DNA from: Chitinophaga pinensis
GTDB taxonomy: Bacteria > Bacteroidota > Bacteroidia > Flavobacteriales_D > Crocinitomicaceae
NCBI GenBank assembly: GCA_945902745.1
Contig: CAMDNE010000020.1
Coordinates: forward strand, 1-50,295
DNA: 50,295 nucleotides
Direction of reading: 5' to 3'
Under the pieces are notes generated by a model. That model saw only the letters and a list, made by a program, of their open reading frames with translations. It was not told where the DNA came from and made no database searches. Within the stretch, counting starts at the first letter, position 1; each line of letters starts with the position of its first letter. A program made the translations under genes and the position numbers. This document shows, piece after piece, positions 1 through 50,295 of this stretch.

Positions 1-133
1 TAAGTTGATCAAATCCTTAGAAAATGTAACTAATACAAAATGGGTTGATATTTCAGATTTAAAATCAGGTGTTTATTTGGTAAATGTTACCAATGGAACA
101 TCATCTCAAGCAATTAGAATTGTAAAAGATTAA
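1..133 (+). CDS. C-terminal end of a T9SS-secreted protein (partial)
   Basis: Open frame entering from the left edge (codons begin at base 2) and stopping with TAA at 131-133. The 43 visible residues read like the last two beta strands of a type IX secretion type A sorting domain: a W-V-D-I-S-DL-SGVYLV core followed by a short tail ending in IRIVKD. The DLxxGVYLV pattern is the usual signature of this domain, which directs export across the outer membrane. The rest of the protein, and so its function, lies outside the window. It is followed by a strong hairpin and then by another T9SS-type gene. Confidence 0.75.
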   Translation, partial: KLIKSLENVTNTKWVDISDLKSGVYLVNVTNGTSSQAIRIVKD

Positions 134-136
134 TTA

Positions 137-180
137 ACTCAATTGTCGTGCACATTCGCGAATGTGAACGACAATTGAGT
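137..180. terminator. Long near-perfect hairpin, probable bidirectional terminator
   Basis: A 44-base inverted repeat with two arms of 22 bases (ACTCAATTGTCGT, one mismatch, then CACATTCG against its complement) and no loop. It begins four bases after the upstream stop codon, where a terminator is expected. There is no clear T-run on either side, so termination is inferred from position and stem strength only. Confidence 0.55.
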
Positions 181-262
181 AATAAAACCAGTATTTGCGA
201 ATAATATTGTAATACATTGTTTACTAAACTACTTATTTAAACTTTAAAACAAAAATTAGATT

Positions 263-1453
263 ATGAAAAATTTATTTTTAGGAGTCATGCTCTTTTCTTC
301 GTTAACAACAGTTGCCCAAGGGCAAGGTTGTGCGCCAAAAATGTCATTGCTTGAAATGGCATGTGCTAGAAACTGTGGACCGTGTACGTTCCATTTAGCT
401 GATATTAAGCAATTGTATGTTGCCCACCAAGATAACATTGCGATGGTTTATTATGCGCAAGCTCCTATAGGAATAGGAAGTTGGGGACAAAACGATCTAC
501 CTTACAGTGCTTTCTACAATATATTTAATATGGATTACCAATCTTCTGTAATGGTTGATCGTACGTTTATGTCAAACAATTATGACAATCAAGAGGGAAC
601 AGACACTGAAGTAGTTGAGGATGCAGAAATTGCTTACGATGCACAAATGGCAAATACCTATGTTCCTGTTTCTATCGGATTAAATCATACATATAATGCT
701 GCCACGCGTCAGGTTTCAGTTGACATTACAGGTGATTTTTGTGAAGCAGCCTCTGGTGATATGCGTTTTTATTTGGTCGTCGTTCAAGATTCCGTAATTG
801 GTGAAGGTGTTGACTATGCACAAAATGCATTTAGTGAATCTTCGGCAAATGATTTGGGGTATTTTGACCTTATTAGTGATGGTGGAGCTCTTTGGATTAA
901 TCACTACGCACACATTCAAGTGGTGAAATACCAACCGTCTGGTTTCTTCGGAAATGCAGGTGTAATTGGTGCTAATGTAATGGCAGGGCAATCGTTTACA
1001 GAGAATTACACCTTTACATTGCCTGAATTTGGTTCTCCAGATTGTGTTGTCCCCGTAACTCCTGAGCACGTTGAAATCATTGCTGCGGTTGTTTATTCTG
1101 GACCATTTGATCAACGTAAAGTCTTGAATGCAAACAAGGTGAAATTGGTAGAGTCTGGAGTTGGAATAAATGAAGTTAGTACAAGTTCAGTTGACTTCGA
1201 AATTGTAGGGAATCCTGTATCTGGTTCGGAAGTAACCTTGCAATGGGGAAGTCAACAAGAGCTTACCGGAGATGTGATTTTGTTTAATGCTCTTGGTGAA
1301 GTTGTTTCCGTTTTAGAAACGAACCTTGCTATTGGAGGAACACTTTTGGAAAAAACATATCCAATTGGTGATTTAACAAATGGCGTTTATTTCGTAGGTT
1401 ATAAAACAGCTGACAACAAACAATATACACGTAAATTACTCATCAGCAAATAA
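263..1453 (+). CDS. Omp28-related thioredoxin-fold exported protein with T9SS sorting domain
   Basis: 396 residues. The first ~20 are a Sec signal peptide (MKNLFLGVMLFSSLTTVAQG). A thioredoxin-like CGPC motif lies at residues 38-41, at the place where Omp28-type proteins of Bacteroidota carry a C-x-x-C after the first strand. The middle is beta-rich with no motif I can name. The last ~90 residues form a type A sorting domain (VGNPVSGSEVTLQW ... LTNGVYFVGYKT ... YTRKLLISK), so the mature protein is probably secreted or anchored through the type IX system. Family membership is moderate confidence; substrate and role are unknown. The next gene starts 8 bp downstream and is probably co-transcribed. 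Confidence 0.75.
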   Translation: MKNLFLGVMLFSSLTTVAQGQGCAPKMSLLEMACARNCGPCTFHLADIKQLYVAHQDNIAMVYYAQAPIGIGSWGQNDLPYSAFYNIFNMDYQSSVMVDRTFMSNNYDNQEGTDTEVVEDAEIAYDAQMANTYVPVSIGLNHTYNAATRQVSVDITGDFCEAASGDMRFYLVVVQDSVIGEGVDYAQNAFSESSANDLGYFDLISDGGALWINHYAHIQVVKYQPSGFFGNAGVIGANVMAGQSFTENYTFTLPEFGSPDCVVPVTPEHVEIIAAVVYSGPFDQRKVLNANKVKLVESGVGINEVSTSSVDFEIVGNPVSGSEVTLQWGSQQELTGDVILFNALGEVVSVLETNLAIGGTLLEKTYPIGDLTNGVYFVGYKTADNKQYTRKLLISK

Positions 1454-1461
1454 AGCAAACC

Positions 1462-2160
1462 ATGAAAAATAAGGTATTTTTTACCTTGTTACTTTGTTTA
1501 GTAATAGGTAAATCAGTTGCACAATCGTTGACATGGGATTTAGAAAACGAGGACACAACTATTACTGCGGGCTCGTTTGTTGACTTTAAAGGTCATTTAA
1601 CGACAGATAACAGTCAAGTGTTTAATTGTATTGCTAGAGCAGAAAACATCAATTTACCTGCAGGTTGGTATTATGTGATTTGTAATCCGTTTAGCTGCTT
1701 ATTGAATAACATGCCTTCAACAAGTTTTGCATTTCCTGATATCGTCAATAATGATTGGTATAATAATGGGTTTGGCGGTAATTTGGTTAAAATCGGAATT
1801 CATTCAACGGTTGGAAATAGCATTCAGGTTGGTGAACTGGATTTTGTACTCGAGAATACAACAACCAATGAGGTTTTTAGTCGACATTTAATCGTTCGCA
1901 CCAATGGTCAATCGCTTGGTCTTCAAAGTGAATCGAATGAAAAAATGGTTGCATTTCCAAATCCAGTCAACAATCAATTGACGATTACAAATTGTAAACC
2001 AAACAGTTCATATACAATTGTTGACTTATCAGGAAGAGTACTTGAAGCTGGAATAACGAATGGTGTTATTGAATGTTTCGAACTGCTTCCAGGGAATTAT
2101 CTATTACAATTAGAATTGATTAATGGAGAACAAATGTTTCTTCCGTTTCAAAAAAATTAA
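1462..2160 (+). CDS. Secreted protein with T9SS type A sorting domain, unknown function
   Basis: 232 residues with an N-terminal signal peptide (MKNKVFFTLLLCLVIGKSVAQS). Residues ~20-145 are beta-rich with several cysteines (CIARAE, YYVICNPFSCLL), and I do not recognise a catalytic domain. Residues ~155-232 are a type A sorting domain: AFPNPVNNQLTI, then YTIVDLSGRVL, then LLPGNYLLQLE. The start codon is 8 bp after the stop of the Omp28-like gene, so the two look like one operon. Probably a cell-surface or released protein. Confidence 0.7.
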   Translation: MKNKVFFTLLLCLVIGKSVAQSLTWDLENEDTTITAGSFVDFKGHLTTDNSQVFNCIARAENINLPAGWYYVICNPFSCLLNNMPSTSFAFPDIVNNDWYNNGFGGNLVKIGIHSTVGNSIQVGELDFVLENTTTNEVFSRHLIVRTNGQSLGLQSESNEKMVAFPNPVNNQLTITNCKPNSSYTIVDLSGRVLEAGITNGVIECFELLPGNYLLQLELINGEQMFLPFQKN

Positions 2161-2163
2161 CCC

Positions 2164-2237
2164 TAGTTGAGTTTTTTAGTTGTGAATTCAACTATATGTT
2201 TACACACCCTCCATTGTTTTTTCGATGGGAGGTGTGT
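2164..2237 (+). terminator. Two hairpins after the T9SS gene pair
   Basis: First hairpin: TAGTTGA at 2164-2170 pairs with TCAACTA at 2187-2193. Second, stronger hairpin: ACACACCCTCCAT at 2202-2214 against ATGGGAGGTGTGT at 2225-2237, with one mismatch, one G-T pair and a T-rich loop. They lie directly after the stop at 2160 and probably end this operon. No long T-run follows. Confidence 0.5.
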
Positions 2238-2277
2238 GAATTATACCTGATTTTATTCCATTTTCTAGCCTAAAAAC

Positions 2278-2418
2278 ATGGAATACGAATACATTATCGT
2301 TTGTCTTGCGGCATTAATTGGTTCAGGACTTACCTTTTTCTCAGATTTTACAATAGGAATATCCATTTTCCTTGTTCAATGGAAGCTACAAAGCGCAAGC
2401 AAAGCAGTTAGCAATTGA
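2278..2418 (+). pseudogene. 5' remnant of a TauE/SafE-type membrane permease gene
   Basis: An ATG at 2278 opens a 46-codon frame beginning MEYEYIIVCLAALIGSGLTFF. The first ~22 residues look like the opening transmembrane segment of TauE/SafE sulfite-exporter-family proteins in Bacteroidota, in which a GSGLTFFSGFGLGT-type stretch is typical (from memory of the family). After SDFTIGISIF the resemblance stops and the frame closes with TGA at 2416-2418. Intact members have roughly 250 residues, so this is a truncated relic. It may still be transcribed, but a working permease is not possible from it. Confidence 0.5.
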
Positions 2419-2432
2419 ATCAAAGAAAATAG

Positions 2433-3056
2433 TACTTTCTTCTGAATTGCAACGGGAAACCTTATTCAACGAAAAGGAAACCGAATAAATATTGTGCAGA
2501 AAGTGGTGCTAATTTTTCAAGTGGGAGTCAATTATTCATTCAAAATTTTAGTTGTAGTAATGTAATAAATAATGCATCTGGAAATACCGTGAACAACTAT
2601 TTCAGTAATTTACCAATAATTCTATGGAAAGAATCAATATATAGCGCAACAGCCACTGTAAATACCAATTGGGGAAATAATGACTTTCATGTATGGATCG
2701 ATTGCTCGAATGAGACATGTATTGTGGGAGCAATTAATCAATTCTATACTCCGTTAGCAAATGGAATATATGCGGTTGTTGTTTCCAATAATTTGTCATG
2801 TATGGATACTTCCAATTGTGTTACATATAGTTTGGTTGGCATCGATGAGCTTCCAGAAGGAGTGCTGGCAATTTATCCAAATCCTAGTAATGGAGTCTTT
2901 ATCCTATCTGTTACCAAAGACATAATAGGTCAAGAAATTGAAATCACAGGAACATTGGGTGAATTGGTTTGTCGAACCAGTATTGTACAATCAGAACAAA
3001 AAATAGATTTATCGAAATATGCTAGTGGAACGTATTTTTTATCATTTATTACTTGA
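2433..3056 (+). pseudogene. C-terminal remnant of a T9SS-secreted protein
   Basis: The frame is open from just after a TAG at 2430 and has no convincing start. The first in-frame candidate is a GTG at 2589, which would give 155 residues without a signal peptide. From ~2487 it reads like the C-terminal part of a large secreted Fluviicola-type protein: a cysteine-containing repeat ending ANGIYAVVVSNNLSCMDTS, then VGIDE and a type A sorting domain (LAIYPNPSNGVFIL ... LSKYASGTYFLSF). The N-terminus is missing and upstream DNA is a mosaic of other fragments, so I call it a 5'-truncated gene. Confidence 0.6.
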
Positions 3057-3275
3057 ATTTAAGTTTGTTAAATTATTAAACTTATAATAGTTTTATCCCC
3101 ATACAGGGCATCGGCACTATCTACATCCCATAGACGTGTTCGCAGTAGATTAGGTTGGTTGGTTACATAGGCAATTGTGCTGTGGTTAGAGAATGAATTT
3201 AACAATTCATTCTCTAACCAGCAAATTCTTTTCGATTTTATGAGAAAAGAATCAAAATTTTTAAAAAAACATGAC
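3057..3275. repeat. Non-coding stretch with a perfect 16-bp hairpin
   Basis: No credible gene. It contains a perfect hairpin at 3184-3219: arms GGTTAGAGAATGAATT and its exact complement around a TAAC loop. Bases ~3097-3150 (cccatacagggcatcggcac and following) look different in composition from the surrounding AT-rich DNA and could be the relic of a dispersed repeat. No second copy was noticed in this window, so that is a guess. Confidence 0.35.
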
Positions 3276-3311
3276 AAAAAAAATCCCGATTGAATAAACA
3301 ACCGGGATTTT
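3276..3311 (-). terminator. Intrinsic terminator of the prs-rplY operon
   Basis: Read on the minus strand: AAAATCCCGGTT, a short loop, then AATCGGGATTTTTTTT. The stem has about 9-11 pairs with one mismatch and is followed by a run of T. It lies ~60 bp after the rplY stop, the expected place for a rho-independent terminator. Confidence 0.8.
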
Positions 3312-3370
3312 AAAAGATATAAATTTTATCTTATGCTTCAGTAATACCGATTATACATAAAGTTGTTGGA

Positions 3371-3982
3371 CTAAACTTCTTCAGCTGATGCTGCTTCAAC
3401 AACTTCCTCCTCATCATCAGTATCAGCTGGTTTAGTAGCGCCACGTGCCATTTTAACCGAAACAACAACTGCATTCGCAGGGTCTAATAATTGTACTCCT
3501 GGAATGTTTAAGTGGCTAACTCGAATAGATTGACCAATTTTCAAACCTGAAATATCAATTGTAATTGCTTCTGGAAGATCTTGAGGAAGACCTACGCAAT
3601 TCAACAAACGGAAAACTTGCATTAATTTACCTCCAGCAATAACACCACGAGATGAACCTGTTAATTTAACTGGTAATCCAATTTGTACTGGCTTTGTTGC
3701 ACTCAATTCCAAGAAATCAACATGCAAGATATTGTCTTTCATTGGGTGACGTTGTAACTCACGAATAATGCTATTCGCTTTTTTACCTTCGATATCTAAA
3801 TGTATTTGAAATACATCTGGTGAGAAAAAGATTTTCTCGATATCATTTCTCTTTACTGCGAAGTGAGTTTGCTCACCTTGACCATAAAGAACACACGGAA
3901 CCATTCCTGCATTTCTTACTGCGGCAGCGTCCTTCTTCCCTACGTTCGTTCTTAACGAACCGCTCAATTGTGCTGTTTTCAT
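3371..3982 (-). CDS. rplY: 50S ribosomal protein L25/general stress protein Ctc
   Basis: 203 residues, the long Ctc-type form of L25 that binds 5S rRNA. The N-terminal L25 domain (residues ~1-95) shows the family features LRTNVGKKDAAAVRNAGMVPCVLYG and RELQRHPMKDNILHVDFLEL. The C-terminal TL5-type beta domain (~96-180) includes LPVKLTGSSRGVIAGGKL. The tail is acidic (DTDDEEEVVEAASAEEV), as is common in Bacteroidota. The gene follows prs by 10 bp on the same strand, a conserved arrangement, and a terminator follows. Confidence 0.95.
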   Translation of the reverse strand: MKTAQLSGSLRTNVGKKDAAAVRNAGMVPCVLYGQGEQTHFAVKRNDIEKIFFSPDVFQIHLDIEGKKANSIIRELQRHPMKDNILHVDFLELSATKPVQIGLPVKLTGSSRGVIAGGKLMQVFRLLNCVGLPQDLPEAITIDISGLKIGQSIRVSHLNIPGVQLLDPANAVVVSVKMARGATKPADTDDEEEVVEAASAEEV

Positions 3983-3992
3983 TTGTATTTAT

Positions 3993-4928
3993 TTATGAGA
4001 TTATAAAATGTGAACTAATGGACTGATTATTCACCATGCGACGAATCACATCAGAGAATAGGTCTGCGACAGAGACAACTCTAATTTTATCGCTTTTTTG
4101 TTTTAAAGGAATTGTATCAGTCACAATCAATTCCGTTAATCTTGATTTTTCAATACGATCAAATGCAGGTCCAGATAAAACAGCGTGTGTACAAAATGCA
4201 CGAACACTTAAAGCGCCATTTTCCATGAAAAGATCTGCAGCTTTTGTCAATGTACCAGCAGTATCACACATATCATCGATAAGTATAACGTCTTTTCCGC
4301 GAACATCACCGATCACTGTCATCTCAGCAATTTCATTTGCAACTTTACGTTGTTTATGACATATTGCTAATCCAGTATTTAATTTTTTAGCGTATGAATT
4401 GGCTCTTTTCGCTCCACCAGCATCGGGTGCAGCCATGATTAAATTGCCATTATTTAATTTTTCCATTTCAGGAAAGAAAATCGTAGAAGCAAACAAGTGA
4501 TCAACCGGAACTTCAAAGAATCCTTGTATTTGATCAGCATGCAAATCCATTGTCATTATTCGGTCAACACCAGCAGCCATTAACATATTGGCAACCAATT
4601 TAGCACCAATTGCAACTCTTGGTTTATCTTTTCTGTCTTGACGAGCAAAACCAAAATATGGAATAACGGTAATTATTTTTCTAGCAGAAGCTCTTTTAGC
4701 AGCGTCAACCATCAATAATAATTCAAACAAATTATCACTTGGAGGCATTGTAGATTGAATGATAAATACATCTTGTCCACGAACAGTTTCTTCAAAAGAT
4801 GGTTGAAATTCACCATCACTAAATTCAGTAACTTTAACATCACCAAGAGGAAGACCATAGCCAGCTGCAATGTTTTCAGCTAAATGCTTTGAAGCCCTTC
4901 CAGAAAAAATTTTTACACCAATTGACAT
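3993..4928 (-). CDS. prs: Ribose-phosphate pyrophosphokinase
   Basis: 311 residues, close to the usual bacterial length (~315). It makes PRPP from ribose 5-phosphate and ATP for nucleotide, histidine and tryptophan synthesis. Visible signatures are the ATP-binding flexible loop with FGFARQDRKDKPR (~residues 92-104), the central MDLHADQIQGFF region, and the PRPP loop DVILIDDMCDTAGT (~213-226). The start is followed by SIGVKIFSGRASKHLAENIA, a normal N-terminus. It is the first gene of the prs-rplY operon, with a -7 box just upstream. Confidence 0.97.
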   Translation of the reverse strand: MSIGVKIFSGRASKHLAENIAAGYGLPLGDVKVTEFSDGEFQPSFEETVRGQDVFIIQSTMPPSDNLFELLLMVDAAKRASARKIITVIPYFGFARQDRKDKPRVAIGAKLVANMLMAAGVDRIMTMDLHADQIQGFFEVPVDHLFASTIFFPEMEKLNNGNLIMAAPDAGGAKRANSYAKKLNTGLAICHKQRKVANEIAEMTVIGDVRGKDVILIDDMCDTAGTLTKAADLFMENGALSVRAFCTHAVLSGPAFDRIEKSRLTELIVTDTIPLKQKSDKIRVVSVADLFSDVIRRMVNNQSISSHFIIS

Positions 4929-4947
4929 GATATCCTTATTGAGGGCG

Positions 4948-4955
4948 CAAAGCTA
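4948..4955 (-). promoter_or_regulatory. -7 box of prs promoter
   Basis: Minus-strand TAGCTTTG matches the Bacteroidota primary sigma -7 consensus TAnnTTTG. It lies 20 bp before the prs ATG. I see no clear -33 element. Confidence 0.6.
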
Positions 4956-5049
4956 CGGAAATTATCTTAAAGAATTGCGTAAAACCACTTGAAAAACTTG
5001 AACTTTAACAGAATAAGTGGTAATTTTTGCTTCCCATTCATAATAAAAC

Positions 5050-5760
5050 ATGTGTTATAGTAATTCGTCTACCTCAAAAAATATCGATCTTGCCAAGAAA
5101 TATGGGAAGAAAATTCCAAAAGGAATGGATGAAAGTCCCGTGTTCTTTTCTTCTGGATTCAGCTACCCAACTTGGCGGATTGTAACCAAAGACTCAACTT
5201 TAGAAAAGATGAATTGGGGATTAATTCCATCTTGGTTTAAGGATTCGGATTACAAAGAAATTGCTTCAATGACTTTAAATGCACGCGTCGAAACAATTGA
5301 TGAAAAGGCAAGTTTCAACCATTTGATCCATCGACAAGAATGCATAGTTCCTTCAACAGGTTTTTTTGAATGGAAGACAATTGGAAAAGAAAAAATTCCG
5401 TATTTCATTTATTCGGCTCATGAAGCTATTTTTTCGATGGCAGGGTTATATGATTTATGGTTGGATCCAACTCTTGGAACTATAAGAAAGACATTTACTA
5501 TTTTAACCTGTCCAGCGAATGAATTGATGGCTGAGATTCACAACACTAAAAAACGGATGCCCGTAGTTCTTGATTCCTCACAAGAAAAATTATGGATAGA
5601 AGGGGAATTAGATCCAAAAGCGTTCATTCATCCAATTGATTCAAGTTTCATGAAAGCTGTTGAAGTCAATAAGAAAATAATTTTAAGTAAAGAAAATAAT
5701 ATTCCTGAAGCCCAAATGCCTTTTGAGAATTCATTTTTTACGCAAGGAGAATTGTTTTAA
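5050..5760 (+). CDS. SOS response-associated peptidase (SRAP; YedK/HMCES family)
   Basis: 236 residues, typical family length. Family members crosslink to abasic sites in single-stranded DNA through Cys2 and so protect forks. Here Met1 is followed by Cys2 (MCYSN), as required for the catalytic amino-terminal cysteine. Other family marks are NARVETIDEKASF, the STGFFEWK motif with the conserved Glu, and HNTKKRMPVVL with the conserved His. It stands alone on the plus strand between two minus-strand operons and converges with cvpA 7 bp away. No LexA box was recognised. Confidence 0.92.
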   Translation: MCYSNSSTSKNIDLAKKYGKKIPKGMDESPVFFSSGFSYPTWRIVTKDSTLEKMNWGLIPSWFKDSDYKEIASMTLNARVETIDEKASFNHLIHRQECIVPSTGFFEWKTIGKEKIPYFIYSAHEAIFSMAGLYDLWLDPTLGTIRKTFTILTCPANELMAEIHNTKKRMPVVLDSSQEKLWIEGELDPKAFIHPIDSSFMKAVEVNKKIILSKENNIPEAQMPFENSFFTQGELF

Positions 5761-5767
5761 TATAATC

Positions 5768-6412
5768 TCAGTTGGATTCAGAATCATATTGATCATGAAT
5801 TTTTTTAATCTCCATGGCATCGTTCGCATCTATTCCGAGGCTATCAGCAATTTCTTTGGCTCTTAACACTTGTTCTACCGAGAGTCCAGTGCTATCACTT
5901 TCAGCTTTAAATGCATTTTTCAAGAAAATAGTACTGTTGTCCATTCCTGGAATCGAATAGGTTGAAATTGCTTTAACAGGACTGTACATTAACGAGCTTT
6001 CCTTTTTCTCTTCAGGGAAGAAATCACTTTTTTCGTCATATGATTCAGTAATAACAAGAATAACGCTAACGATATAAAGCATTTTCAAAACACCAAAAAA
6101 GACTCCAAAAAATTTATTGATGGGTGTTAAATGGACAACTTTTACCATTTGTTCAATTGTTTTCCCAGCGAAATATACCATCGCTCCAACAGCTAAAAAA
6201 ATGATCGTGAAGGAAATTATTGGCAAATATTCTGAATCCCAAGAAAATGATTTTTTAAAAAACGCCGCTACAAAATCGGAAAAGTTAATACCAGCATATA
6301 ACCCAACGAAAAGCGCTAGCATCGTGAAAACTTCAATTATTAAACCGTGTTTAAAACCTTTGTAACCACCGTAAATTAAAGGGATAATGATGAGAACATC
6401 TATAAAATTCAT
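5768..6412 (-). CDS. cvpA: CvpA family inner-membrane protein
   Basis: 214 residues with four predicted membrane segments in the first ~125 residues (FIDVLIIIPLIYGGYKGFKHG at the start is the family signature, with the conserved G-x-x-x-G near the second helix). The remaining ~85 residues are hydrophilic and probably cytoplasmic. CvpA proteins are linked to colicin V export and envelope function in enterobacteria; the role in Bacteroidota is not settled. It is separated from the upstream YceI gene by a terminator and a repeat-bearing gap, so it is probably transcribed alone. Confidence 0.85.
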   Translation of the reverse strand: MNFIDVLIIIPLIYGGYKGFKHGLIIEVFTMLALFVGLYAGINFSDFVAAFFKKSFSWDSEYLPIISFTIIFLAVGAMVYFAGKTIEQMVKVVHLTPINKFFGVFFGVLKMLYIVSVILVITESYDEKSDFFPEEKKESSLMYSPVKAISTYSIPGMDNSTIFLKNAFKAESDSTGLSVEQVLRAKEIADSLGIDANDAMEIKKIHDQYDSESN

Positions 6413-6517
6413 GTGATACTTAATTTATTTTAGACGCCTTATGGAATATGCCAATTCAAGTTTTTTACAACTATTCGGCGTTCCATTCAAGGCTATTTCA
6501 TACTGGAAAATTAAACG

Positions 6518-6547
6518 AAAAAAGCCTACCGAAAATCGATAGGCTTT
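6518..6547 (-). terminator. Intrinsic terminator downstream of the YceI-like gene
   Basis: On the minus strand AAAGCCTATCGA pairs with TCGGTAGGCTTT (one mismatch) and is followed by a T-run. It ends transcription coming from the YceI gene through the 6548-6894 gap before cvpA. Confidence 0.75.
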
Positions 6548-6630
6548 GTATTTCTTAACGTTGTATTGTTAACCGTTTTTGCAAACTAACATTTAAATAA
6601 TCACATTGTACATAGAACTTGGGGAAATTT

Positions 6631-6700
6631 ATAGTCCCTAAGGGACAAAAACGCAAATGGAAACACATTTGCTACAGTTATGCAGTCCCTACGGGACATT
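6631..6700 (+). repeat. Palindromic repeat element family 1, copy 1
   Basis: About 70 bases made of three hairpin modules: GTCCCTAAGGGAC at 6634-6646, GCAAAT/ATTTGC at 6653-6672, and GTCCCTACGGGACATT at 6685-6700. Copy 2 at 6769-6840 is the same element in inverted orientation. No gene is seen in 6413-6894 apart from these repeats and the terminator. Confidence 0.75.
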
Positions 6701-6768
6701 TTCCGTTTTATCGAACAAGTTTCAATTCGAATAATTCTTTCTGCATTAAGCTATCTTACTTATTAACC

Positions 6769-6840
6769 AATGTCCCATAGGGACTATATCGCTCTAGCAA
6801 ATTTTAATTTGCGCCATTTATTTTGCCCCCTAGGGACAAT
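6769..6840 (-). repeat. Palindromic repeat element family 1, copy 2 (inverted)
   Basis: The reverse complement of copy 1 with scattered changes: AATGTCCCATAGGGAC at 6769-6784, GCAAATTTTAATTTGC at 6797-6812, and GCCCCCTAGGGAC at 6825-6837. The hairpin modules are kept while the linkers between them differ, which suggests selection or mobilisation of folded single strands. Confidence 0.75.
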
Positions 6841-6894
6841 ACCATTTTTTATTATCTACAACAATTAAAGTAATTTATCGATTTCTAACAAAAT

Positions 6895-7527
6895 TTAATC
6901 ACAATCAGACATCAATTCCGTTGTAAACGACAAATCCACTTCAGACCAAAGTTTAGATTTACCATCTGCTCCGGTATGTAAATCTTTACAAGCAGTGTTT
7001 AAGGTAGTAATACCATTTCCAGCATTCCAATTCAACACATCTATTGTTGCAGTGAAATTAAACATTCCATCTTCCAAAGTGTATTCTCCAACAACGTCTT
7101 TTTTCATTTTATTCATTTCAATTTCAATCGTAGCTTTTCCATTATCACTTAACGACTTAACCCTTCCAGTAATCATTGGAGTAGTAATTGTGCCAAAGAA
7201 TAATTTAGCGATTTTACCATTTCTCTCTTCGTTTTGCGTTTCGACAGAAGTAGTTTCAATAGAAAACTTCAATGATTCAATCATTTTTTTAGGATCATCA
7301 GATTTCTCCATACCTTCAATAGTGATTTTATTAAAAGTTCCAGCCACACCTTTTTTCTCCGTAAATTTAAATGCTGTCCATTCTAGAACTGTACTTCCTG
7401 AATTGTAAGAATAAAAACAGTTTTTTTCTTCTTGACTTTCGTCTTCGCTTGCTTTTTTGTCGCCACTACAACTTGACAATCCGATAAATAATGTACTAAT
7501 TGCTAAAAATAAGATGTGTTTTTTCAT
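6895..7527 (-). CDS. YceI-like domain lipoprotein
   Basis: 210 residues. Signal peptide with lipobox LSSC at residues ~17-20 (MKKHILFLAISTLFIGLSSC), so the mature protein starts with a lipidated Cys followed by a charged linker (GDKKASEDESQEEK). From ~residue 40 it is a YceI-type lipocalin-like barrel: STVLEWTAFKFTEKKGVAGTF, then a strand pattern ending VDLSFTTELMSDCD. YceI proteins bind lipids or isoprenoids in the periplasm, but the ligand here is unknown. A consensus -7 box lies upstream and a terminator downstream, so it is a single-gene unit. Confidence 0.85.
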   Translation of the reverse strand: MKKHILFLAISTLFIGLSSCSGDKKASEDESQEEKNCFYSYNSGSTVLEWTAFKFTEKKGVAGTFNKITIEGMEKSDDPKKMIESLKFSIETTSVETQNEERNGKIAKLFFGTITTPMITGRVKSLSDNGKATIEIEMNKMKKDVVGEYTLEDGMFNFTATIDVLNWNAGNGITTLNTACKDLHTGADGKSKLWSEVDLSFTTELMSDCD

Positions 7528-7563
7528 GAGATTTTTTTTTTGATGAAATTACAAAATCGTTGT

Positions 7564-7571
7564 CAAAAATA
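7564..7571 (-). promoter_or_regulatory. -7 box of the YceI gene
   Basis: Minus-strand TATTTTTG fits TAnnTTTG and lies ~36 bp before the ATG at 7527. Confidence 0.5.
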
Positions 7572-7633
7572 GTTTGTTTTATTTGAAAATTATTTCATTC
7601 ATTAAGTCGGCTCACTTTTGTATTTTTGTATTC

Positions 7634-7996
7634 ATGGATTTTGACATTGAATTACGTTTTCAGAAATTGAAAGCAAGCCTGGAAGAAAAATTTGGAGAAG
7701 GAATGGACGTTCAAGCGATTCTTTTTCTAATTGGAGTGAATGAGCTAGGAAGTGGTTATAGAAATTTTTCTAAAAGTGAAAAAACAGACTTATTTCACAT
7801 TGCTATTTGTACTTTATTGGAACCTTATGGATATTATGAATTCCAAGGTCATGATGAACAAAATTGGCCACATTTCAAGCTAAATAAGCAATTACCACCT
7901 TTAGAAGACCGGGAACAACAGCATTTATTGAAAGAATCGATGCTAGACTATTTTATTCAAAATGGTTATTTCACTGAGAACTCTGAAATGGCTTAA
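7634..7996 (+). CDS. Conserved hypothetical cytoplasmic protein
   Basis: 120 residues from the ATG at 7634. An earlier alternative start at 7574 adds a hydrophobic extension that looks like translated promoter DNA, so I prefer 7634. No signal peptide, membrane segment or known motif. It is acidic and probably mostly helical: the first half contains VQAILFLIGVNELGSG, the second GYYEFQGHDEQNWPHFKLN. It lies 30 bp upstream of rseP on the same strand and may be co-transcribed. I do not recognise a family and assign no function. Confidence 0.7.
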   Translation: MDFDIELRFQKLKASLEEKFGEGMDVQAILFLIGVNELGSGYRNFSKSEKTDLFHIAICTLLEPYGYYEFQGHDEQNWPHFKLNKQLPPLEDREQQHLLKESMLDYFIQNGYFTENSEMA

Positions 7997-8026
7997 AGTA
8001 CTATATTTACATCTTAAAATTATACA

Positions 8027-9361
8027 ATGGATTTTTTAATTAAAGCAGCACAATTAATACTTTCACTTTCTATTCTTGTTGTTCTACATGAATTTGGTCA
8101 TTTTATACCAGCTAGAATCTTCAAGACAAGAGTAGAAAAGTTCTATCTTTTCTTCAATCCTTGGTTTTCACTTTTCAAGAAAAAAGTAGGTGATACAGAA
8201 TGGGGAATTGGGTGGTTGCCATTGGGCGGATATGTTAAAATCGCTGGGATGGTTGATGAATCAATGGATAAGGAGCAATTAGCTTTGCCTCCTCAACCGT
8301 GGGAATTTAGAGCGAAGCCAGCATGGCAACGTCTGATCATTATGGTTGGTGGTGTAACTGTCAATCTATTATTAGGGATATTTATATACATCTGTGTGAT
8401 GTTCGCTTATGGTGAAGAGCAAATTAAACCTACTGATTTAAAAGCTGGAGTTGCAATTAACCCGTATTTAGAGAAATATAATCTACAGTCGGGAGACAAT
8501 ATTTTATCAATTGATGGTCAAAAAATCACACATGTTAACGATATCAATAATATCATCATGTTGCGAGATGGCAGAAAATTGAATGTTCAACACGCTGATG
8601 GTAAAAAAGAAATTATCACTTTACCAGAAGGAATTGATTATGAATTGTTTCAAAATGGAGCATTTCCTGCAATTGCACTGCGACATAAATCAAATGAAGT
8701 TGATTCCGTAATGGCAAAAACGCCTGCTTTGACAGCAGGTTTATTAAAAGGAGATAAAATCATTGAAATCAACAAAGAAAAAGTTGTTTATTACGATGAT
8801 ATTCAACGCTTGTTGTACGCTTCAAAAAACAAGAAAGCTGAATTAACGATTGTTCGCAATGGCGAAGAAAAAACTTTAACGACTCAAGTAAAACCTGAAG
8901 GAACAATTGGATTTGCAGTTAAAACAACCGAATATTTTGACGAGAAAAGTATCAAACATGTTGATTACAGTTTTGGCGCAAGTGTTGGGAAAGGTATTGA
9001 TAAAGGATTTCACACCTTGAGCGATTATGCTTCTCAATTGAAATTCATTTTTACGAAAAAGGGAGCAACATCTATTGGTGGATTTGGTGCAATTGGAGGA
9101 ATGTTCCCTTCTACGTGGAACTGGCAAATTTTCTGGATGAACACAGCGTTGATTTCAATTATTCTTGCATTTATGAATATTCTTCCGATTCCAGCTTTAG
9201 ATGGTGGACATGTTGTGTTTTTATTATACGAAATTGTAACGGGACGAGAAGCACCTCAAAAAGTATTAGAAGTAGCTCAATATATTGGTTTTTTCCTTTT
9301 AATGGGTCTTCTTTTATATGCCAATGGAAATGATTTGTACCGTTGGTTGATGGGTTCTTAA
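8027..9361 (+). CDS. rseP: RIP zinc metalloprotease RseP (site-2 protease)
   Basis: 444 residues, normal for the family. It cleaves membrane-anchored regulators, such as anti-sigma factors, within the membrane. The HExxH zinc site is HEFGH at residues 21-25 in the first membrane helix. Further helices flank two PDZ-like regions (~residues 130-200 and 225-300, with LKAGVAINPYLEKYNLQSGD and GLLKGDKIIEIN). The second metal site is in NILPIPALDGGH (~residue 390). In relatives the gene often sits beside dxr; here it follows a small hypothetical gene. Confidence 0.95.
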   Translation: MDFLIKAAQLILSLSILVVLHEFGHFIPARIFKTRVEKFYLFFNPWFSLFKKKVGDTEWGIGWLPLGGYVKIAGMVDESMDKEQLALPPQPWEFRAKPAWQRLIIMVGGVTVNLLLGIFIYICVMFAYGEEQIKPTDLKAGVAINPYLEKYNLQSGDNILSIDGQKITHVNDINNIIMLRDGRKLNVQHADGKKEIITLPEGIDYELFQNGAFPAIALRHKSNEVDSVMAKTPALTAGLLKGDKIIEINKEKVVYYDDIQRLLYASKNKKAELTIVRNGEEKTLTTQVKPEGTIGFAVKTTEYFDEKSIKHVDYSFGASVGKGIDKGFHTLSDYASQLKFIFTKKGATSIGGFGAIGGMFPSTWNWQIFWMNTALISIILAFMNILPIPALDGGHVVFLLYEIVTGREAPQKVLEVAQYIGFFLLMGLLLYANGNDLYRWLMGS

Positions 9362-9407
9362 TTGTTTTATTGAGATATCTTTATTTAAAAATTAAATTAA
9401 TTAGATT

Positions 9408-10073
9408 ATGAAGAAAATTATTTTATCACTTGTTTTTGTAGCTTCTACAGCAATTACTTTAGTTGCTCAACTTACAGAAGGTCATATTACTTATAAGATT
9501 GAAATGTCGTCGGACAACCCTGAAATGGCCATGGCAGTAGGAATGATGCAAGGTTCAACGTTGGATATTTTATTCAAAGACAAAATCACTCGTTCAGAAA
9601 TGAAAATGGGTACCATGATGACTATGACAACAATTACAGATGAAAAATCTGGAGAACTTCTTATGTTGATGGGAGGAATGATGGGAAATAACGCCATTAA
9701 AACTACAACTACTGAGATGACTGAAAATCAACCTGAAAAGCCAAAGTATGATGTTGTGTTAAGTGATGAAACAAAAACTATAGCAAATTATGTCTGTAAA
9801 AAAGCAACATTAACAGATGAAGAAGGTGGTGAAACGATTTTTTGGTACACCGAAGACATTGCAGTTTCTAAAAAGGGACAGAGTTATTTAAACGAGGATG
9901 TCCCAGGATTTCCAATGCAGTTTGAAATCAATAATAGTGGGATGAAAATGTTAATGACAGTAGCTACTTTAGAAGAAAAATTAGATAAAAAATCAGGTGA
10001 TTTATTTAAAATGACCGTTCCTGAAGGTTATAAAGAAATGACTTTAGATGATTTGAAAAAGATGGGGATGTAA
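9408..10073 (+). CDS. Exported DUF4412/GLPGLI-like protein
   Basis: 221 residues with a signal peptide (MKKIILSLVFVASTAITLVAQ). The body is unusually methionine-rich (EMAMAVGMMQGS, EMKMGTMMTMTT, LLMLMGGMMGNN). The pattern LTEGHITYKIEM, then KTIANYVCKKATLT, then IFWYTEDIA, then GFPMQFEINNSGMKM resembles periplasmic DUF4412/GLPGLI proteins, beta-rich Bacteroidota proteins of unknown function. The methionine-rich stretch could bind copper(I), but that is only a guess from composition. The gene is ended by a strong bidirectional terminator. Confidence 0.7.
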   Translation: MKKIILSLVFVASTAITLVAQLTEGHITYKIEMSSDNPEMAMAVGMMQGSTLDILFKDKITRSEMKMGTMMTMTTITDEKSGELLMLMGGMMGNNAIKTTTTEMTENQPEKPKYDVVLSDETKTIANYVCKKATLTDEEGGETIFWYTEDIAVSKKGQSYLNEDVPGFPMQFEINNSGMKMLMTVATLEEKLDKKSGDLFKMTVPEGYKEMTLDDLKKMGM

Positions 10074-10104
10074 TTGATTTGAATATTCAATGATTTGAAA
10101 TTCG

Positions 10105-10139
10105 AAAAAAGGTGATTCATAATTTGAATCACCTTTTTT
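10105..10139. terminator. Bidirectional intrinsic terminator
   Basis: Perfect stem AAAAAAGGTGATTC at 10105-10118 with GAATCACCTTTTTT at 10126-10139 and a 7-base loop. It serves the plus-strand DUF4412 gene and the minus-strand DUF1800-DUF1501 pair, which converge here. Confidence 0.9.
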
Positions 10140-10145
10140 TATGCT

Positions 10146-11696
10146 TTATTTAATCTTAATTAGTTTCGCTGTATGATCTCCAGAAGATTTCCGAATTGAA
10201 ACGAAATAATCTCCAGGACTCAAATCAACTATCTCAAATGAAATTGTATGCGTTCCTTGATTTATATTGCTATCGAAAACAGTTTTTACAGAACGGCCAT
10301 TGAAATCTACTACTTCAATTTTCACCCATTCACTTTGTGCTTCAAAACGTATTGATGTATTTGAAACCGCAGGATTTGGAAACAATAAGATTTTGTTTTT
10401 AGCAAATTCCTCTTCCTCAATTCCAACATTGCATGCGCCAAGTACTGGATAAAAAGTAACAGTTTGCTCAAACAAAGGTTGAATATCCACAATTGGCACT
10501 TCAAACCAGTCTTTTAAAATCGATGCATAAATATCTCTAAAATCAATTTGCATACTTACACCTTCTTGGTCATTGATTACATTTCCAATAGTTGGATTTG
10601 GACCAATGATACCAGCATTAACACAAGATCCAAACAAAAATAATGGAGCAGCATCACCGTGATCCGTTCCAAGACTTGCATTCGATGCTATTTGTCGACC
10701 GAATTCCGAGAAAGTCATTCCAGCAACTCTATTTGAAATTCCAAGTAAATTCAAATCATCTTGAAAAGCATTAATTGCATCAGATAACGTTTTAATCAAA
10801 TTTGCATGCGCACCTGCCATTACATTTGTAGAACTAACTTGTGCATTATGAGTGTCAAAACCGTTAACATTTAAAATGTACACCTTCGTTTTTAGTCCTC
10901 CTGAAATCATTTGAGCAACACTTTTAAGATGCATTGCCAATGGATTATTGGTGTCATATAACGTAGATAGTGTATTTCCAGCAATAGCGGCTGTATTTAT
11001 TTGACCTCCATATGCATTTGTTTGATCAATCAACGTGGCTAAATATTCCATGTGAGATCCGTAATAAGTTCCATCATTAGTAACATTACTTGACAGTAAA
11101 TTAACTACAGAAAAAGGATCTTCTAGTGCTTGAGAAAAGTTTGCCATAAGTCCTTGGCAAGTTGAAGATACTTCATAACCCATACTTATCGCAAAAGGGT
11201 CTGGATATGTTACATTTGGATAATCAGTAGGATAATTTGGATAATCGTTGTCAAATTGACGTCCTAACCAACCACGTGTTTCACTCTGATCTAACATTCC
11301 AGTTGACCAAATATCCATTGATCTGAAATGTGAACGATTTTGTTCAGGATAGCCAACATTTTGCACCACTGTTAATTGTCCAGAATTGAACATGCTTTGC
11401 ATTCCTGTCATAACCGGGTGAAAACCAACTTCTGGAGTAATTGCCAATATGGATGGTTCTGGAATGACAATATTGGCCCTTTGAAGTGCAAGATTTGCAT
11501 ATTGGTCAACAGGAATTACAGTATTCAAACCATCATTCCCTCCGTTCAACCTTATGATTACCAATACTCTATCCTGTGCATTTTTCGAATAATTGAATAA
11601 TTTTTTCGAAACAGCCTCATAATTAATTCCTTTTAGGACAAAAGGAGTTGCAATTGAGGCTAATGATATATTTTTTATAAAATTTCTTCTTTTCAT
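10146..11696 (-). CDS. DUF1501 (sulfatase-like fold) exported protein with T9SS sorting domain
   Basis: 516 residues. The N-terminus MKRRNFIKNISLASIATPFVLKG is a likely twin-arginine signal (RRNFIK), as is usual for DUF1501 proteins. Conserved features are VLVIIRLNGGNDGLNTVIP, QNVGYPEQNRSHFRSMDIW, GFDTHNAQ and MTFSEFGRQIASNASLGTDHGDAAPLFLFG, the last holding metal-type His/Asp residues of the alkaline-phosphatase-like fold. The last ~80 residues are a type A sorting domain (LLFPNPAVSNTSIRF ... LSPGDYFVSIRK). It lies 15 bp after the DUF1800 gene, its usual partner. Biochemical role is unknown. Confidence 0.9.
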   Translation of the reverse strand: MKRRNFIKNISLASIATPFVLKGINYEAVSKKLFNYSKNAQDRVLVIIRLNGGNDGLNTVIPVDQYANLALQRANIVIPEPSILAITPEVGFHPVMTGMQSMFNSGQLTVVQNVGYPEQNRSHFRSMDIWSTGMLDQSETRGWLGRQFDNDYPNYPTDYPNVTYPDPFAISMGYEVSSTCQGLMANFSQALEDPFSVVNLLSSNVTNDGTYYGSHMEYLATLIDQTNAYGGQINTAAIAGNTLSTLYDTNNPLAMHLKSVAQMISGGLKTKVYILNVNGFDTHNAQVSSTNVMAGAHANLIKTLSDAINAFQDDLNLLGISNRVAGMTFSEFGRQIASNASLGTDHGDAAPLFLFGSCVNAGIIGPNPTIGNVINDQEGVSMQIDFRDIYASILKDWFEVPIVDIQPLFEQTVTFYPVLGACNVGIEEEEFAKNKILLFPNPAVSNTSIRFEAQSEWVKIEVVDFNGRSVKTVFDSNINQGTHTISFEIVDLSPGDYFVSIRKSSGDHTAKLIKIK

Positions 11697-11711
11697 ACTG
11701 CTACTTTTTAC

Positions 11712-13331
11712 CTAAATTGTTTGAAATTGAGGGATTTGAAAAATTCTCATTAATACTAATTCAACCTGTTGTTTCACAGGATTTGAAAATGCAGTATTTC
11801 CTGGATTCGCTATATAATTGGTGTATTCCAAATTCCACTCAAAATCTGGCTGACCATTTGTCAAGATTAATTTAAGCGTTAATTTTTGAGCAGCTGAAAT
11901 TGTTTTTGGACAAAACACATCACACATATCATCAATAACTGTAATGGCGTTATATGGATTCGATAAACCATCGACAAATGTTAATGCATTTAATTTCAAA
12001 TTATCTCCATTCACTGGAATACCAGTAAAAACAGTTATATAAGTTGCTAAATCAAACCGTGATTTTATATGTGTGGAATTAACCCATAATTTCGAAAATG
12101 CTGGTGCCTGATAGTATTCAATCCAACCAGCGACACTAGGAGGAGTTGCGTAAGCCTGACCCATATTTTCTGCAAACCAATAAAGATTTAAATACATGTC
12201 CGAATCAGTGGCTAAATTGAAATTCGGAGCTGAAGATGTTGCATTAAACATACCATAAATCGCTTCTAAAGGTCCACGAATCATAGAACCTCTCAAAGCA
12301 ACATCATAAAAATGATCGCTGGTTAACAATTCTTGCATCACCGGTAATATATCATAATTATTAGCAATCAGCGTTGCAGCCATTTCAGCTATGACATTCG
12401 TTAAAACTGCTGGCGTTAAATCATAATTTACAAAATAGCGGTACAGTTTTGTACATATGAAAGTTGCAACTTGCGGCTGTTGAAATATAATATCGATATA
12501 ACTTGAATATTCTGTTGCTCCACTATCAGTAACTGTAACACTGCCAAAATGTGCTGAAAGTTGTTTTGTTGTTGCATCGTGTAAAGCTGGATAAAAAGTT
12601 GACACTGGACTCGTCAATGTATCACTTCTTAATCCTTCAACAAGAAATCCTGTGAATATTTTTGCACCAGCAGCAACGTCATCTTCTGTGTAATTGGTGT
12701 AATCTCCAGGACCAATTTGCGGACCTTTTCCAATTGTAAAAAGCTCTAAAATCTCTCTTGCATAATTTTCATTGGGGCTAAAAACATTGTTACTTGCACC
12801 ATTTAAAAACAGCATCATACATGGATCAATCGTAACATCTTTTACAAGTTGTTTGAAATTTCCAAGAGCTTGGGATCTCAATAACATATGATAATTGTAG
12901 GTAGCTCTAGAATCTAAAGTTGCAGTAGCTGAAAAATGATTTTGCCAAAAAAGGCACATTTTTTCTGAAATATTAACTTGTTCAGTATTGATTCTTTTCA
13001 TCATCCATGCCGCCAGAGATTTAATTCGTGCATTTTCTGTTAATTGGGCAGCAGTTACATTTATAGGGTAAACACTATTTATCCAGGTCGTCCCTACGGC
13101 TGATATCGTGTCATTTGCATCGTAAGTTATCGGGTCAGCTATTGCAGGAATTTGTAATAAAGCTGTTACCGTGGCAGCCATTCCATTTGAAACAGCATCT
13201 AAAATTTGCTGATTTGTTGCTCCAAACATTGTTCTTCTAAGTAAATGTGCGGCTTCAGCTTTCGTCCAAGCGCCAATATAGGGTGTCATGCTTAACGATA
13301 GAGGTTCTTCAATCTGTTGATCTGGAATCAT
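11712..13331 (-). CDS. DUF1800 domain protein
   Basis: 539 residues, typical of DUF1800. Family features seen: AEAAHLLRRTMFGAT at the N-terminus, MCLFWQNHFSA, FLNGASNNVFSPNENYAREILELFTIG, AGWIEYYQAP near residue 400, and a hydrophobic finish. No convincing signal peptide is present from the ATG at 13331, so how it leaves the cytoplasm is unclear. DUF1800 and DUF1501 genes are found as pairs in many bacteria and are thought to make a surface or exported complex (known association, function undefined). First gene of the two-gene operon. Confidence 0.9.
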   Translation of the reverse strand: MIPDQQIEEPLSLSMTPYIGAWTKAEAAHLLRRTMFGATNQQILDAVSNGMAATVTALLQIPAIADPITYDANDTISAVGTTWINSVYPINVTAAQLTENARIKSLAAWMMKRINTEQVNISEKMCLFWQNHFSATATLDSRATYNYHMLLRSQALGNFKQLVKDVTIDPCMMLFLNGASNNVFSPNENYAREILELFTIGKGPQIGPGDYTNYTEDDVAAGAKIFTGFLVEGLRSDTLTSPVSTFYPALHDATTKQLSAHFGSVTVTDSGATEYSSYIDIIFQQPQVATFICTKLYRYFVNYDLTPAVLTNVIAEMAATLIANNYDILPVMQELLTSDHFYDVALRGSMIRGPLEAIYGMFNATSSAPNFNLATDSDMYLNLYWFAENMGQAYATPPSVAGWIEYYQAPAFSKLWVNSTHIKSRFDLATYITVFTGIPVNGDNLKLNALTFVDGLSNPYNAITVIDDMCDVFCPKTISAAQKLTLKLILTNGQPDFEWNLEYTNYIANPGNTAFSNPVKQQVELVLMRIFQIPQFQTI

Positions 13332-13454
13332 GTAGTATGTTTTAGATTTCTAAAATAATAATAAAAAATCAATCACGACAAATGTCACTGAAGGACGAAC
13401 ATAAACTTCATATATTGATAACCTATGGTTAAGAATTAATGTATTTCACTTTAC

Positions 13455-13497
13455 TGATATAAATCATATTTATAAATTCGAAAGTGTAGTAGTTTTG
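13455..13497 (+). promoter_or_regulatory. FNR-type operator and -7 box upstream of 13532
   Basis: Operator TGATATAAATCA at 13455-13466 and -7 box TAGTTTTG at 13490-13497 (full match to TAnnTTTG). The centres are 33 bp apart, placing the operator at about -40.5. This predicts oxygen-limited activation of the gene at 13532. Confidence 0.7.
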
Positions 13498-13531
13498 TGA
13501 TAATCAATGGGTCAATCAAATCTATAAGAAA

Positions 13532-13987
13532 ATGAAAATTTTAGAAAATCATACATTAGAAAGCAGTGAATTTGTAGAGGAAACTTTTGCTTTTTGGTAT
13601 ACAGATGACAATCATATACGATCTCCTTTTCCTGATTATATTCAAGCACGTTTAAAAATTGACGCAACTGAGAAATTCTATACTTGGGTAAATAATTTGA
13701 AGCCAGAAGCAAAAGACGAAATGAATGACGAGATTATTGCAGAAAAATTTGAGGAAATTATTTTTGAAGCTGCTCTGCCATTGATCTCCACTGAAGACGA
13801 ACGGATTTCTATACTTTACCCTTTTTTACCAAGAGTTGGCGATGAATTGGCTGATGAAGAAAAAAAAGCAAGTATTATTGCTGATCGAATTATTAAAAAA
13901 GATGAAGACACAAATTTCCTACATTTAACTTGTATTAATAAGGAAACAGGAGAAAAATGGGAAACATCTTTTGAACTACCAGCTTAA
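13532..13987 (+). CDS. Hypothetical cytoplasmic protein, FNR-type promoter
   Basis: 151 residues, strongly acidic, no signal peptide or membrane segment. The protein shows MKILENHTLESSEFVEETFAF at the start and a helical middle with AKDEMNDEIIAEKFEEIIFEAAL. I recognise no family. Its promoter has a perfect operator/-7 arrangement of the regulon seen across this window, so it probably belongs to the anaerobic/nitrate response. It is followed by its own terminator and stands alone as a transcription unit between the DUF1800 gene (divergent) and the persulfide reductase gene. Confidence 0.7.
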   Translation: MKILENHTLESSEFVEETFAFWYTDDNHIRSPFPDYIQARLKIDATEKFYTWVNNLKPEAKDEMNDEIIAEKFEEIIFEAALPLISTEDERISILYPFLPRVGDELADEEKKASIIADRIIKKDEDTNFLHLTCINKETGEKWETSFELPA

Positions 13988-14011
13988 AATTAACATTTTC
14001 CGTGTTATTTT

Positions 14012-14036
14012 AAAACCTGCCTTTTCGGTAGGTTTT
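14012..14036 (+). terminator. Intrinsic terminator after the 13532 gene
   Basis: AAAACCTGCC pairs with GGTAGGTTTT (one G-T pair) over a short TTTTC loop, followed by more T. It begins 25 bp after the stop codon. Confidence 0.8.
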
Positions 14037-14076
14037 TTTGTGATAAAAACAAAAAGCAAAAGGAATCAACTCTTTG

Positions 14077-14121
14077 TGTGATATAAATCACATTTTGTTT
14101 TTAAATGACCCTTTATCTTTG
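14077..14121 (+). promoter_or_regulatory. FNR/CRP-type operator and -7 box of the persulfide reductase gene
   Basis: Operator TGTGATATAAATCACA at 14077-14092 (16-bp imperfect palindrome; core TGATATAAATCA at 14079-14090), -7 box TATCTTTG at 14114-14121. Centre-to-centre distance is 33 bp. The predicted transcription start near 14124 rules out translation from any start upstream of the ATG at 14134. Confidence 0.75.
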
Positions 14122-14133
14122 AAACAAAAGTCA

Positions 14134-15813
14134 ATGAAATATATCATAATTGGTGCTGTTGCAGGTGGAGCTTCTACCGCAGCAAGACTAAGAAGACTAG
14201 ATGAAAAAGCAGAAATAATTCTTGTAGAAAAAGGCGAATATATTTCTTACGCAAATTGTGGCTTACCGTACTACATTGGTGACGTGATAAAGGACCGTGA
14301 TAAACTTTTTGTACAGACTGCAAATTCATTTAATGAAAGATTTAATATTGATGTGCGCCCCATGACAGAAGCAATAAGCATTGATTCTAACCTGAAAAGT
14401 GTACAATTATTTAATAGTTCTACTGGTGCTAATTATTCTGAAACCTACGATAAATTGGTACTAGCACCTGGTGCAATTCCAATTGTACCTCCTTTAAAAG
14501 GAATTAATTTGCCCGGAATCTTTACCGTTAGAAATGTCAAAGACACAGATTTAATCAAAGCTGCCGTCCAGCAATTAACAATGAAACATGCAACAGTTAT
14601 TGGAGCTGGATTTATTGGGTTAGAAATGATGGAGAACTTACATCATTTAGGTTTAGATGTAACATTAATAGAACGTGCAGATCAGGTTTTACCTCCAGTA
14701 GATTTTCCTATTGCAGCAATTCTTCAAAACGACTTAGTTGAAAAAGGGATTGACTTAAAATTGAATTCTTCAGTTGTTGGTTTTTCAAAATCTGCAAACA
14801 ATAGATTAATTGTCGAAATTGAAAGTTCGCCTTCACTAGAAACTGATCTTGTGATTTTATCTATAGGTGTTAAGCCAAATGCAAAACTGGCGGTTGATGC
14901 AAATTTGAAAATTGGTGATTTTGGTGGAATTTTGGTGAATGAATTTATGCAAACAACTAATCCATTCATATATGCCGTTGGCGATGCCATTGAATTCAAG
15001 CATCCTATAACCAAAAAATCAACTACTTCTTTCTTGGCTGGACCTGCTAATAAACAAGGGAGAATTTGTGCAAATAATATTGTTTTCGGTAATACTAATT
15101 CGTATCTCGGGTCCATAAACACTGCAATTGTTAAGGTTTTCAATCATACAGTTGCAACAGCTGGACTTTCTGTGAAACAATTAGTAGCAAATAACATCCC
15201 GCATCTTGTATCAACAGTATTCGGTGGCTCACATGCAGGATACTATCCGGGATCTGAACAATTGGCGATTCAACTAGCTTTTTCTCCTAAAAGCGGTGCT
15301 TTATTAGGAGCTCAAGTTGCAGGAAATAAAGGTGTTGACAAACGAATTGATATTTTATCCCTTCTTATACAGCAAAACGGAACCGTAACAGATCTATGTG
15401 AATTCGAACATGCTTATGCTCCACCCTTTTCTTCAGCAAAAGATCCAATCAATATGGCCGGATTTGCAGCCGAAAATATGCTAAATGACATGGTCGAAGT
15501 TTATTATTGGGATAATATAACAGATTTTTCAAAAGATGAATTTCTCGTAGATGTTCGAACATCCCTAGAATTTAAAAAAGGTAGAATTTGTTCTGCAATA
15601 AATATTCCATTGGATTCAATTAGAGAAAGGTTGAATGAATTCCCTAAAAATCAAAGAATTTCGATTTATTGTCAAGCTGGTTTAAGAGGATATTTGGCGC
15701 AACGCATATTGTCGCAAAACGGTTTTCAAGTAAGAAATCTTTCGGGAGGTTATCGTTTGTGGAAAGAGTGCACTGATGCATTAAATGCGACTCAACAATT
15801 AGAAAAAACTTGA
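14134..15813 (+). CDS. CoA-disulfide/persulfide reductase-rhodanese fusion
   Basis: 559 residues from the ATG at 14134; a longer frame exists upstream but would begin inside the operator. The N-terminal FAD/NAD(P)H disulfide oxidoreductase region has the FAD motif IIGAVAGGASTAARLRRLD, the single active cysteine in ISYANCGLPYYIG, a second dinucleotide fold (ATVIGAGFIGLEMMENL) and the FAD motif IYAVGDAIEF. The last ~95 residues are a rhodanese domain (EFLVDVRTSLEFKKGRI; active Cys in IYCQAGLRG). This domain order is that of CoADR-RHD and NADH persulfide reductases, which handle polysulfide or CoA persulfide. The operator upstream predicts anaerobic control. Confidence 0.9.
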   Translation: MKYIIIGAVAGGASTAARLRRLDEKAEIILVEKGEYISYANCGLPYYIGDVIKDRDKLFVQTANSFNERFNIDVRPMTEAISIDSNLKSVQLFNSSTGANYSETYDKLVLAPGAIPIVPPLKGINLPGIFTVRNVKDTDLIKAAVQQLTMKHATVIGAGFIGLEMMENLHHLGLDVTLIERADQVLPPVDFPIAAILQNDLVEKGIDLKLNSSVVGFSKSANNRLIVEIESSPSLETDLVILSIGVKPNAKLAVDANLKIGDFGGILVNEFMQTTNPFIYAVGDAIEFKHPITKKSTTSFLAGPANKQGRICANNIVFGNTNSYLGSINTAIVKVFNHTVATAGLSVKQLVANNIPHLVSTVFGGSHAGYYPGSEQLAIQLAFSPKSGALLGAQVAGNKGVDKRIDILSLLIQQNGTVTDLCEFEHAYAPPFSSAKDPINMAGFAAENMLNDMVEVYYWDNITDFSKDEFLVDVRTSLEFKKGRICSAINIPLDSIRERLNEFPKNQRISIYCQAGLRGYLAQRILSQNGFQVRNLSGGYRLWKECTDALNATQQLEKT

Positions 15814-15866
15814 TTTATTCTTTTCAGATTAACAGATGATTTAACAGAGTTTATTTAAAGACTTAT

Positions 15867-15884
15867 ATCCCGCAGAAAACGCGG
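15867..15884. repeat. Fragment related to the 34364/34725 hairpin repeat
   Basis: ATCCCGCAGAAAACGCGG here closely matches ATCCCGCAGAAAACGCTG in the duplicated region near 34759-34776. The neighbouring GCAGATG also recalls CGCGGATG there. It appears to be one arm of the same dispersed repeat. Confidence 0.5.
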
Positions 15885-15910
15885 AAAATCGCAGATGTGT
15901 TAAATAAGTA

Positions 15911-15979
15911 CTTTCTGGAGGATATTGTTCGTGCAAAGAATGTTCGGACGCATTGAATGCGTCAACTGTTCCATCAAGA
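15911..15979 (+). pseudogene. Duplicated 3' end of a rhodanese-fusion gene
   Basis: In frame this reads LSGGYCSCKECSDALNAST, clearly a diverged copy of LSGGYRLWKECTDALNATQ from the end of the intact reductase-rhodanese gene that stops at 15813. About 60 bases are recognisable. The remnant is separated from the intact copy by ~95 bp holding a repeat arm. Not a functional gene. Confidence 0.65.
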
Positions 15980-16054
15980 TTGTTAATTTAAGGGGAAATA
16001 AGGAAAAGGGAAAGGGAAGAAGGAAAAGGAAATCAGCATTTTTACTTTTTACTC

Positions 16055-16882
16055 TTAACTTTTCTTCAAAGAATAAACTATTTCTTTCACTTTTTCTGCC
16101 CATTCTAAATGCGTTAATGACTTTGTGAAAGTGGTATATGGAATTGGTTCGCCGACACTTATTTTGATCGTTTTTCCTTTTTGTTTGTACACCTCATCTA
16201 CAAGGAAGAACATTTCAAGGTTAACTTTAATTCCAATTCTTTTGCGGAAGGACCCTAAATTATAAAAAAATCGGCTGTTTTTTGCTTCGATATATACAGG
16301 AATTACATTGTGTTTGTATTGAATAGCTTTTGAAATAAAACTTTTTTTCCATTCCAAATCCTTTATTTCCCCTTTTTGTTTTCTAGAAACTAAACCCGCT
16401 GGAAAAACAATGATGCATTCTTCTGAAGCATAGGTTCTATCCAATAATTTTACATTATTGATTGCATTTTTTCCATGCTTATTAATTGGGATCAATAAAC
16501 TCGTTAGGTTGTGTAAATTCATCAATAAATCGTTCACTAACGCCTTTATATCCTTTCTGCGTTTTGCAACTTCTTGCATGACAGCAATACCATCAATACC
16601 ACCTAATGGATGATTGCAAACAACAATACAGCCTCCTTCTTTCGGAATGTTCTCAAGTCCTTGGCTTATTACATTAATTTGAAAATGCTTCAGAGTCCCG
16701 CAAACAAAATCATGGTTATGAAGATCTTTTGTTTCTCTTAAAAAAGAATTAAAATCTGTTTGATGAATTACTCTTTTTATATAATTTAAAACTACTCGAG
16801 GCAAAAGCTTTAGAAGCCGAGGATTTTTATTCCGTATAACTTCATCTAAATCTATTTGATGGATTTTATCTTTTGTGTTCAT
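16055..16882 (-). CDS. PlsC-like phospholipid/glycerol acyltransferase
   Basis: 275 residues. The acyltransferase motif is VVCNHPLGGIDGIAV (the H-x4-D variant, NHPLGGID, residues ~87-94), followed by LLIPINKHGKNA and a GLVSRKQKGEIKDLEWKKSF segment of the kind seen in hemolysin-like or ornithine-lipid acyltransferases. No strong membrane helix. The substrate is uncertain: lysophosphatidate, or an aminolipid, are both possible. It has its own FNR-type operator/-7 promoter, so membrane-lipid adjustment under oxygen limitation is inferred. The C-terminal end lies close to the gene debris at 15911-15979. Confidence 0.8.
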   Translation of the reverse strand: MNTKDKIHQIDLDEVIRNKNPRLLKLLPRVVLNYIKRVIHQTDFNSFLRETKDLHNHDFVCGTLKHFQINVISQGLENIPKEGGCIVVCNHPLGGIDGIAVMQEVAKRRKDIKALVNDLLMNLHNLTSLLIPINKHGKNAINNVKLLDRTYASEECIIVFPAGLVSRKQKGEIKDLEWKKSFISKAIQYKHNVIPVYIEAKNSRFFYNLGSFRKRIGIKVNLEMFFLVDEVYKQKGKTIKISVGEPIPYTTFTKSLTHLEWAEKVKEIVYSLKKS

Positions 16883-16902
16883 GACGCACGGTTTTTTCGC
16901 AA

Positions 16903-16945
16903 CAAAAATAGTTGGCCCCCACGAAATTTTCTATGATTTAAATCA
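16903..16945 (-). promoter_or_regulatory. FNR-type operator and -7 box of the acyltransferase gene
   Basis: Operator TGATTTAAATCA (perfect palindrome) at 16934-16945 and minus-strand -7 box TATTTTTG at 16903-16910, centres 33 bp apart. Confidence 0.75.
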
Positions 16946-16983
16946 CCAACTATAATGCAATAGCATTTCTGCGATTTGAGGAG

Positions 16984-17373
16984 TTATTCAATTGGAACAG
17001 AATTGATCAATTTATCTTCTTTATACAGATCCTTTCTAATTATTTCACCGTTTGTGCCATATTGAATAAAGACGCCGTCCAATAAATTATTTCTGTAATT
17101 ACTTTCGATCATAATATTACCTAAAGTGTCAAAACTTTTCCATACACCTTCTCTTTTTCCAACATTAAAAGCTCCGGTGATCTGAACTTTTCCATTTTGG
17201 TGATACCATGTCCAAGTGCCTTGATTTTTTGAATTCAACGTTTCACCAGTGCGGATTGGTTCTCCATTACTGTATTTCAAATCGTCATTGTTACGACTTT
17301 TAAATTGGTACATCGCCCAAGCGATTACAAGACCAACAACGATTATTTTATGAAAACTATTGTAACTATACAT
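16984..17373 (-). CDS. MORN-variant/YwqK-like repeat protein, membrane anchored
   Basis: 129 residues. One N-terminal membrane segment (HKIIVVGLVIAWAMY) is followed by three to four MORN-variant repeats of the toxin-antitoxin YwqK family type: GTWTWYHQNGKVQITGAFN, GVWKSFDTLGNIMIESNYR and GVFIQYGTNGEIIRKDLYK. It starts 3 bp after the moaC-mogA stop and so is the last gene of the moeB-moaE-moaC/mogA operon. YwqK annotation is by repeat pattern only, and no toxin or molybdenum role can be inferred from sequence. Confidence 0.75.
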   Translation of the reverse strand: MYSYNSFHKIIVVGLVIAWAMYQFKSRNNDDLKYSNGEPIRTGETLNSKNQGTWTWYHQNGKVQITGAFNVGKREGVWKSFDTLGNIMIESNYRNNLLDGVFIQYGTNGEIIRKDLYKEDKLINSVPIE

Positions 17374-17376
17374 TTA

Positions 17377-18291
17377 TCAATCGTGACGAGCACCTTTAAA
17401 AATTTTAAATAAATGCAATACAAATGGGAAAATTGCTTCCATCGATTCAGTAGCTCCTTTTGTTGAACCAGGCAGTGCCAGAATAAACGTTTTTCCCTTA
17501 ACTCCTGCTACACTTCTTGAGAGCATTGATAACGGAGTTCTTTCTTGTCCATAGCTTCTAATTGCCTCCTCAATTCCTGGAATTCTTCTATCAAGAAGAG
17601 GAATAATTGCTTCAGGTGTAATATCACGAACAGATAAACCCGTTCCACCTGTATAAATCAAAATATCCGTGCATTCACCAACGTGCTTATTCAAGATTTG
17701 TTGAATATCTGCAATTTCATCAGGAACAACAACGTAATCAATTACGTCCACTGAACATGTATTCAATTTAGCGATGATTGCTTTCCCTGCTTTATCTTCT
17801 TTTACACCTGCGCTTATAGTGTCTGAACAAACAACTACTGCCGCTTTTAAACCAAGACTTTCAAACTTATTTTTCCAATCTGATTTACCACCTTTTTTCT
17901 CAACGAGTTTGATATTGTTAATTTCAATTCCCTTGTCAATCGGTTTCAACATGTCGTACATTGTTAAAGCAATCACACTTGCGCCGTGCATTGCTTCGAC
18001 CTCAACACCCGTTCTATAAATACATTTCACTTCTATTTCAATGAAAATGTTCAGTCCTTCAATTCTGTAACTAACTGCTGTGTATTCAACAGGTAATGGG
18101 TGACAATCAGGAATCATGTCTGCGGTTTTTTTAACAGCGAATAATCCAGCGGTTTTCGCCATTTCAAAAACATCCCCTTTTGGCACCAATTTATTGACAA
18201 TTGCGTCAATTGTTTCTTGCTTACTCACTGTTACAATTGCCTGAGCAATAGCTACTCGAAGTGATTTATTTTTATGTGTAATTTCTACCAT
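17377..18291 (-). CDS. Bifunctional MoaC-MogA/MoaB molybdopterin enzyme (fusion)
   Basis: 304 residues from the ATG at 18291, 5 bp after the moaE stop; a TTG at 18315 would overlap moaE. Residues ~1-145 are MoaC (cyclic pyranopterin monophosphate synthase): MVEITHKNKSLRVA, PDCHPLPVEYTAV, GVEVEAMHGASVIALTMYDM and EKKGGKSDWK. Residues ~150-304 are MogA/MoaB (molybdopterin adenylyltransferase): VVCSDTISAGVKEDKAG, YTGGTGLSVRDITPEAI, and LPGSTKGATESMEAI. The fusion joins an early step (cPMP) and a late step (adenylation before Mo insertion). Fusions of this kind are known in some bacteria. Confidence 0.93.
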   Translation of the reverse strand: MVEITHKNKSLRVAIAQAIVTVSKQETIDAIVNKLVPKGDVFEMAKTAGLFAVKKTADMIPDCHPLPVEYTAVSYRIEGLNIFIEIEVKCIYRTGVEVEAMHGASVIALTMYDMLKPIDKGIEINNIKLVEKKGGKSDWKNKFESLGLKAAVVVCSDTISAGVKEDKAGKAIIAKLNTCSVDVIDYVVVPDEIADIQQILNKHVGECTDILIYTGGTGLSVRDITPEAIIPLLDRRIPGIEEAIRSYGQERTPLSMLSRSVAGVKGKTFILALPGSTKGATESMEAIFPFVLHLFKIFKGARHD

Positions 18292-18296
18292 TTCCT

Positions 18297-18746
18297 TTAA
18301 ATATTGACTTTCCAATTGTGTGATGAGTCTGCGAACAATTCCTTGCCAAATACTGGTGCTTTTTCTTTTATTTCTTCAACAATAAATTCAATTGCTTTTT
18401 GTGCCATTTTTCGATGTTTGGACGAAACGAAAACAAACAAACAAATTTCACCAGTTTCTACAACACCAGCACTGTGATAAATGTGCATACACACAAGTTC
18501 AAATTGTTGAAATGCTGCTTCTCTAATTTCTTCAAACACTTTATTTGCCATCTCTTCATAGGCAGAATATTCAATCGCCATTACTTCTTTGCCATCAATT
18601 TCGTCGGCTCTAACTTGACCTAAAAAAATCTGGTGCGCTCCAATTGTTTTTTTTGTTTGGTGTTTGGCAATTGAATCTCCAATGAATTGAGCAGAGATTG
18701 CTCCTTGTCTGAAACAATTTTTTAGTGCTTTTTCTTCCTTTCCCAT
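18297..18746 (-). CDS. moaE: Molybdopterin synthase catalytic subunit MoaE
   Basis: 149 residues, family length. It adds two sulfurs to cPMP to make molybdopterin, using MoaD thiocarboxylate. Visible family features: GAHQIFLGQVRADEIDGKEV, the IEYSAYEEMANK segment, VCMHIYHSAGVVETGEICLFV, SSKHRKMAQKAIEFIVEEIK and the lysine-bearing KAPVFGKEL region that forms the active site. The ATG overlaps the 3' end of moeB by 25 bp and moaC-mogA follows in 5 bp, indicating translational coupling. Confidence 0.94.
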   Translation of the reverse strand: MGKEEKALKNCFRQGAISAQFIGDSIAKHQTKKTIGAHQIFLGQVRADEIDGKEVMAIEYSAYEEMANKVFEEIREAAFQQFELVCMHIYHSAGVVETGEICLFVFVSSKHRKMAQKAIEFIVEEIKEKAPVFGKELFADSSHNWKVNI

Positions 18747-19834
18747 TCTTCTATAAATTGTGTAGAAATTCCATTTATTAAATTAATCACATTGTCATAT
18801 TCAAAATCATTTTGAAGTATTTCAATGGCTTTTTTACTTCGATTTCCAGATTTGCAAAAAACTACGATATTCTTCGTTTTCGGGATAATATTTACGTGAT
18901 TTTTAAGTTCACCCAAAGGGATTTTCAATATATTTTCTCCTTCAAAAAAAGGCAGTTCACCAACCTCCCGAACGTCTAATAAAATATATTGATCGCTTTC
19001 ATCTAACACTTGTTGATGATTTATTTCATTTACTTCTAAATTCGAACAAGAAGAGGAATAATTCTCTTTATTTAATCGCTTGTCTTTGAACAAGGCTTCA
19101 TAATCAAACTCCTGATTTTTATTAATTAAAAAGAAGTCCGTGGTATTTTTGAGCGCATTATAAACAAGTAGTTTGCCAGATAGCACCTCTCCTATTCCAG
19201 TAATTATTTTTATTACTTCGTTTGCTTGTAAAACGCCAATAACTCCTGGCAAAACACCGATAACTCCAGAAAGGGAACAATTTGATGTCGATTCCTCAGT
19301 TGGGAGTTCTGGAAACATGCACCGATAAGTTGGTCCATTTTGAAAATTAAACACAGTTATTTGTCCTTCAAATCTGTATATGGATCCATAAACTAATACT
19401 TTTCGCAACAATACACATGCGTCATTTACAAGAAATCGGGTTGCATAATTATCTGAGCAATCGACTATTATGTCATAGTCTTGGATAATCTCTAAAGCAT
19501 TTTCAGTTTCAAGTGTAAAAGGAAAAGCCTCGATCTCACTATATGGATTTAATGCCGTCAATTTATTTTTACTTTCGACAGCTTTATTTTTTCCAATTGA
19601 ATTAAAATCAAAGAGAATTTGTCGGTGTAAATTTGATACATCAACGGAATCCCCATCGATAATTCCAATGTTTCCAACACCCGCAGCTGCAATGTATTGC
19701 AATAAGGGGCAACCCAATCCACCGGCACCAATAACCAACACTTTGGCTTGTTTCAATTTGAGTTGACCAGCCATACCAATTTCGTCAACCAATAATTGAC
19801 GTGAATAATAAGCTATTTCGTTTTCTGTTAGCAT
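18722..19834 (-). CDS. moeB: MoeB/ThiF-type sulfur-carrier adenylyltransferase with rhodanese domain
   Basis: 370 residues. It adenylates the C-terminal glycine of MoaD before sulfur transfer. The E1-like part shows YSRQLLVDEIGMAGQLKLKQ, the ATP motif VIGAGGLGCPLLQYIAAAG, HRQILFDFNSIGK and GVIGVLPGVIGVLQANE. The C-terminal ~100 residues are a rhodanese domain (YILLDVREVGELPFF; active Cys in VVFCKSGNRSKKAIEIL), which probably supplies the sulfur. Oddity: the usual first zinc CxxC is TYRC here and no second pair is seen, so the structural zinc may be absent. A consensus -7 box lies upstream, without the operator seen at the sister operons. Confidence 0.9.
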   Translation of the reverse strand: MLTENEIAYYSRQLLVDEIGMAGQLKLKQAKVLVIGAGGLGCPLLQYIAAAGVGNIGIIDGDSVDVSNLHRQILFDFNSIGKNKAVESKNKLTALNPYSEIEAFPFTLETENALEIIQDYDIIVDCSDNYATRFLVNDACVLLRKVLVYGSIYRFEGQITVFNFQNGPTYRCMFPELPTEESTSNCSLSGVIGVLPGVIGVLQANEVIKIITGIGEVLSGKLLVYNALKNTTDFFLINKNQEFDYEALFKDKRLNKENYSSSCSNLEVNEINHQQVLDESDQYILLDVREVGELPFFEGENILKIPLGELKNHVNIIPKTKNIVVFCKSGNRSKKAIEILQNDFEYDNVINLINGISTQFIEEWERKKKH

Positions 19835-19852
19835 TTTTTATCAACTAATAGT

Positions 19853-19860
19853 CAAACCTA
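19853..19860 (-). promoter_or_regulatory. -7 box of the moeB operon
   Basis: Minus-strand TAGGTTTG, a full match to TAnnTTTG, 18 bp before the ATG. The position 33 bp upstream, where sister operons have an FNR-type site, is at the very edge of a dispersed repeat starting near 19889 and holds no TGAT/ATCA palindrome. Confidence 0.6.
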
Positions 19861-19888
19861 TTTGGTATTAAACTTACATTTATTATTG

Positions 19889-20040
19889 TTTTTGTCATGG
19901 TTTTTATTCAAAAACTCACGCCAAAAACGATTTCTGTTAACATTTTACACGACGGATTACATCCGTCGTTACAAACATTTTTCCCTGCACTATCGCTTGG
20001 TCTTCATTTGCTACGCAACTTCTCCTACGGAGTTTTTATA
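19889..20040. repeat. Palindromic repeat family 2, copy A
   Basis: Begins TTTTGTCATGGTTTTTATTC and holds the hairpin ACGACGGATTACATCCGTCGT (19949-19969), then CTCCTACGGAG (20022-20032) followed by T. Copy B at 36118-36226 has the same order of modules. Copy A carries an extra insert (about 19976-20018) between the two hairpins. It fills the gap between the moaD operon end and the moeB promoter; no gene was seen here. Confidence 0.7.
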
Positions 20041-20065
20041 CTGAACTAGGTCGTTTTGGCCTAAT

Positions 20066-20305
20066 TCAACCACCTGCAAAAGGAGGTAAAATTGCGATTG
20101 TTTTTACTTCTTTATCTCGAATCGAATTAGATATCACTCCATCAACAGCAATTGTAAATGTCATTCCTTCAAGTGCAGGATATTTCAATTTGATTGATTT
20201 TTTCAAATCGTTTAAATCGAAGATATCTGTATCCAAATTAAGCTCTTCATTTTGAAGATTTAATTTCTCTGCAATCATTCCAAAAAATCGTACTTCACAA
20301 TTCAT
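20066..20305 (-). CDS. moaD: Molybdopterin synthase sulfur-carrier subunit MoaD
   Basis: 79 residues with a ubiquitin-like fold: VRFFGMIAEKLNLQNEELN at the start, and the essential C-terminal double glycine in IAILPPFAGG. The terminal glycine becomes the thiocarboxylate that delivers sulfur to MoaE, after adenylation by MoeB. ATGA overlap with the mobA stop shows tight coupling in the modE-mobA-moaD operon. Confidence 0.93.
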   Translation of the reverse strand: MNCEVRFFGMIAEKLNLQNEELNLDTDIFDLNDLKKSIKLKYPALEGMTFTIAVDGVISNSIRDKEVKTIAILPPFAGG

Positions 20306-20874
20306 AGCTCACTTTTTCTTAATTCTTCAGGGGTATTTATATTTGAAAAAGATTTGTTCTCAATTTGAGGTAACAATTTTTCAATATCGAGAATTTTAAA
20401 ATCACACCCATTTATAAATTGTTCCACTTTCAACAAATTTAAAATCAAATGTTCGCCTAAGGATTTCAGTAAACTTGAATCGTAAATTCCGATTAACGGA
20501 TGCAATTGATTTTTAAATTTAACAATTGAAATTTGTTCTTCTCCAGACTCTCGGATCAAAATATCAATAATTGTTTCATCGAGGAATGGAATGTCGCAAC
20601 TTAAAATTAAGTTTTTGGCTGATTTCGATTTCGATAAACCAGTAAAGATTCCACCAAGAGGACCTTTTTCTTCAATAATATCAGGAAATACTGGAAATCC
20701 AAATTTTTGATATTCGCTATTTTTTGAGATAATAATAATTTCTTTAATTCCAGCTTTCTTCAAAGAATTAATCACATGATTTATCATTGGAACCCCATTC
20801 AAAGCAAGTAATCCTTTATCGGATCCCATGCGAGAACTTTTTCCTCCAGCTAATATTATTCCTGTGATGTTCAT
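20302..20874 (-). CDS. mobA: Molybdenum cofactor guanylyltransferase MobA
   Basis: 190 residues. It attaches GMP to Mo-molybdopterin to make the bis-MGD cofactor that NarG needs. The nucleotide-binding motif is IILAGGKSSRMGSDKGLLAL at the N-terminus; further features are the LKKAGIKEIIIIS strand, PDIIEEKGPLGGIFTGL and the catalytic-type LILSCDIPFLDE. Starts in an ATGA overlap with the ModE-like gene and ends in an ATGA overlap with moaD. Confidence 0.93.
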   Translation of the reverse strand: MNITGIILAGGKSSRMGSDKGLLALNGVPMINHVINSLKKAGIKEIIIISKNSEYQKFGFPVFPDIIEEKGPLGGIFTGLSKSKSAKNLILSCDIPFLDETIIDILIRESGEEQISIVKFKNQLHPLIGIYDSSLLKSLGEHLILNLLKVEQFINGCDFKILDIEKLLPQIENKSFSNINTPEELRKSEL

Positions 20875-21224
20875 CCTAAAAGATTCAATTTTTCAAGTTC
20901 AGTTTGTAGGTAGATTTTATTTTCTTCGTTTAAACGAGTAAATATTTCAACCAATCTTTTTCCTGAGTCACTCAGAATCGAGCCACCGCCATTTACTCCT
21001 CCAGTCGTGCCAACTACAAGAGGCTCTGGAAAATGCAAATTCATCGAAGTAACGAGACCCCAAGCCTTTTTATACGACATTTTCATTTCTTTCGCTGCTC
21101 TAGACATGGAACCCATTTCATCAATTTTCTTTAATAACTCAATTCTACCTTCCCCAAGAAACGTACCTTGTTCAGTACTAATCCATATCCTACTTTTGAT
21201 ATTATATTTTTGAGAAAGGTCCAT
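20871..21224 (-). CDS. ModE-like winged-helix regulator without molybdate-binding domain
   Basis: 117 residues: only the N-terminal LysR-like DNA-binding domain of ModE. Features are SRIWISTEQGTFLGEGRIELL, MGSMSRAAKEMKMSYKKAWGL (the helix-turn-helix) and GGSILSDSGKRLVEIF. E. coli ModE has ~260 residues with two molbindin domains, which are missing here, so ligand sensing must differ or be absent. It leads the operon with mobA and moaD and has a perfect FNR-type promoter. Targets are unknown. Confidence 0.88.
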   Translation of the reverse strand: MDLSQKYNIKSRIWISTEQGTFLGEGRIELLKKIDEMGSMSRAAKEMKMSYKKAWGLVTSMNLHFPEPLVVGTTGGVNGGGSILSDSGKRLVEIFTRLNEENKIYLQTELEKLNLLG

Positions 21225-21252
21225 ACCGTTATGTAAATTAAAATATATCGAT

Positions 21253-21295
21253 CAAAAGTAACGAAACATCTCCCTTATTTCTATGATTTAAATCA
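21253..21295 (-). promoter_or_regulatory. FNR-type operator and -7 box of the modE-mobA-moaD operon
   Basis: Operator TGATTTAAATCA at 21284-21295 (perfect palindrome), minus-strand -7 box TACTTTTG at 21253-21260, centres 33 bp apart. Confidence 0.78.
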
Positions 21296-21306
21296 CATAT
21301 AAAAGT

Positions 21307-22482
21307 TTATTGAATCATAAACACTTCCACCATTTCATCAGCCTCCCATTGTGCTTTACCTTCTTCCAATCTAACTAGGCAATTTGCTTCAATAAATGAG
21401 CTTAACATAGCAGAACTTTGAGCAGGTAATATTGAAACTGTATCGTTTTCAAGTTTGCCTTTTAAGAAAAAAGTAAGATTTGGTGATTTTTCAAAATTGG
21501 ATACTAATTGTACTTTTTTAGAAGTTAAAAAGTCAGCTTTACGACCAGTTAACCCAGACAAAGCGCGCAACACAAAAATATAGAATGAAGTTAAAACTGC
21601 CGCTGGATTTCCTGGCAATGCAAAAATGAGAGTTTCACCTTTTTGGCCAAAGAACAAAGGTTTACCAGGCTTTTGTTTCACTTTATAGAACTTTTCAGTG
21701 ACATTTATATCTGCTAGAATTTTCCCGACAAAATCATAATCTCCAACTGATATTCCACCGGTAATTAAAACCAAATCATTCGAATCGATAGCAACCTCAA
21801 TTTTTTCTCGAATCAAATCATATGAATCTTCTACAATCGAAACATTTGCTTCAAAACCGTAAACTGAAAGTGCTGAAATAAGCGTGTTTGTATTGGATTC
21901 GAAAATTTGACCTTTTTTTAGAATTTCACCTGCACTAACTAATTCATTTCCAGTTGCTATAACAGCAATTTTTGGTTTTTTAAACACGTTGACTTTTTCA
22001 ATACCAATTGTTGAAAGGAATCCAATAGCGCCAGGATTTAACACTGTATATTTTTTAACAGCAACATTTCCTTCTCTTATTTGTTCGCCACAAAGTCGAA
22101 TATTTTCACCATTTTCAATTAACTTATTAAGGAGAATTTGATCACCTTCTTTTTCAATATCTTCTTGCTTTACAACAGCTGTGGTATTTTCCGGAAGCAT
22201 CGCTCCGGTAAAAATACGGCATGCTTCACCAACATTCAAATTAATTTTTTCAGCAGAATCGCCAGCTTTTAATTCAGAAATAACGCTAAATTTCAATTGC
22301 CCTTGAACATGATTCACAGCGTACCCATCCATTGCAGACTGATCAAAAGGAGGAAATGAGATTGTTGAAACGCACTCTTTTGCTAAAACATAGCCCGTTG
22401 CTTTTCCTACTTCAATTTCTATTACTCCTAATTCTTTCGCAACTTGCGTAATACTATTTAACGCTTCTTCTACACTTACCAT
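21307..22482 (-). CDS. moeA: Molybdopterin molybdenumtransferase MoeA
   Basis: 391 residues, family length. It inserts molybdate into adenylated molybdopterin. Signatures: SFPPFDQSAMDGYAVN, RIFTGAMLPENTTAVVKQED, the PKIAVIATGNELVSAGE segment, LVLITGGISVGDYDFVG, KQKPGKPLFFGQKGETLIFA and LPGNPAAVLTSFYIFV. It is transcribed alone, divergent from the fnr-type gene at 22590. Its promoter has the operator of this regulon at the activating distance. Confidence 0.95.
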   Translation of the reverse strand: MVSVEEALNSITQVAKELGVIEIEVGKATGYVLAKECVSTISFPPFDQSAMDGYAVNHVQGQLKFSVISELKAGDSAEKINLNVGEACRIFTGAMLPENTTAVVKQEDIEKEGDQILLNKLIENGENIRLCGEQIREGNVAVKKYTVLNPGAIGFLSTIGIEKVNVFKKPKIAVIATGNELVSAGEILKKGQIFESNTNTLISALSVYGFEANVSIVEDSYDLIREKIEVAIDSNDLVLITGGISVGDYDFVGKILADINVTEKFYKVKQKPGKPLFFGQKGETLIFALPGNPAAVLTSFYIFVLRALSGLTGRKADFLTSKKVQLVSNFEKSPNLTFFLKGKLENDTVSILPAQSSAMLSSFIEANCLVRLEEGKAQWEADEMVEVFMIQ

Positions 22483-22498
22483 GAATTTACTTTTTATA

Positions 22499-22557
22499 CA
22501 AATTTGATAAAGACCCTCACTTAATCATATGATTTACATCATAAATAACTATATTTG
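22499..22557. promoter_or_regulatory. Shared operator between moeA and the fnr-type gene
   Basis: Operator TGATTTACATCA at 22530-22541. Towards moeA (minus) the -7 box is CAAATTTG at 22499-22506, one mismatch from TAnnTTTG, centres 33 bp apart: activator position. Towards the fnr gene (plus) the -7 box is TATATTTG at 22550-22557, only 18 bp away, so the operator would cover the space between -18 and -31: repressor position. Confidence 0.65.
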
Positions 22558-22589
22558 TATGAGTATGTATTTCCTTTTAAGGTGTAAAT

Positions 22590-23300
22590 ATGAAAAAAAA
22601 TACGATTGAAATACCTTCTTGCAGTAATTGTGGAAATTCAAAAGAATTCTTTTGTAATTTATCTGAAAGCGAAAAACAATTGTTGAGTGATAAAAAGGGA
22701 GACAATTTCTATAAAAAAGGGCAAGTTATTTTTTACGAAGGCAATCATGCAAATGGATTGTATTGTTTGTATGATGGAAAAGTGAAGCTCACCAAATTAG
22801 GGAAAGACGGAAAAGAACAAATTGTACGTTTTTCAAAAAACGGAGATATTTTGGGATATCGTTCTTTGTTAAGTGATGAGCCATATCATGCGACAGCGAC
22901 AGCTTTAGAAGATTCGCATATTTGTATGATTTCAAAGGAGAAATTTCTTCAAGTTGTAGAACAAAACACAAAATTATCCTTGCAAGTTATCCAATTACTT
23001 TCGAAAGATTTAAAAGGAGCAGAGCAACATTTAATTGATGTAGCTCAAAAAACTGTAAAGGAAAGAATTGCGGAATCTCTTATTTTACTAAAAAACACAT
23101 TTGGATATCTTGCTGATGGTAAAACAATCAATATAAACATGACTCGTTCTGAAATTGCCGATATGGCTGGCACATCTACAGAATCAACCATTCGTACCTT
23201 GGCAACTTTGAGTGATGAAAACATGATTGCATTAGATGGAAAAAATATCATTATTTCAGATTTGCCAAATTTAATTCGTTGTTCCAACACATACGATTAA
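22590..23300 (+). CDS. FNR-type oxygen-sensing transcription regulator (Crp/Fnr family)
   Basis: 236 residues. An N-terminal cysteine set C11-x2-C14-x7-C22 (PSCSNCGNSKEFFCNL) precedes the cyclic-nucleotide-like domain, as in FNR proteins with an oxygen-labile [4Fe-4S] cluster; the fourth ligand could be the Cys in SHICMISKE. The effector domain contains VIFYEGNHANGLYCLYDGKVKL. The helix-turn-helix is MTRSEIADMAGTSTESTIRTL, with Glu and Arg four apart, as in CRP/FNR proteins reading TGA half sites. Best candidate to bind the TGATnnnnATCA operators; its own promoter overlaps one. Confidence 0.9.
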   Translation: MKKNTIEIPSCSNCGNSKEFFCNLSESEKQLLSDKKGDNFYKKGQVIFYEGNHANGLYCLYDGKVKLTKLGKDGKEQIVRFSKNGDILGYRSLLSDEPYHATATALEDSHICMISKEKFLQVVEQNTKLSLQVIQLLSKDLKGAEQHLIDVAQKTVKERIAESLILLKNTFGYLADGKTININMTRSEIADMAGTSTESTIRTLATLSDENMIALDGKNIIISDLPNLIRCSNTYD

Positions 23301-23331
23301 TACAAAATATCCATTTCGTCAATTCTTCTAA

Positions 23332-23374
23332 TGATTTGAATCATATTATTTAGTATTTGACTTTCATAGTTTTA
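23332..23374 (+). promoter_or_regulatory. FNR-type operator and -7 box of the second Crp/Fnr gene
   Basis: Operator TGATTTGAATCA at 23332-23343 and TAGTTTTA at 23367-23374 (one mismatch from TAnnTTTG), centres 33 bp apart. Confidence 0.65.
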
Positions 23375-23398
23375 CATCAATCGATTTTGTAAAGAACT

Positions 23399-24028
23399 AT
23401 GGACAAGGATAATCAAAGATTTAATTTACAATTCATCAAGGATTCGTTCAGTGGTGAAGAAATAAATTTATCCTCTGGCGATATTTTATTTAATGAAGGT
23501 GAAAAAAATGATTTTGTTTTTTTTATAGAATCTGGTTCTATAAAGGTTTTGAAGAACAAATGGGTCATTGGCATAACTAAAGCTTTTGAATTTGTTGGAA
23601 TAACCTCGTGCATCAATGAAATTGACATTTACACTTTTTCATCTAAAGCAATTGAAGATTCTAAATTGCTAAAAATTAAAAAAATCGCTTTCAAAAATTT
23701 ATTACTTGAAAACAAACATTTTTCTAAACAAATAATTGAAATTTTGTGCGAACGCATTAAATTAACGGACATTCGAACAAGAAGTTATATTGATAATTCA
23801 CCACGGCAGCGAGTTCTTTTTGAGATTTTCAACAATATTACACGGTCAAATAATTCAATAGCAGCATACATCACAAATGAAGATTTATCTGAATTAACGG
23901 GTATTTCAAAAAGAGCTGTGACAAAAATCATAACTGATTTAACCAAAGAAGGACTTCTTGAAAGCAAGGATTTAGGTAGTATCTTAATAAAAGATGAACC
24001 AAAAATTTTAACTGAAATAAAGCCTTAA
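23399..24028 (+). CDS. Crp/Fnr family regulator with atypical recognition helix
   Basis: 209 residues. The effector domain (~15-120) has LFNEGEKNDFVFFIESGSIKV. There are no clustered N-terminal cysteines, so it is not an Fe-S FNR. The helix-turn-helix EDLSELTGISKRAVTKIITDL lacks the Glu-x3-Arg pair seen in the other two regulators here, so it probably reads different DNA. Its promoter carries the FNR-type operator at the activating distance, suggesting a cascade under the Fe-S regulator. Its stop overlaps the stop of the convergent third regulator by 4 bp. Ligand unknown; NO-heme or a redox signal are open possibilities. Confidence 0.85.
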   Translation: MDKDNQRFNLQFIKDSFSGEEINLSSGDILFNEGEKNDFVFFIESGSIKVLKNKWVIGITKAFEFVGITSCINEIDIYTFSSKAIEDSKLLKIKKIAFKNLLLENKHFSKQIIEILCERIKLTDIRTRSYIDNSPRQRVLFEIFNNITRSNNSIAAYITNEDLSELTGISKRAVTKIITDLTKEGLLESKDLGSILIKDEPKILTEIKP

Positions 24029-24687
24029 TTTAATTCGCCTTCTTTTATCGATTTCAATTTTTCTATATCGCAAAGATGAATGAATTTACCTTCAATTTTA
24101 ATTACTTTTTCAGTATTCAATTCGGCTAACGTTCGAACTAACGTTTCATATCGCACGCCCGCTTGACTCGCTAAATCAGTTCGAGAAAGTGTAAAACTCA
24201 ATTTTGTTTCACTTCCTTTTGCAAAACCGAATACTTCATAGTTATTATACAGCACTGATGCCACCATATTTCGAACTGGTAATTGACTTGCTAAGCGTTC
24301 TGATTCTCTCAATTCTTCTGCAAAAAAGATCATCATAGCATATGCAAAGGATGAATTAGCAATTACAGCTTCGTTGAATATTTTTAAGGGAATAAAAATA
24401 AGATCAGTATTCTCTAGCGCAATTGCAGAAACAGAATATTTCCAAGAACCACCAAACCCTCTATGACCAATTATGTCTCCATCTGCGGCCAATCGAATAA
24501 TCCGTTCAGTATCATTCCCGTTTTTTGTAGTGATTTTTACTTTTCCAGCATGAATTATGTGGAGTCCTTCAATGGCTTGTCCAGTTTCAAAAATAAAATC
24601 CCCTTTTTTAACCTGGACTATTTTGCTGTGGAATTCGATATATTCATTCCACCCATCTGAACAATAATTTTGTATAATAGAATTCAT
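24025..24687 (-). CDS. Crp/Fnr family regulator
   Basis: 220 residues. The effector domain shows FIFETGQAIEGLHIIHAGKVKI and RLAADGDIIGHRGFGG. Only one Cys near the N-terminus (NYCSDGW), so an FNR-type cluster is unlikely. The helix-turn-helix LSRTDLASQAGVRYETLVRTL has the Glu-x3-Arg pair, so it could bind the same TGAT half sites as the Fe-S regulator and compete or cooperate. It follows moaA on the minus strand by 18 bp and is probably the last gene of the hemerythrin-moaA operon. Confidence 0.85.
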   Translation of the reverse strand: MNSIIQNYCSDGWNEYIEFHSKIVQVKKGDFIFETGQAIEGLHIIHAGKVKITTKNGNDTERIIRLAADGDIIGHRGFGGSWKYSVSAIALENTDLIFIPLKIFNEAVIANSSFAYAMMIFFAEELRESERLASQLPVRNMVASVLYNNYEVFGFAKGSETKLSFTLSRTDLASQAGVRYETLVRTLAELNTEKVIKIEGKFIHLCDIEKLKSIKEGELN

Positions 24688-24705
24688 TTAAGCTATACTT
24701 TTTCT

Positions 24706-25707
24706 TTAACCACCAATCGTAATCATGGATCTATTCTTCATTTTCCTTACCGTTTCATTGCTGAAATCAGCAAAACCTCCTCGTTCTTTATATTTAGAAT
24801 GAATTGCATTCAAAATTAATTCTTTTAAAGGATTTCCTGCTCGATATTCAGTAAGTAAATCTGTTTCTGATTGTGAAAACAGGCAATTTTTTATTTTCCC
24901 ATCAGCCGTCAATCTAATTCTATTGCACGTTGAGCAAAAAGGATTTGTAACAGAGCTAATGACACCAAATGATCCGATTGAACCTTTAATTTGGTAATTT
25001 TTTGTCGTATCATTCTTTGCATCTTCAATTCTCATCACCTTATCAGCTCCATAGAAGAAGTTCACTTTATCTATAATTTCTTTTAATGATACCTTTTTTT
25101 CTAGGTTCCAATTATTTCCATCAAAAGGCATGAATTCAATAAATCGAATATGAATTTTTTCAGTTCGAGACCATTCTACAAAATCGATAATTTCATCATC
25201 GTTGACATCGCGCATTAGGACTACATTGATTTTAACATTGAAATCATTTTCTAAAAGTAAACTGATGTTTTCTTTTATTTTGTGAAAGTAACTTCTTCTT
25301 GAAATAGTGTTAAATCTCTCTTCTTTTAAAGAGTCTAAACTTACATTTATATTTTTTATTCCCGCTTTTAAAAGTGCATCCAAATGTGAATCTATAAGAA
25401 TTGCATTCGTAGTCAATGCTATTTCTATCGGTAGTTTCGCCAATTCTTGAATTAAGTCATCAAAGCCTCTTTTAACAAGTGGTTCTCCTCCTGTTAATCT
25501 TATTTTTTTGACACCAAGCTCAACGAAAACTTTAGCTATAGCCAAAAGTTCTTCTGAACTCATAAACTCAGCTTTATCACGCAATTCTATCCCCTCAGCT
25601 GGCATACAATAGAAGCAACGTAAATTACAGCGTTCAGTTAGAGAAATGCGCAAATAATCATGCACTCTGCCATATTTGTCGACTATTTTTTCTATTTGAT
25701 TATCCAT
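24706..25707 (-). CDS. moaA: GTP 3',8-cyclase MoaA (radical SAM)
   Basis: 333 residues from the ATG at 25707 (a TTG at 25719 is the alternative). First step of molybdenum cofactor synthesis: GTP to 3',8-cH2GTP. The radical SAM cluster is C27-x3-C31-x2-C34 in RCNLRCFYCMP, followed by KIRLTGGEPLVKRG. The second cluster is in NPFCSTCNRIRLTADGKIKN with a third Cys in NCLFS. The protein ends MITIGG; the terminal GG is needed for catalysis in studied MoaA proteins. The start overlaps the hemerythrin gene by 8 bp. Confidence 0.96.
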   Translation of the reverse strand: MDNQIEKIVDKYGRVHDYLRISLTERCNLRCFYCMPAEGIELRDKAEFMSSEELLAIAKVFVELGVKKIRLTGGEPLVKRGFDDLIQELAKLPIEIALTTNAILIDSHLDALLKAGIKNINVSLDSLKEERFNTISRRSYFHKIKENISLLLENDFNVKINVVLMRDVNDDEIIDFVEWSRTEKIHIRFIEFMPFDGNNWNLEKKVSLKEIIDKVNFFYGADKVMRIEDAKNDTTKNYQIKGSIGSFGVISSVTNPFCSTCNRIRLTADGKIKNCLFSQSETDLLTEYRAGNPLKELILNAIHSKYKERGGFADFSNETVRKMKNRSMITIGG

Positions 25708-26410
25708 TGATAATTGCAAAATCTTGCTCTGTTAATAATTGTTGAGACAAAGGAAATAATGTTTCGTCCTCCCTAAAGATATGCAATCTTAATAATTCTG
25801 TTAGCTCTCTCCCTGAATTAAATGCTAAATCGAACGTCATCGCTCGAGACTCATTGTCTCTCAACCTTGTTCCTAGCCCAAGAAAATTAAACGCCAAACT
25901 AGCCAATTGAATAAATTTCGTGTGATCGTCTTCCATTAAATCGATTGCTGTACTTGGGTTTTCCCCTTTCCCATGTTCTCCAGACTCAATTAAACGGTCG
26001 TGTAAAATTCTGAAATAATGTCGTTCCTCTTTTCGATTATGAGGAAGAATGTGTTCGTCAAAATAAACGAAGAATTCATTAAAAGCGATATTTATTTCAT
26101 TTGTAAAAACGAACCCACTTTCACGAAACGCAACTAACGCTTCATCAAATATTTTCGTTTTTTCAACCACTTCTTTGTGCTCATCCATAAGTTCTTGAAT
26201 GAATTTATTCATGTTCTCATAGTCAGAACCTAACATTCTTTCTTTATCATATGCTTCGGGAGGATCCATGGCAGAAAACTCTTCCAAATTCTCTTCTTTG
26301 TCGATATTTCTTAAAATTGGATCTTCGTCTCTTAGTTTCTTAGAATGTTCTTTTAACTCTTCATCCTTTGAACCAACTCTTCTTCCCGTTTCCTTATTTA
26401 TGAATTTCAT
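25700..26410 (-). CDS. Hemerythrin-domain protein
   Basis: 236 residues. After a charged N-terminal ~75 residues comes a four-helix hemerythrin HHE domain with the diiron ligand pattern: DEHKEVVEK, FDEHILPHNRKEERHYFRILH, MEDDHTKFIQ and LRLHIFREDETLFPL. No membrane segments. Such proteins bind O2 or NO, or sense redox state. It is the first gene of the operon with moaA (8-bp overlap) and the third Crp/Fnr gene, and a perfect TGATTTAAATCA lies upstream. A link to NO produced during nitrate respiration is inferred, not shown. Confidence 0.85.
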   Translation of the reverse strand: MKFINKETGRRVGSKDEELKEHSKKLRDEDPILRNIDKEENLEEFSAMDPPEAYDKERMLGSDYENMNKFIQELMDEHKEVVEKTKIFDEALVAFRESGFVFTNEINIAFNEFFVYFDEHILPHNRKEERHYFRILHDRLIESGEHGKGENPSTAIDLMEDDHTKFIQLASLAFNFLGLGTRLRDNESRAMTFDLAFNSGRELTELLRLHIFREDETLFPLSQQLLTEQDFAIING

Positions 26411-26440
26411 TTTCGCTAAAATTACCGTTATGTTTTTATG

Positions 26441-26484
26441 TAAATATCGGTAGAGAATACAAAACTATTTATGATTTAAATCAT
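26441..26484 (-). promoter_or_regulatory. FNR-type operator of the hemerythrin-moaA operon
   Basis: Perfect palindrome TGATTTAAATCA at 26473-26484. The best -7 candidate is minus-strand GATATTTA at 26441-26448, two mismatches from consensus and 34 bp away, so this is the least regular case among the single-operator promoters. Confidence 0.6.
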
Positions 26485-26546
26485 CTTTTAAAATAGAGAC
26501 ATCTCTTTTTACTTTTTTTAAAAGCATCAAATGGAATTAAAATAAA

Positions 26547-26571
26547 AAACCCGAAGCAAAACTTCGGGTTT
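26547..26571 (-). terminator. Intrinsic terminator after the porin gene
   Basis: AAACCCGAAG at 26547-26556 pairs perfectly with CTTCGGGTTT at 26562-26571. On the minus strand it is followed by TTTTTTATTTT, closing the narK-narK-porin operon. Confidence 0.88.
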
Positions 26572-26595
26572 GATAAACTATTATTTTTTAAACGC

Positions 26596-27906
26596 TTACA
26601 TTTTCAACCCAACTTTAGGAAATTTCACTGGATTGTTTGGGCGAACAATTAACATAATATAGGCATAATTACTTGCCACAGCAATGTTTCCTCCTTTAAT
26701 TGCTTTCAGTGTATTTGTGCCGAACATTTGAGAATATCCACCTTGGAATGAGATTCCATCACAGTAATTATACACTAGTGTAAAATCAAGTTCAGCTCCT
26801 AAATGTGAATTTCTTGCTTTATATTCAGTTGGGAAATTCAAGTCTCTAACTGGCGCTGCTGCACTAAAGTAATGACCGTTTAATGAATAAATAAACTTGT
26901 CTTTTGTATAACTACATCTGAGGTAACCATCAAAAAGCCCAACTGTATTTAAGTGATTTCCTACATAGAAATAATCCATATATCCATTAAATCTATGATT
27001 CGTGCCATAAAAAGGATTAAATGAATTATTCACTTTATTTGCAGTATCAATTTGACTTGTTCCCGATAACATTTCAGCGCCAAGAGTTAATAAAAACCCT
27101 TTGACTGGTTTATATCCAATTTCAACTGAAACATCATATGCACTTATGTCTTTAGAACCACTCTTGCCCATTTGGTAATAACCATAACCTGCGAAGTTAA
27201 ATTTATCCGTTTTGTATTCCCCTCTAATTCCAACTGTTTGAGAATAAGCAGTTATAGAATCTGTTAAACCAGTTGAAGTATTTAACTTATTATACGCAAC
27301 ACCATTATTCAAGAACAAGAAGCTATAATTTCCTTTTCCAATTTTCTTATTCACCCATAAATATTGGAAGTTCTTATAATTATTCACAGTATATTGCGCC
27401 AATTTATATGATTCTGCATTTTGATTAAAAGCAAAACCTGCATCTCCAGACCATGTGCTATCGCGGTATTTCAAAATTGCAGCATCATGTCTTCTTCCTT
27501 GCATTGACCAATCTAATATTCCAAAAATACGATCATCATCATAAGAAATAGCTTGACGACCAACTTTCAAGGCCCATTTTTTTGACATTAACAATTCAAC
27601 ATTTGCTTCATATATTGACAATAAACCTTTTGTATCGATAGCTGAATTTGCAACACTTCCCCATGTTCTAACATCTTGAACTGCAACATTCATTTTAAAC
27701 TTTTCATGTTTGAATTCTGCTCCTAATCTTGCTCTTTGAGAAATAAACATTGCACCTGATTGGTTCGTATCTGCAAGAGTTCCTAAACCATGTCTATATT
27801 CGCCACGTGACATATATTGACCATTAACAGAAAATTGTGCTTCTACCTGACTTGCAAATGTTACTCCTAACATAAGGCAAATCGCTTTTAATTTTTGCGT
27901 TTTCAT
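26596..27906 (-). CDS. Outer-membrane beta-barrel porin (alginate export-like)
   Basis: 436 residues from the ATG at 27906, which opens a normal signal peptide (MKTQKLKAICLMLGVTFASQVEAQ); an upstream extension would bury it. The body is made of alternating amphipathic strands typical of a porin, with LGAEFKHEKFKMNVAVQDVRTWG, ALKVGRQAISYDDDRIFG and WSMQGRRHDAAILKYRD, the pattern of alginate_export (PF13372) proteins. It follows the two narK genes on the same strand, so a role as an outer-membrane path for nitrate or nitrite is inferred from context. The family name should not be read as alginate transport. Confidence 0.8.
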   Translation of the reverse strand: MKTQKLKAICLMLGVTFASQVEAQFSVNGQYMSRGEYRHGLGTLADTNQSGAMFISQRARLGAEFKHEKFKMNVAVQDVRTWGSVANSAIDTKGLLSIYEANVELLMSKKWALKVGRQAISYDDDRIFGILDWSMQGRRHDAAILKYRDSTWSGDAGFAFNQNAESYKLAQYTVNNYKNFQYLWVNKKIGKGNYSFLFLNNGVAYNKLNTSTGLTDSITAYSQTVGIRGEYKTDKFNFAGYGYYQMGKSGSKDISAYDVSVEIGYKPVKGFLLTLGAEMLSGTSQIDTANKVNNSFNPFYGTNHRFNGYMDYFYVGNHLNTVGLFDGYLRCSYTKDKFIYSLNGHYFSAAAPVRDLNFPTEYKARNSHLGAELDFTLVYNYCDGISFQGGYSQMFGTNTLKAIKGGNIAVASNYAYIMLIVRPNNPVKFPKVGLKM

Positions 27907-27932
27907 TTTGTTTGTTTTTAAATAAAAAATTA

Positions 27933-27997
27933 AACGAAGGGATACTCGAGATGGGAATCTATAAGCCAACTATTGAACTTTTAAGCATGCCCTTCGT
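27933..27997 (-). promoter_or_regulatory. Inverted repeat between narK and the porin gene
   Basis: Arms AACGAAGGG at 27933-27941 and CCCTTCGTT at 27989-27997, perfect over 9 bp with a 47-base loop. On the minus strand it is followed by a T-rich stretch, so it may be a partial terminator that lowers porin expression relative to the transporters. Confidence 0.4.
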
Positions 27998-28014
27998 TCA
28001 CCTAACTTTGTGCA

Positions 28015-29604
28015 TTAACTTGGTCTTTCGCACCCTTTTCGTTGATAGAAGTACCAATTTACTAATGTTGCAATTAAAGAAAATACTATTAATCCAATAA
28101 AGAATGGATTAGGAGTCCCAGAAGCATTGATTGCTGTCAAAATTAACATTGCAAAAATGAACGGTCCAAATGCAGCAATGGCAGCTGTCCATCCAATTAC
28201 TCCTGCTGCTTGACGAGGATTATGTTGGAAAATTATTGGATATTGTCTGAAAGTTGCTGCATTTCCTATTCCTGTGAAGAAGAAAAGCCCAAGCATTACG
28301 GCAACAAACATTGGGAATTGATCCAAGCTTTTTGGATCAAGAAGACCCATGCCTACTAGCATACTACAACCAACTATTAAACCAATTCCCGAAATAGTTG
28401 TCAGGATAGCTCCACCCACTTTATCAGCGACAAATCCAAAAAGAACACGACTTGCTGAACCAATAAGTGGTCCATAAAAAGCATATACTAAAGGATCAGG
28501 AGCATCTGGGAAAGGCCCATAAACTGTTTTTATCAACATTGGGAAAGCTGCTGCTAGACCCGCAAAACTACCAAATGTCATAAGGTATGTAATTGTACAA
28601 TACCACGTATGTTTATCACCGAAAATGTCGAATTGCTCTTTGATTGAAGCTTTTACAGGAATACTTTTCAATTGAATCCAAGCTAAGAACCCAAAGATCA
28701 ACAAGAATGGAACATACCAGAATGCAGCTGTTTGCAAATAAATAGGTTTGTTAGAAACTGCTGTTTCAGCTTTGAATTCTTTTAGAGCTGTTTCAGCTGC
28801 TTTTGGATGAATATTTGCAAAACCACGTGATTGTGCTAAAGGCGGAAGTTTTTCAAAACTTGCAACATAATCAACGTTTTTAGGATCAACTTTAAACTTT
28901 TTAAGGACTTTTGGATGAACAGCACTAATAACCTTTCCTTGAATTTCAGGATCTAATGTGCTAAAAATCTTTACCGTCTGTTCCTTCCCTAATATCTCAA
29001 ATTGTGCTTGCACGTCTTTCGCTTCGACCTTTGTAAACATTGCCGAAGAACCATACACCCCAAAACCAATTACAATTGGAGTTAAAAACTGTACCAAGCT
29101 CACCCCAAAGTTTCCAATTCCTGCTTGAATACCTAAAGCAGTTCCCTTTAAACGTTTTGGAAAAAATAGATTTGTACTAGGCATATAAGACGAGAAATCG
29201 CCACCACCAAAACCAGACAAAAATGCAAGAACCATAAACATCCAGAATGGTGTTGATGTATCCATAATTGCGAATCCAATTCCAACACATGGAATAATTT
29301 TCAAGAATGTAGAAATAGAAATAACATGACGTGTACCATATATTGGCAGTAAAAATGTATGTACAATTCTTAAAATACCTCCTGCCAAACCAGGCATTGC
29401 TGCCAACCAGAACAATTCATCTTTTGTAAATTTAAACCCTATTCCATTCAGTTTTACTACAAGAGCACTCATTATAAACCAAGTAGCGAAAGAAAAAATT
29501 AAGGCTCCAGTTGTGATCCATAACGTTTTCCATGCTCTTTTACTTCCTTCAGAATTCCAAAACTCTTCATTTTCGGGTTCCCATTTGTTTAACCAAGTTG
29601 ACAT
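28015..29604 (-). CDS. narK: NarK-type nitrate/nitrite transporter (MFS)
   Basis: 529 residues, twelve predicted membrane segments. Nitrate-porter features: FLSGFGGGDFSSYMPSTNLFFPKRLKGTALGIQAGIGNFG in the first half and FFTGIGNAATFRQYPIIF in the second, both corresponding to glycine-rich nitrate signature regions. A hydrophilic insert of ~110 residues (around VEAKDVQAQFEILGKEQ to KEFKAETAVSNK) lies between helices 6 and 7 and is longer than in E. coli NarK. It follows the other transporter gene by 25 bp. Whether it is a nitrate/nitrite antiporter or a proton symporter cannot be told from sequence by eye. Confidence 0.88.
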   Translation of the reverse strand: MSTWLNKWEPENEEFWNSEGSKRAWKTLWITTGALIFSFATWFIMSALVVKLNGIGFKFTKDELFWLAAMPGLAGGILRIVHTFLLPIYGTRHVISISTFLKIIPCVGIGFAIMDTSTPFWMFMVLAFLSGFGGGDFSSYMPSTNLFFPKRLKGTALGIQAGIGNFGVSLVQFLTPIVIGFGVYGSSAMFTKVEAKDVQAQFEILGKEQTVKIFSTLDPEIQGKVISAVHPKVLKKFKVDPKNVDYVASFEKLPPLAQSRGFANIHPKAAETALKEFKAETAVSNKPIYLQTAAFWYVPFLLIFGFLAWIQLKSIPVKASIKEQFDIFGDKHTWYCTITYLMTFGSFAGLAAAFPMLIKTVYGPFPDAPDPLVYAFYGPLIGSASRVLFGFVADKVGGAILTTISGIGLIVGCSMLVGMGLLDPKSLDQFPMFVAVMLGLFFFTGIGNAATFRQYPIIFQHNPRQAAGVIGWTAAIAAFGPFIFAMLILTAINASGTPNPFFIGLIVFSLIATLVNWYFYQRKGCERPS

Positions 29605-29629
29605 AACTTTTAATTTAGGTAAATATTAA

Positions 29630-31354
29630 TTATCGAACTATTCTTAATATTGGGCAAGTAGCTTCTTTGAAAATCTCATGTGTTCTGCTTCCCATTAGTA
29701 ACTTACCGATTGGAGAAGCAACGTGACTCGCTAAGAGAATCAATTCTGCATTTCTTTCTTTGGCAATAGTAACTATTTCATGTGCAATATCTCCTTGTCC
29801 AAAAACAGCTTCAATATTGTTGACATTTAAATCACGTAATTTTGTTGCTTCATTTATTAAAGCCTGTTTTCCTGTGTGAATCCAAGAATCACGTATTGCT
29901 GAGAAATTGTCAGAATCAGTAGCCAGTAAACCTGTACTGTGCGATTTTTCGTTGACATAAAGTAACAGCAATTTTGATCCCGTTGTATTCGCTAAATAAG
30001 CTGCGTGATCTCTTGCTTTGTCAGCTAATTCTGAATTTCCAACAGGATAAATTATTGTTCTATAAGCCAATTCCCCTGTTGAAGTTTTACTTGGAATTAC
30101 AGTTAACCCAGGAATGTGTTCTGTAATTTCAAATTCGATGTCTTCTTTAATAATTCGTGCACGTCCACCTTTATCAACCCATTTCGCTGTCCATTTGCGC
30201 TGTGAAACTCTTAAAACAATGAATGCAAGTACTGCTAAAATCGCGAATGATATAAACCCCCAGAAAAAAGAACCTGTGTTCTGTTTTGAAAGTCCCATTG
30301 CATTTGGAATAAAACTTCCTCCCAAGGCACCGATTTCACCTATCATACTTCCTGCTACAGCAGTTGCAAGGGGCCATCGTAAAGGGACAAGTTGGAAAAG
30401 AGCACCATTTCCAGCTCCAAGTGCGGCAAAGGTAAACATAAAGAGAATCGTTGTCCCCGTAACTCCAATTGGAAATGCCGCCATTATAATAGACAAGATT
30501 ACAAAACCAAAGACCATGGTTAAGATGTTAACCCCTCCCCATTTGTCGGCGGCCCAGCCACCAACTACCCGGATAGCAGAACCCATTAATGCGGCCAGCA
30601 TTGTTAATTGTCCCGCCTCAACTTTTGTGACACCAAATTGATCGTGAAAATAAGTTGGTAAAAAGTTTGCCAAACCGATGAATCCACCAAAAGTGATGAT
30701 ATAAATGAAGTTAAACGACCAACCATCACGCTCTAAAAGACAAGATAAATGTTCTTTTAATGTTTGTCTTTCTCTATCAGGTGGTTCTTTCGCAAAAACA
30801 ATCATTACAATCATTGGAATAAGCATGAAAAAAGCTGCGATTCCGTACACCGCATGCCATCCATAATGCATTGCTAATGGTGGGGCGAATAACATTGCTA
30901 GTACAGTCCCGCTATTACCAGCACCAGCAATTCCCATTGCTAATCCTTTATATTTTGGCGGAAACCAACCTGACCCTAATGACAGTGCAACACCAAAACT
31001 AGCTCCTGCGATACCAAGTAATACACCCATTGCTAATACATCAGAATATGTATCTACCATCGTATAACCAAAAACCATTGCCGCCATAATTAGCGTCATT
31101 TCAGTTAAAGCCGCATTTTTACGACCTATGTACTGCGATAAAACTCCCAAAGGAAAACGCATAATGGCTCCAGCCAAAATTGGAACGGAGATCATAAATC
31201 CTTTTTGTGCATCCGTCAAATGAAATTCTTCACTTATAAATGGTGCCATCGCTCCGTTAAGCACCCATATTGCAAAGCAAAAATCAAAATACAAAAAGGA
31301 CGCAAATAATGTTGGTGCATGTCCTGATTTTAAAAATATTCTAAAACTTCCCAT
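29630..31354 (-). CDS. NarK-family MFS transporter fused to a universal stress (UspA) domain
   Basis: 574 residues. Residues ~1-400 are a 12-helix MFS nitrate/nitrite porter: LGIAGASFGVALSLGSGWFPPKYKGLAMGIAGAGNSG and AALGAGNGALFQLVPLRWP are the two nitrate-signature regions. After a ~40-residue linker, residues ~430-574 are a UspA domain (RTIIYPVGNSELADKARDHA, KLLLLYVNE, AELILLASHVASPIGKLLMG followed by SRTHEIFKEATCPILRIVR, the ATP-binding loop region). The Usp domain may gate transport by nucleotide status (inference). First gene of the narK-narK-porin operon, with an FNR-type promoter. Confidence 0.9.
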   Translation of the reverse strand: MGSFRIFLKSGHAPTLFASFLYFDFCFAIWVLNGAMAPFISEEFHLTDAQKGFMISVPILAGAIMRFPLGVLSQYIGRKNAALTEMTLIMAAMVFGYTMVDTYSDVLAMGVLLGIAGASFGVALSLGSGWFPPKYKGLAMGIAGAGNSGTVLAMLFAPPLAMHYGWHAVYGIAAFFMLIPMIVMIVFAKEPPDRERQTLKEHLSCLLERDGWSFNFIYIITFGGFIGLANFLPTYFHDQFGVTKVEAGQLTMLAALMGSAIRVVGGWAADKWGGVNILTMVFGFVILSIIMAAFPIGVTGTTILFMFTFAALGAGNGALFQLVPLRWPLATAVAGSMIGEIGALGGSFIPNAMGLSKQNTGSFFWGFISFAILAVLAFIVLRVSQRKWTAKWVDKGGRARIIKEDIEFEITEHIPGLTVIPSKTSTGELAYRTIIYPVGNSELADKARDHAAYLANTTGSKLLLLYVNEKSHSTGLLATDSDNFSAIRDSWIHTGKQALINEATKLRDLNVNNIEAVFGQGDIAHEIVTIAKERNAELILLASHVASPIGKLLMGSRTHEIFKEATCPILRIVR

Positions 31355-31377
31355 AACCTTTGTGTTATATTATAGAA

Positions 31378-31420
31378 CAAATCTACTAAGCACTTTATGC
31401 GTATAAAATGACGTAAATCA
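31378..31420 (-). promoter_or_regulatory. FNR-type operator and -7 box of the narK operon
   Basis: Operator TGACGTAAATCA at 31409-31420 (one half site imperfect), minus-strand -7 box TAGATTTG at 31378-31385, centres 33 bp apart. Confidence 0.72.
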
Positions 31421-31596
31421 TACAATTTGGAATTTCATAAAAAAAGTTAAAAACACTTAATATTGACATTTAACTTATTGATTTTTAATTTTTTATACTG
31501 TCAAAAACACCTTATTTCAGATGAATTAGTCCTACTAATGCTTGTTTTAAGTCATAAATCGATTAAAAAATAGAAACGATCCGAATAAAAAACAAA

Positions 31597-31628
31597 AAAG
31601 GTCATCCATCAAATGATGAATGACCTTT
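31597..31628 (-). terminator. Intrinsic terminator after the 31647 gene
   Basis: AAAGGTCATCCATCA (31597-31611) pairs with TGATGAATGACCTTT (31614-31628) with one mismatch. On the minus strand a long T-run follows. The remaining gap 31421-31596 shows nothing else. Confidence 0.85.
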
Positions 31629-31646
31629 AAATTACTTTTATAGATA

Positions 31647-32030
31647 TTACATTCCTACGTTCACTTCTTTGTGTTTATCCATAATCATGATATAAACGTG
31701 ATCTGGAGAAATTTCTTCAATGTTGATACCAAAGGTCATCGCATTGGTGCGTTGCATTTGCACTAATTCCAAATGATTTTTGTCGTGTAAGGTAAATATC
31801 ATGAAATGTTTGTCGCCAATTTGATCCAAAATTTTCACCATGATTTCCATGTTTGTATCAGCAATATCTGTTCGATTTGCATCAAAATTTGAAACAAGTG
31901 TTTTGTAATCTTTTTCAAAAATTTCTTGTATAACGCCATTCCCATTGAAAAAAGCGTCCATGTTTTCCACATCCCAAATTTGAAAATCCTTGTATTGAAC
32001 GGCATTTTCATTAAACTGTTGAACTATCAT
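31647..32030 (-). CDS. Hypothetical protein of the nitrate/anaerobic regulon
   Basis: 127 residues from the ATG at 32030 (MIVQQFNENAVQY). A longer frame to 32066 would begin upstream of the predicted transcription start near 32042, so I reject it. No signal peptide or membrane segment. Features: YKDFQIWDVENMDAFFNG, MEIMVKILDQIGDKHFMIFTL and a C-terminal MIMDKHKEVNVGM. I recognise no family. It is transcribed divergently from the 61-residue membrane protein at 32137, sharing a single FNR-type operator, and ends in a strong terminator. Likely linked to nitrate respiration by regulation only. Confidence 0.72.
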   Translation of the reverse strand: MIVQQFNENAVQYKDFQIWDVENMDAFFNGNGVIQEIFEKDYKTLVSNFDANRTDIADTNMEIMVKILDQIGDKHFMIFTLHDKNHLELVQMQRTNAMTFGINIEEISPDHVYIMIMDKHKEVNVGM

Positions 32031-32044
32031 AATTTGATTTTTTT

Positions 32045-32118
32045 CAAAGATATAGTTTAAAGTCACCTCAATAAATGATTTATATCACATTTTTTCAAAG
32101 CTGTTTTTTATACTATTG
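32045..32118. promoter_or_regulatory. Symmetric divergent promoters with one FNR-type operator
   Basis: Operator TGATTTATATCA at 32076-32087. Minus-strand -7 box TATCTTTG at 32045-32052 and plus-strand -7 box TACTATTG (one mismatch) at 32111-32118 both lie exactly 33 bp from the operator centre, so one bound dimer could activate both directions. Confidence 0.75.
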
Positions 32119-32136
32119 TATAATTAAAACAGTAAG

Positions 32137-32322
32137 ATGGACAAAAACACCGTATTTTTAATTGGATTATGTCTTTCTGTATACATTCTATTTGCGGCAG
32201 GGATGCTTTGGCTCAATAGAAACTTAAAAAATGACAAGAGAACCTTTCGGTTAATGGTAATTACACTTATGACAAGTTTTATAGGAGGAATTGCACTAAT
32301 GATATATGCGCTATCCAATTAA
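32137..32322 (+). CDS. Small two-helix membrane protein of the FNR-type regulon
   Basis: 61 residues with two membrane segments: VFLIGLCLSVYILFAAGMLWL and LMVITLMTSFIGGIALMIYAL, separated by a positively charged NRNLKNDKRTFR loop. That loop should face the cytoplasm, giving both ends outside. No recognised family. Promoter evidence (operator at -40.5) makes it a real gene in spite of its size. It could be an accessory subunit or assembly factor of a respiratory complex, but nothing in the sequence proves this. Confidence 0.65.
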   Translation: MDKNTVFLIGLCLSVYILFAAGMLWLNRNLKNDKRTFRLMVITLMTSFIGGIALMIYALSN

Positions 32323-32407
32323 TAGTCCACATTTTATAATTTATGTAGCATTATAATTCGGGCATCTTAAGAAATTAGAACTCAACTTTAATCACTATTT
32401 TTACACT

Positions 32408-33151
32408 ATGAAAATCAGGTCATTTTCAACATTATTTATTGGGTTTCTGGCTATTTCAATTAATTGTCATGCCCAAAAGATTGTAAATCGTTCGAATCAA
32501 CAGTGGTTACAATATTACACGCAAATAAAGCTTTCTGAAAAATTACTATTAATGAGCGATATTGGTTTCCGGACAAAAGGAGACATTCAAGATTGGTCTC
32601 AAATTACGAGCAGAACAGGTGTTGCATATCCGATAGGAAAAAATCTTCAAGGAGTAAGTGGAATTGCATGTTTTACTGCATTCAATGATTCTAAAACAAG
32701 TATTATTGAAATTCGTCCTTATCAAGAAATCAATTCTACTATAAAGTTTAAATCGCTTACACTGCAAAATCGCTTTCGAATTGAAGCAAGATCCTTTCAA
32801 AACAAGACGAATGCGGCAAACCCGACGTCTTTCAATTTTCGATTGCGATATAGGCTTTATTTTACCTTACCATTTATTAAATTGTCGTCGAAGAACCCAG
32901 ATTTCAAGCTCCTCTTAAATTTTGGTGATGAATTGTTTATCAATCTTGGAAAAGAGATTATTTATAATACGTTTGATAATAACCGAATTTTAATTGGACC
33001 TGCATTGCAAATCAACAAGCAGCTGAATATCGGTTTGACTTATTGCTATCAGTTTGGGCAACGAAGTTCGGCTTCAACTTATGAGTCTTCAAATATATTT
33101 TGGTTGGGAATAACACAAAAATTTGGGTTTAAGGAAAAAGTGAAAGAATAG
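32408..33151 (+). CDS. DUF2490 outer-membrane beta-barrel protein
   Basis: 247 residues with a signal peptide (MKIRSFSTLFIGFLAISINCHA). The body has the DUF2490 layout: NQQWLQYYTQIKLSEKLLLMSDIGFR at the start, repeated amphipathic strands such as LQNRFRIEARSFQNKT and FNFRLRYRLYFTLPF, and a last strand ending SSNIFWLGITQKFGF. It is probably a small outer-membrane barrel of unknown cargo. It converges with ctaA (9 bp between stops). No operator was found upstream. Confidence 0.8.
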   Translation: MKIRSFSTLFIGFLAISINCHAQKIVNRSNQQWLQYYTQIKLSEKLLLMSDIGFRTKGDIQDWSQITSRTGVAYPIGKNLQGVSGIACFTAFNDSKTSIIEIRPYQEINSTIKFKSLTLQNRFRIEARSFQNKTNAANPTSFNFRLRYRLYFTLPFIKLSSKNPDFKLLLNFGDELFINLGKEIIYNTFDNNRILIGPALQINKQLNIGLTYCYQFGQRSSASTYESSNIFWLGITQKFGFKEKVKE

Positions 33152-33160
33152 GTTAAAATA

Positions 33161-34183
33161 TCATCTTCCCCATTCGTATTTTGACGCAAATTTTATATTG
33201 AATCCAACAACCAGAATTATTAATGCAACAATTTGATGTAAAACTCCAAAATTTACTGGAACAGATAAGATTAAGGTTGTAATTCCAATTGCAACTTGAA
33301 TGAAAATGAGAGATCCAAATAACCTTGTTTTACTTCTAATTGAAAAATGATACTCTTTGCTTTTTATTAAAATGTATGTCGCTAAGAAAAAGCAACTAAT
33401 TCCCAAAATTCGATGAATCAATTGGACAACAGATGGTGATTCAAAAAGTGCTAACATTCCTTTTTCTTGAAAAGAATAAGTCAAATCTGATGGGAACCAA
33501 GAATCACCCATTTTAGGGAAAGTATTATACATTTTACCTGCTTTTAGACCTGCTACAAAAGCACCATATATAATTTGTAGAATCAATAAAATGAGAGTGC
33601 TATTTATTAAAGGTTCATTAAGCAAAGGAATAGTTCTTTTCTTTTCTCCATGTTTCACCCAAAGGGCGGTTTTATAGATGTAAATTATAAGAATTAATGC
33701 TGCCATAAGGTGTGCCGCTAGTCTATAATGGCTCACATGAGGGTTTTTTACTAAACCACTTTTCACCATCAACCACCCCAAGACACCTTGACAGATTCCT
33801 CCGAGTAAAATTAGAAGTACCCTTTTTTTCAATTCTTTCGAAAATCTTCCTTTCAACCAAAAAATTAAACATGGTATGATGAAAACAAGCCCTATTACTC
33901 TACCAACTAGTCGATGCAAATATTCCCAAAAGAATATCGATTTAAATTCTTTGAGCGTAAAATGATTATTGTAAACTTTAAATTCAGGAGATTTTTTGTA
34001 CAAATTGAATTCCTTTACCCAAGCTTCTTCATTCAAGGGAGGAATCGCTCCAACAATTGGTTTCCATTCTACCATCGATAAACCTGACTGGGTAAGACGT
34101 GTGGTTCCGCCAATTACAACCATTAATGCAATCAACAAACAACCAGACAATAGCCAATAATAGATAGATTTCTCTTTATTCAT
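33161..34183 (-). CDS. ctaA: Heme A synthase (COX15/CtaA)
   Basis: 340 residues, eight predicted membrane helices. It oxidises heme O to heme A for aa3-type oxidases. Family features: GGTTRLTQSGLSMVEWKPI, FFWEYLHRLVGRVIGLVF (conserved His pair), HVSHYRLAAHLMAALILI, a second half with VVQLIHRILGISCFFLATYI and VLHQIVALIILVVGF. It is the long COX15-type form with the ~40-residue loop PPLNEEAWVKEFNLYKKSPE. Its first 21 codons and upstream region are copied in tandem just upstream. Confidence 0.94.
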   Translation of the reverse strand: MNKEKSIYYWLLSGCLLIALMVVIGGTTRLTQSGLSMVEWKPIVGAIPPLNEEAWVKEFNLYKKSPEFKVYNNHFTLKEFKSIFFWEYLHRLVGRVIGLVFIIPCLIFWLKGRFSKELKKRVLLILLGGICQGVLGWLMVKSGLVKNPHVSHYRLAAHLMAALILIIYIYKTALWVKHGEKKRTIPLLNEPLINSTLILLILQIIYGAFVAGLKAGKMYNTFPKMGDSWFPSDLTYSFQEKGMLALFESPSVVQLIHRILGISCFFLATYILIKSKEYHFSIRSKTRLFGSLIFIQVAIGITTLILSVPVNFGVLHQIVALIILVVGFNIKFASKYEWGR

Positions 34184-34460
34184 TTTTCTTTAAATTAAAA
34201 TCGAGTTCGCAAAATTGGTAAAGAAAAATAGAACAAAGCATGATGCTTGTCATTTCAAGATTATTTAATTGACTAGTCTCAAATTTATCACACCGGCACA
34301 GGCAGCCACGAAGTGGAAACGGATTGAATGAAATAACAGTTATTATTCCTTTATTATTCGTCTGCGTTTTCTGCGGGAAATGTTTTTGACACTTTTTATC
34401 CAGCAGAAAACGCTGAGACACGCGGATGCATTCCTAAAATATTCTGCCCTAATTTACTAT
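34121..34460. repeat. Tandem duplication, unit 1
   Basis: 340 bp that include the first 21 codons of ctaA and ~277 bp upstream. Unit 2 lies at 34482-34821, offset 361 bp, with only scattered substitutions (for example CACACCGGCACAGGC against TACACCGTTACAGGC) and a 21-bp spacer. Both units carry the hairpin GCGTTTTCTGC/GCAGAAAACGC (34364-34374 with 34403-34413). Confidence 0.92.
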
Positions 34461-34544
34461 AAAACTGAGTTCGATTATAATCATTAATGCAATCAACAAA
34501 CAACCAGACAGCAGCCAATAATAGATAGATTTCTCTTTATTCAT
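34449..34544 (-). pseudogene. Truncated second copy of the ctaA 5' end (31 codons)
   Basis: ATG at 34542-34544 starts the same 21 codons as ctaA, including two synonymous changes (CTA TTG to CTG CTG), then runs ten unrelated codons (IIIELSFIVN) to a TAG at 34449-34451. The product would be a single hydrophobic helix. Probably a dead fragment, though its upstream region is intact and it could be translated as a small membrane peptide. Confidence 0.7.
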
Positions 34545-34821
34545 TTTTCTTTAAATTAAAATCGAGTTCGCAAAATTGGTAAAGAAAAATAGAACAAAGC
34601 ATGATGCTTGTCATTTCAAGATTATTTTATTGACTAGTCTCAAATTTATTACACCGTTACAGGCAGCCACGCAGTGAAAACGGATTGAATGAAATAACAG
34701 TTATTAATCCTTTATTATTCGTCTGCGTTTTCTGCGGGAAATGTTTTTGACACTTTTTATCCCGCAGAAAACGCTGAGACACGCGGATGTATTTCCAAAA
34801 TATTCTGTCCTAATTTACTAT
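34482..34821. repeat. Tandem duplication, unit 2
   Basis: Second unit of the duplication at 34121-34460. Its hairpin is longer and perfect: GCGTTTTCTGCGGGA at 34725-34739 with TCCCGCAGAAAACGC at 34760-34774. The rest of 34822-34880 shows no gene. Confidence 0.92.
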
Positions 34822-34880
34822 TTTCATTTTTGTTGCTCATTTTCAATAACGACGAAATCGCTAATATTCAAATACACTTA

Positions 34881-36032
34881 TCATTTCAAAATATTAATTC
34901 TGGTTGAATTGTAATATAGAATAGTTCCTAGAATTATAGAGATCAAAAAACCATATGGAAGTCCACATGCAATTAATGCAACAACTAAAGCAATGTAAAA
35001 ATCGGATTTTTTAGTTTGAATATCTCTAACCAGAAAAACGAGTGTTATTGCTTCAAAAAATAAAATTACACCAAGTATTTGCATTGGGAATATTTTTACA
35101 ATTTGATCGAAACTATGACTAAAAAACAACCCCAGAATAAGAAAGAAAACACCATAAATCAGAACTGATCCGCCCGTTCGAGCACCAAAAGAATGGTGAC
35201 CTGCCATTCCTCCTGAACCATGACAAACTGGAATTCCGCTAAAAAATGGACTAATAATATTCATTAAAGAATATGTAAAAGCAATTTTACTTACTGTAAT
35301 TTTCTTTTCAGGATATAAATCTTTTGCTAATTGGTCGCTTGCCAAAATAGAATTACCGATAGATAGAGGTATTTGTGGTAATGCAAGAATTAAAAATCCG
35401 GTTGCAATATCATCCCATTTTGGAATATGAAAATTCGGAATTTCCATTTTTACTGAAGAAAATAATGTTGTTGGATTTTCTATTTGAAAAAACAGCGCAT
35501 AAAGAATCCCTAATCCGATTATAAACAATGCTGGTGGGTATTTTCTATTTCCAAGAAGCACTAATGCAATAGTGAAGGCAACGATTACCAATCCATATTC
35601 CATGACTCCTGATCCTTCAACGATGTAATTCTTTAAGGCAATATTAGCCAGCATCAAGCCTAATCCCATTTGGATCCCTCGAATGACAGCCTTTGGGATG
35701 AAAGTGGAAAGTTTTTTAATCAACCCCGTAATGGTTAGGAATAACATGATAATCCCAATTGCTAGACCTCCACCGTATATTACGCTACCAGCAATATTGC
35801 CTGCAATAACAAGTGTTGCAACGGCTTTCAAGGGTTGAACGGCCATTGGCATTCCATAATACAAGCCAGAAGCAATTTGTAAAATCCCGTAAATGATAAA
35901 TGTACTGGCACTGTCGATACCAGAAACCATAATCATCCCTACAATCAGAGGTAAATCAGTTCCGATATCGCCGAAAGATCCAGAGAATTCATTTCTATCA
36001 AATCTGATATTTTGCTTTATTCTGTTTAACAT
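34881..36032 (-). CDS. MOT1-type molybdate/sulfate transporter
   Basis: 383 residues, about ten to twelve membrane segments. The N-terminus RNEFSGSFGDIGTDLPLIVGM and the YYGMPMAVQPLKAVATLVIAG segment match MOT1-family (MFS_MOT1/SulP-like) proteins, which carry molybdate in plants and are annotated as sulfate/molybdate transporters in bacteria. A second-half region LALPQIPLSIGNSILASDQL followed by GIPVCHGSGGMAGHHSFGA fits the same family. Since no modABC genes are in the window and Moco genes surround it, molybdate uptake is the most likely role (inference). No clear promoter was seen. Confidence 0.85.
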   Translation of the reverse strand: MLNRIKQNIRFDRNEFSGSFGDIGTDLPLIVGMIMVSGIDSASTFIIYGILQIASGLYYGMPMAVQPLKAVATLVIAGNIAGSVIYGGGLAIGIIMLFLTITGLIKKLSTFIPKAVIRGIQMGLGLMLANIALKNYIVEGSGVMEYGLVIVAFTIALVLLGNRKYPPALFIIGLGILYALFFQIENPTTLFSSVKMEIPNFHIPKWDDIATGFLILALPQIPLSIGNSILASDQLAKDLYPEKKITVSKIAFTYSLMNIISPFFSGIPVCHGSGGMAGHHSFGARTGGSVLIYGVFFLILGLFFSHSFDQIVKIFPMQILGVILFFEAITLVFLVRDIQTKKSDFYIALVVALIACGLPYGFLISIILGTILYYNSTRINILK

Positions 36033-36117
36033 TTATACTCTTTTTCAATGGCTAAATTACACTTTTCGATGTGTTTTATAAAATATAACGCTTATCATTT
36101 AATTTTCACTAGATTAG

Positions 36118-36226
36118 TTTTGTCATGGTTTTTAATGAAAAACACACGCTAAAACTGTCTTTGAATTTTTTACCACGACGGATTGCATCCGTCGTTGCAA
36201 ATATTTAACTCCTCAGGAGTTTTTAA
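36118..36226. repeat. Palindromic repeat family 2, copy B
   Basis: Begins TTTTGTCATGGTTTTTAATG like copy A (19889). Contains ACGACGGATTGCATCCGTCGT at 36175-36195 and AACTCCTCAGGAGTT at 36207-36221 followed by T. The second hairpin plus T-run could act as a terminator. Nothing else was seen in 36033-36291. Confidence 0.7.
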
Positions 36227-36291
36227 GTGAAAATAAAAGATTAGAATCTATAATATAACGCTAAGTAACTATTTGTTTTCAATGCAAAATA

Positions 36292-36303
36292 TGATTCGTG
36301 TCA
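36292..36303. promoter_or_regulatory. Possible FNR-type site of unclear use
   Basis: TGATTCGTGTCA resembles the site TGATGCGTGTCA at 45487. No -7 box lies 33 bp away on either side, and it is ~260 bp from the molybdate transporter start. Could be a chance match. Confidence 0.3.
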
Positions 36304-36314
36304 TAAAACAAAAA

Positions 36315-36350
36315 AAGCCATTCGTTCGTCAATTGACGAACGAATGGCTT
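36315..36350 (-). terminator. Terminator of the nar operon
   Basis: Perfect 36-base palindrome, AAGCCATTCGTTCGTCAA plus its complement, with a run of seven T on the minus strand after it. It lies 21 bp beyond the narI stop. Confidence 0.93.
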
Positions 36351-36371
36351 AATTCATTGCAGCGTTAAATA

Positions 36372-37799
36372 TTAATGATTGCGTGATTTTTTACCAAAAT
36401 TGTGACGTGTTGTTGTTCTAATATTTTTTGGATTCCAATTCCAGATAACCACTTGGTATTTTCTCCAGATATAATCAAATGGAGCAACTAAGAAGTGCAT
36501 AAATCGTGTAAATGGTATAACACCAATAATAAGGAATGCTGAGATAATGTGAATTTGAATCCACCACGGCATTGCAGAAACAGCGTCAATATCAGGATTG
36601 AAAGAGAAGACAGATCTTAAGTAAGGAGTTAATGTACTTGAGAACCATGAAGAACCCCATCGCACAAAAAATGCAACTCCTAATCCAGTGATTATTTGAA
36701 CAAACAAAATTGTATAGACTAACATGTCCATTTTATTTGTGACTACTAAAAGCATTTTAGCAGATAATCTCCTTTTGATTAATAATATCAATCCTAACAA
36801 AGCAGATAATCCGAAAGCGAAAGATGAAATTTCAAGAATCAACAAACGAACTGGCTCCCCATTCCAAGCTAAAACAGCTGATGGGAATAAAAATGCCGTT
36901 AAGTGACCAATGAATAGCACTAATAATCCCCAGTGAAATGGTTGACTTCCCCAAAACAACTTCTTTCCTTCTAAAAATTGAGAAGATAAAGAAGAAACTT
37001 GATATCCTCTATTCATGTATCGATAAATACTTCCAACAATGAAAATACCAAAAGCTACATAAGGCAAAACCATGAACATAAGTGTACTCACCATTCCAAC
37101 ATTTTGTTTAAGAACCGTGGCTAATATGAAGATAACTACCACAGCGCATAACAAGAATATCAAAAAGTAAAATCCATAATTTGGAATACTATGTGGTTCT
37201 CCATGGTATCCAACTTGTTCTACTTTCTCATTTGTTCTTTTCTTGAATCTGTATAACATGAATCCAACAATAACAAGTGATAAGAAGACCCAAAAGATGA
37301 AATTATAATTCAAATTAACTCCTACTGCTGGCGCTGGTGTTCCAGGAGCTGCAGCTGTTGCTCCTGCCTCTGCTGGTGCTGCGCCAGGAGCTGCTTCTTT
37401 AGATTTTACAAAAGCCAAAAAACCTTTTATTTCCTCATCTGTTAATTGAGGGAAACCAGGCATTGGTATTTTATTGAAATCTCCAAACAATTTCACTGCA
37501 TCTGCATCTCCAGAAGCAATTAATCCTTGAGAATCTTTCACCCATTTAATTACCCATGCTTCCGTTCTTCTTTCACCGACACCTTGTAAACCAGGCCCCA
37601 TTAGAACTTTATCCGTCAAACTGTGACATGACATACATAATTTGTTGTAAACTTCCTCACCAGTAGCACCAAAACTACTTTTTGAAGAGAATAGGGCACT
37701 TATGAAAAGTACAAAAACCGATACAGTTTTTACTCTTTTCCAAACAGAACTTAACTCTAAGCTGAGTCCCGTTACCTTTGATTTTTCTTGACGAGTCAT
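36372..37799 (-). CDS. narI: NarI-type nitrate reductase gamma subunit fused to an N-terminal cytochrome c domain
   Basis: 475 residues, about twice the usual NarI length. Residues ~1-45 include a signal/anchor helix; ~46-130 are a monoheme cytochrome c with heme site CMSCH and a distal Met candidate in IPMPGFPQLTDEEI. An Ala/Pro-rich linker (APAEAGATAAAPGTPAPA) and a membrane helix follow. Residues ~235-475 are the NarI cytochrome b: heme-binding His in FHWGLLVLFIGHLTAF and in IHIISAFLIIGVIPFTRFMHFL. NarI takes electrons from quinol to NarH. The extra c domain offers a second periplasmic electron path. Last gene of the nar operon. Confidence 0.93.
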   Translation of the reverse strand: MTRQEKSKVTGLSLELSSVWKRVKTVSVFVLFISALFSSKSSFGATGEEVYNKLCMSCHSLTDKVLMGPGLQGVGERRTEAWVIKWVKDSQGLIASGDADAVKLFGDFNKIPMPGFPQLTDEEIKGFLAFVKSKEAAPGAAPAEAGATAAAPGTPAPAVGVNLNYNFIFWVFLSLVIVGFMLYRFKKRTNEKVEQVGYHGEPHSIPNYGFYFLIFLLCAVVVIFILATVLKQNVGMVSTLMFMVLPYVAFGIFIVGSIYRYMNRGYQVSSLSSQFLEGKKLFWGSQPFHWGLLVLFIGHLTAFLFPSAVLAWNGEPVRLLILEISSFAFGLSALLGLILLIKRRLSAKMLLVVTNKMDMLVYTILFVQIITGLGVAFFVRWGSSWFSSTLTPYLRSVFSFNPDIDAVSAMPWWIQIHIISAFLIIGVIPFTRFMHFLVAPFDYIWRKYQVVIWNWNPKNIRTTTRHNFGKKSRNH

Positions 37800-37800
37800 A

Positions 37801-38490
37801 TTAATTAGTTTTTACTGGTTCAGGAGTTGTAGCGCATGAAGTGGTACAACTCTTTAGGAAATTGCCGCCAAGTGTTGGAACAATAACCGGATCATTATAG
37901 TGTGTGTTTTTGAAATCTTCTTTAACAACAAGTGCTAAAGAATTAATAGCAAACTGAAAAATGTTTTTATTTTCCATGTCTTCCATCAAAATCACTTTTT
38001 GCTTTTTCTTACGAACTTTATCTTTTAGTTCCATTCGAGCAGAGTCAAACTCAGCCAACATTTTATCAAGTGCTGGAATCATAACTCTTGCTGCAAATTC
38101 TTCGACAAATTCTTCGTCTTTCAAAAGTGGAAGTAACGTTAGAACATTTGGCAAGTTATCCGCCAGTTCAATTCCACAGTCGTTATTTGCTCTTCGTTGC
38201 TCATCCTTCATTTTGACAAGGAATTCTCCTCTTTTGTAGTCTTCCGCAAACAATACATACCCAAGATCTAAAAAACAAATTGCTTGAATATGAAATGTTT
38301 TACCAAAAGCTTCTTCAATTTCATGCATTGATTTCTCTTCAACATATTGAGCAAAAGGTAGTATTTCGGCATAAGCCTCATCATATTTCCCTTTAAGCAT
38401 TTTTGCACAACTTGCCACATTCTGCTTATACGTTTCATCAGGATACCTGAATAGTTCTGCAAGAATATTATAATGGTCTCTACTTTTCAT
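37801..38490 (-). CDS. narJ: Nitrate reductase assembly chaperone NarJ
   Basis: 229 residues, usual length. NarJ binds apo-NarG and helps insert the molybdenum cofactor and Fe-S cluster. Features: NILAELFRYPDETYKQ at the N-terminus, the helical FGKTFHIQAICFLDLGYVLFAEDYKRGEFL segment typical of the TorD/NarJ fold, and NVLTLLPLLKDEEFVEEFAA. The C-terminal tail is Cys/Thr-rich (KSCTTSCATTPEPV), unlike E. coli NarJ. Position between narH and narI, one base before narI, is canonical. Confidence 0.92.
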   Translation of the reverse strand: MKSRDHYNILAELFRYPDETYKQNVASCAKMLKGKYDEAYAEILPFAQYVEEKSMHEIEEAFGKTFHIQAICFLDLGYVLFAEDYKRGEFLVKMKDEQRRANNDCGIELADNLPNVLTLLPLLKDEEFVEEFAARVMIPALDKMLAEFDSARMELKDKVRKKKQKVILMEDMENKNIFQFAINSLALVVKEDFKNTHYNDPVIVPTLGGNFLKSCTTSCATTPEPVKTN

Positions 38491-38506
38491 GGTTACTCTT
38501 TTTCAA

Positions 38507-40000
38507 TTATAAACCTCTTTTTGGTTTCATTTTGAATCCAAATCCTGTTTCACCTTTAGCATCAGCAGTAGATTCTAACATTTCGATAGACTCTTCTCTG
38601 TGTGCTGGTGGTATTACAAAACGCTCCTCAAAAGTTGCAAGTGAAGTCAATCTAAAGATTGCATCCGCTGTTTCAGGACCTACTTTAGCTTTGGTCATTA
38701 ATCTCTTAACTTCTTCGTCATTTAAGTCACCAACAGTTGCATTTCTTCTATGCATTTTCACACTTAGTAATTTCTCATATACATTTGTGATTACCGCAGT
38801 ATCTCCATTTGAGAATAAAGAAGCAAGGTATTTCATTGGCATACGGTTTTGATCAATACCTGGGAACAATTCTTCTGAAGTTGTTTGATACAATCCTTTT
38901 TCGTCTACTTGTGCCATTGCAGGCAACATTGGTGGAACATAGAAAAGATTAGGTAATGTTCTAAACTCTGGGTGCAATGGCAAAGCAATACCCCACTCTT
39001 TCACAAACTTATAAACTGGTGAATTTTGTGCTGCTTTGATAGTTGAATCATGAACGCCATTTTTACGTGCTTCTGCAATAACCATTGGGTCATTTGGATT
39101 CAAATAAATATCTAAGTGATTGTGCAATAAATCTTTGTCGTCACTTGATGCAACTTGCTCAATACGATCTGCATCATACAGCATTACTCCCAAATAACGG
39201 ATACGTCCAACACAAGAGTGCATACAAGCAGGTGCTTGACCTGATTCTAAACGTGGGTAACAAAGAATACATTTCTCTGATTTCCCAGTATGCCAGTTGT
39301 AATAACTCTTTTTGTAAGGACATGCTGTAACACACATTCTCCAAGCTCTACATCTTTCTTGGTTAATCAAAACCACACCATCTTCACCTCTTTTATAAAG
39401 AGCACCAGATGGACAAGAAGCAACACATGCTGGATTCAAACAGTGATTACAAATTCTTGGTAAGTACATCATTGTCATTTGTTCCAATTGGAACATCGCC
39501 TCTTGATCTGCACTTGTCAAGTCTTTAAAGTTGACATCTTTTCGAGCGTAATCCGGAGAACCTCCTAAATCATCATCCCAGTTTGGCCCTGATTTAATAT
39601 CAATTGGTTCGCCAGTTATCAACGAAACTGCACGACCAATTGGTTGGTCATCTCCTTCAGGAGCAGTGAAAAGATCACTGTATTTATACGACCATGGGTG
39701 GTAGTAATCTTCCAATGATGGCATGTTTGGATTGTGAAAAATATTTTTCAATCCTTTCAATTTACCTGCTCCTTTTAAGGATACAGATTCACCATTTTTC
39801 TCCCAACCACCTTTGTATATGTCTTGATCTTCCCATTTAGTAGGATAACCTGTTCCTGGTTTGGTTTCAACATTGTTCCACCACATATATTCAGCTCCAC
39901 GTCTATCTGTCCAGATGTTCTTACAAGCAACTGAACATGTATGACATCCGATACATTTATCAAGATGAAAAACCATGGATATTTGCGCTCTAATATTCAT
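38507..40000 (-). CDS. narH: Nitrate reductase beta subunit NarH
   Basis: 497 residues. Carries four Fe-S clusters from NarI hemes to NarG. Cysteine groups: CIGCHTCSVACKNIW, RICNHCLNPACVASCPSGALY, CRAWRMCVTACPYKKSYYNW (the Trp in place of Cys marks the [3Fe-4S] cluster, as in all NarH) and KCILCYPRLESGQAPACMHSCVGRIRYLG. The C-terminal part follows the NarH pattern (LPLHPEFRTLPNLFYVPPMLP). It starts 31 bp after narG and precedes narJ by 16 bp. Confidence 0.96.
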   Translation of the reverse strand: MNIRAQISMVFHLDKCIGCHTCSVACKNIWTDRRGAEYMWWNNVETKPGTGYPTKWEDQDIYKGGWEKNGESVSLKGAGKLKGLKNIFHNPNMPSLEDYYHPWSYKYSDLFTAPEGDDQPIGRAVSLITGEPIDIKSGPNWDDDLGGSPDYARKDVNFKDLTSADQEAMFQLEQMTMMYLPRICNHCLNPACVASCPSGALYKRGEDGVVLINQERCRAWRMCVTACPYKKSYYNWHTGKSEKCILCYPRLESGQAPACMHSCVGRIRYLGVMLYDADRIEQVASSDDKDLLHNHLDIYLNPNDPMVIAEARKNGVHDSTIKAAQNSPVYKFVKEWGIALPLHPEFRTLPNLFYVPPMLPAMAQVDEKGLYQTTSEELFPGIDQNRMPMKYLASLFSNGDTAVITNVYEKLLSVKMHRRNATVGDLNDEEVKRLMTKAKVGPETADAIFRLTSLATFEERFVIPPAHREESIEMLESTADAKGETGFGFKMKPKRGL

Positions 40001-40031
40001 AACTATGAATTTTTGTTATTCTAACTAACTA

Positions 40032-43000
40032 TTAATATTCTACTATCTCCATTTTTCTAACCAACACATGTGTGTCACGGTTCACGCCTACAGGACCCCA
40101 ATAATTGAAGTGGTAAGTAAATTGTCCGTATCCACCACACATTAAATTTGGTTTCAAGTGAACTCGAGTAAATGAGTTGTTCATTCCACCTCTTCTTGGT
40201 TCACCTTTTTCACCTCTTCTAATTTGAGATTTAGGAATGTTATATGTTCTTTCAACAGCGTGATAAACTATACAAACACCTTTAGGAATACGTGCACTCA
40301 CACAAGCTCGTGCAACATAAACACCGTGGTCATTGTAAACTTCAACGTGATCATTATCCTTGATCCCAAGTTCAGCTGCATCTGTTTCACTTAACCAACA
40401 TGGCTCGTTACCTCTTGAAAGCGTTAACATTCGAAGCGTATCGCCATAAGTTGAGTGAATATGCCATTTACCGTGAGGAGTTAAACAATTCAACATTTTT
40501 GCTTTACCATCATTCACTGTTTTTCTTAAATCTCCATAAGCTTCAGGAGTAGGTGATGGTTTGTATGTTGAAAGGTGTTCTCCAAAGGCGATATAAGCAT
40601 CATGATCAAGGTAGAAATGTTGCCGTCCAGTCAATGTTCTCCAAGGAACAAACATGTCTATATTATATGTGTATGCGCAATATGTCCTTCCTTCATGCAT
40701 TAAACCTGACCAAAGTGGAGAAGAATTATAACGTTTAGGTTGTGATTGCAAGTCTCTATAATCCATAGATATTTGCTCGTATCCGTCGCCTAGCTTTGCA
40801 ATTTCTTCATTTCCAATAATCTTCGCCATATTTTCATAGGCACGCTTTGTCAATTTTCCGTTTGTTAAAGTCGACAATTTCAAGATTGCATCAATTGCTT
40901 CAACATCCCCTTTTAGTGATGGATATTCTTGCCCATTATCTAATCGAATAACATGCTCTTTATTTTGAATCATCTCTTCGTAAACATCCTCACACATGTA
41001 GTTGTTACCGTGTGCACCAAGTCCATTTTTAGCAACACCATCTCCAAGAGTGATGAATTTATCATAGATCTTTGTATAGTCTCTTTCTTTGAAGACGATT
41101 TTATGCATTGTTTTTCCAGGGATTGGTTCACATTCCCCTTTAGACCAGTCTAACAAATGTGGTTGAGTGATTTCATCCTTTGAATCATGTTGTAATGGAA
41201 CATTCACTACATCCATCACTGGATTTGGTAAATATTTTTTAGACATGTTTTGCACTTTCAATGCCAATTCTTGGAATATTTGCCAGTCTGTTTTAGATTC
41301 CCAAACTGGAGGAATAGCCTCAGAAAGTGGGTGAATAAACGAGTGCATATCCGTTGAATTGATATCCGCTTTTTCATACCATGATGCAGTAGGTAAAACG
41401 ATATCAGAATATAAAGCTGAAGTGTCCATTCTGAAGTTGATGTCAATCACCAAATCCATTTTTCCTTTTGGAGCTTCTTTTCCTTTATACGTGATATCCT
41501 TTACAAATTCTCCTGCAACTTCGTCCGCAATTTTATTTGTGTGCGTTCCTAAATAGTGATCTAAGAAGTACTCATGTCCTTTTGCTGAAGTTCCAATTGC
41601 ATTACCTTTCCAGATAAACCAAACTCTTGGGAAGTTAATTTCCTCATCTGGCTCAACGATAGCATGCTTTAATTCTCCAGATTTCAATTGCTGAACAATA
41701 TAATTACGCATTTCGTCTTCTGTATTCGCGCCAGATTTTTTAGCATCCTCGATAATTGCGAAATTATGCTTGTTGTATTGAGGATAATAAGGCATCCATC
41801 CGTTACGAACTGCCATAACAGCCCAGTCAGCAGAGTGCATGTTTGCCAATTTATTATCAGGAACAGAATTATAGTATTTCTGATTTCCGTCATATCTCCA
41901 TTGACATGAGTTGATATAATGCCAGATAGGTCCTTGTTGTAAACGTGGCGCTGTATCCCAGTCTTTCGAACTCATGATTGTTGACCATGAATCCATAGGA
42001 GCCAATTTCTCTTGCCCAACATAGTGATTCATTCCACCACCGTTTTTACCATTACAACCCGTAAGCATTTGCGCCATAATAGCTGAACGATACATCAAGT
42101 TTTCGTGGAACCAGTGGTTTATTCCTGCTCCAACAATTACCATACAAGCACCTTCAGTTGTTTCAGCTGTACTAGCCCATTCACGTGCCAATTGGATAAC
42201 TTCTTTTCTACCAATTCCAGTAAAAATTTCTTGCCAAGCTGGCGTGTATGCAGCATCTTTATCATCGAAAGAAGTAGGATAATCTCCTGCTAATCCACGT
42301 CCAACGCCATATTGAGCCATTGTAAGGTCATAAATGGTTGCTACAGGAACTTTTTCTCCGTCTTTCGTTGTAATATAACGAACAGGAACTCCTCTGTATG
42401 CTTTTTTATCTAATCCAAATTCAGTAAATTGAACTTGAAGTACATCATCGTGTTTTTCAAGTAAAGACAATTCTGGATCGTATCCTTGTCCTGATTCACC
42501 ATCTGTATAATTAAGATTCCATTGGCCTTTTTTCTCTTGCCATCTGTAACCCATTGTTCCCATTGGAGAAATAAGTCCACCAGTTGTTGCGTCGTAGTTC
42601 AAGAATTTCCATTCGCCATTTTCAGCATCTTTAAATTCAGAAACTTCTCCAATACGCATCATTCTACCAGGCGTTAAAACGTCTCCATTTTTATCCAACT
42701 TCACAAGGAAAGGACAATCTGTAAAACGTTTAATGTAGTCCATGAAATAAGGAACTTGTCTATTTACGTGGTATTCTTGTAGTATTACGTGCGTAACAGA
42801 CATCCAGAATGCACCATCAGAACCGGCGTGAACTGGAATCCATTGATCAGCATGTTTTGCAACCATGTTGAAATCGGGTGCCATTACAACTGTTTTCGTT
42901 CCATTGTGTCTTGCTTCAGAGAAGAAGTGAATATCTGGCGTTCTTGTCATACCAAGGTTTGCACCCATTGATACAATGAACTTTGATTTGAACCAGTCAG

Positions 43001-43676
43001 CAGATTCACATACGTCTGTTTGTTCACCCCAAATTTCTGGGAAAGCATTTGGTAAATCACAATACCAATCATAGAAAGACAAGTTAACTGCTCCCATCAA
43101 TTGTAAGTAACGAGCACCGGATGCGTAGCTCAACATACTTTTTGCTGGAATTGGTGCAAAACCAATGATTCTATCCGATCCATATTTTTGAATCGTATAA
43201 ATGTTTGATGCTGCGATTAATTCAATTACCTCATCCCATTTAACTCTTCTAAATCCACCTTTACCTCTAGCTCGTTGGTATCTTTTTCTTTTAGTAGAAT
43301 CAGCTTGTAAATTTGCCCAAGCTAAAACTGGGTCTCCACCACAATTTTTCTTTTCTTCTCTATAAAGATCGATTAAAGCACCACGAATAATTGGGTATTT
43401 AACACGAATTGGGCTATACAAGTACCATGAATAAGAAATCCCACGTTGACAGCCTCTTGGCTCATATGGTGGAACATCTTTATTAAATTGAGGGTAATCC
43501 AATTGTTGCATTTCCCATACAACGATACCGTCTTTTACGTGAATTGCCCACGAACACCCACCAGTGCAGTTTACACCGTGGGTACTTCTCACTACTTTAT
43601 CATATTGCCATCTATTTCTATAGAATTCTTCCCATTTACGAGTATTTGGCGATATTATATCTTCAATCCAGCTCAT
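40032..43676 (-). CDS. narG: Respiratory nitrate reductase catalytic subunit NarG
   Basis: 1214 residues from the ATG at 43676 ([20 protein letters not shown]); an upstream extension reads as non-coding. Reduces nitrate to nitrite at a bis-MGD molybdenum centre. The FS0 cluster motif is [11 protein letters not shown] (His-x3-Cys-x3-Cys). The expected NarG landmarks follow: [30 protein letters not shown] with the Mo-ligand Asp region, [64 protein letters not shown] and [12 protein letters not shown]. No Tat signal is visible, so the active site should face the cytoplasm as in classic Nar. Needs MobA, MoeA and NarJ, all encoded in the window. Confidence 0.97.
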
Positions 43677-43708
43677 TTTATTTGAATTTAATGTAACTAT
43701 TACTGTTA

Positions 43709-44266
43709 TTAATGTTTGGCATCCCAAGCGCTATGTTGACGGTCAAAAATGTCTTTTTTAACCATTTTTTTCTTTCTATTCATGTACATGAAGTTTATGA
43801 TAATCAACAAACCAGCTAAACCACTTAGTCCTCCAATCAACATTGTTGAATACCCAGTTTTTGCAGTTTGACTTCCTTTCACTTCATTTGCATACTTTAA
43901 GAAAGCAGATAATTTTCCTCTTTCATTTTCAGTTAAAGGGTGATTTTGGTAGGATGCTGCCATTGCAGGAAAAGGTGGAGCAGATAACCATACTGCTATT
44001 CCTTCACCTAATCTTGTGTAGACGTCCGTCAAGTCTTTTGCAAGTAGTCCTCCAGTCATCAATTGATCATTTTTCACATTGTGACATGAAATACAAGCTG
44101 GCCCTCCATTTAAAAAGCTACTTGAGCCTTCAAAATATTTTATTCCTGCACTTTCTTCAGGTTGCATCGCTCTGCTTGAAGCAGCAAAGGTTGACATTGT
44201 CGATAAACTTATTACTGAACCTAGAATAACAAGTTTAATTCCTTTAAGTAATCTTTCTTTTTCCAT
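43709..44266 (-). CDS. Membrane-anchored monoheme cytochrome c, first gene of nar operon
   Basis: 185 residues. Signal peptide ([23 protein letters not shown]), one heme site CISCH (~residues 58-62) in a cytochrome c domain, candidate axial Met in the [10 protein letters not shown] region, then one C-terminal membrane helix ([23 protein letters not shown]) with a basic tail. It precedes narG by 32 bp and is under two FNR-type sites. By position it recalls the cytochrome gene narC of the Thermus nar operon, though that protein is diheme; role as electron partner of the NarI-linked cytochrome c is inferred. Confidence 0.88.
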
Positions 44267-44285
44267 TACATAGATAATTATAGTG

Positions 44286-44328
44286 TAAAATTGATTTTAA
44301 TGCACAGCTTATAAAATGATTTATATCA
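44286..44328 (-). promoter_or_regulatory. Proximal FNR-type operator of the nar operon
   Basis: Operator TGATTTATATCA at 44317-44328. At exactly 33 bp lies CAATTTTA (minus, 44286-44293), a weak -7 box with two mismatches, consistent with a promoter that depends on an activator. Confidence 0.65.
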
Positions 44329-44466
44329 TAAAATTAAAGTCTGATTAAAAATTTTTAATAAATAGAATCCTTCTAAATAAGGATATGTATATACTATTTA
44401 TCTTATTTATCAAGCAATTACAAGAAGAAAGGGGAAGGGAAGTGCATTTATTGAAATAAATCTAAA

Positions 44467-44478
44467 TGATTTAAATCA
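44467..44478 (-). promoter_or_regulatory. Distal FNR-type operator of the nar operon
   Basis: Perfect TGATTTAAATCA, 150 bp upstream of the proximal site (centre to centre), with no -7 box at 33 bp on either side. It lies between the queD stop and the nar promoter. It may be an auxiliary site for a second regulator dimer. Confidence 0.6.
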
Positions 44479-44524
44479 CACTAAATTGAAGATTTACAGC
44501 TGTGTTTAATATTGAAAAGCTGAA

Positions 44525-44992
44525 TTATTGATCAGCTAAAAACCATTCTGCATATGAACTTGGTGTTTCATCCAATCGTGCAGTGATTAATTTAATTTCG
44601 ACCGGTAGTTTTGGAATTACTAAATCAACAAAATGAACTAAGAGATTTTCACATGTTGGTTGAAATGATGTGTAAATAATTCGTTCACTAAAATCAGTTA
44701 ACACAGCATTTTTTGCAATATCCGACATTTCGTTTAAAACAAGTGAATGGTCGAAAACGTCAATTATTTCGGTTTTTACTATTGCTTTGACATCTTTAAA
44801 ATCAATGACGAATCCATTTTTTGAATGACCTTCATCGTTGCGAATCGGACCCAATAATGTTACACTGAAATGATAAGTATGACCATGAATATTTTTACAC
44901 AACCCGTCATAACCATCTAAGGCATGTGCAAAATCCAATGTAAACTTTTTGGTTACACGAATATTAGTAGAATTCGTTTTGGAATTTATCAT
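44525..44992 (-). CDS. queD: 6-carboxytetrahydropterin synthase/PTPS family (QueD-like)
   Basis: 155 residues. Zinc ligands and catalytic residues of the 6-pyruvoyl-tetrahydropterin synthase family are visible: FTLDFAHAL (His), GYDGLCKNIHGHTYHFSV (catalytic Cys, then His-x-His), FVIDFKDVKAIV, DHSLVLNE (Asp-His) and PTCENLLVHFVD followed by ARLDETPSSYAEW (Glu). Normal role is queuosine or pterin precursor synthesis. Unusual context: it starts in a TAATG overlap with a cytochrome c lipoprotein gene under an FNR-type promoter. Exact substrate is uncertain. Confidence 0.88.
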   Translation of the reverse strand: MINSKTNSTNIRVTKKFTLDFAHALDGYDGLCKNIHGHTYHFSVTLLGPIRNDEGHSKNGFVIDFKDVKAIVKTEIIDVFDHSLVLNEMSDIAKNAVLTDFSERIIYTSFQPTCENLLVHFVDLVIPKLPVEIKLITARLDETPSSYAEWFLADQ

Positions 44993-45441
44993 TAATTGTT
45001 TTTGTCATTATTTCTCATAAATTCCAAAATTGCCTTTGCATCATTATCACTCAGGTTTTGATTAGGCATTCTAACTTTGTAAGCAGATATTTGGGCTTTC
45101 AACGTTTTATCTTTATCAAGCATTTCTTCTGAATTCGTTAAGAAATTCAGAATCCATTCAGTAGATCTCCTTTCGGTAATATTTAGCCAGCCAGGACCAG
45201 TAGAAGCTTCAGTGGTCAAGTTGTGACAACAAATACATTTTGAAATAAGTAATTTCTTTCCTTCGGCAATTAACTTTTCATCAAGTGTATCTGATAAAAT
45301 TACATTATCGAATTTCCCTGCTCCAATTTTAGCATTATACGGTTTTTCCACGGATACATTTTCAACTTCTTTTTTACTTGTTGAATTGTTACAAGCAACT
45401 AAAAGAATCAAAGCACCAATAATATATAGCGTGTGTTTCAT
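44992..45441 (-). CDS. Monoheme cytochrome c lipoprotein
   Basis: 149 residues. Signal peptide with lipobox LVAC (MKHTLYIIGALILLVAC), so the protein is membrane-tethered in the periplasm or outer membrane. Heme site CICCH in LLISKCICCHNLTTEASTGPGW, helical stretch ITERRSTEWILNFLTN and candidate axial Met in YKVRMPNQNLSDNDAKAILEFM. The ERRSTEWI segment resembles ERRTEAWVIKW of the cytochrome c domain on NarI, so the two are probably related. It has its own FNR-type promoter and is co-transcribed with the queD-like gene. Confidence 0.88.
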   Translation of the reverse strand: MKHTLYIIGALILLVACNNSTSKKEVENVSVEKPYNAKIGAGKFDNVILSDTLDEKLIAEGKKLLISKCICCHNLTTEASTGPGWLNITERRSTEWILNFLTNSEEMLDKDKTLKAQISAYKVRMPNQNLSDNDAKAILEFMRNNDKNN

Positions 45442-45455
45442 CCTAAATTAATTTT

Positions 45456-45498
45456 CAAAATTCGTGTGTTTACTATTTCTATCCTATGATGCGTGTCA
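45456..45498 (-). promoter_or_regulatory. FNR-type operator and -7 box of the cytochrome c-queD operon
   Basis: Operator TGATGCGTGTCA at 45487-45498 and minus-strand GAATTTTG at 45456-45463 (one mismatch from TAnnTTTG), centres 33 bp apart. Confidence 0.6.
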
Positions 45499-45510
45499 TA
45501 AAAATTGATT

Positions 45511-46203
45511 TTAATTTCGAAGTACTAATTCCAATTCTTCTGAATCAAAATCATTGATCGAAAAATCATTTTTTGAGTACCCCAAACCTCCAACTGTTGG
45601 CGTATCATTAACAAATTGTTGGATGTAATATTTATTTCTATAGCCTTTTATATTTAAAAAGGCTATCATTCCATTCAAATCTGCTTTAGATAAAAGTGAA
45701 TTGTGCACTGTTGTCCGAACTTCAAATTCAATTAAACTATTAACAAGCATTTCTAATGAATTTTCAAACCTCTCGAATAGTTTAGATTTTGTTATTTCAA
45801 AAAACTTTTCCTTTGGGGCTTTAAAATCCAATGCTACATAATCAATCAAATTCCCTTCAATTAATTTTTTTAGGACATGCGGATTTGACCCGTTTGTGTC
45901 GAGTTTGACTTTGAATCCTTGTTTTTTGATTTCCACAACAAAATCTACTAATCCTTTGTAATTCGTGCATTCTCCTCCGCTCAAAACTACGCCATCTAAT
46001 AAACCTTTTCTCGATTTCAAAAATGACAATGCTTCACCACAGGACACTTTTCCCTTACTGTCAATAATATCTGGATTGTAACAATATTGGCATTGCATAT
46101 TGCAGCCTGCAAACCAAATAATACAGGCCGTTTTATCCGGATAATCAAGTAAAGTGAAAGGTGAGATATTATGAATTGGATTATTTACAACATTGCTCAA
46201 CAA
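45511..46203 (-). CDS. nrdG: Anaerobic ribonucleotide reductase activating protein NrdG
   Basis: About 230 residues. Radical SAM enzyme that installs the glycyl radical on NrdD. Cluster motif C-x3-C-x2-C in WFAGCNMQCQYCYNPDI, then DGVVLSGGECTNYKG and LDTNGSNPHVL. The start is uncertain because no ATG fits: TTG at 46203 has AAAGAG 6 bases before it and gives a natural N-terminus (then SNVVNNPIHNISPFTLLDYPD); a TTG at 46254 is the longer option. It overlaps the small glycyl-radical ORF upstream, so the three nrd genes are translationally coupled. Confidence 0.9.
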   Translation of the reverse strand: MLSNVVNNPIHNISPFTLLDYPDKTACIIWFAGCNMQCQYCYNPDIIDSKGKVSCGEALSFLKSRKGLLDGVVLSGGECTNYKGLVDFVVEIKKQGFKVKLDTNGSNPHVLKKLIEGNLIDYVALDFKAPKEKFFEITKSKLFERFENSLEMLVNSLIEFEVRTTVHNSLLSKADLNGMIAFLNIKGYRNKYYIQQFVNDTPTVGGLGYSKNDFSINDFDSEELELVLRN

Positions 46204-46363
46204 AATGTGCTCTTTGTTTGTGTTCTCCTTTTTTACCAATATTAAAGCTTTCAATAGGTCGGTGATAACCCATTACTCGAGTATATACTAAACATTTTGT
46301 TCTTAGCTCTGTTGCGTCTTTTAACAGATTTGTCTTACTCATTGTTTCAGTTACTGTGTTCAT
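46181..46363 (-). CDS. Separate glycyl-radical domain of class III ribonucleotide reductase (split NrdD)
   Basis: 60 residues from the ATG at 46363 (or 53 from the ATG at 46342, four bases after the nrdD stop). The sequence RTKCLVYTRVMGYHRPIESF, then NIGKKGEHKQR, is the C-terminal radical region normally found at the end of NrdD; Gly32 in RVMGY is the expected radical site. The main NrdD frame ends at 46347 before this segment, in another frame with a 17-base overlap. So the radical glycine is on its own polypeptide unless a frameshift joins the frames. nrdG follows at once. Confidence 0.85.
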   Translation of the reverse strand: MNTVTETMSKTNLLKDATELRTKCLVYTRVMGYHRPIESFNIGKKGEHKQRAHFVEQCCK

Positions 46364-48467
46364 AGCTGTTTTCTTTAATTTTTAATTTTTCTAATAATTC
46401 ATCGTCACATTTAGGGCAAAACTCATGTTCTCCGGAAAGATATCCGTGGGTTGGACAAACACTAAAAACAGGTGTTATTGTGATATAAGGCAATCTAAAA
46501 TTTGACAACACCTTTTTCACCATATTTCGACAAGCTTCTGCTGAACTTAATCGCTCACGCATATATAAGTGCAAAACAGTTCCTCCTGTGTATTTACATT
46601 GTAATTCATCTTGTAACATCAATGCTTCGAATGGATCTTCTGTATGGTCTACAGGAATTTGAGAACTATTTGTATAATATACATTTTCATCAAATCCAGC
46701 TTGGATAATATCTTTAAATCGTTTTTTATCTTCCTTCGCAAATCGATAAGTTGTTCCTTCTGCTGGAGTTGCTTCCAAGTTGTAAAGATTACCAGTACTT
46801 TCTTGGTATTCTTGCATTCGAGTTCTGATATAATCTAAAATCTCGGCTGCAAAATCAATTCCAGTTGTAGATGTTAAATCATCTTCTCCATTAGTAAAAT
46901 TTAGGATCATTTCATTTATGCCATTGACACCAATCGTAGAAAAATGATTTCTAAAATGAGGCAAATATCTTTTTGTGTAAGGATAAAGTCCTCTATCATA
47001 CATATCTTGTATAAAAACTCTTTTTTTCTCAAGAGTTGACTTTGAAATGTTTAAAAGGAAGTCCAATCTTTCAAAAAGCCCTTGTTTATTTCCTTTATAA
47101 ATATAACCTAGTCGTGCAAGGTTAATCGTCACAACACCTATACTTCCTGTCATTTCAGCGCTACCAAAAAGCCCATTTCCTCGTTTCAACAATTCACGAA
47201 GATCTAGTTGCAATCTGCAACACATACTTCGAACAGCATTAGGTTTGTAAGCATTTGGATTTTCAACTTTTTCACCTTGCTCATTTAGAATAAATTGACT
47301 TCCTATAAAATTTTGAAAATAGGAAGACCCAATTTTTGCTGTATTTTCGAAAAGCAAGTCTGTGTTTTCACCGTACCAGTCAAAATCTTCGGTAATATTT
47401 ACAGTTGGAATTGGAAAAGTAAACGGTTGTCCGTTAGAATCTCCTTCAGTCATGACAGTATAATACGCCTTGTTGATCATGTTCATTTCCTTTTGAAAAT
47501 GCTCATATCTCATTTCTTCAGGAGTTTCAACACCTCTTTCTTTTATTCGAGTAATAAAATCAACATCCTGTATATTAGAAAAAATATGGTGGTTGTTTCT
47601 CGTTGGGATTTGTTCTTTCAAATCATCCGGAACGACCCAATCTAGTGTAATGTTTGTAAAAGGTGATTGTCCCCAACGTGCTGGAACATTTAAATTGTAG
47701 ACAAAACTTCTTACCGCTTTCAAGACATCTGTAAAACTTAAATCATCTTTAAAAACATAAGGTGCCAAATAAGTATCAAATGAACTAAAAGCTTGTGCAC
47801 CTGCCCATTCGCTTTGAAGAATTCCTAAAAAATTTGCCATTTGACCAAGTGCTTCGCGGAAGTGATTTGGCGCTTTACTTTCAACTCTTCCTCTTACACC
47901 ATTAAACCCATCGTTCAAAAGAACACGTAAACTCCATCCGGCACAATAACCTGTCAAACAATCAAGATCATGGATATGGATATCTCCATTTCTGTGAGCA
48001 TAGCCTTCTTCTTGGGTGTAAACTTTATCCAACCAATAATTAGCAATTACTTTTCCTGCAACATTATTCACTAGACCAGCATTGGAATAAGAAGTATTTG
48101 CATTTGCATTTATACGCCAATCTGTTTGACTTACATATTCCTCAATTGTTTGCGTACTGTTTACAAAAGTTGTGTCTTCGGTGAGTCCGTTTGAATTTTC
48201 ACGTTGCATCTTTCGGGTATGCCGAAAAACCATAAAAGATCTTAAAACATCGAAAAAATCTGCTTTAAAAAGTGCTTTTTCAATAACATCCTGAATTTCC
48301 TCAACAGACCAAACTTCTTTAGAATTAAGCGCAAGAAGAACATTGGTTATAATTATTTCGTCATAATCTGTACCAACACTTTCAAAACCCTTGCGGATTG
48401 CTTCAGTGATTTTATATTCTTCTAAAGGTTTATATTCCCCATTTCTTTTAATAACATATTTTTCCAT
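46347..48467 (-). CDS. nrdD: Anaerobic ribonucleoside-triphosphate reductase large part (NrdD without glycyl-radical end)
   Basis: 706 residues. An N-terminal ATP-cone (VIKRNGEYKPLEEYKITEAI ... DFFDVLRSFMVFRHTRKM) precedes the class III barrel: YWLDKVYTQEEGYAHRNGDIHIHDLDCLTGYCAGW, NVPARWGQSPFTNITLDW, AVRSMCCRLQLDLREL and SAEMTGSIGVVTINLARLGY. The C-terminus holds the zinc region VCPTHGYLSGEHEFCPKCDDELL and ends KIKENSYEHSN. The canonical RVxGY radical segment is missing here and is encoded by the overlapping ORF at 46181-46363. Lies 25 bp after the Rrf2 gene, probably in one operon. Confidence 0.95.
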   Translation of the reverse strand: MEKYVIKRNGEYKPLEEYKITEAIRKGFESVGTDYDEIIITNVLLALNSKEVWSVEEIQDVIEKALFKADFFDVLRSFMVFRHTRKMQRENSNGLTEDTTFVNSTQTIEEYVSQTDWRINANANTSYSNAGLVNNVAGKVIANYWLDKVYTQEEGYAHRNGDIHIHDLDCLTGYCAGWSLRVLLNDGFNGVRGRVESKAPNHFREALGQMANFLGILQSEWAGAQAFSSFDTYLAPYVFKDDLSFTDVLKAVRSFVYNLNVPARWGQSPFTNITLDWVVPDDLKEQIPTRNNHHIFSNIQDVDFITRIKERGVETPEEMRYEHFQKEMNMINKAYYTVMTEGDSNGQPFTFPIPTVNITEDFDWYGENTDLLFENTAKIGSSYFQNFIGSQFILNEQGEKVENPNAYKPNAVRSMCCRLQLDLRELLKRGNGLFGSAEMTGSIGVVTINLARLGYIYKGNKQGLFERLDFLLNISKSTLEKKRVFIQDMYDRGLYPYTKRYLPHFRNHFSTIGVNGINEMILNFTNGEDDLTSTTGIDFAAEILDYIRTRMQEYQESTGNLYNLEATPAEGTTYRFAKEDKKRFKDIIQAGFDENVYYTNSSQIPVDHTEDPFEALMLQDELQCKYTGGTVLHLYMRERLSSAEACRNMVKKVLSNFRLPYITITPVFSVCPTHGYLSGEHEFCPKCDDELLEKLKIKENSYEHSN

Positions 48468-48492
48468 TTCTCTTCGATTTTTTCAGTTTGGA

Positions 48493-48930
48493 CTAATCAA
48501 TTTTCAACCAAGCTTTTCCTTGTTGTAAGTCTGTGACCATTTCAAAAATGCTAGTTGTTTTAATCATATTTTTAAATTCGTTTTTTATATGCTTATATTT
48601 TTTGTGTGCTGGACAAGGATTTATTTCAGAGCATTCCTTCAAGCCCAATACGCACATTGAAAAACTTGCATCACCATCTATTGCTAGAACGATATCTTCA
48701 ATAGTCGTTTTCTTGAGACTTGCTGTAACACATTCAAAACCTCCCTGTGCGCCTTGGACAGAAAAGATCAGTCTGCATTTCACTAATTTTTGTAATATTT
48801 TTGCTGTGTATGGTTCAGGAGAATCAATTGAATTTGAAATTTCTTTCAGACTAACCCTTTTTCCATCAATAGAGTTTAGTGCCACAAAGACACAGGCACG
48901 AATTCCATACTCACAAGCTTTCGAAAACAT
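48493..48930 (-). CDS. Rrf2 family Fe-S transcription regulator (NsrR/IscR-like)
   Basis: 145 residues, family length. N-terminal winged helix: FSKACEYGIRACVFVALNS, VSLKEISNSIDSPEPYTAKILQKLV and the wing SVQGAQGGFEC. Three cysteines arranged C-x6-C-x5-C in MCVLGLKECSEINPCPAH fit the cluster-binding loop of NsrR/IscR proteins. It heads the nrdD-nrdG operon and is divergent from ric, the NO-damage repair gene. Both promoters carry the same inverted-repeat operator, so it probably controls itself, nrdDG and ric in response to NO or Fe-S status. Confidence 0.9.
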   Translation of the reverse strand: MFSKACEYGIRACVFVALNSIDGKRVSLKEISNSIDSPEPYTAKILQKLVKCRLIFSVQGAQGGFECVTASLKKTTIEDIVLAIDGDASFSMCVLGLKECSEINPCPAHKKYKHIKNEFKNMIKTTSIFEMVTDLQQGKAWLKID

Positions 48931-48946
48931 AAAATAATGATTTCAT

Positions 48947-48993
48947 CAAATGTATAAAAGTTGCTTTATATTGGATGTTATTGTCCTATATAA
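48947..48993 (-). promoter_or_regulatory. rrf2-nrd promoter with Rrf2-type operator
   Basis: Inverted repeat TTATATTGGA (48966-48975), 8-bp spacer, TCCTATATAA (48984-48993), 9 of 10 arm positions paired. Minus-strand -7 box TACATTTG at 48947-48954, centre 29 bp from the operator centre. Confidence 0.65.
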
Positions 48994-49167
48994 CTTAATA
49001 ACAAAAAACTGTTCATAACCATCAATATTTCAGATGACAGTAGCATTTAATGCATTGAATTAAAGTTATAAACATCTGTTAATAAAGGGTTGCAAGGAAA
49101 AATATAAACAATTATGATTCATACATTCAGCAGAGTGTTAACATTCAATTTATAAAAATTAACATTT

Positions 49168-49213
49168 TTAAATAGGACAATTTAATCTTTTATATAAATA
49201 ACTAATACATTTG
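49168..49213 (+). promoter_or_regulatory. ric promoter with the same Rrf2-type operator
   Basis: TTAAATAGGA (49168-49177), 8-bp spacer, TCTTTTATAT (49186-49195): the left arm matches TTATATAGGA at 9 of 10 positions and the right arm at 7 of 10. -7 box TACATTTG at 49206-49213, identical to that of rrf2, centre 28 bp away. The rest of 48994-49167 shows nothing else. Confidence 0.6.
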
Positions 49214-49240
49214 TTCAAGAAATCTATTAAAAAAAATAAA

Positions 49241-50188
49241 ATGGAAACATTAGATGTAACACAATTAGAACCCCGCTTAAAACACCCAACTATATTTGAC
49301 CGTTTTGATGCTTTAACTGGTGGACAAGCATTTATCATTCAGAATGACCATGATCCAAAACCACTTTATTATCAAATGATAGCGGAAAGAGGGCCTATTT
49401 TCGATTGGGAATATATAGCAAATGGCCCTGAAGTATGGGAAGTTAAAATCACACGAAATAAACTAGGTGAGGAATCTCAAACTATTGGTGAAATGGTAGC
49501 TCAAGATTTTAGAAAAGCAGAAGTTTTCCGCAAATTCGGATTAGATTTTTGTTGTGGAGGAAAAAAAACATTGGACAAAGCATGCGAGAAAAAAGGTCTT
49601 GATGTAAAAGAAGTTCAAGCAGCATTAAGTGAAATAGAAAATCAAACCAATTCTCAATCTGAAGATTATAATAGTTGGGAACTAGATTTCTTAGCTGACT
49701 ACATTATTAATAAACATCACAAATACATAGAAAATTCACATCCAATCTTACACGAATACAGTAATAAAGTTGCTCGGGTGCACGGTGATCGTCATCCAGA
49801 AGTTGTGGAAATCGCACATTATTACAATGAAGTTGCAGAAGAATTAAACAACCACATGCAAAAGGAAGAAATGATATTGTTTCCCTATATCAAAGAATTA
49901 GTAGTTGCAAAGAGAAATGGAACTCCAATTTCAAGACCACCATTTGGGACTATTGAAAATCCTATCAACATGATGGAAGCTGAGCATGTTTCAGCAGGAG
50001 GCAATATGGACAAAATCAAAGAGTTCAGTAATAACTTTACACCGCCTGAAGATGCTTGTAATTCTTATCGTGTTCTTTTTTCAAAATTACAAGAATACGA
50101 GCTTGATTTGCACCATCATATACATTTAGAGAACAACATCTTATTCAAAAAAGCAATTGATTTGGAAAAGGAATTATTCAGTAAATAA
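49241..50188 (+). CDS. ric: Iron-sulfur cluster repair di-iron protein Ric (YtfE/ScdA) with N-terminal DUF2249-like domain
   Basis: 315 residues from the ATG at 49241; an earlier TTG at 49211 lies inside the -7 box. Repairs Fe-S clusters damaged by NO and may release or destroy NO. Domain order: residues ~3-72 DUF2249-like (LEPRLKHPTIFDRFDALTGG, ERGPIFDWEYIANGPEVWEV); ~82-135 ScdA_N with the Cys pair in FGLDFCCGGKKTL; ~150-315 hemerythrin-like diiron domain with HHKYIENSHPILHEY, NNHMQKEEMILFPYI, MEAEHVSAGG and DLHHHIHLENNILFKKA. E. coli YtfE has ~220 residues; the DUF2249 front is extra. Confidence 0.92.
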   Translation: METLDVTQLEPRLKHPTIFDRFDALTGGQAFIIQNDHDPKPLYYQMIAERGPIFDWEYIANGPEVWEVKITRNKLGEESQTIGEMVAQDFRKAEVFRKFGLDFCCGGKKTLDKACEKKGLDVKEVQAALSEIENQTNSQSEDYNSWELDFLADYIINKHHKYIENSHPILHEYSNKVARVHGDRHPEVVEIAHYYNEVAEELNNHMQKEEMILFPYIKELVVAKRNGTPISRPPFGTIENPINMMEAEHVSAGGNMDKIKEFSNNFTPPEDACNSYRVLFSKLQEYELDLHHHIHLENNILFKKAIDLEKELFSK

Positions 50189-50194
50189 TTCAAA

Positions 50195-50295
50195 ATGAGC
50201 TTAAATATAAATTCATTGAATAAAGAAGAAATGGACGTTCTTGAAATTCTCAAGAACGTCATTGAACCTGCAACAGAAGTTGGAATTATAGATTT
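50195..50295 (+). CDS. DUF59/MIP18 metal-sulfur cluster assembly factor (partial, cut by window end)
   Basis: ATG at 50195, 6 bp after the ric stop. The 33 visible residues include EEMDVLEILKNVIEPATEVGI then ID, which resembles the start of DUF59 proteins (a helix followed by V-x-D/E-P-x(3)-V/I-x-I-V/I-DLG). Such proteins (SufT, PaaD) help assemble or insert Fe-S clusters, fitting the repair protein just upstream. The end is outside the window, so the assignment rests on the N-terminus alone. Confidence 0.6.
   Translation, partial: MSLNINSLNKEEMDVLEILKNVIEPATEVGIID

Follow-up and report, generated by a model that had tools for sequence, protein, structure and literature searches.

The window (the whole stretch of 50,295 nucleotides analysed here) raises the question of why FNR-type operators stand at a constant distance from TAnnTTTG promoter boxes, and whether that distance defines an anaerobic nitrate regulon, as proposed in the initial annotation.

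Operator-to-box spacing in the window

At all ten promoters named in that annotation (operators 13455, 14079, 16934, 21284, 22530(-), 23332, 31409(-), 32076 on both strands, and 45487(-); Table 1), a TAnnTTTG box with no more than one mismatch indeed lies exactly 33 bp from the operator centre, which leaves 23 nt between operator and box. The operator at 31409 has one mismatch, and the site at 45487 has one in the operator and one in the box. The nar operator at 44317 faces a weak box (two mismatches) at 33 bp, as announced. The weak box was also recovered for hemerythrin-moaA (two mismatches), but its spacing is 33 bp and not 34 bp as first described. Two further 33-bp sites, additional to the earlier list, were detected at 34241 and 34602 before ctaA and its partial duplicate.

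The window contains 22 perfect operator strand-sites, i.e., 11 palindromes. A perfect box was located at 33 bp in 5/22, compared with a mean of 0.03 over 100 other offsets (maximum 1), and a box with at most one mismatch in 8/22 (mean of 0.30 over 100 other offsets, maximum 2). When one operator mismatch was allowed (135 strand-sites), 12 boxes were observed at 33 bp against a mean of 1.57 elsewhere (maximum 5). Counted by palindrome, seven of the 11 have a box with at most one mismatch at 33 bp and two (26472 and 44317) a box with two mismatches; the palindromes at 41438, inside narG, and at 44467 have neither kind of box at this distance. In the 13 window promoters tabulated (ctaA duplicate left out; start codons 14134, 32030, and 32137 corrected by eye), the inferred +1 falls approximately 8 to 30 nt ahead of the start codon, the start of the persulfide reductase being probably 14134 and not 14074.

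Table 1. Operators, 33-bp boxes, ModE-like elements, and regulator genes in the window.
Feature	Position	Strand	Box at 33 bp	Gene or remark
Operator TGATATAAATCA	13455..13466	+	13490-13497 TAGTTTTG	Unknown-function gene at 13532
Operator	14079..14090	+	14114-14121 TATCTTTG	CoA-disulfide/persulfide reductase with rhodanese domain
Operator	16934..16945	-	16903-16910 TATTTTTG	Acyltransferase 16055-16882
ModE-like protein, 117 aa	20871..21224	-		DNA-binding domain only, by sequence matches
ModE-like box CGATATATTTTAATTTACATAACG	21227..21250	-		~-2 to +22 of inferred modE start
Operator	21284..21295	-	21253-21260 TACTTTTG	modE-mobA-moaD promoter
Operator	22530..22541	-	22499-22506 CAAATTTG	Box facing moeA; operator also upstream of R1
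R1, FNR-type Crp/Fnr regulator	22590..23300	+		Cys 11, 14, 22, 59, 112; recognition helix TESTIR
Operator	23332..23343	+	23367-23374 TAGTTTTA	Regulator R2
R2, Crp/Fnr protein	23399..24028	+		No N-terminal Cys; helix KRAVTK
R3, Crp/Fnr protein	24025..24687	-		Lacks the R1 set of Cys; helix YETLVR
ModE-like box CGATATTTACATAAAAACATAACG	26426..26449	-		Over weak box and inferred hemerythrin start, ~-13 to +11
Operator	26472..26483	-	26441-26448 GATATTTA (weak)	hemerythrin-moaA-R3 promoter
Operator TGATTTACGTCA	31409..31420	-	31378-31385 TAGATTTG	narK1-narK2
Single operator, two divergent boxes	32076..32087	both		
Minus-side box of 32076		-	32045-32052 TATCTTTG	Gene 31647-32030
Plus-side box of 32076		+	32111-32118 TACTATTG	61-aa ORF at 32137
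Operator-like TGACAAGCATCA	34241..34252	-	34210-34217 CAATTTTG	ctaA; repeated at 34602-34613
Operator	44317..44328	-	44286-44293 CAATTTTA (weak)	Cytochrome c-narGHJI operon (genes 36372-44266)
Second perfect operator	44467..44478	-	none	Upstream of nar promoter
Operator TGACACGCATCA	45487..45498	-	45456-45463 GAATTTTG	Cytochrome c-queD

Several of these sites recur in related loci. With the window counted in, the spacing is 33 bp at 4/4 R2 promoters and 3/3 narK promoters compared, and the nar promoter geometry is identical in locus L066. The 13455-type site is also kept in L066, and in L074 it precedes a 134-aa ORF directly ahead of the 13532 homologue. The modE site is kept in L074, with no such site seen at the modE promoters of L065 and L066; the minus-strand promoter of the 32076 operator is kept in L065, the promoter on the DUF2490 side has no counterpart in L066, and no such site was seen at the ctaA promoter of L065. 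A homologue of the CoA-disulfide/persulfide reductase is absent from the three loci compared.

Spacing in the genome, family, and class

The initial annotation had expected a genome-wide peak at 33 bp, and such a peak was obtained: 7/12 exact matches over 31 offsets fell at this distance (binomial p 2.5e-8). With one mismatch allowed, 29 matches were counted at 33 bp versus 5 at the 37-bp control, and outside the window 20 versus 5. Only 2/6 exact matches outside the window were at 33 bp (p 0.014), and no ORF was found behind one of them, the C8 site. The geometry also precedes a hemN-like gene of this genome; its ccoN has no operator with such a box within 700 nt, according to a search with a TGAY/RTCA operator pattern that was set once the sites were known.

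In the family, 33 of the 150 places among the matches listed were at 33 bp, in 19 genomes, whereas the remaining 30 offsets averaged 3.9. In 34 genomes from other orders of the class, where the counts over 11 offsets are complete, 86/173 matches were at 33 bp, in 26 of the 34 genomes (binomial p 5.5e-43). A secondary peak at 34 bp (22/149 among the matches listed) indicates that the spacing is not absolute. The other classes of the phylum that were sampled gave no peak at 33 bp (14/118, p 0.18), and a phylum-wide rule was thus rejected. At 14 loci where hemN lies beside the core regulator, the distance was 33 bp in eight and 34 bp in one, and neither was found in five.

The sites lie before genes. 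In seven genomes of the class, 28/38 sites at 33 bp had an ATG-started ORF of at least 50 aa beginning no more than 60 nt from the box, compared with 9/11 at 34 bp and 2/12 at other offsets; with 80 aa and 120 nt as the criterion, these counts were 30/38, 8/11, and 3/12. Genes behind 33-bp sites in other class genomes include hemN-like genes, ccoS-ccoN, a U32 peptidase, and a universal stress protein, among others. One look-up gave a result at 23 of 24 loci (all but L061). Of the 49 ORFs that follow class sites, 30 were compared with Pfam, and three of these had no family; hemN-like, ccoS, thioredoxin-like, and the U32-like gene of this genome are names read from sequence, without a Pfam line. 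Because such genes follow the sites in the class, a nitrate regulon defined by the geometry proved too narrow a description. The geometry seems to be of a general FNR type, and the nitrate-respiration/molybdenum-cofactor (Moco) island makes use of it here. No NrfA was found in this genome.

Proposed class II layout, candidate regulators, and rival explanations

At class II FNR- and CRP-dependent promoters of anaerobic genes in E. coli, the activator is centred near -41.5, and class II activators contact sigma region 4 and the alpha subunit. The promoters described here have in common with them anaerobic genes and Moco genes among the targets, and would also share the centre near -41.5, but differ in the box (TATAAT at -10 there, the sigma-A box TAnnTTTG here) and in the operator flanks (TTGAT...ATCAA there, A/T here). 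In sigma-A promoters of F. psychrophilum, the same TAnnTTTG box was mapped to -12 to -5 (PMC9723704, whose main text lacks the words crp and fnr). Since the operator centre lies 33 bp from this box, it would be at -41.5, computed with the F. psychrophilum box position, from which this organism's own starts may differ. The class II layout suggested earlier fits, with a centre that would be at -41.5 rather than -40.5. On the suggestion that the regulator takes the place of the usual -33 element, TTG was not clearly enriched near -33 even in 54 control promoters (five at -36, three at -33), and was present at those positions in 0/17 promoters with an operator.

We consider it probable (about 0.8) that these are class II, activator-dependent promoters switched on at low oxygen by an FNR-type protein on a ATGATnnnnATCAT-like operator. 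A dimeric Crp/Fnr protein centred at about -41.5 would touch RNA polymerase sitting at the box (-12 to -5), and the promoter would be read by the Bacteroidota housekeeping sigma factor; start sites, activation, and oxygen as the signal are what we infer. In this genome, the geometry would control the nitrate-respiration/Moco island plus the hemN-like gene. A comparable arrangement was described in the text consulted of PMC6989115 for Cur/BT4338 of Bacteroides thetaiotaomicron at fusA2, where activation requires the site of a Crp-family activator, situated ahead of a putative -7 box. Its 22-bp site (wwwTATGTTnTAnAACATAwww) and its cue, carbon limitation, are unlike those here. A strict pattern for that site, tried as an extension, had no match in 148 genomes.

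Four Crp/Fnr paralogues of the genome were considered. R1, R2, and R3 match Pfam PF00027 and PF13545, i.e., a cNMP-binding domain and HTH_Crp. Classical FNR holds its [4Fe-4S] cluster with three N-terminal cysteines and a central one, and reads the box TTGATnnnnATCAA with a recognition helix E-x-x-S-R. In R1 and 30 relatives, the helix is E-x-x-I-R in 31/31 sequences (E-x-x-V-R in R3), and Cys columns 11, 14, 59, and 112 are present in 29/31, R1 included; Cys 22 of R1 is found in only 5/31, and Cys 59 is the widely kept third cysteine. R1 thus has four conserved cysteines, but the third is at a different place from that of E. coli FNR, and its score against classical FNR (NCBIfam PRK11161, 93.2 bits) is under the cut-off of 228. 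The operator is likewise ATGATnnnnATCAT-like and not the classical TTGATnnnnATCAA: the base 3' of ATCA is T in 71/107 and A in 5/107 sites at 33 bp, so that helix and operator flank both depart from classical FNR. We infer that R1 or its core paralogue on contig C1 is the probable binder; besides R1, the genome offers three candidates, namely the contig C1 protein and those encoded at 24025 and 23399.

It is possible, though rather unlikely, that the binder is instead a DNR-type nitrogen-oxide sensor (R3 or another clusterless paralogue) and not the Fe-S-type R1, and that the island responds to NO or nitrite and not to oxygen. The R3 helix carries E-x-x-V-R, and its gene is in line with hemerythrin-moaA, with an overlapping gene order that suggests one operon. 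HcpR, DNR, and NnrR are FNR-like regulators of nitrogen-oxide genes, and DNR binds an FNR-like box, according to the sections consulted of PMC1274295. The HcpR site given there, TTGACnnnnGTCAA, is similar to the TGAC half-sites found here at 31409, 34241, and 45487 but differs in its outer bases. The GTAACnnnnGTTAC site of Bacteroides HcpR2 is unlike the operator here, and in most Bacteroides covered there the HcpR2 regulon consists of hcp alone. An argument against a DNR-type binder comes from those genomes of the genus in which a close R1 was not detected: there, core FNR-type genes that keep the conserved cysteines adjoin hemN, and the geometry is the same.

It is improbable that the operators bind a repressor, or a regulator with a dual role, and that overlap with the -33 region accounts for the constant spacing. 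The operator of R1 itself has no box at 33 bp toward R1 (five sites in four genomes, three to five mismatches), which is compatible with a different role there. However, one-base precision is not required of a repressor site, and the weak boxes at moeA, nar, hemerythrin, and cytochrome c are expected of activator-dependent promoters.

Inheritance of a non-functional spacing from one ancestral promoter cassette is very improbable. One true copy exists, a 115-bp exact repeat carrying the ctaA-type promoter twice, but the spacers are otherwise unrelated: orthologous promoters differ in spacer sequence but hold the 23-nt gap, and among the 33-bp sites listed (107 of 110 used, some of those left out being identical repeats) no position from -27 to -13 carries more than 0.26 bit. 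Chance in an AT-rich genome, where TAnnTTTG and TGATnnnnATCA are both frequent, is next to negligible given the binomial probabilities above and the offset controls in the window, the genome, and the class, which bear out the earlier view that the spacing is not fortuitous.

The promoter of Bacteroidota is of a distinct kind. The open-licence PubMed Central literature searched yielded neither an FNR regulon nor an operator-to-box rule for Flavobacteriales; a meta-regulon study, in the part available, placed the Crp/Fnr homologue of a Flavobacteriales MAG near MalR (PMC8510549). With one-base precision, the geometry allows targets to be proposed in uncultured genomes, so that anaerobic gene control in this little-studied group may become readable from sequence, and it links the unknown genes 13532 and 31647 and the 61-aa ORF at 32137 to low-oxygen control. 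Spacing mutants would offer a direct route to how activators work with the Bacteroidota sigma factor.

A probable ModE-like layer on Moco promoters

The ModE box has a 24-bp form, CGnTAT...ATAACG, derived from E. coli modA. A scan of 3.46 Mb gave two such boxes, and each lies on a Moco promoter of the window (Table 1); reversed-pattern controls gave 1 and 1. The 117-aa protein scored 81 bits against TIGR00637 (cut-off 98.5) and was matched by sequence to PDB 2ijl and 1b9m, but it corresponds to the N-terminal domain of ModE only, without the molybdate-binding C-terminal domain. At modE-mobA-moaD and hemerythrin-moaA, it would probably lie over the start or the box and in this way provide a second control. 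A Moco riboswitch was rejected, as no Rfam match at gathering score was obtained in 8000-50295.

Taken together, we lean slightly towards a joint reading, a cis-regulatory rule of this one Bacteroidota class. In it, E-x-x-I-R FNR-type proteins with the unusual set of Cys 11, 14, 59, and 112 recognise ATGATnnnnATCAT and, placed at -41.5 (-42.5 being tolerated), activate TAnnTTTG promoters, which would make the low-oxygen regulon of uncultured members predictable; in nitrate respirers, the short ModE without a molybdate domain would overlay this control, so that one start site would be gated by two inputs. FNR and ModE each have their own promoter at E. coli moa, as reported in the text consulted of PMC2408646, whereas both sites lie on one promoter here. 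An equivalent of the ModE-like box of the modE promoter is present in L074 (8592-8615), and the hemerythrin promoters of L065 and L066 carry a related but imperfect ModE-like sequence.

Operator-box spacing in the window and its genome

The initial annotation described FNR-type palindromic operators lying 33 bp from the Bacteroidota sigma-A promoter element TAnnTTTG (the box) at ten promoters, and the window scan recovered exactly 33 bp, centre to centre, in 10/10, which corresponds to a gap of 23 nt. Among the 22 perfect operator strand-sites of the window, a perfect box was found at 33 in 5 cases versus a mean of 0.03 at 100 other offsets (10 to 110 bp), and a box with at most one mismatch in 8 cases versus 0.30. 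Two of the 11 perfect palindromes, one within narG and the other ahead of the nar promoter, had no box with up to two mismatches at 33. Two additional sites were located in front of ctaA and its partial copy, within a 115-bp exact repeat. The weak box of the hemerythrin promoter, previously placed at 34, was measured at 33. The inferred starts in the window lie about 8 to 30 nt ahead of the start codons.

The genome (3.46 Mb, 54 contigs) contains 186 perfect operator sites. The genome-wide distance scan proposed at the outset bore out the spacing, with 7 of 12 exact operator and box matches at 33 (gaps of 8 to 38 searched), five of them inside the window. When one mismatch overall was allowed, 29 places were found at the 33-bp spacing versus 5 at a 37-bp spacing, the window contributing 9 and 0, respectively. 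At 9 of the 20 sites at 33 outside the window (result obtained for 19), an ORF of 60 aa or more with an ATG start lay within 30 nt of the box. Genes behind such sites included a U32-peptidase-like gene, a thioredoxin-like gene and, on contig C1, a hemN-like gene transcribed divergently from another FNR-type gene (the core regulator). No NrfA-type nitrite reductase (PF02335) was found in a whole-genome search.

Features observed in the window
Feature	Position (strand)	Observation
Genes 13532 and 31647	13532-13987; 31647-32030	No Pfam or NCBIfam match; under 33-bp promoters; homologues in related islands
ModE-like protein	20871-21224	117 aa, DNA-binding part only, without molybdate-binding domain
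Crp/Fnr cluster	22590-24687	Three distinct adjoining genes
R1, FNR-type	22590-23300 (+)	
R2	23399-24028 (+)	
R3	24025-24687 (-)	In line with hemerythrin-moaA
Direct repeat	34152-34266; 34513-34627	115 bp, exact; doubles the ctaA promoter (operator TGACAAGCATCA) and ctaA 5' end
NarI	36372-37799	N-terminal cytochrome c domain (one CxxCH) fused to nitrate reductase gamma domain
CxxCH protein	43709-44266	Another such protein, ahead of narG

Spacing in relatives and genes behind the sites

Nineteen genomes of the family outside the genus gave 150 places among the matches listed, 33 of them at 33, versus a mean of 3.9 and a maximum of 8 at 30 other offsets, and 14 of the 19 genomes had at least one place at 33 among those matches. 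In a phylum sample of 148 genomes, 34 of which belong to other orders of the same class, these orders gave 86 of 173 matches at 33 over 11 offsets, with one present in 26 of 34 genomes; in the other classes no peak was observed (14 of 118 at 33, near the 10.7 expected). A lesser peak was found at 34 (22 of 149 among the matches listed). The 33-bp geometry is real, non-random and common to several families of the class.

All 61 matches were followed in seven class genomes; 38 lie at 33, 11 at 34 and the remaining 12 at different offsets. An ORF with an ATG start and a length of at least 50 aa began within 60 nt in 28/38, 9/11 and 2/12 cases, respectively; with 80 aa and 120 nt, the counts were 30/38, 8/11 and 3/12. 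Pfam was run on 30 of the 49 ORFs behind these sites. At 33, it identified cytochrome oxidase subunit I (PF00115) at three loci, each preceded by a ccoS-like ORF of 62-66 aa, two radical SAM hemN-like proteins, PEPCK, PPDK, a universal stress protein, a U32 peptidase, an MlaE permease, and thioredoxin, PAS and YceI proteins. The products behind sites at 34 comprised a globin, an Rrf2 regulator, a Crp/Fnr protein, a pyridine-nucleotide oxidoreductase and a CoA-transferase. MlaE, fasciclin and PEPCK, all behind class sites, are outside the classical FNR targets. At L094, L106, L111 and L119, loci in four class genomes, the ccoS-like ORF (62-66 aa) lies 14-25 nt past the box, ahead of a ccoN-like gene.

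Conservation of the promoters and the ModE-like box

Three related MAGs, each named Flavobacteriales bacterium, also have the island (R1 identity 100, 80 and 68 per cent), as does one further genome (66 per cent). A near-identical island was observed in another genus genome (G096, contig C6, L070 and L071; protein identity about 97-100%). Among the 24 other genomes of the genus that were searched, a close R1 was found in only one more (80%), which suggests recent transfer or frequent loss of the island.

Promoters were compared between the window and related loci L065, L066 and L074 where the gene was present, the window being counted. The site lay at 33 for R2 (4/4), narK1 (3/3), 31647 (2/2), nar (2/2, weak box) and moeA (3/4, the fourth at 34 with a perfect box), and GATATTTA of the hemerythrin promoter was kept at 33 in 2/3. 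The modE site was found in 2/4, being absent from L065 and L066. The 13532 site was present in L066; in L074, a site precedes a 134-aa ORF directly ahead of the 13532 homologue. No 33-bp site was found for ctaA in L065 or for the DUF2490-side promoter in L066. R1 had operators in the compared loci, yet no box at 33. The spacer sequences diverge between the compared promoters. Fourteen loci carry the 5' end of hemN next to the core regulator; the spacing was 33 in 8 of them, 34 in 1 and neither in 5.

The genome has two matches to the pattern CGHTAT-N12-ATAACG, one at the modE-mobA-moaD promoter and one at the hemerythrin-moaA promoter; reversed-pattern controls gave 1 and 1. Since about two are expected by chance from a rough base-composition estimate, the evidence for ModE is placement and recurrence, not count: the two boxes share a stretch that makes up 1.5 per cent of the genome, each sits on a Moco promoter with a linked operator, and the box is seen again upstream of modE in L074 and, in L066, following an operator. 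One spans the inferred modE start and the other the weak box of hemerythrin-moaA, an overlap that may explain the poor look of the latter. At E. coli moa, FNR and ModE act at two separate promoters (PMC2408646).

Regulators and predicted promoter mechanism

R1 scored 93.2 bits against the curated Fnr family (cut-off 228) and was thus labelled FNR-type, not FNR. Its cysteines are at 11, 14, 22, 59 and 112; among R1 and 30 relatives, columns 11, 14, 59 and 112 were kept in 29/31 sequences and column 22 in 5/31. An Fe-S cluster is therefore plausible in R1-type proteins, possibly with a different ligand set, as the third ligand would differ from that of E. coli FNR at its known ligand positions. 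The argument is carried by the geometry, not by this cluster. The R1-type cysteine set is absent from R2 and R3 in the alignment.

The recognition helix is E-x-x-I-R in 31/31 sequences, whereas FNR has E-x-x-S-R; R3, aligned to an FNR chain, has V in place of S. The base 3' of ATCA was T in 71/107 and A in 5/107 sites at 33, versus 27/72 and 17/72 at other offsets (Fisher p 3e-5, T against A). This preference agrees with the altered helix, and the predicted operator is accordingly ATGATnnnnATCAT-like.

A class II activator is positioned at -41.5. With the box at -12 to -5, as given for F. psychrophilum sigma-A TAnnTTTG (PMC9723704), the operator centre would likewise be at -41.5. The mechanism would belong to a known type, with a variant operator box and a promoter context that is new. 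The adjacency of the three Crp/Fnr genes, with R2 and the R3 operon behind 33-bp promoters, suggests a regulatory cascade.
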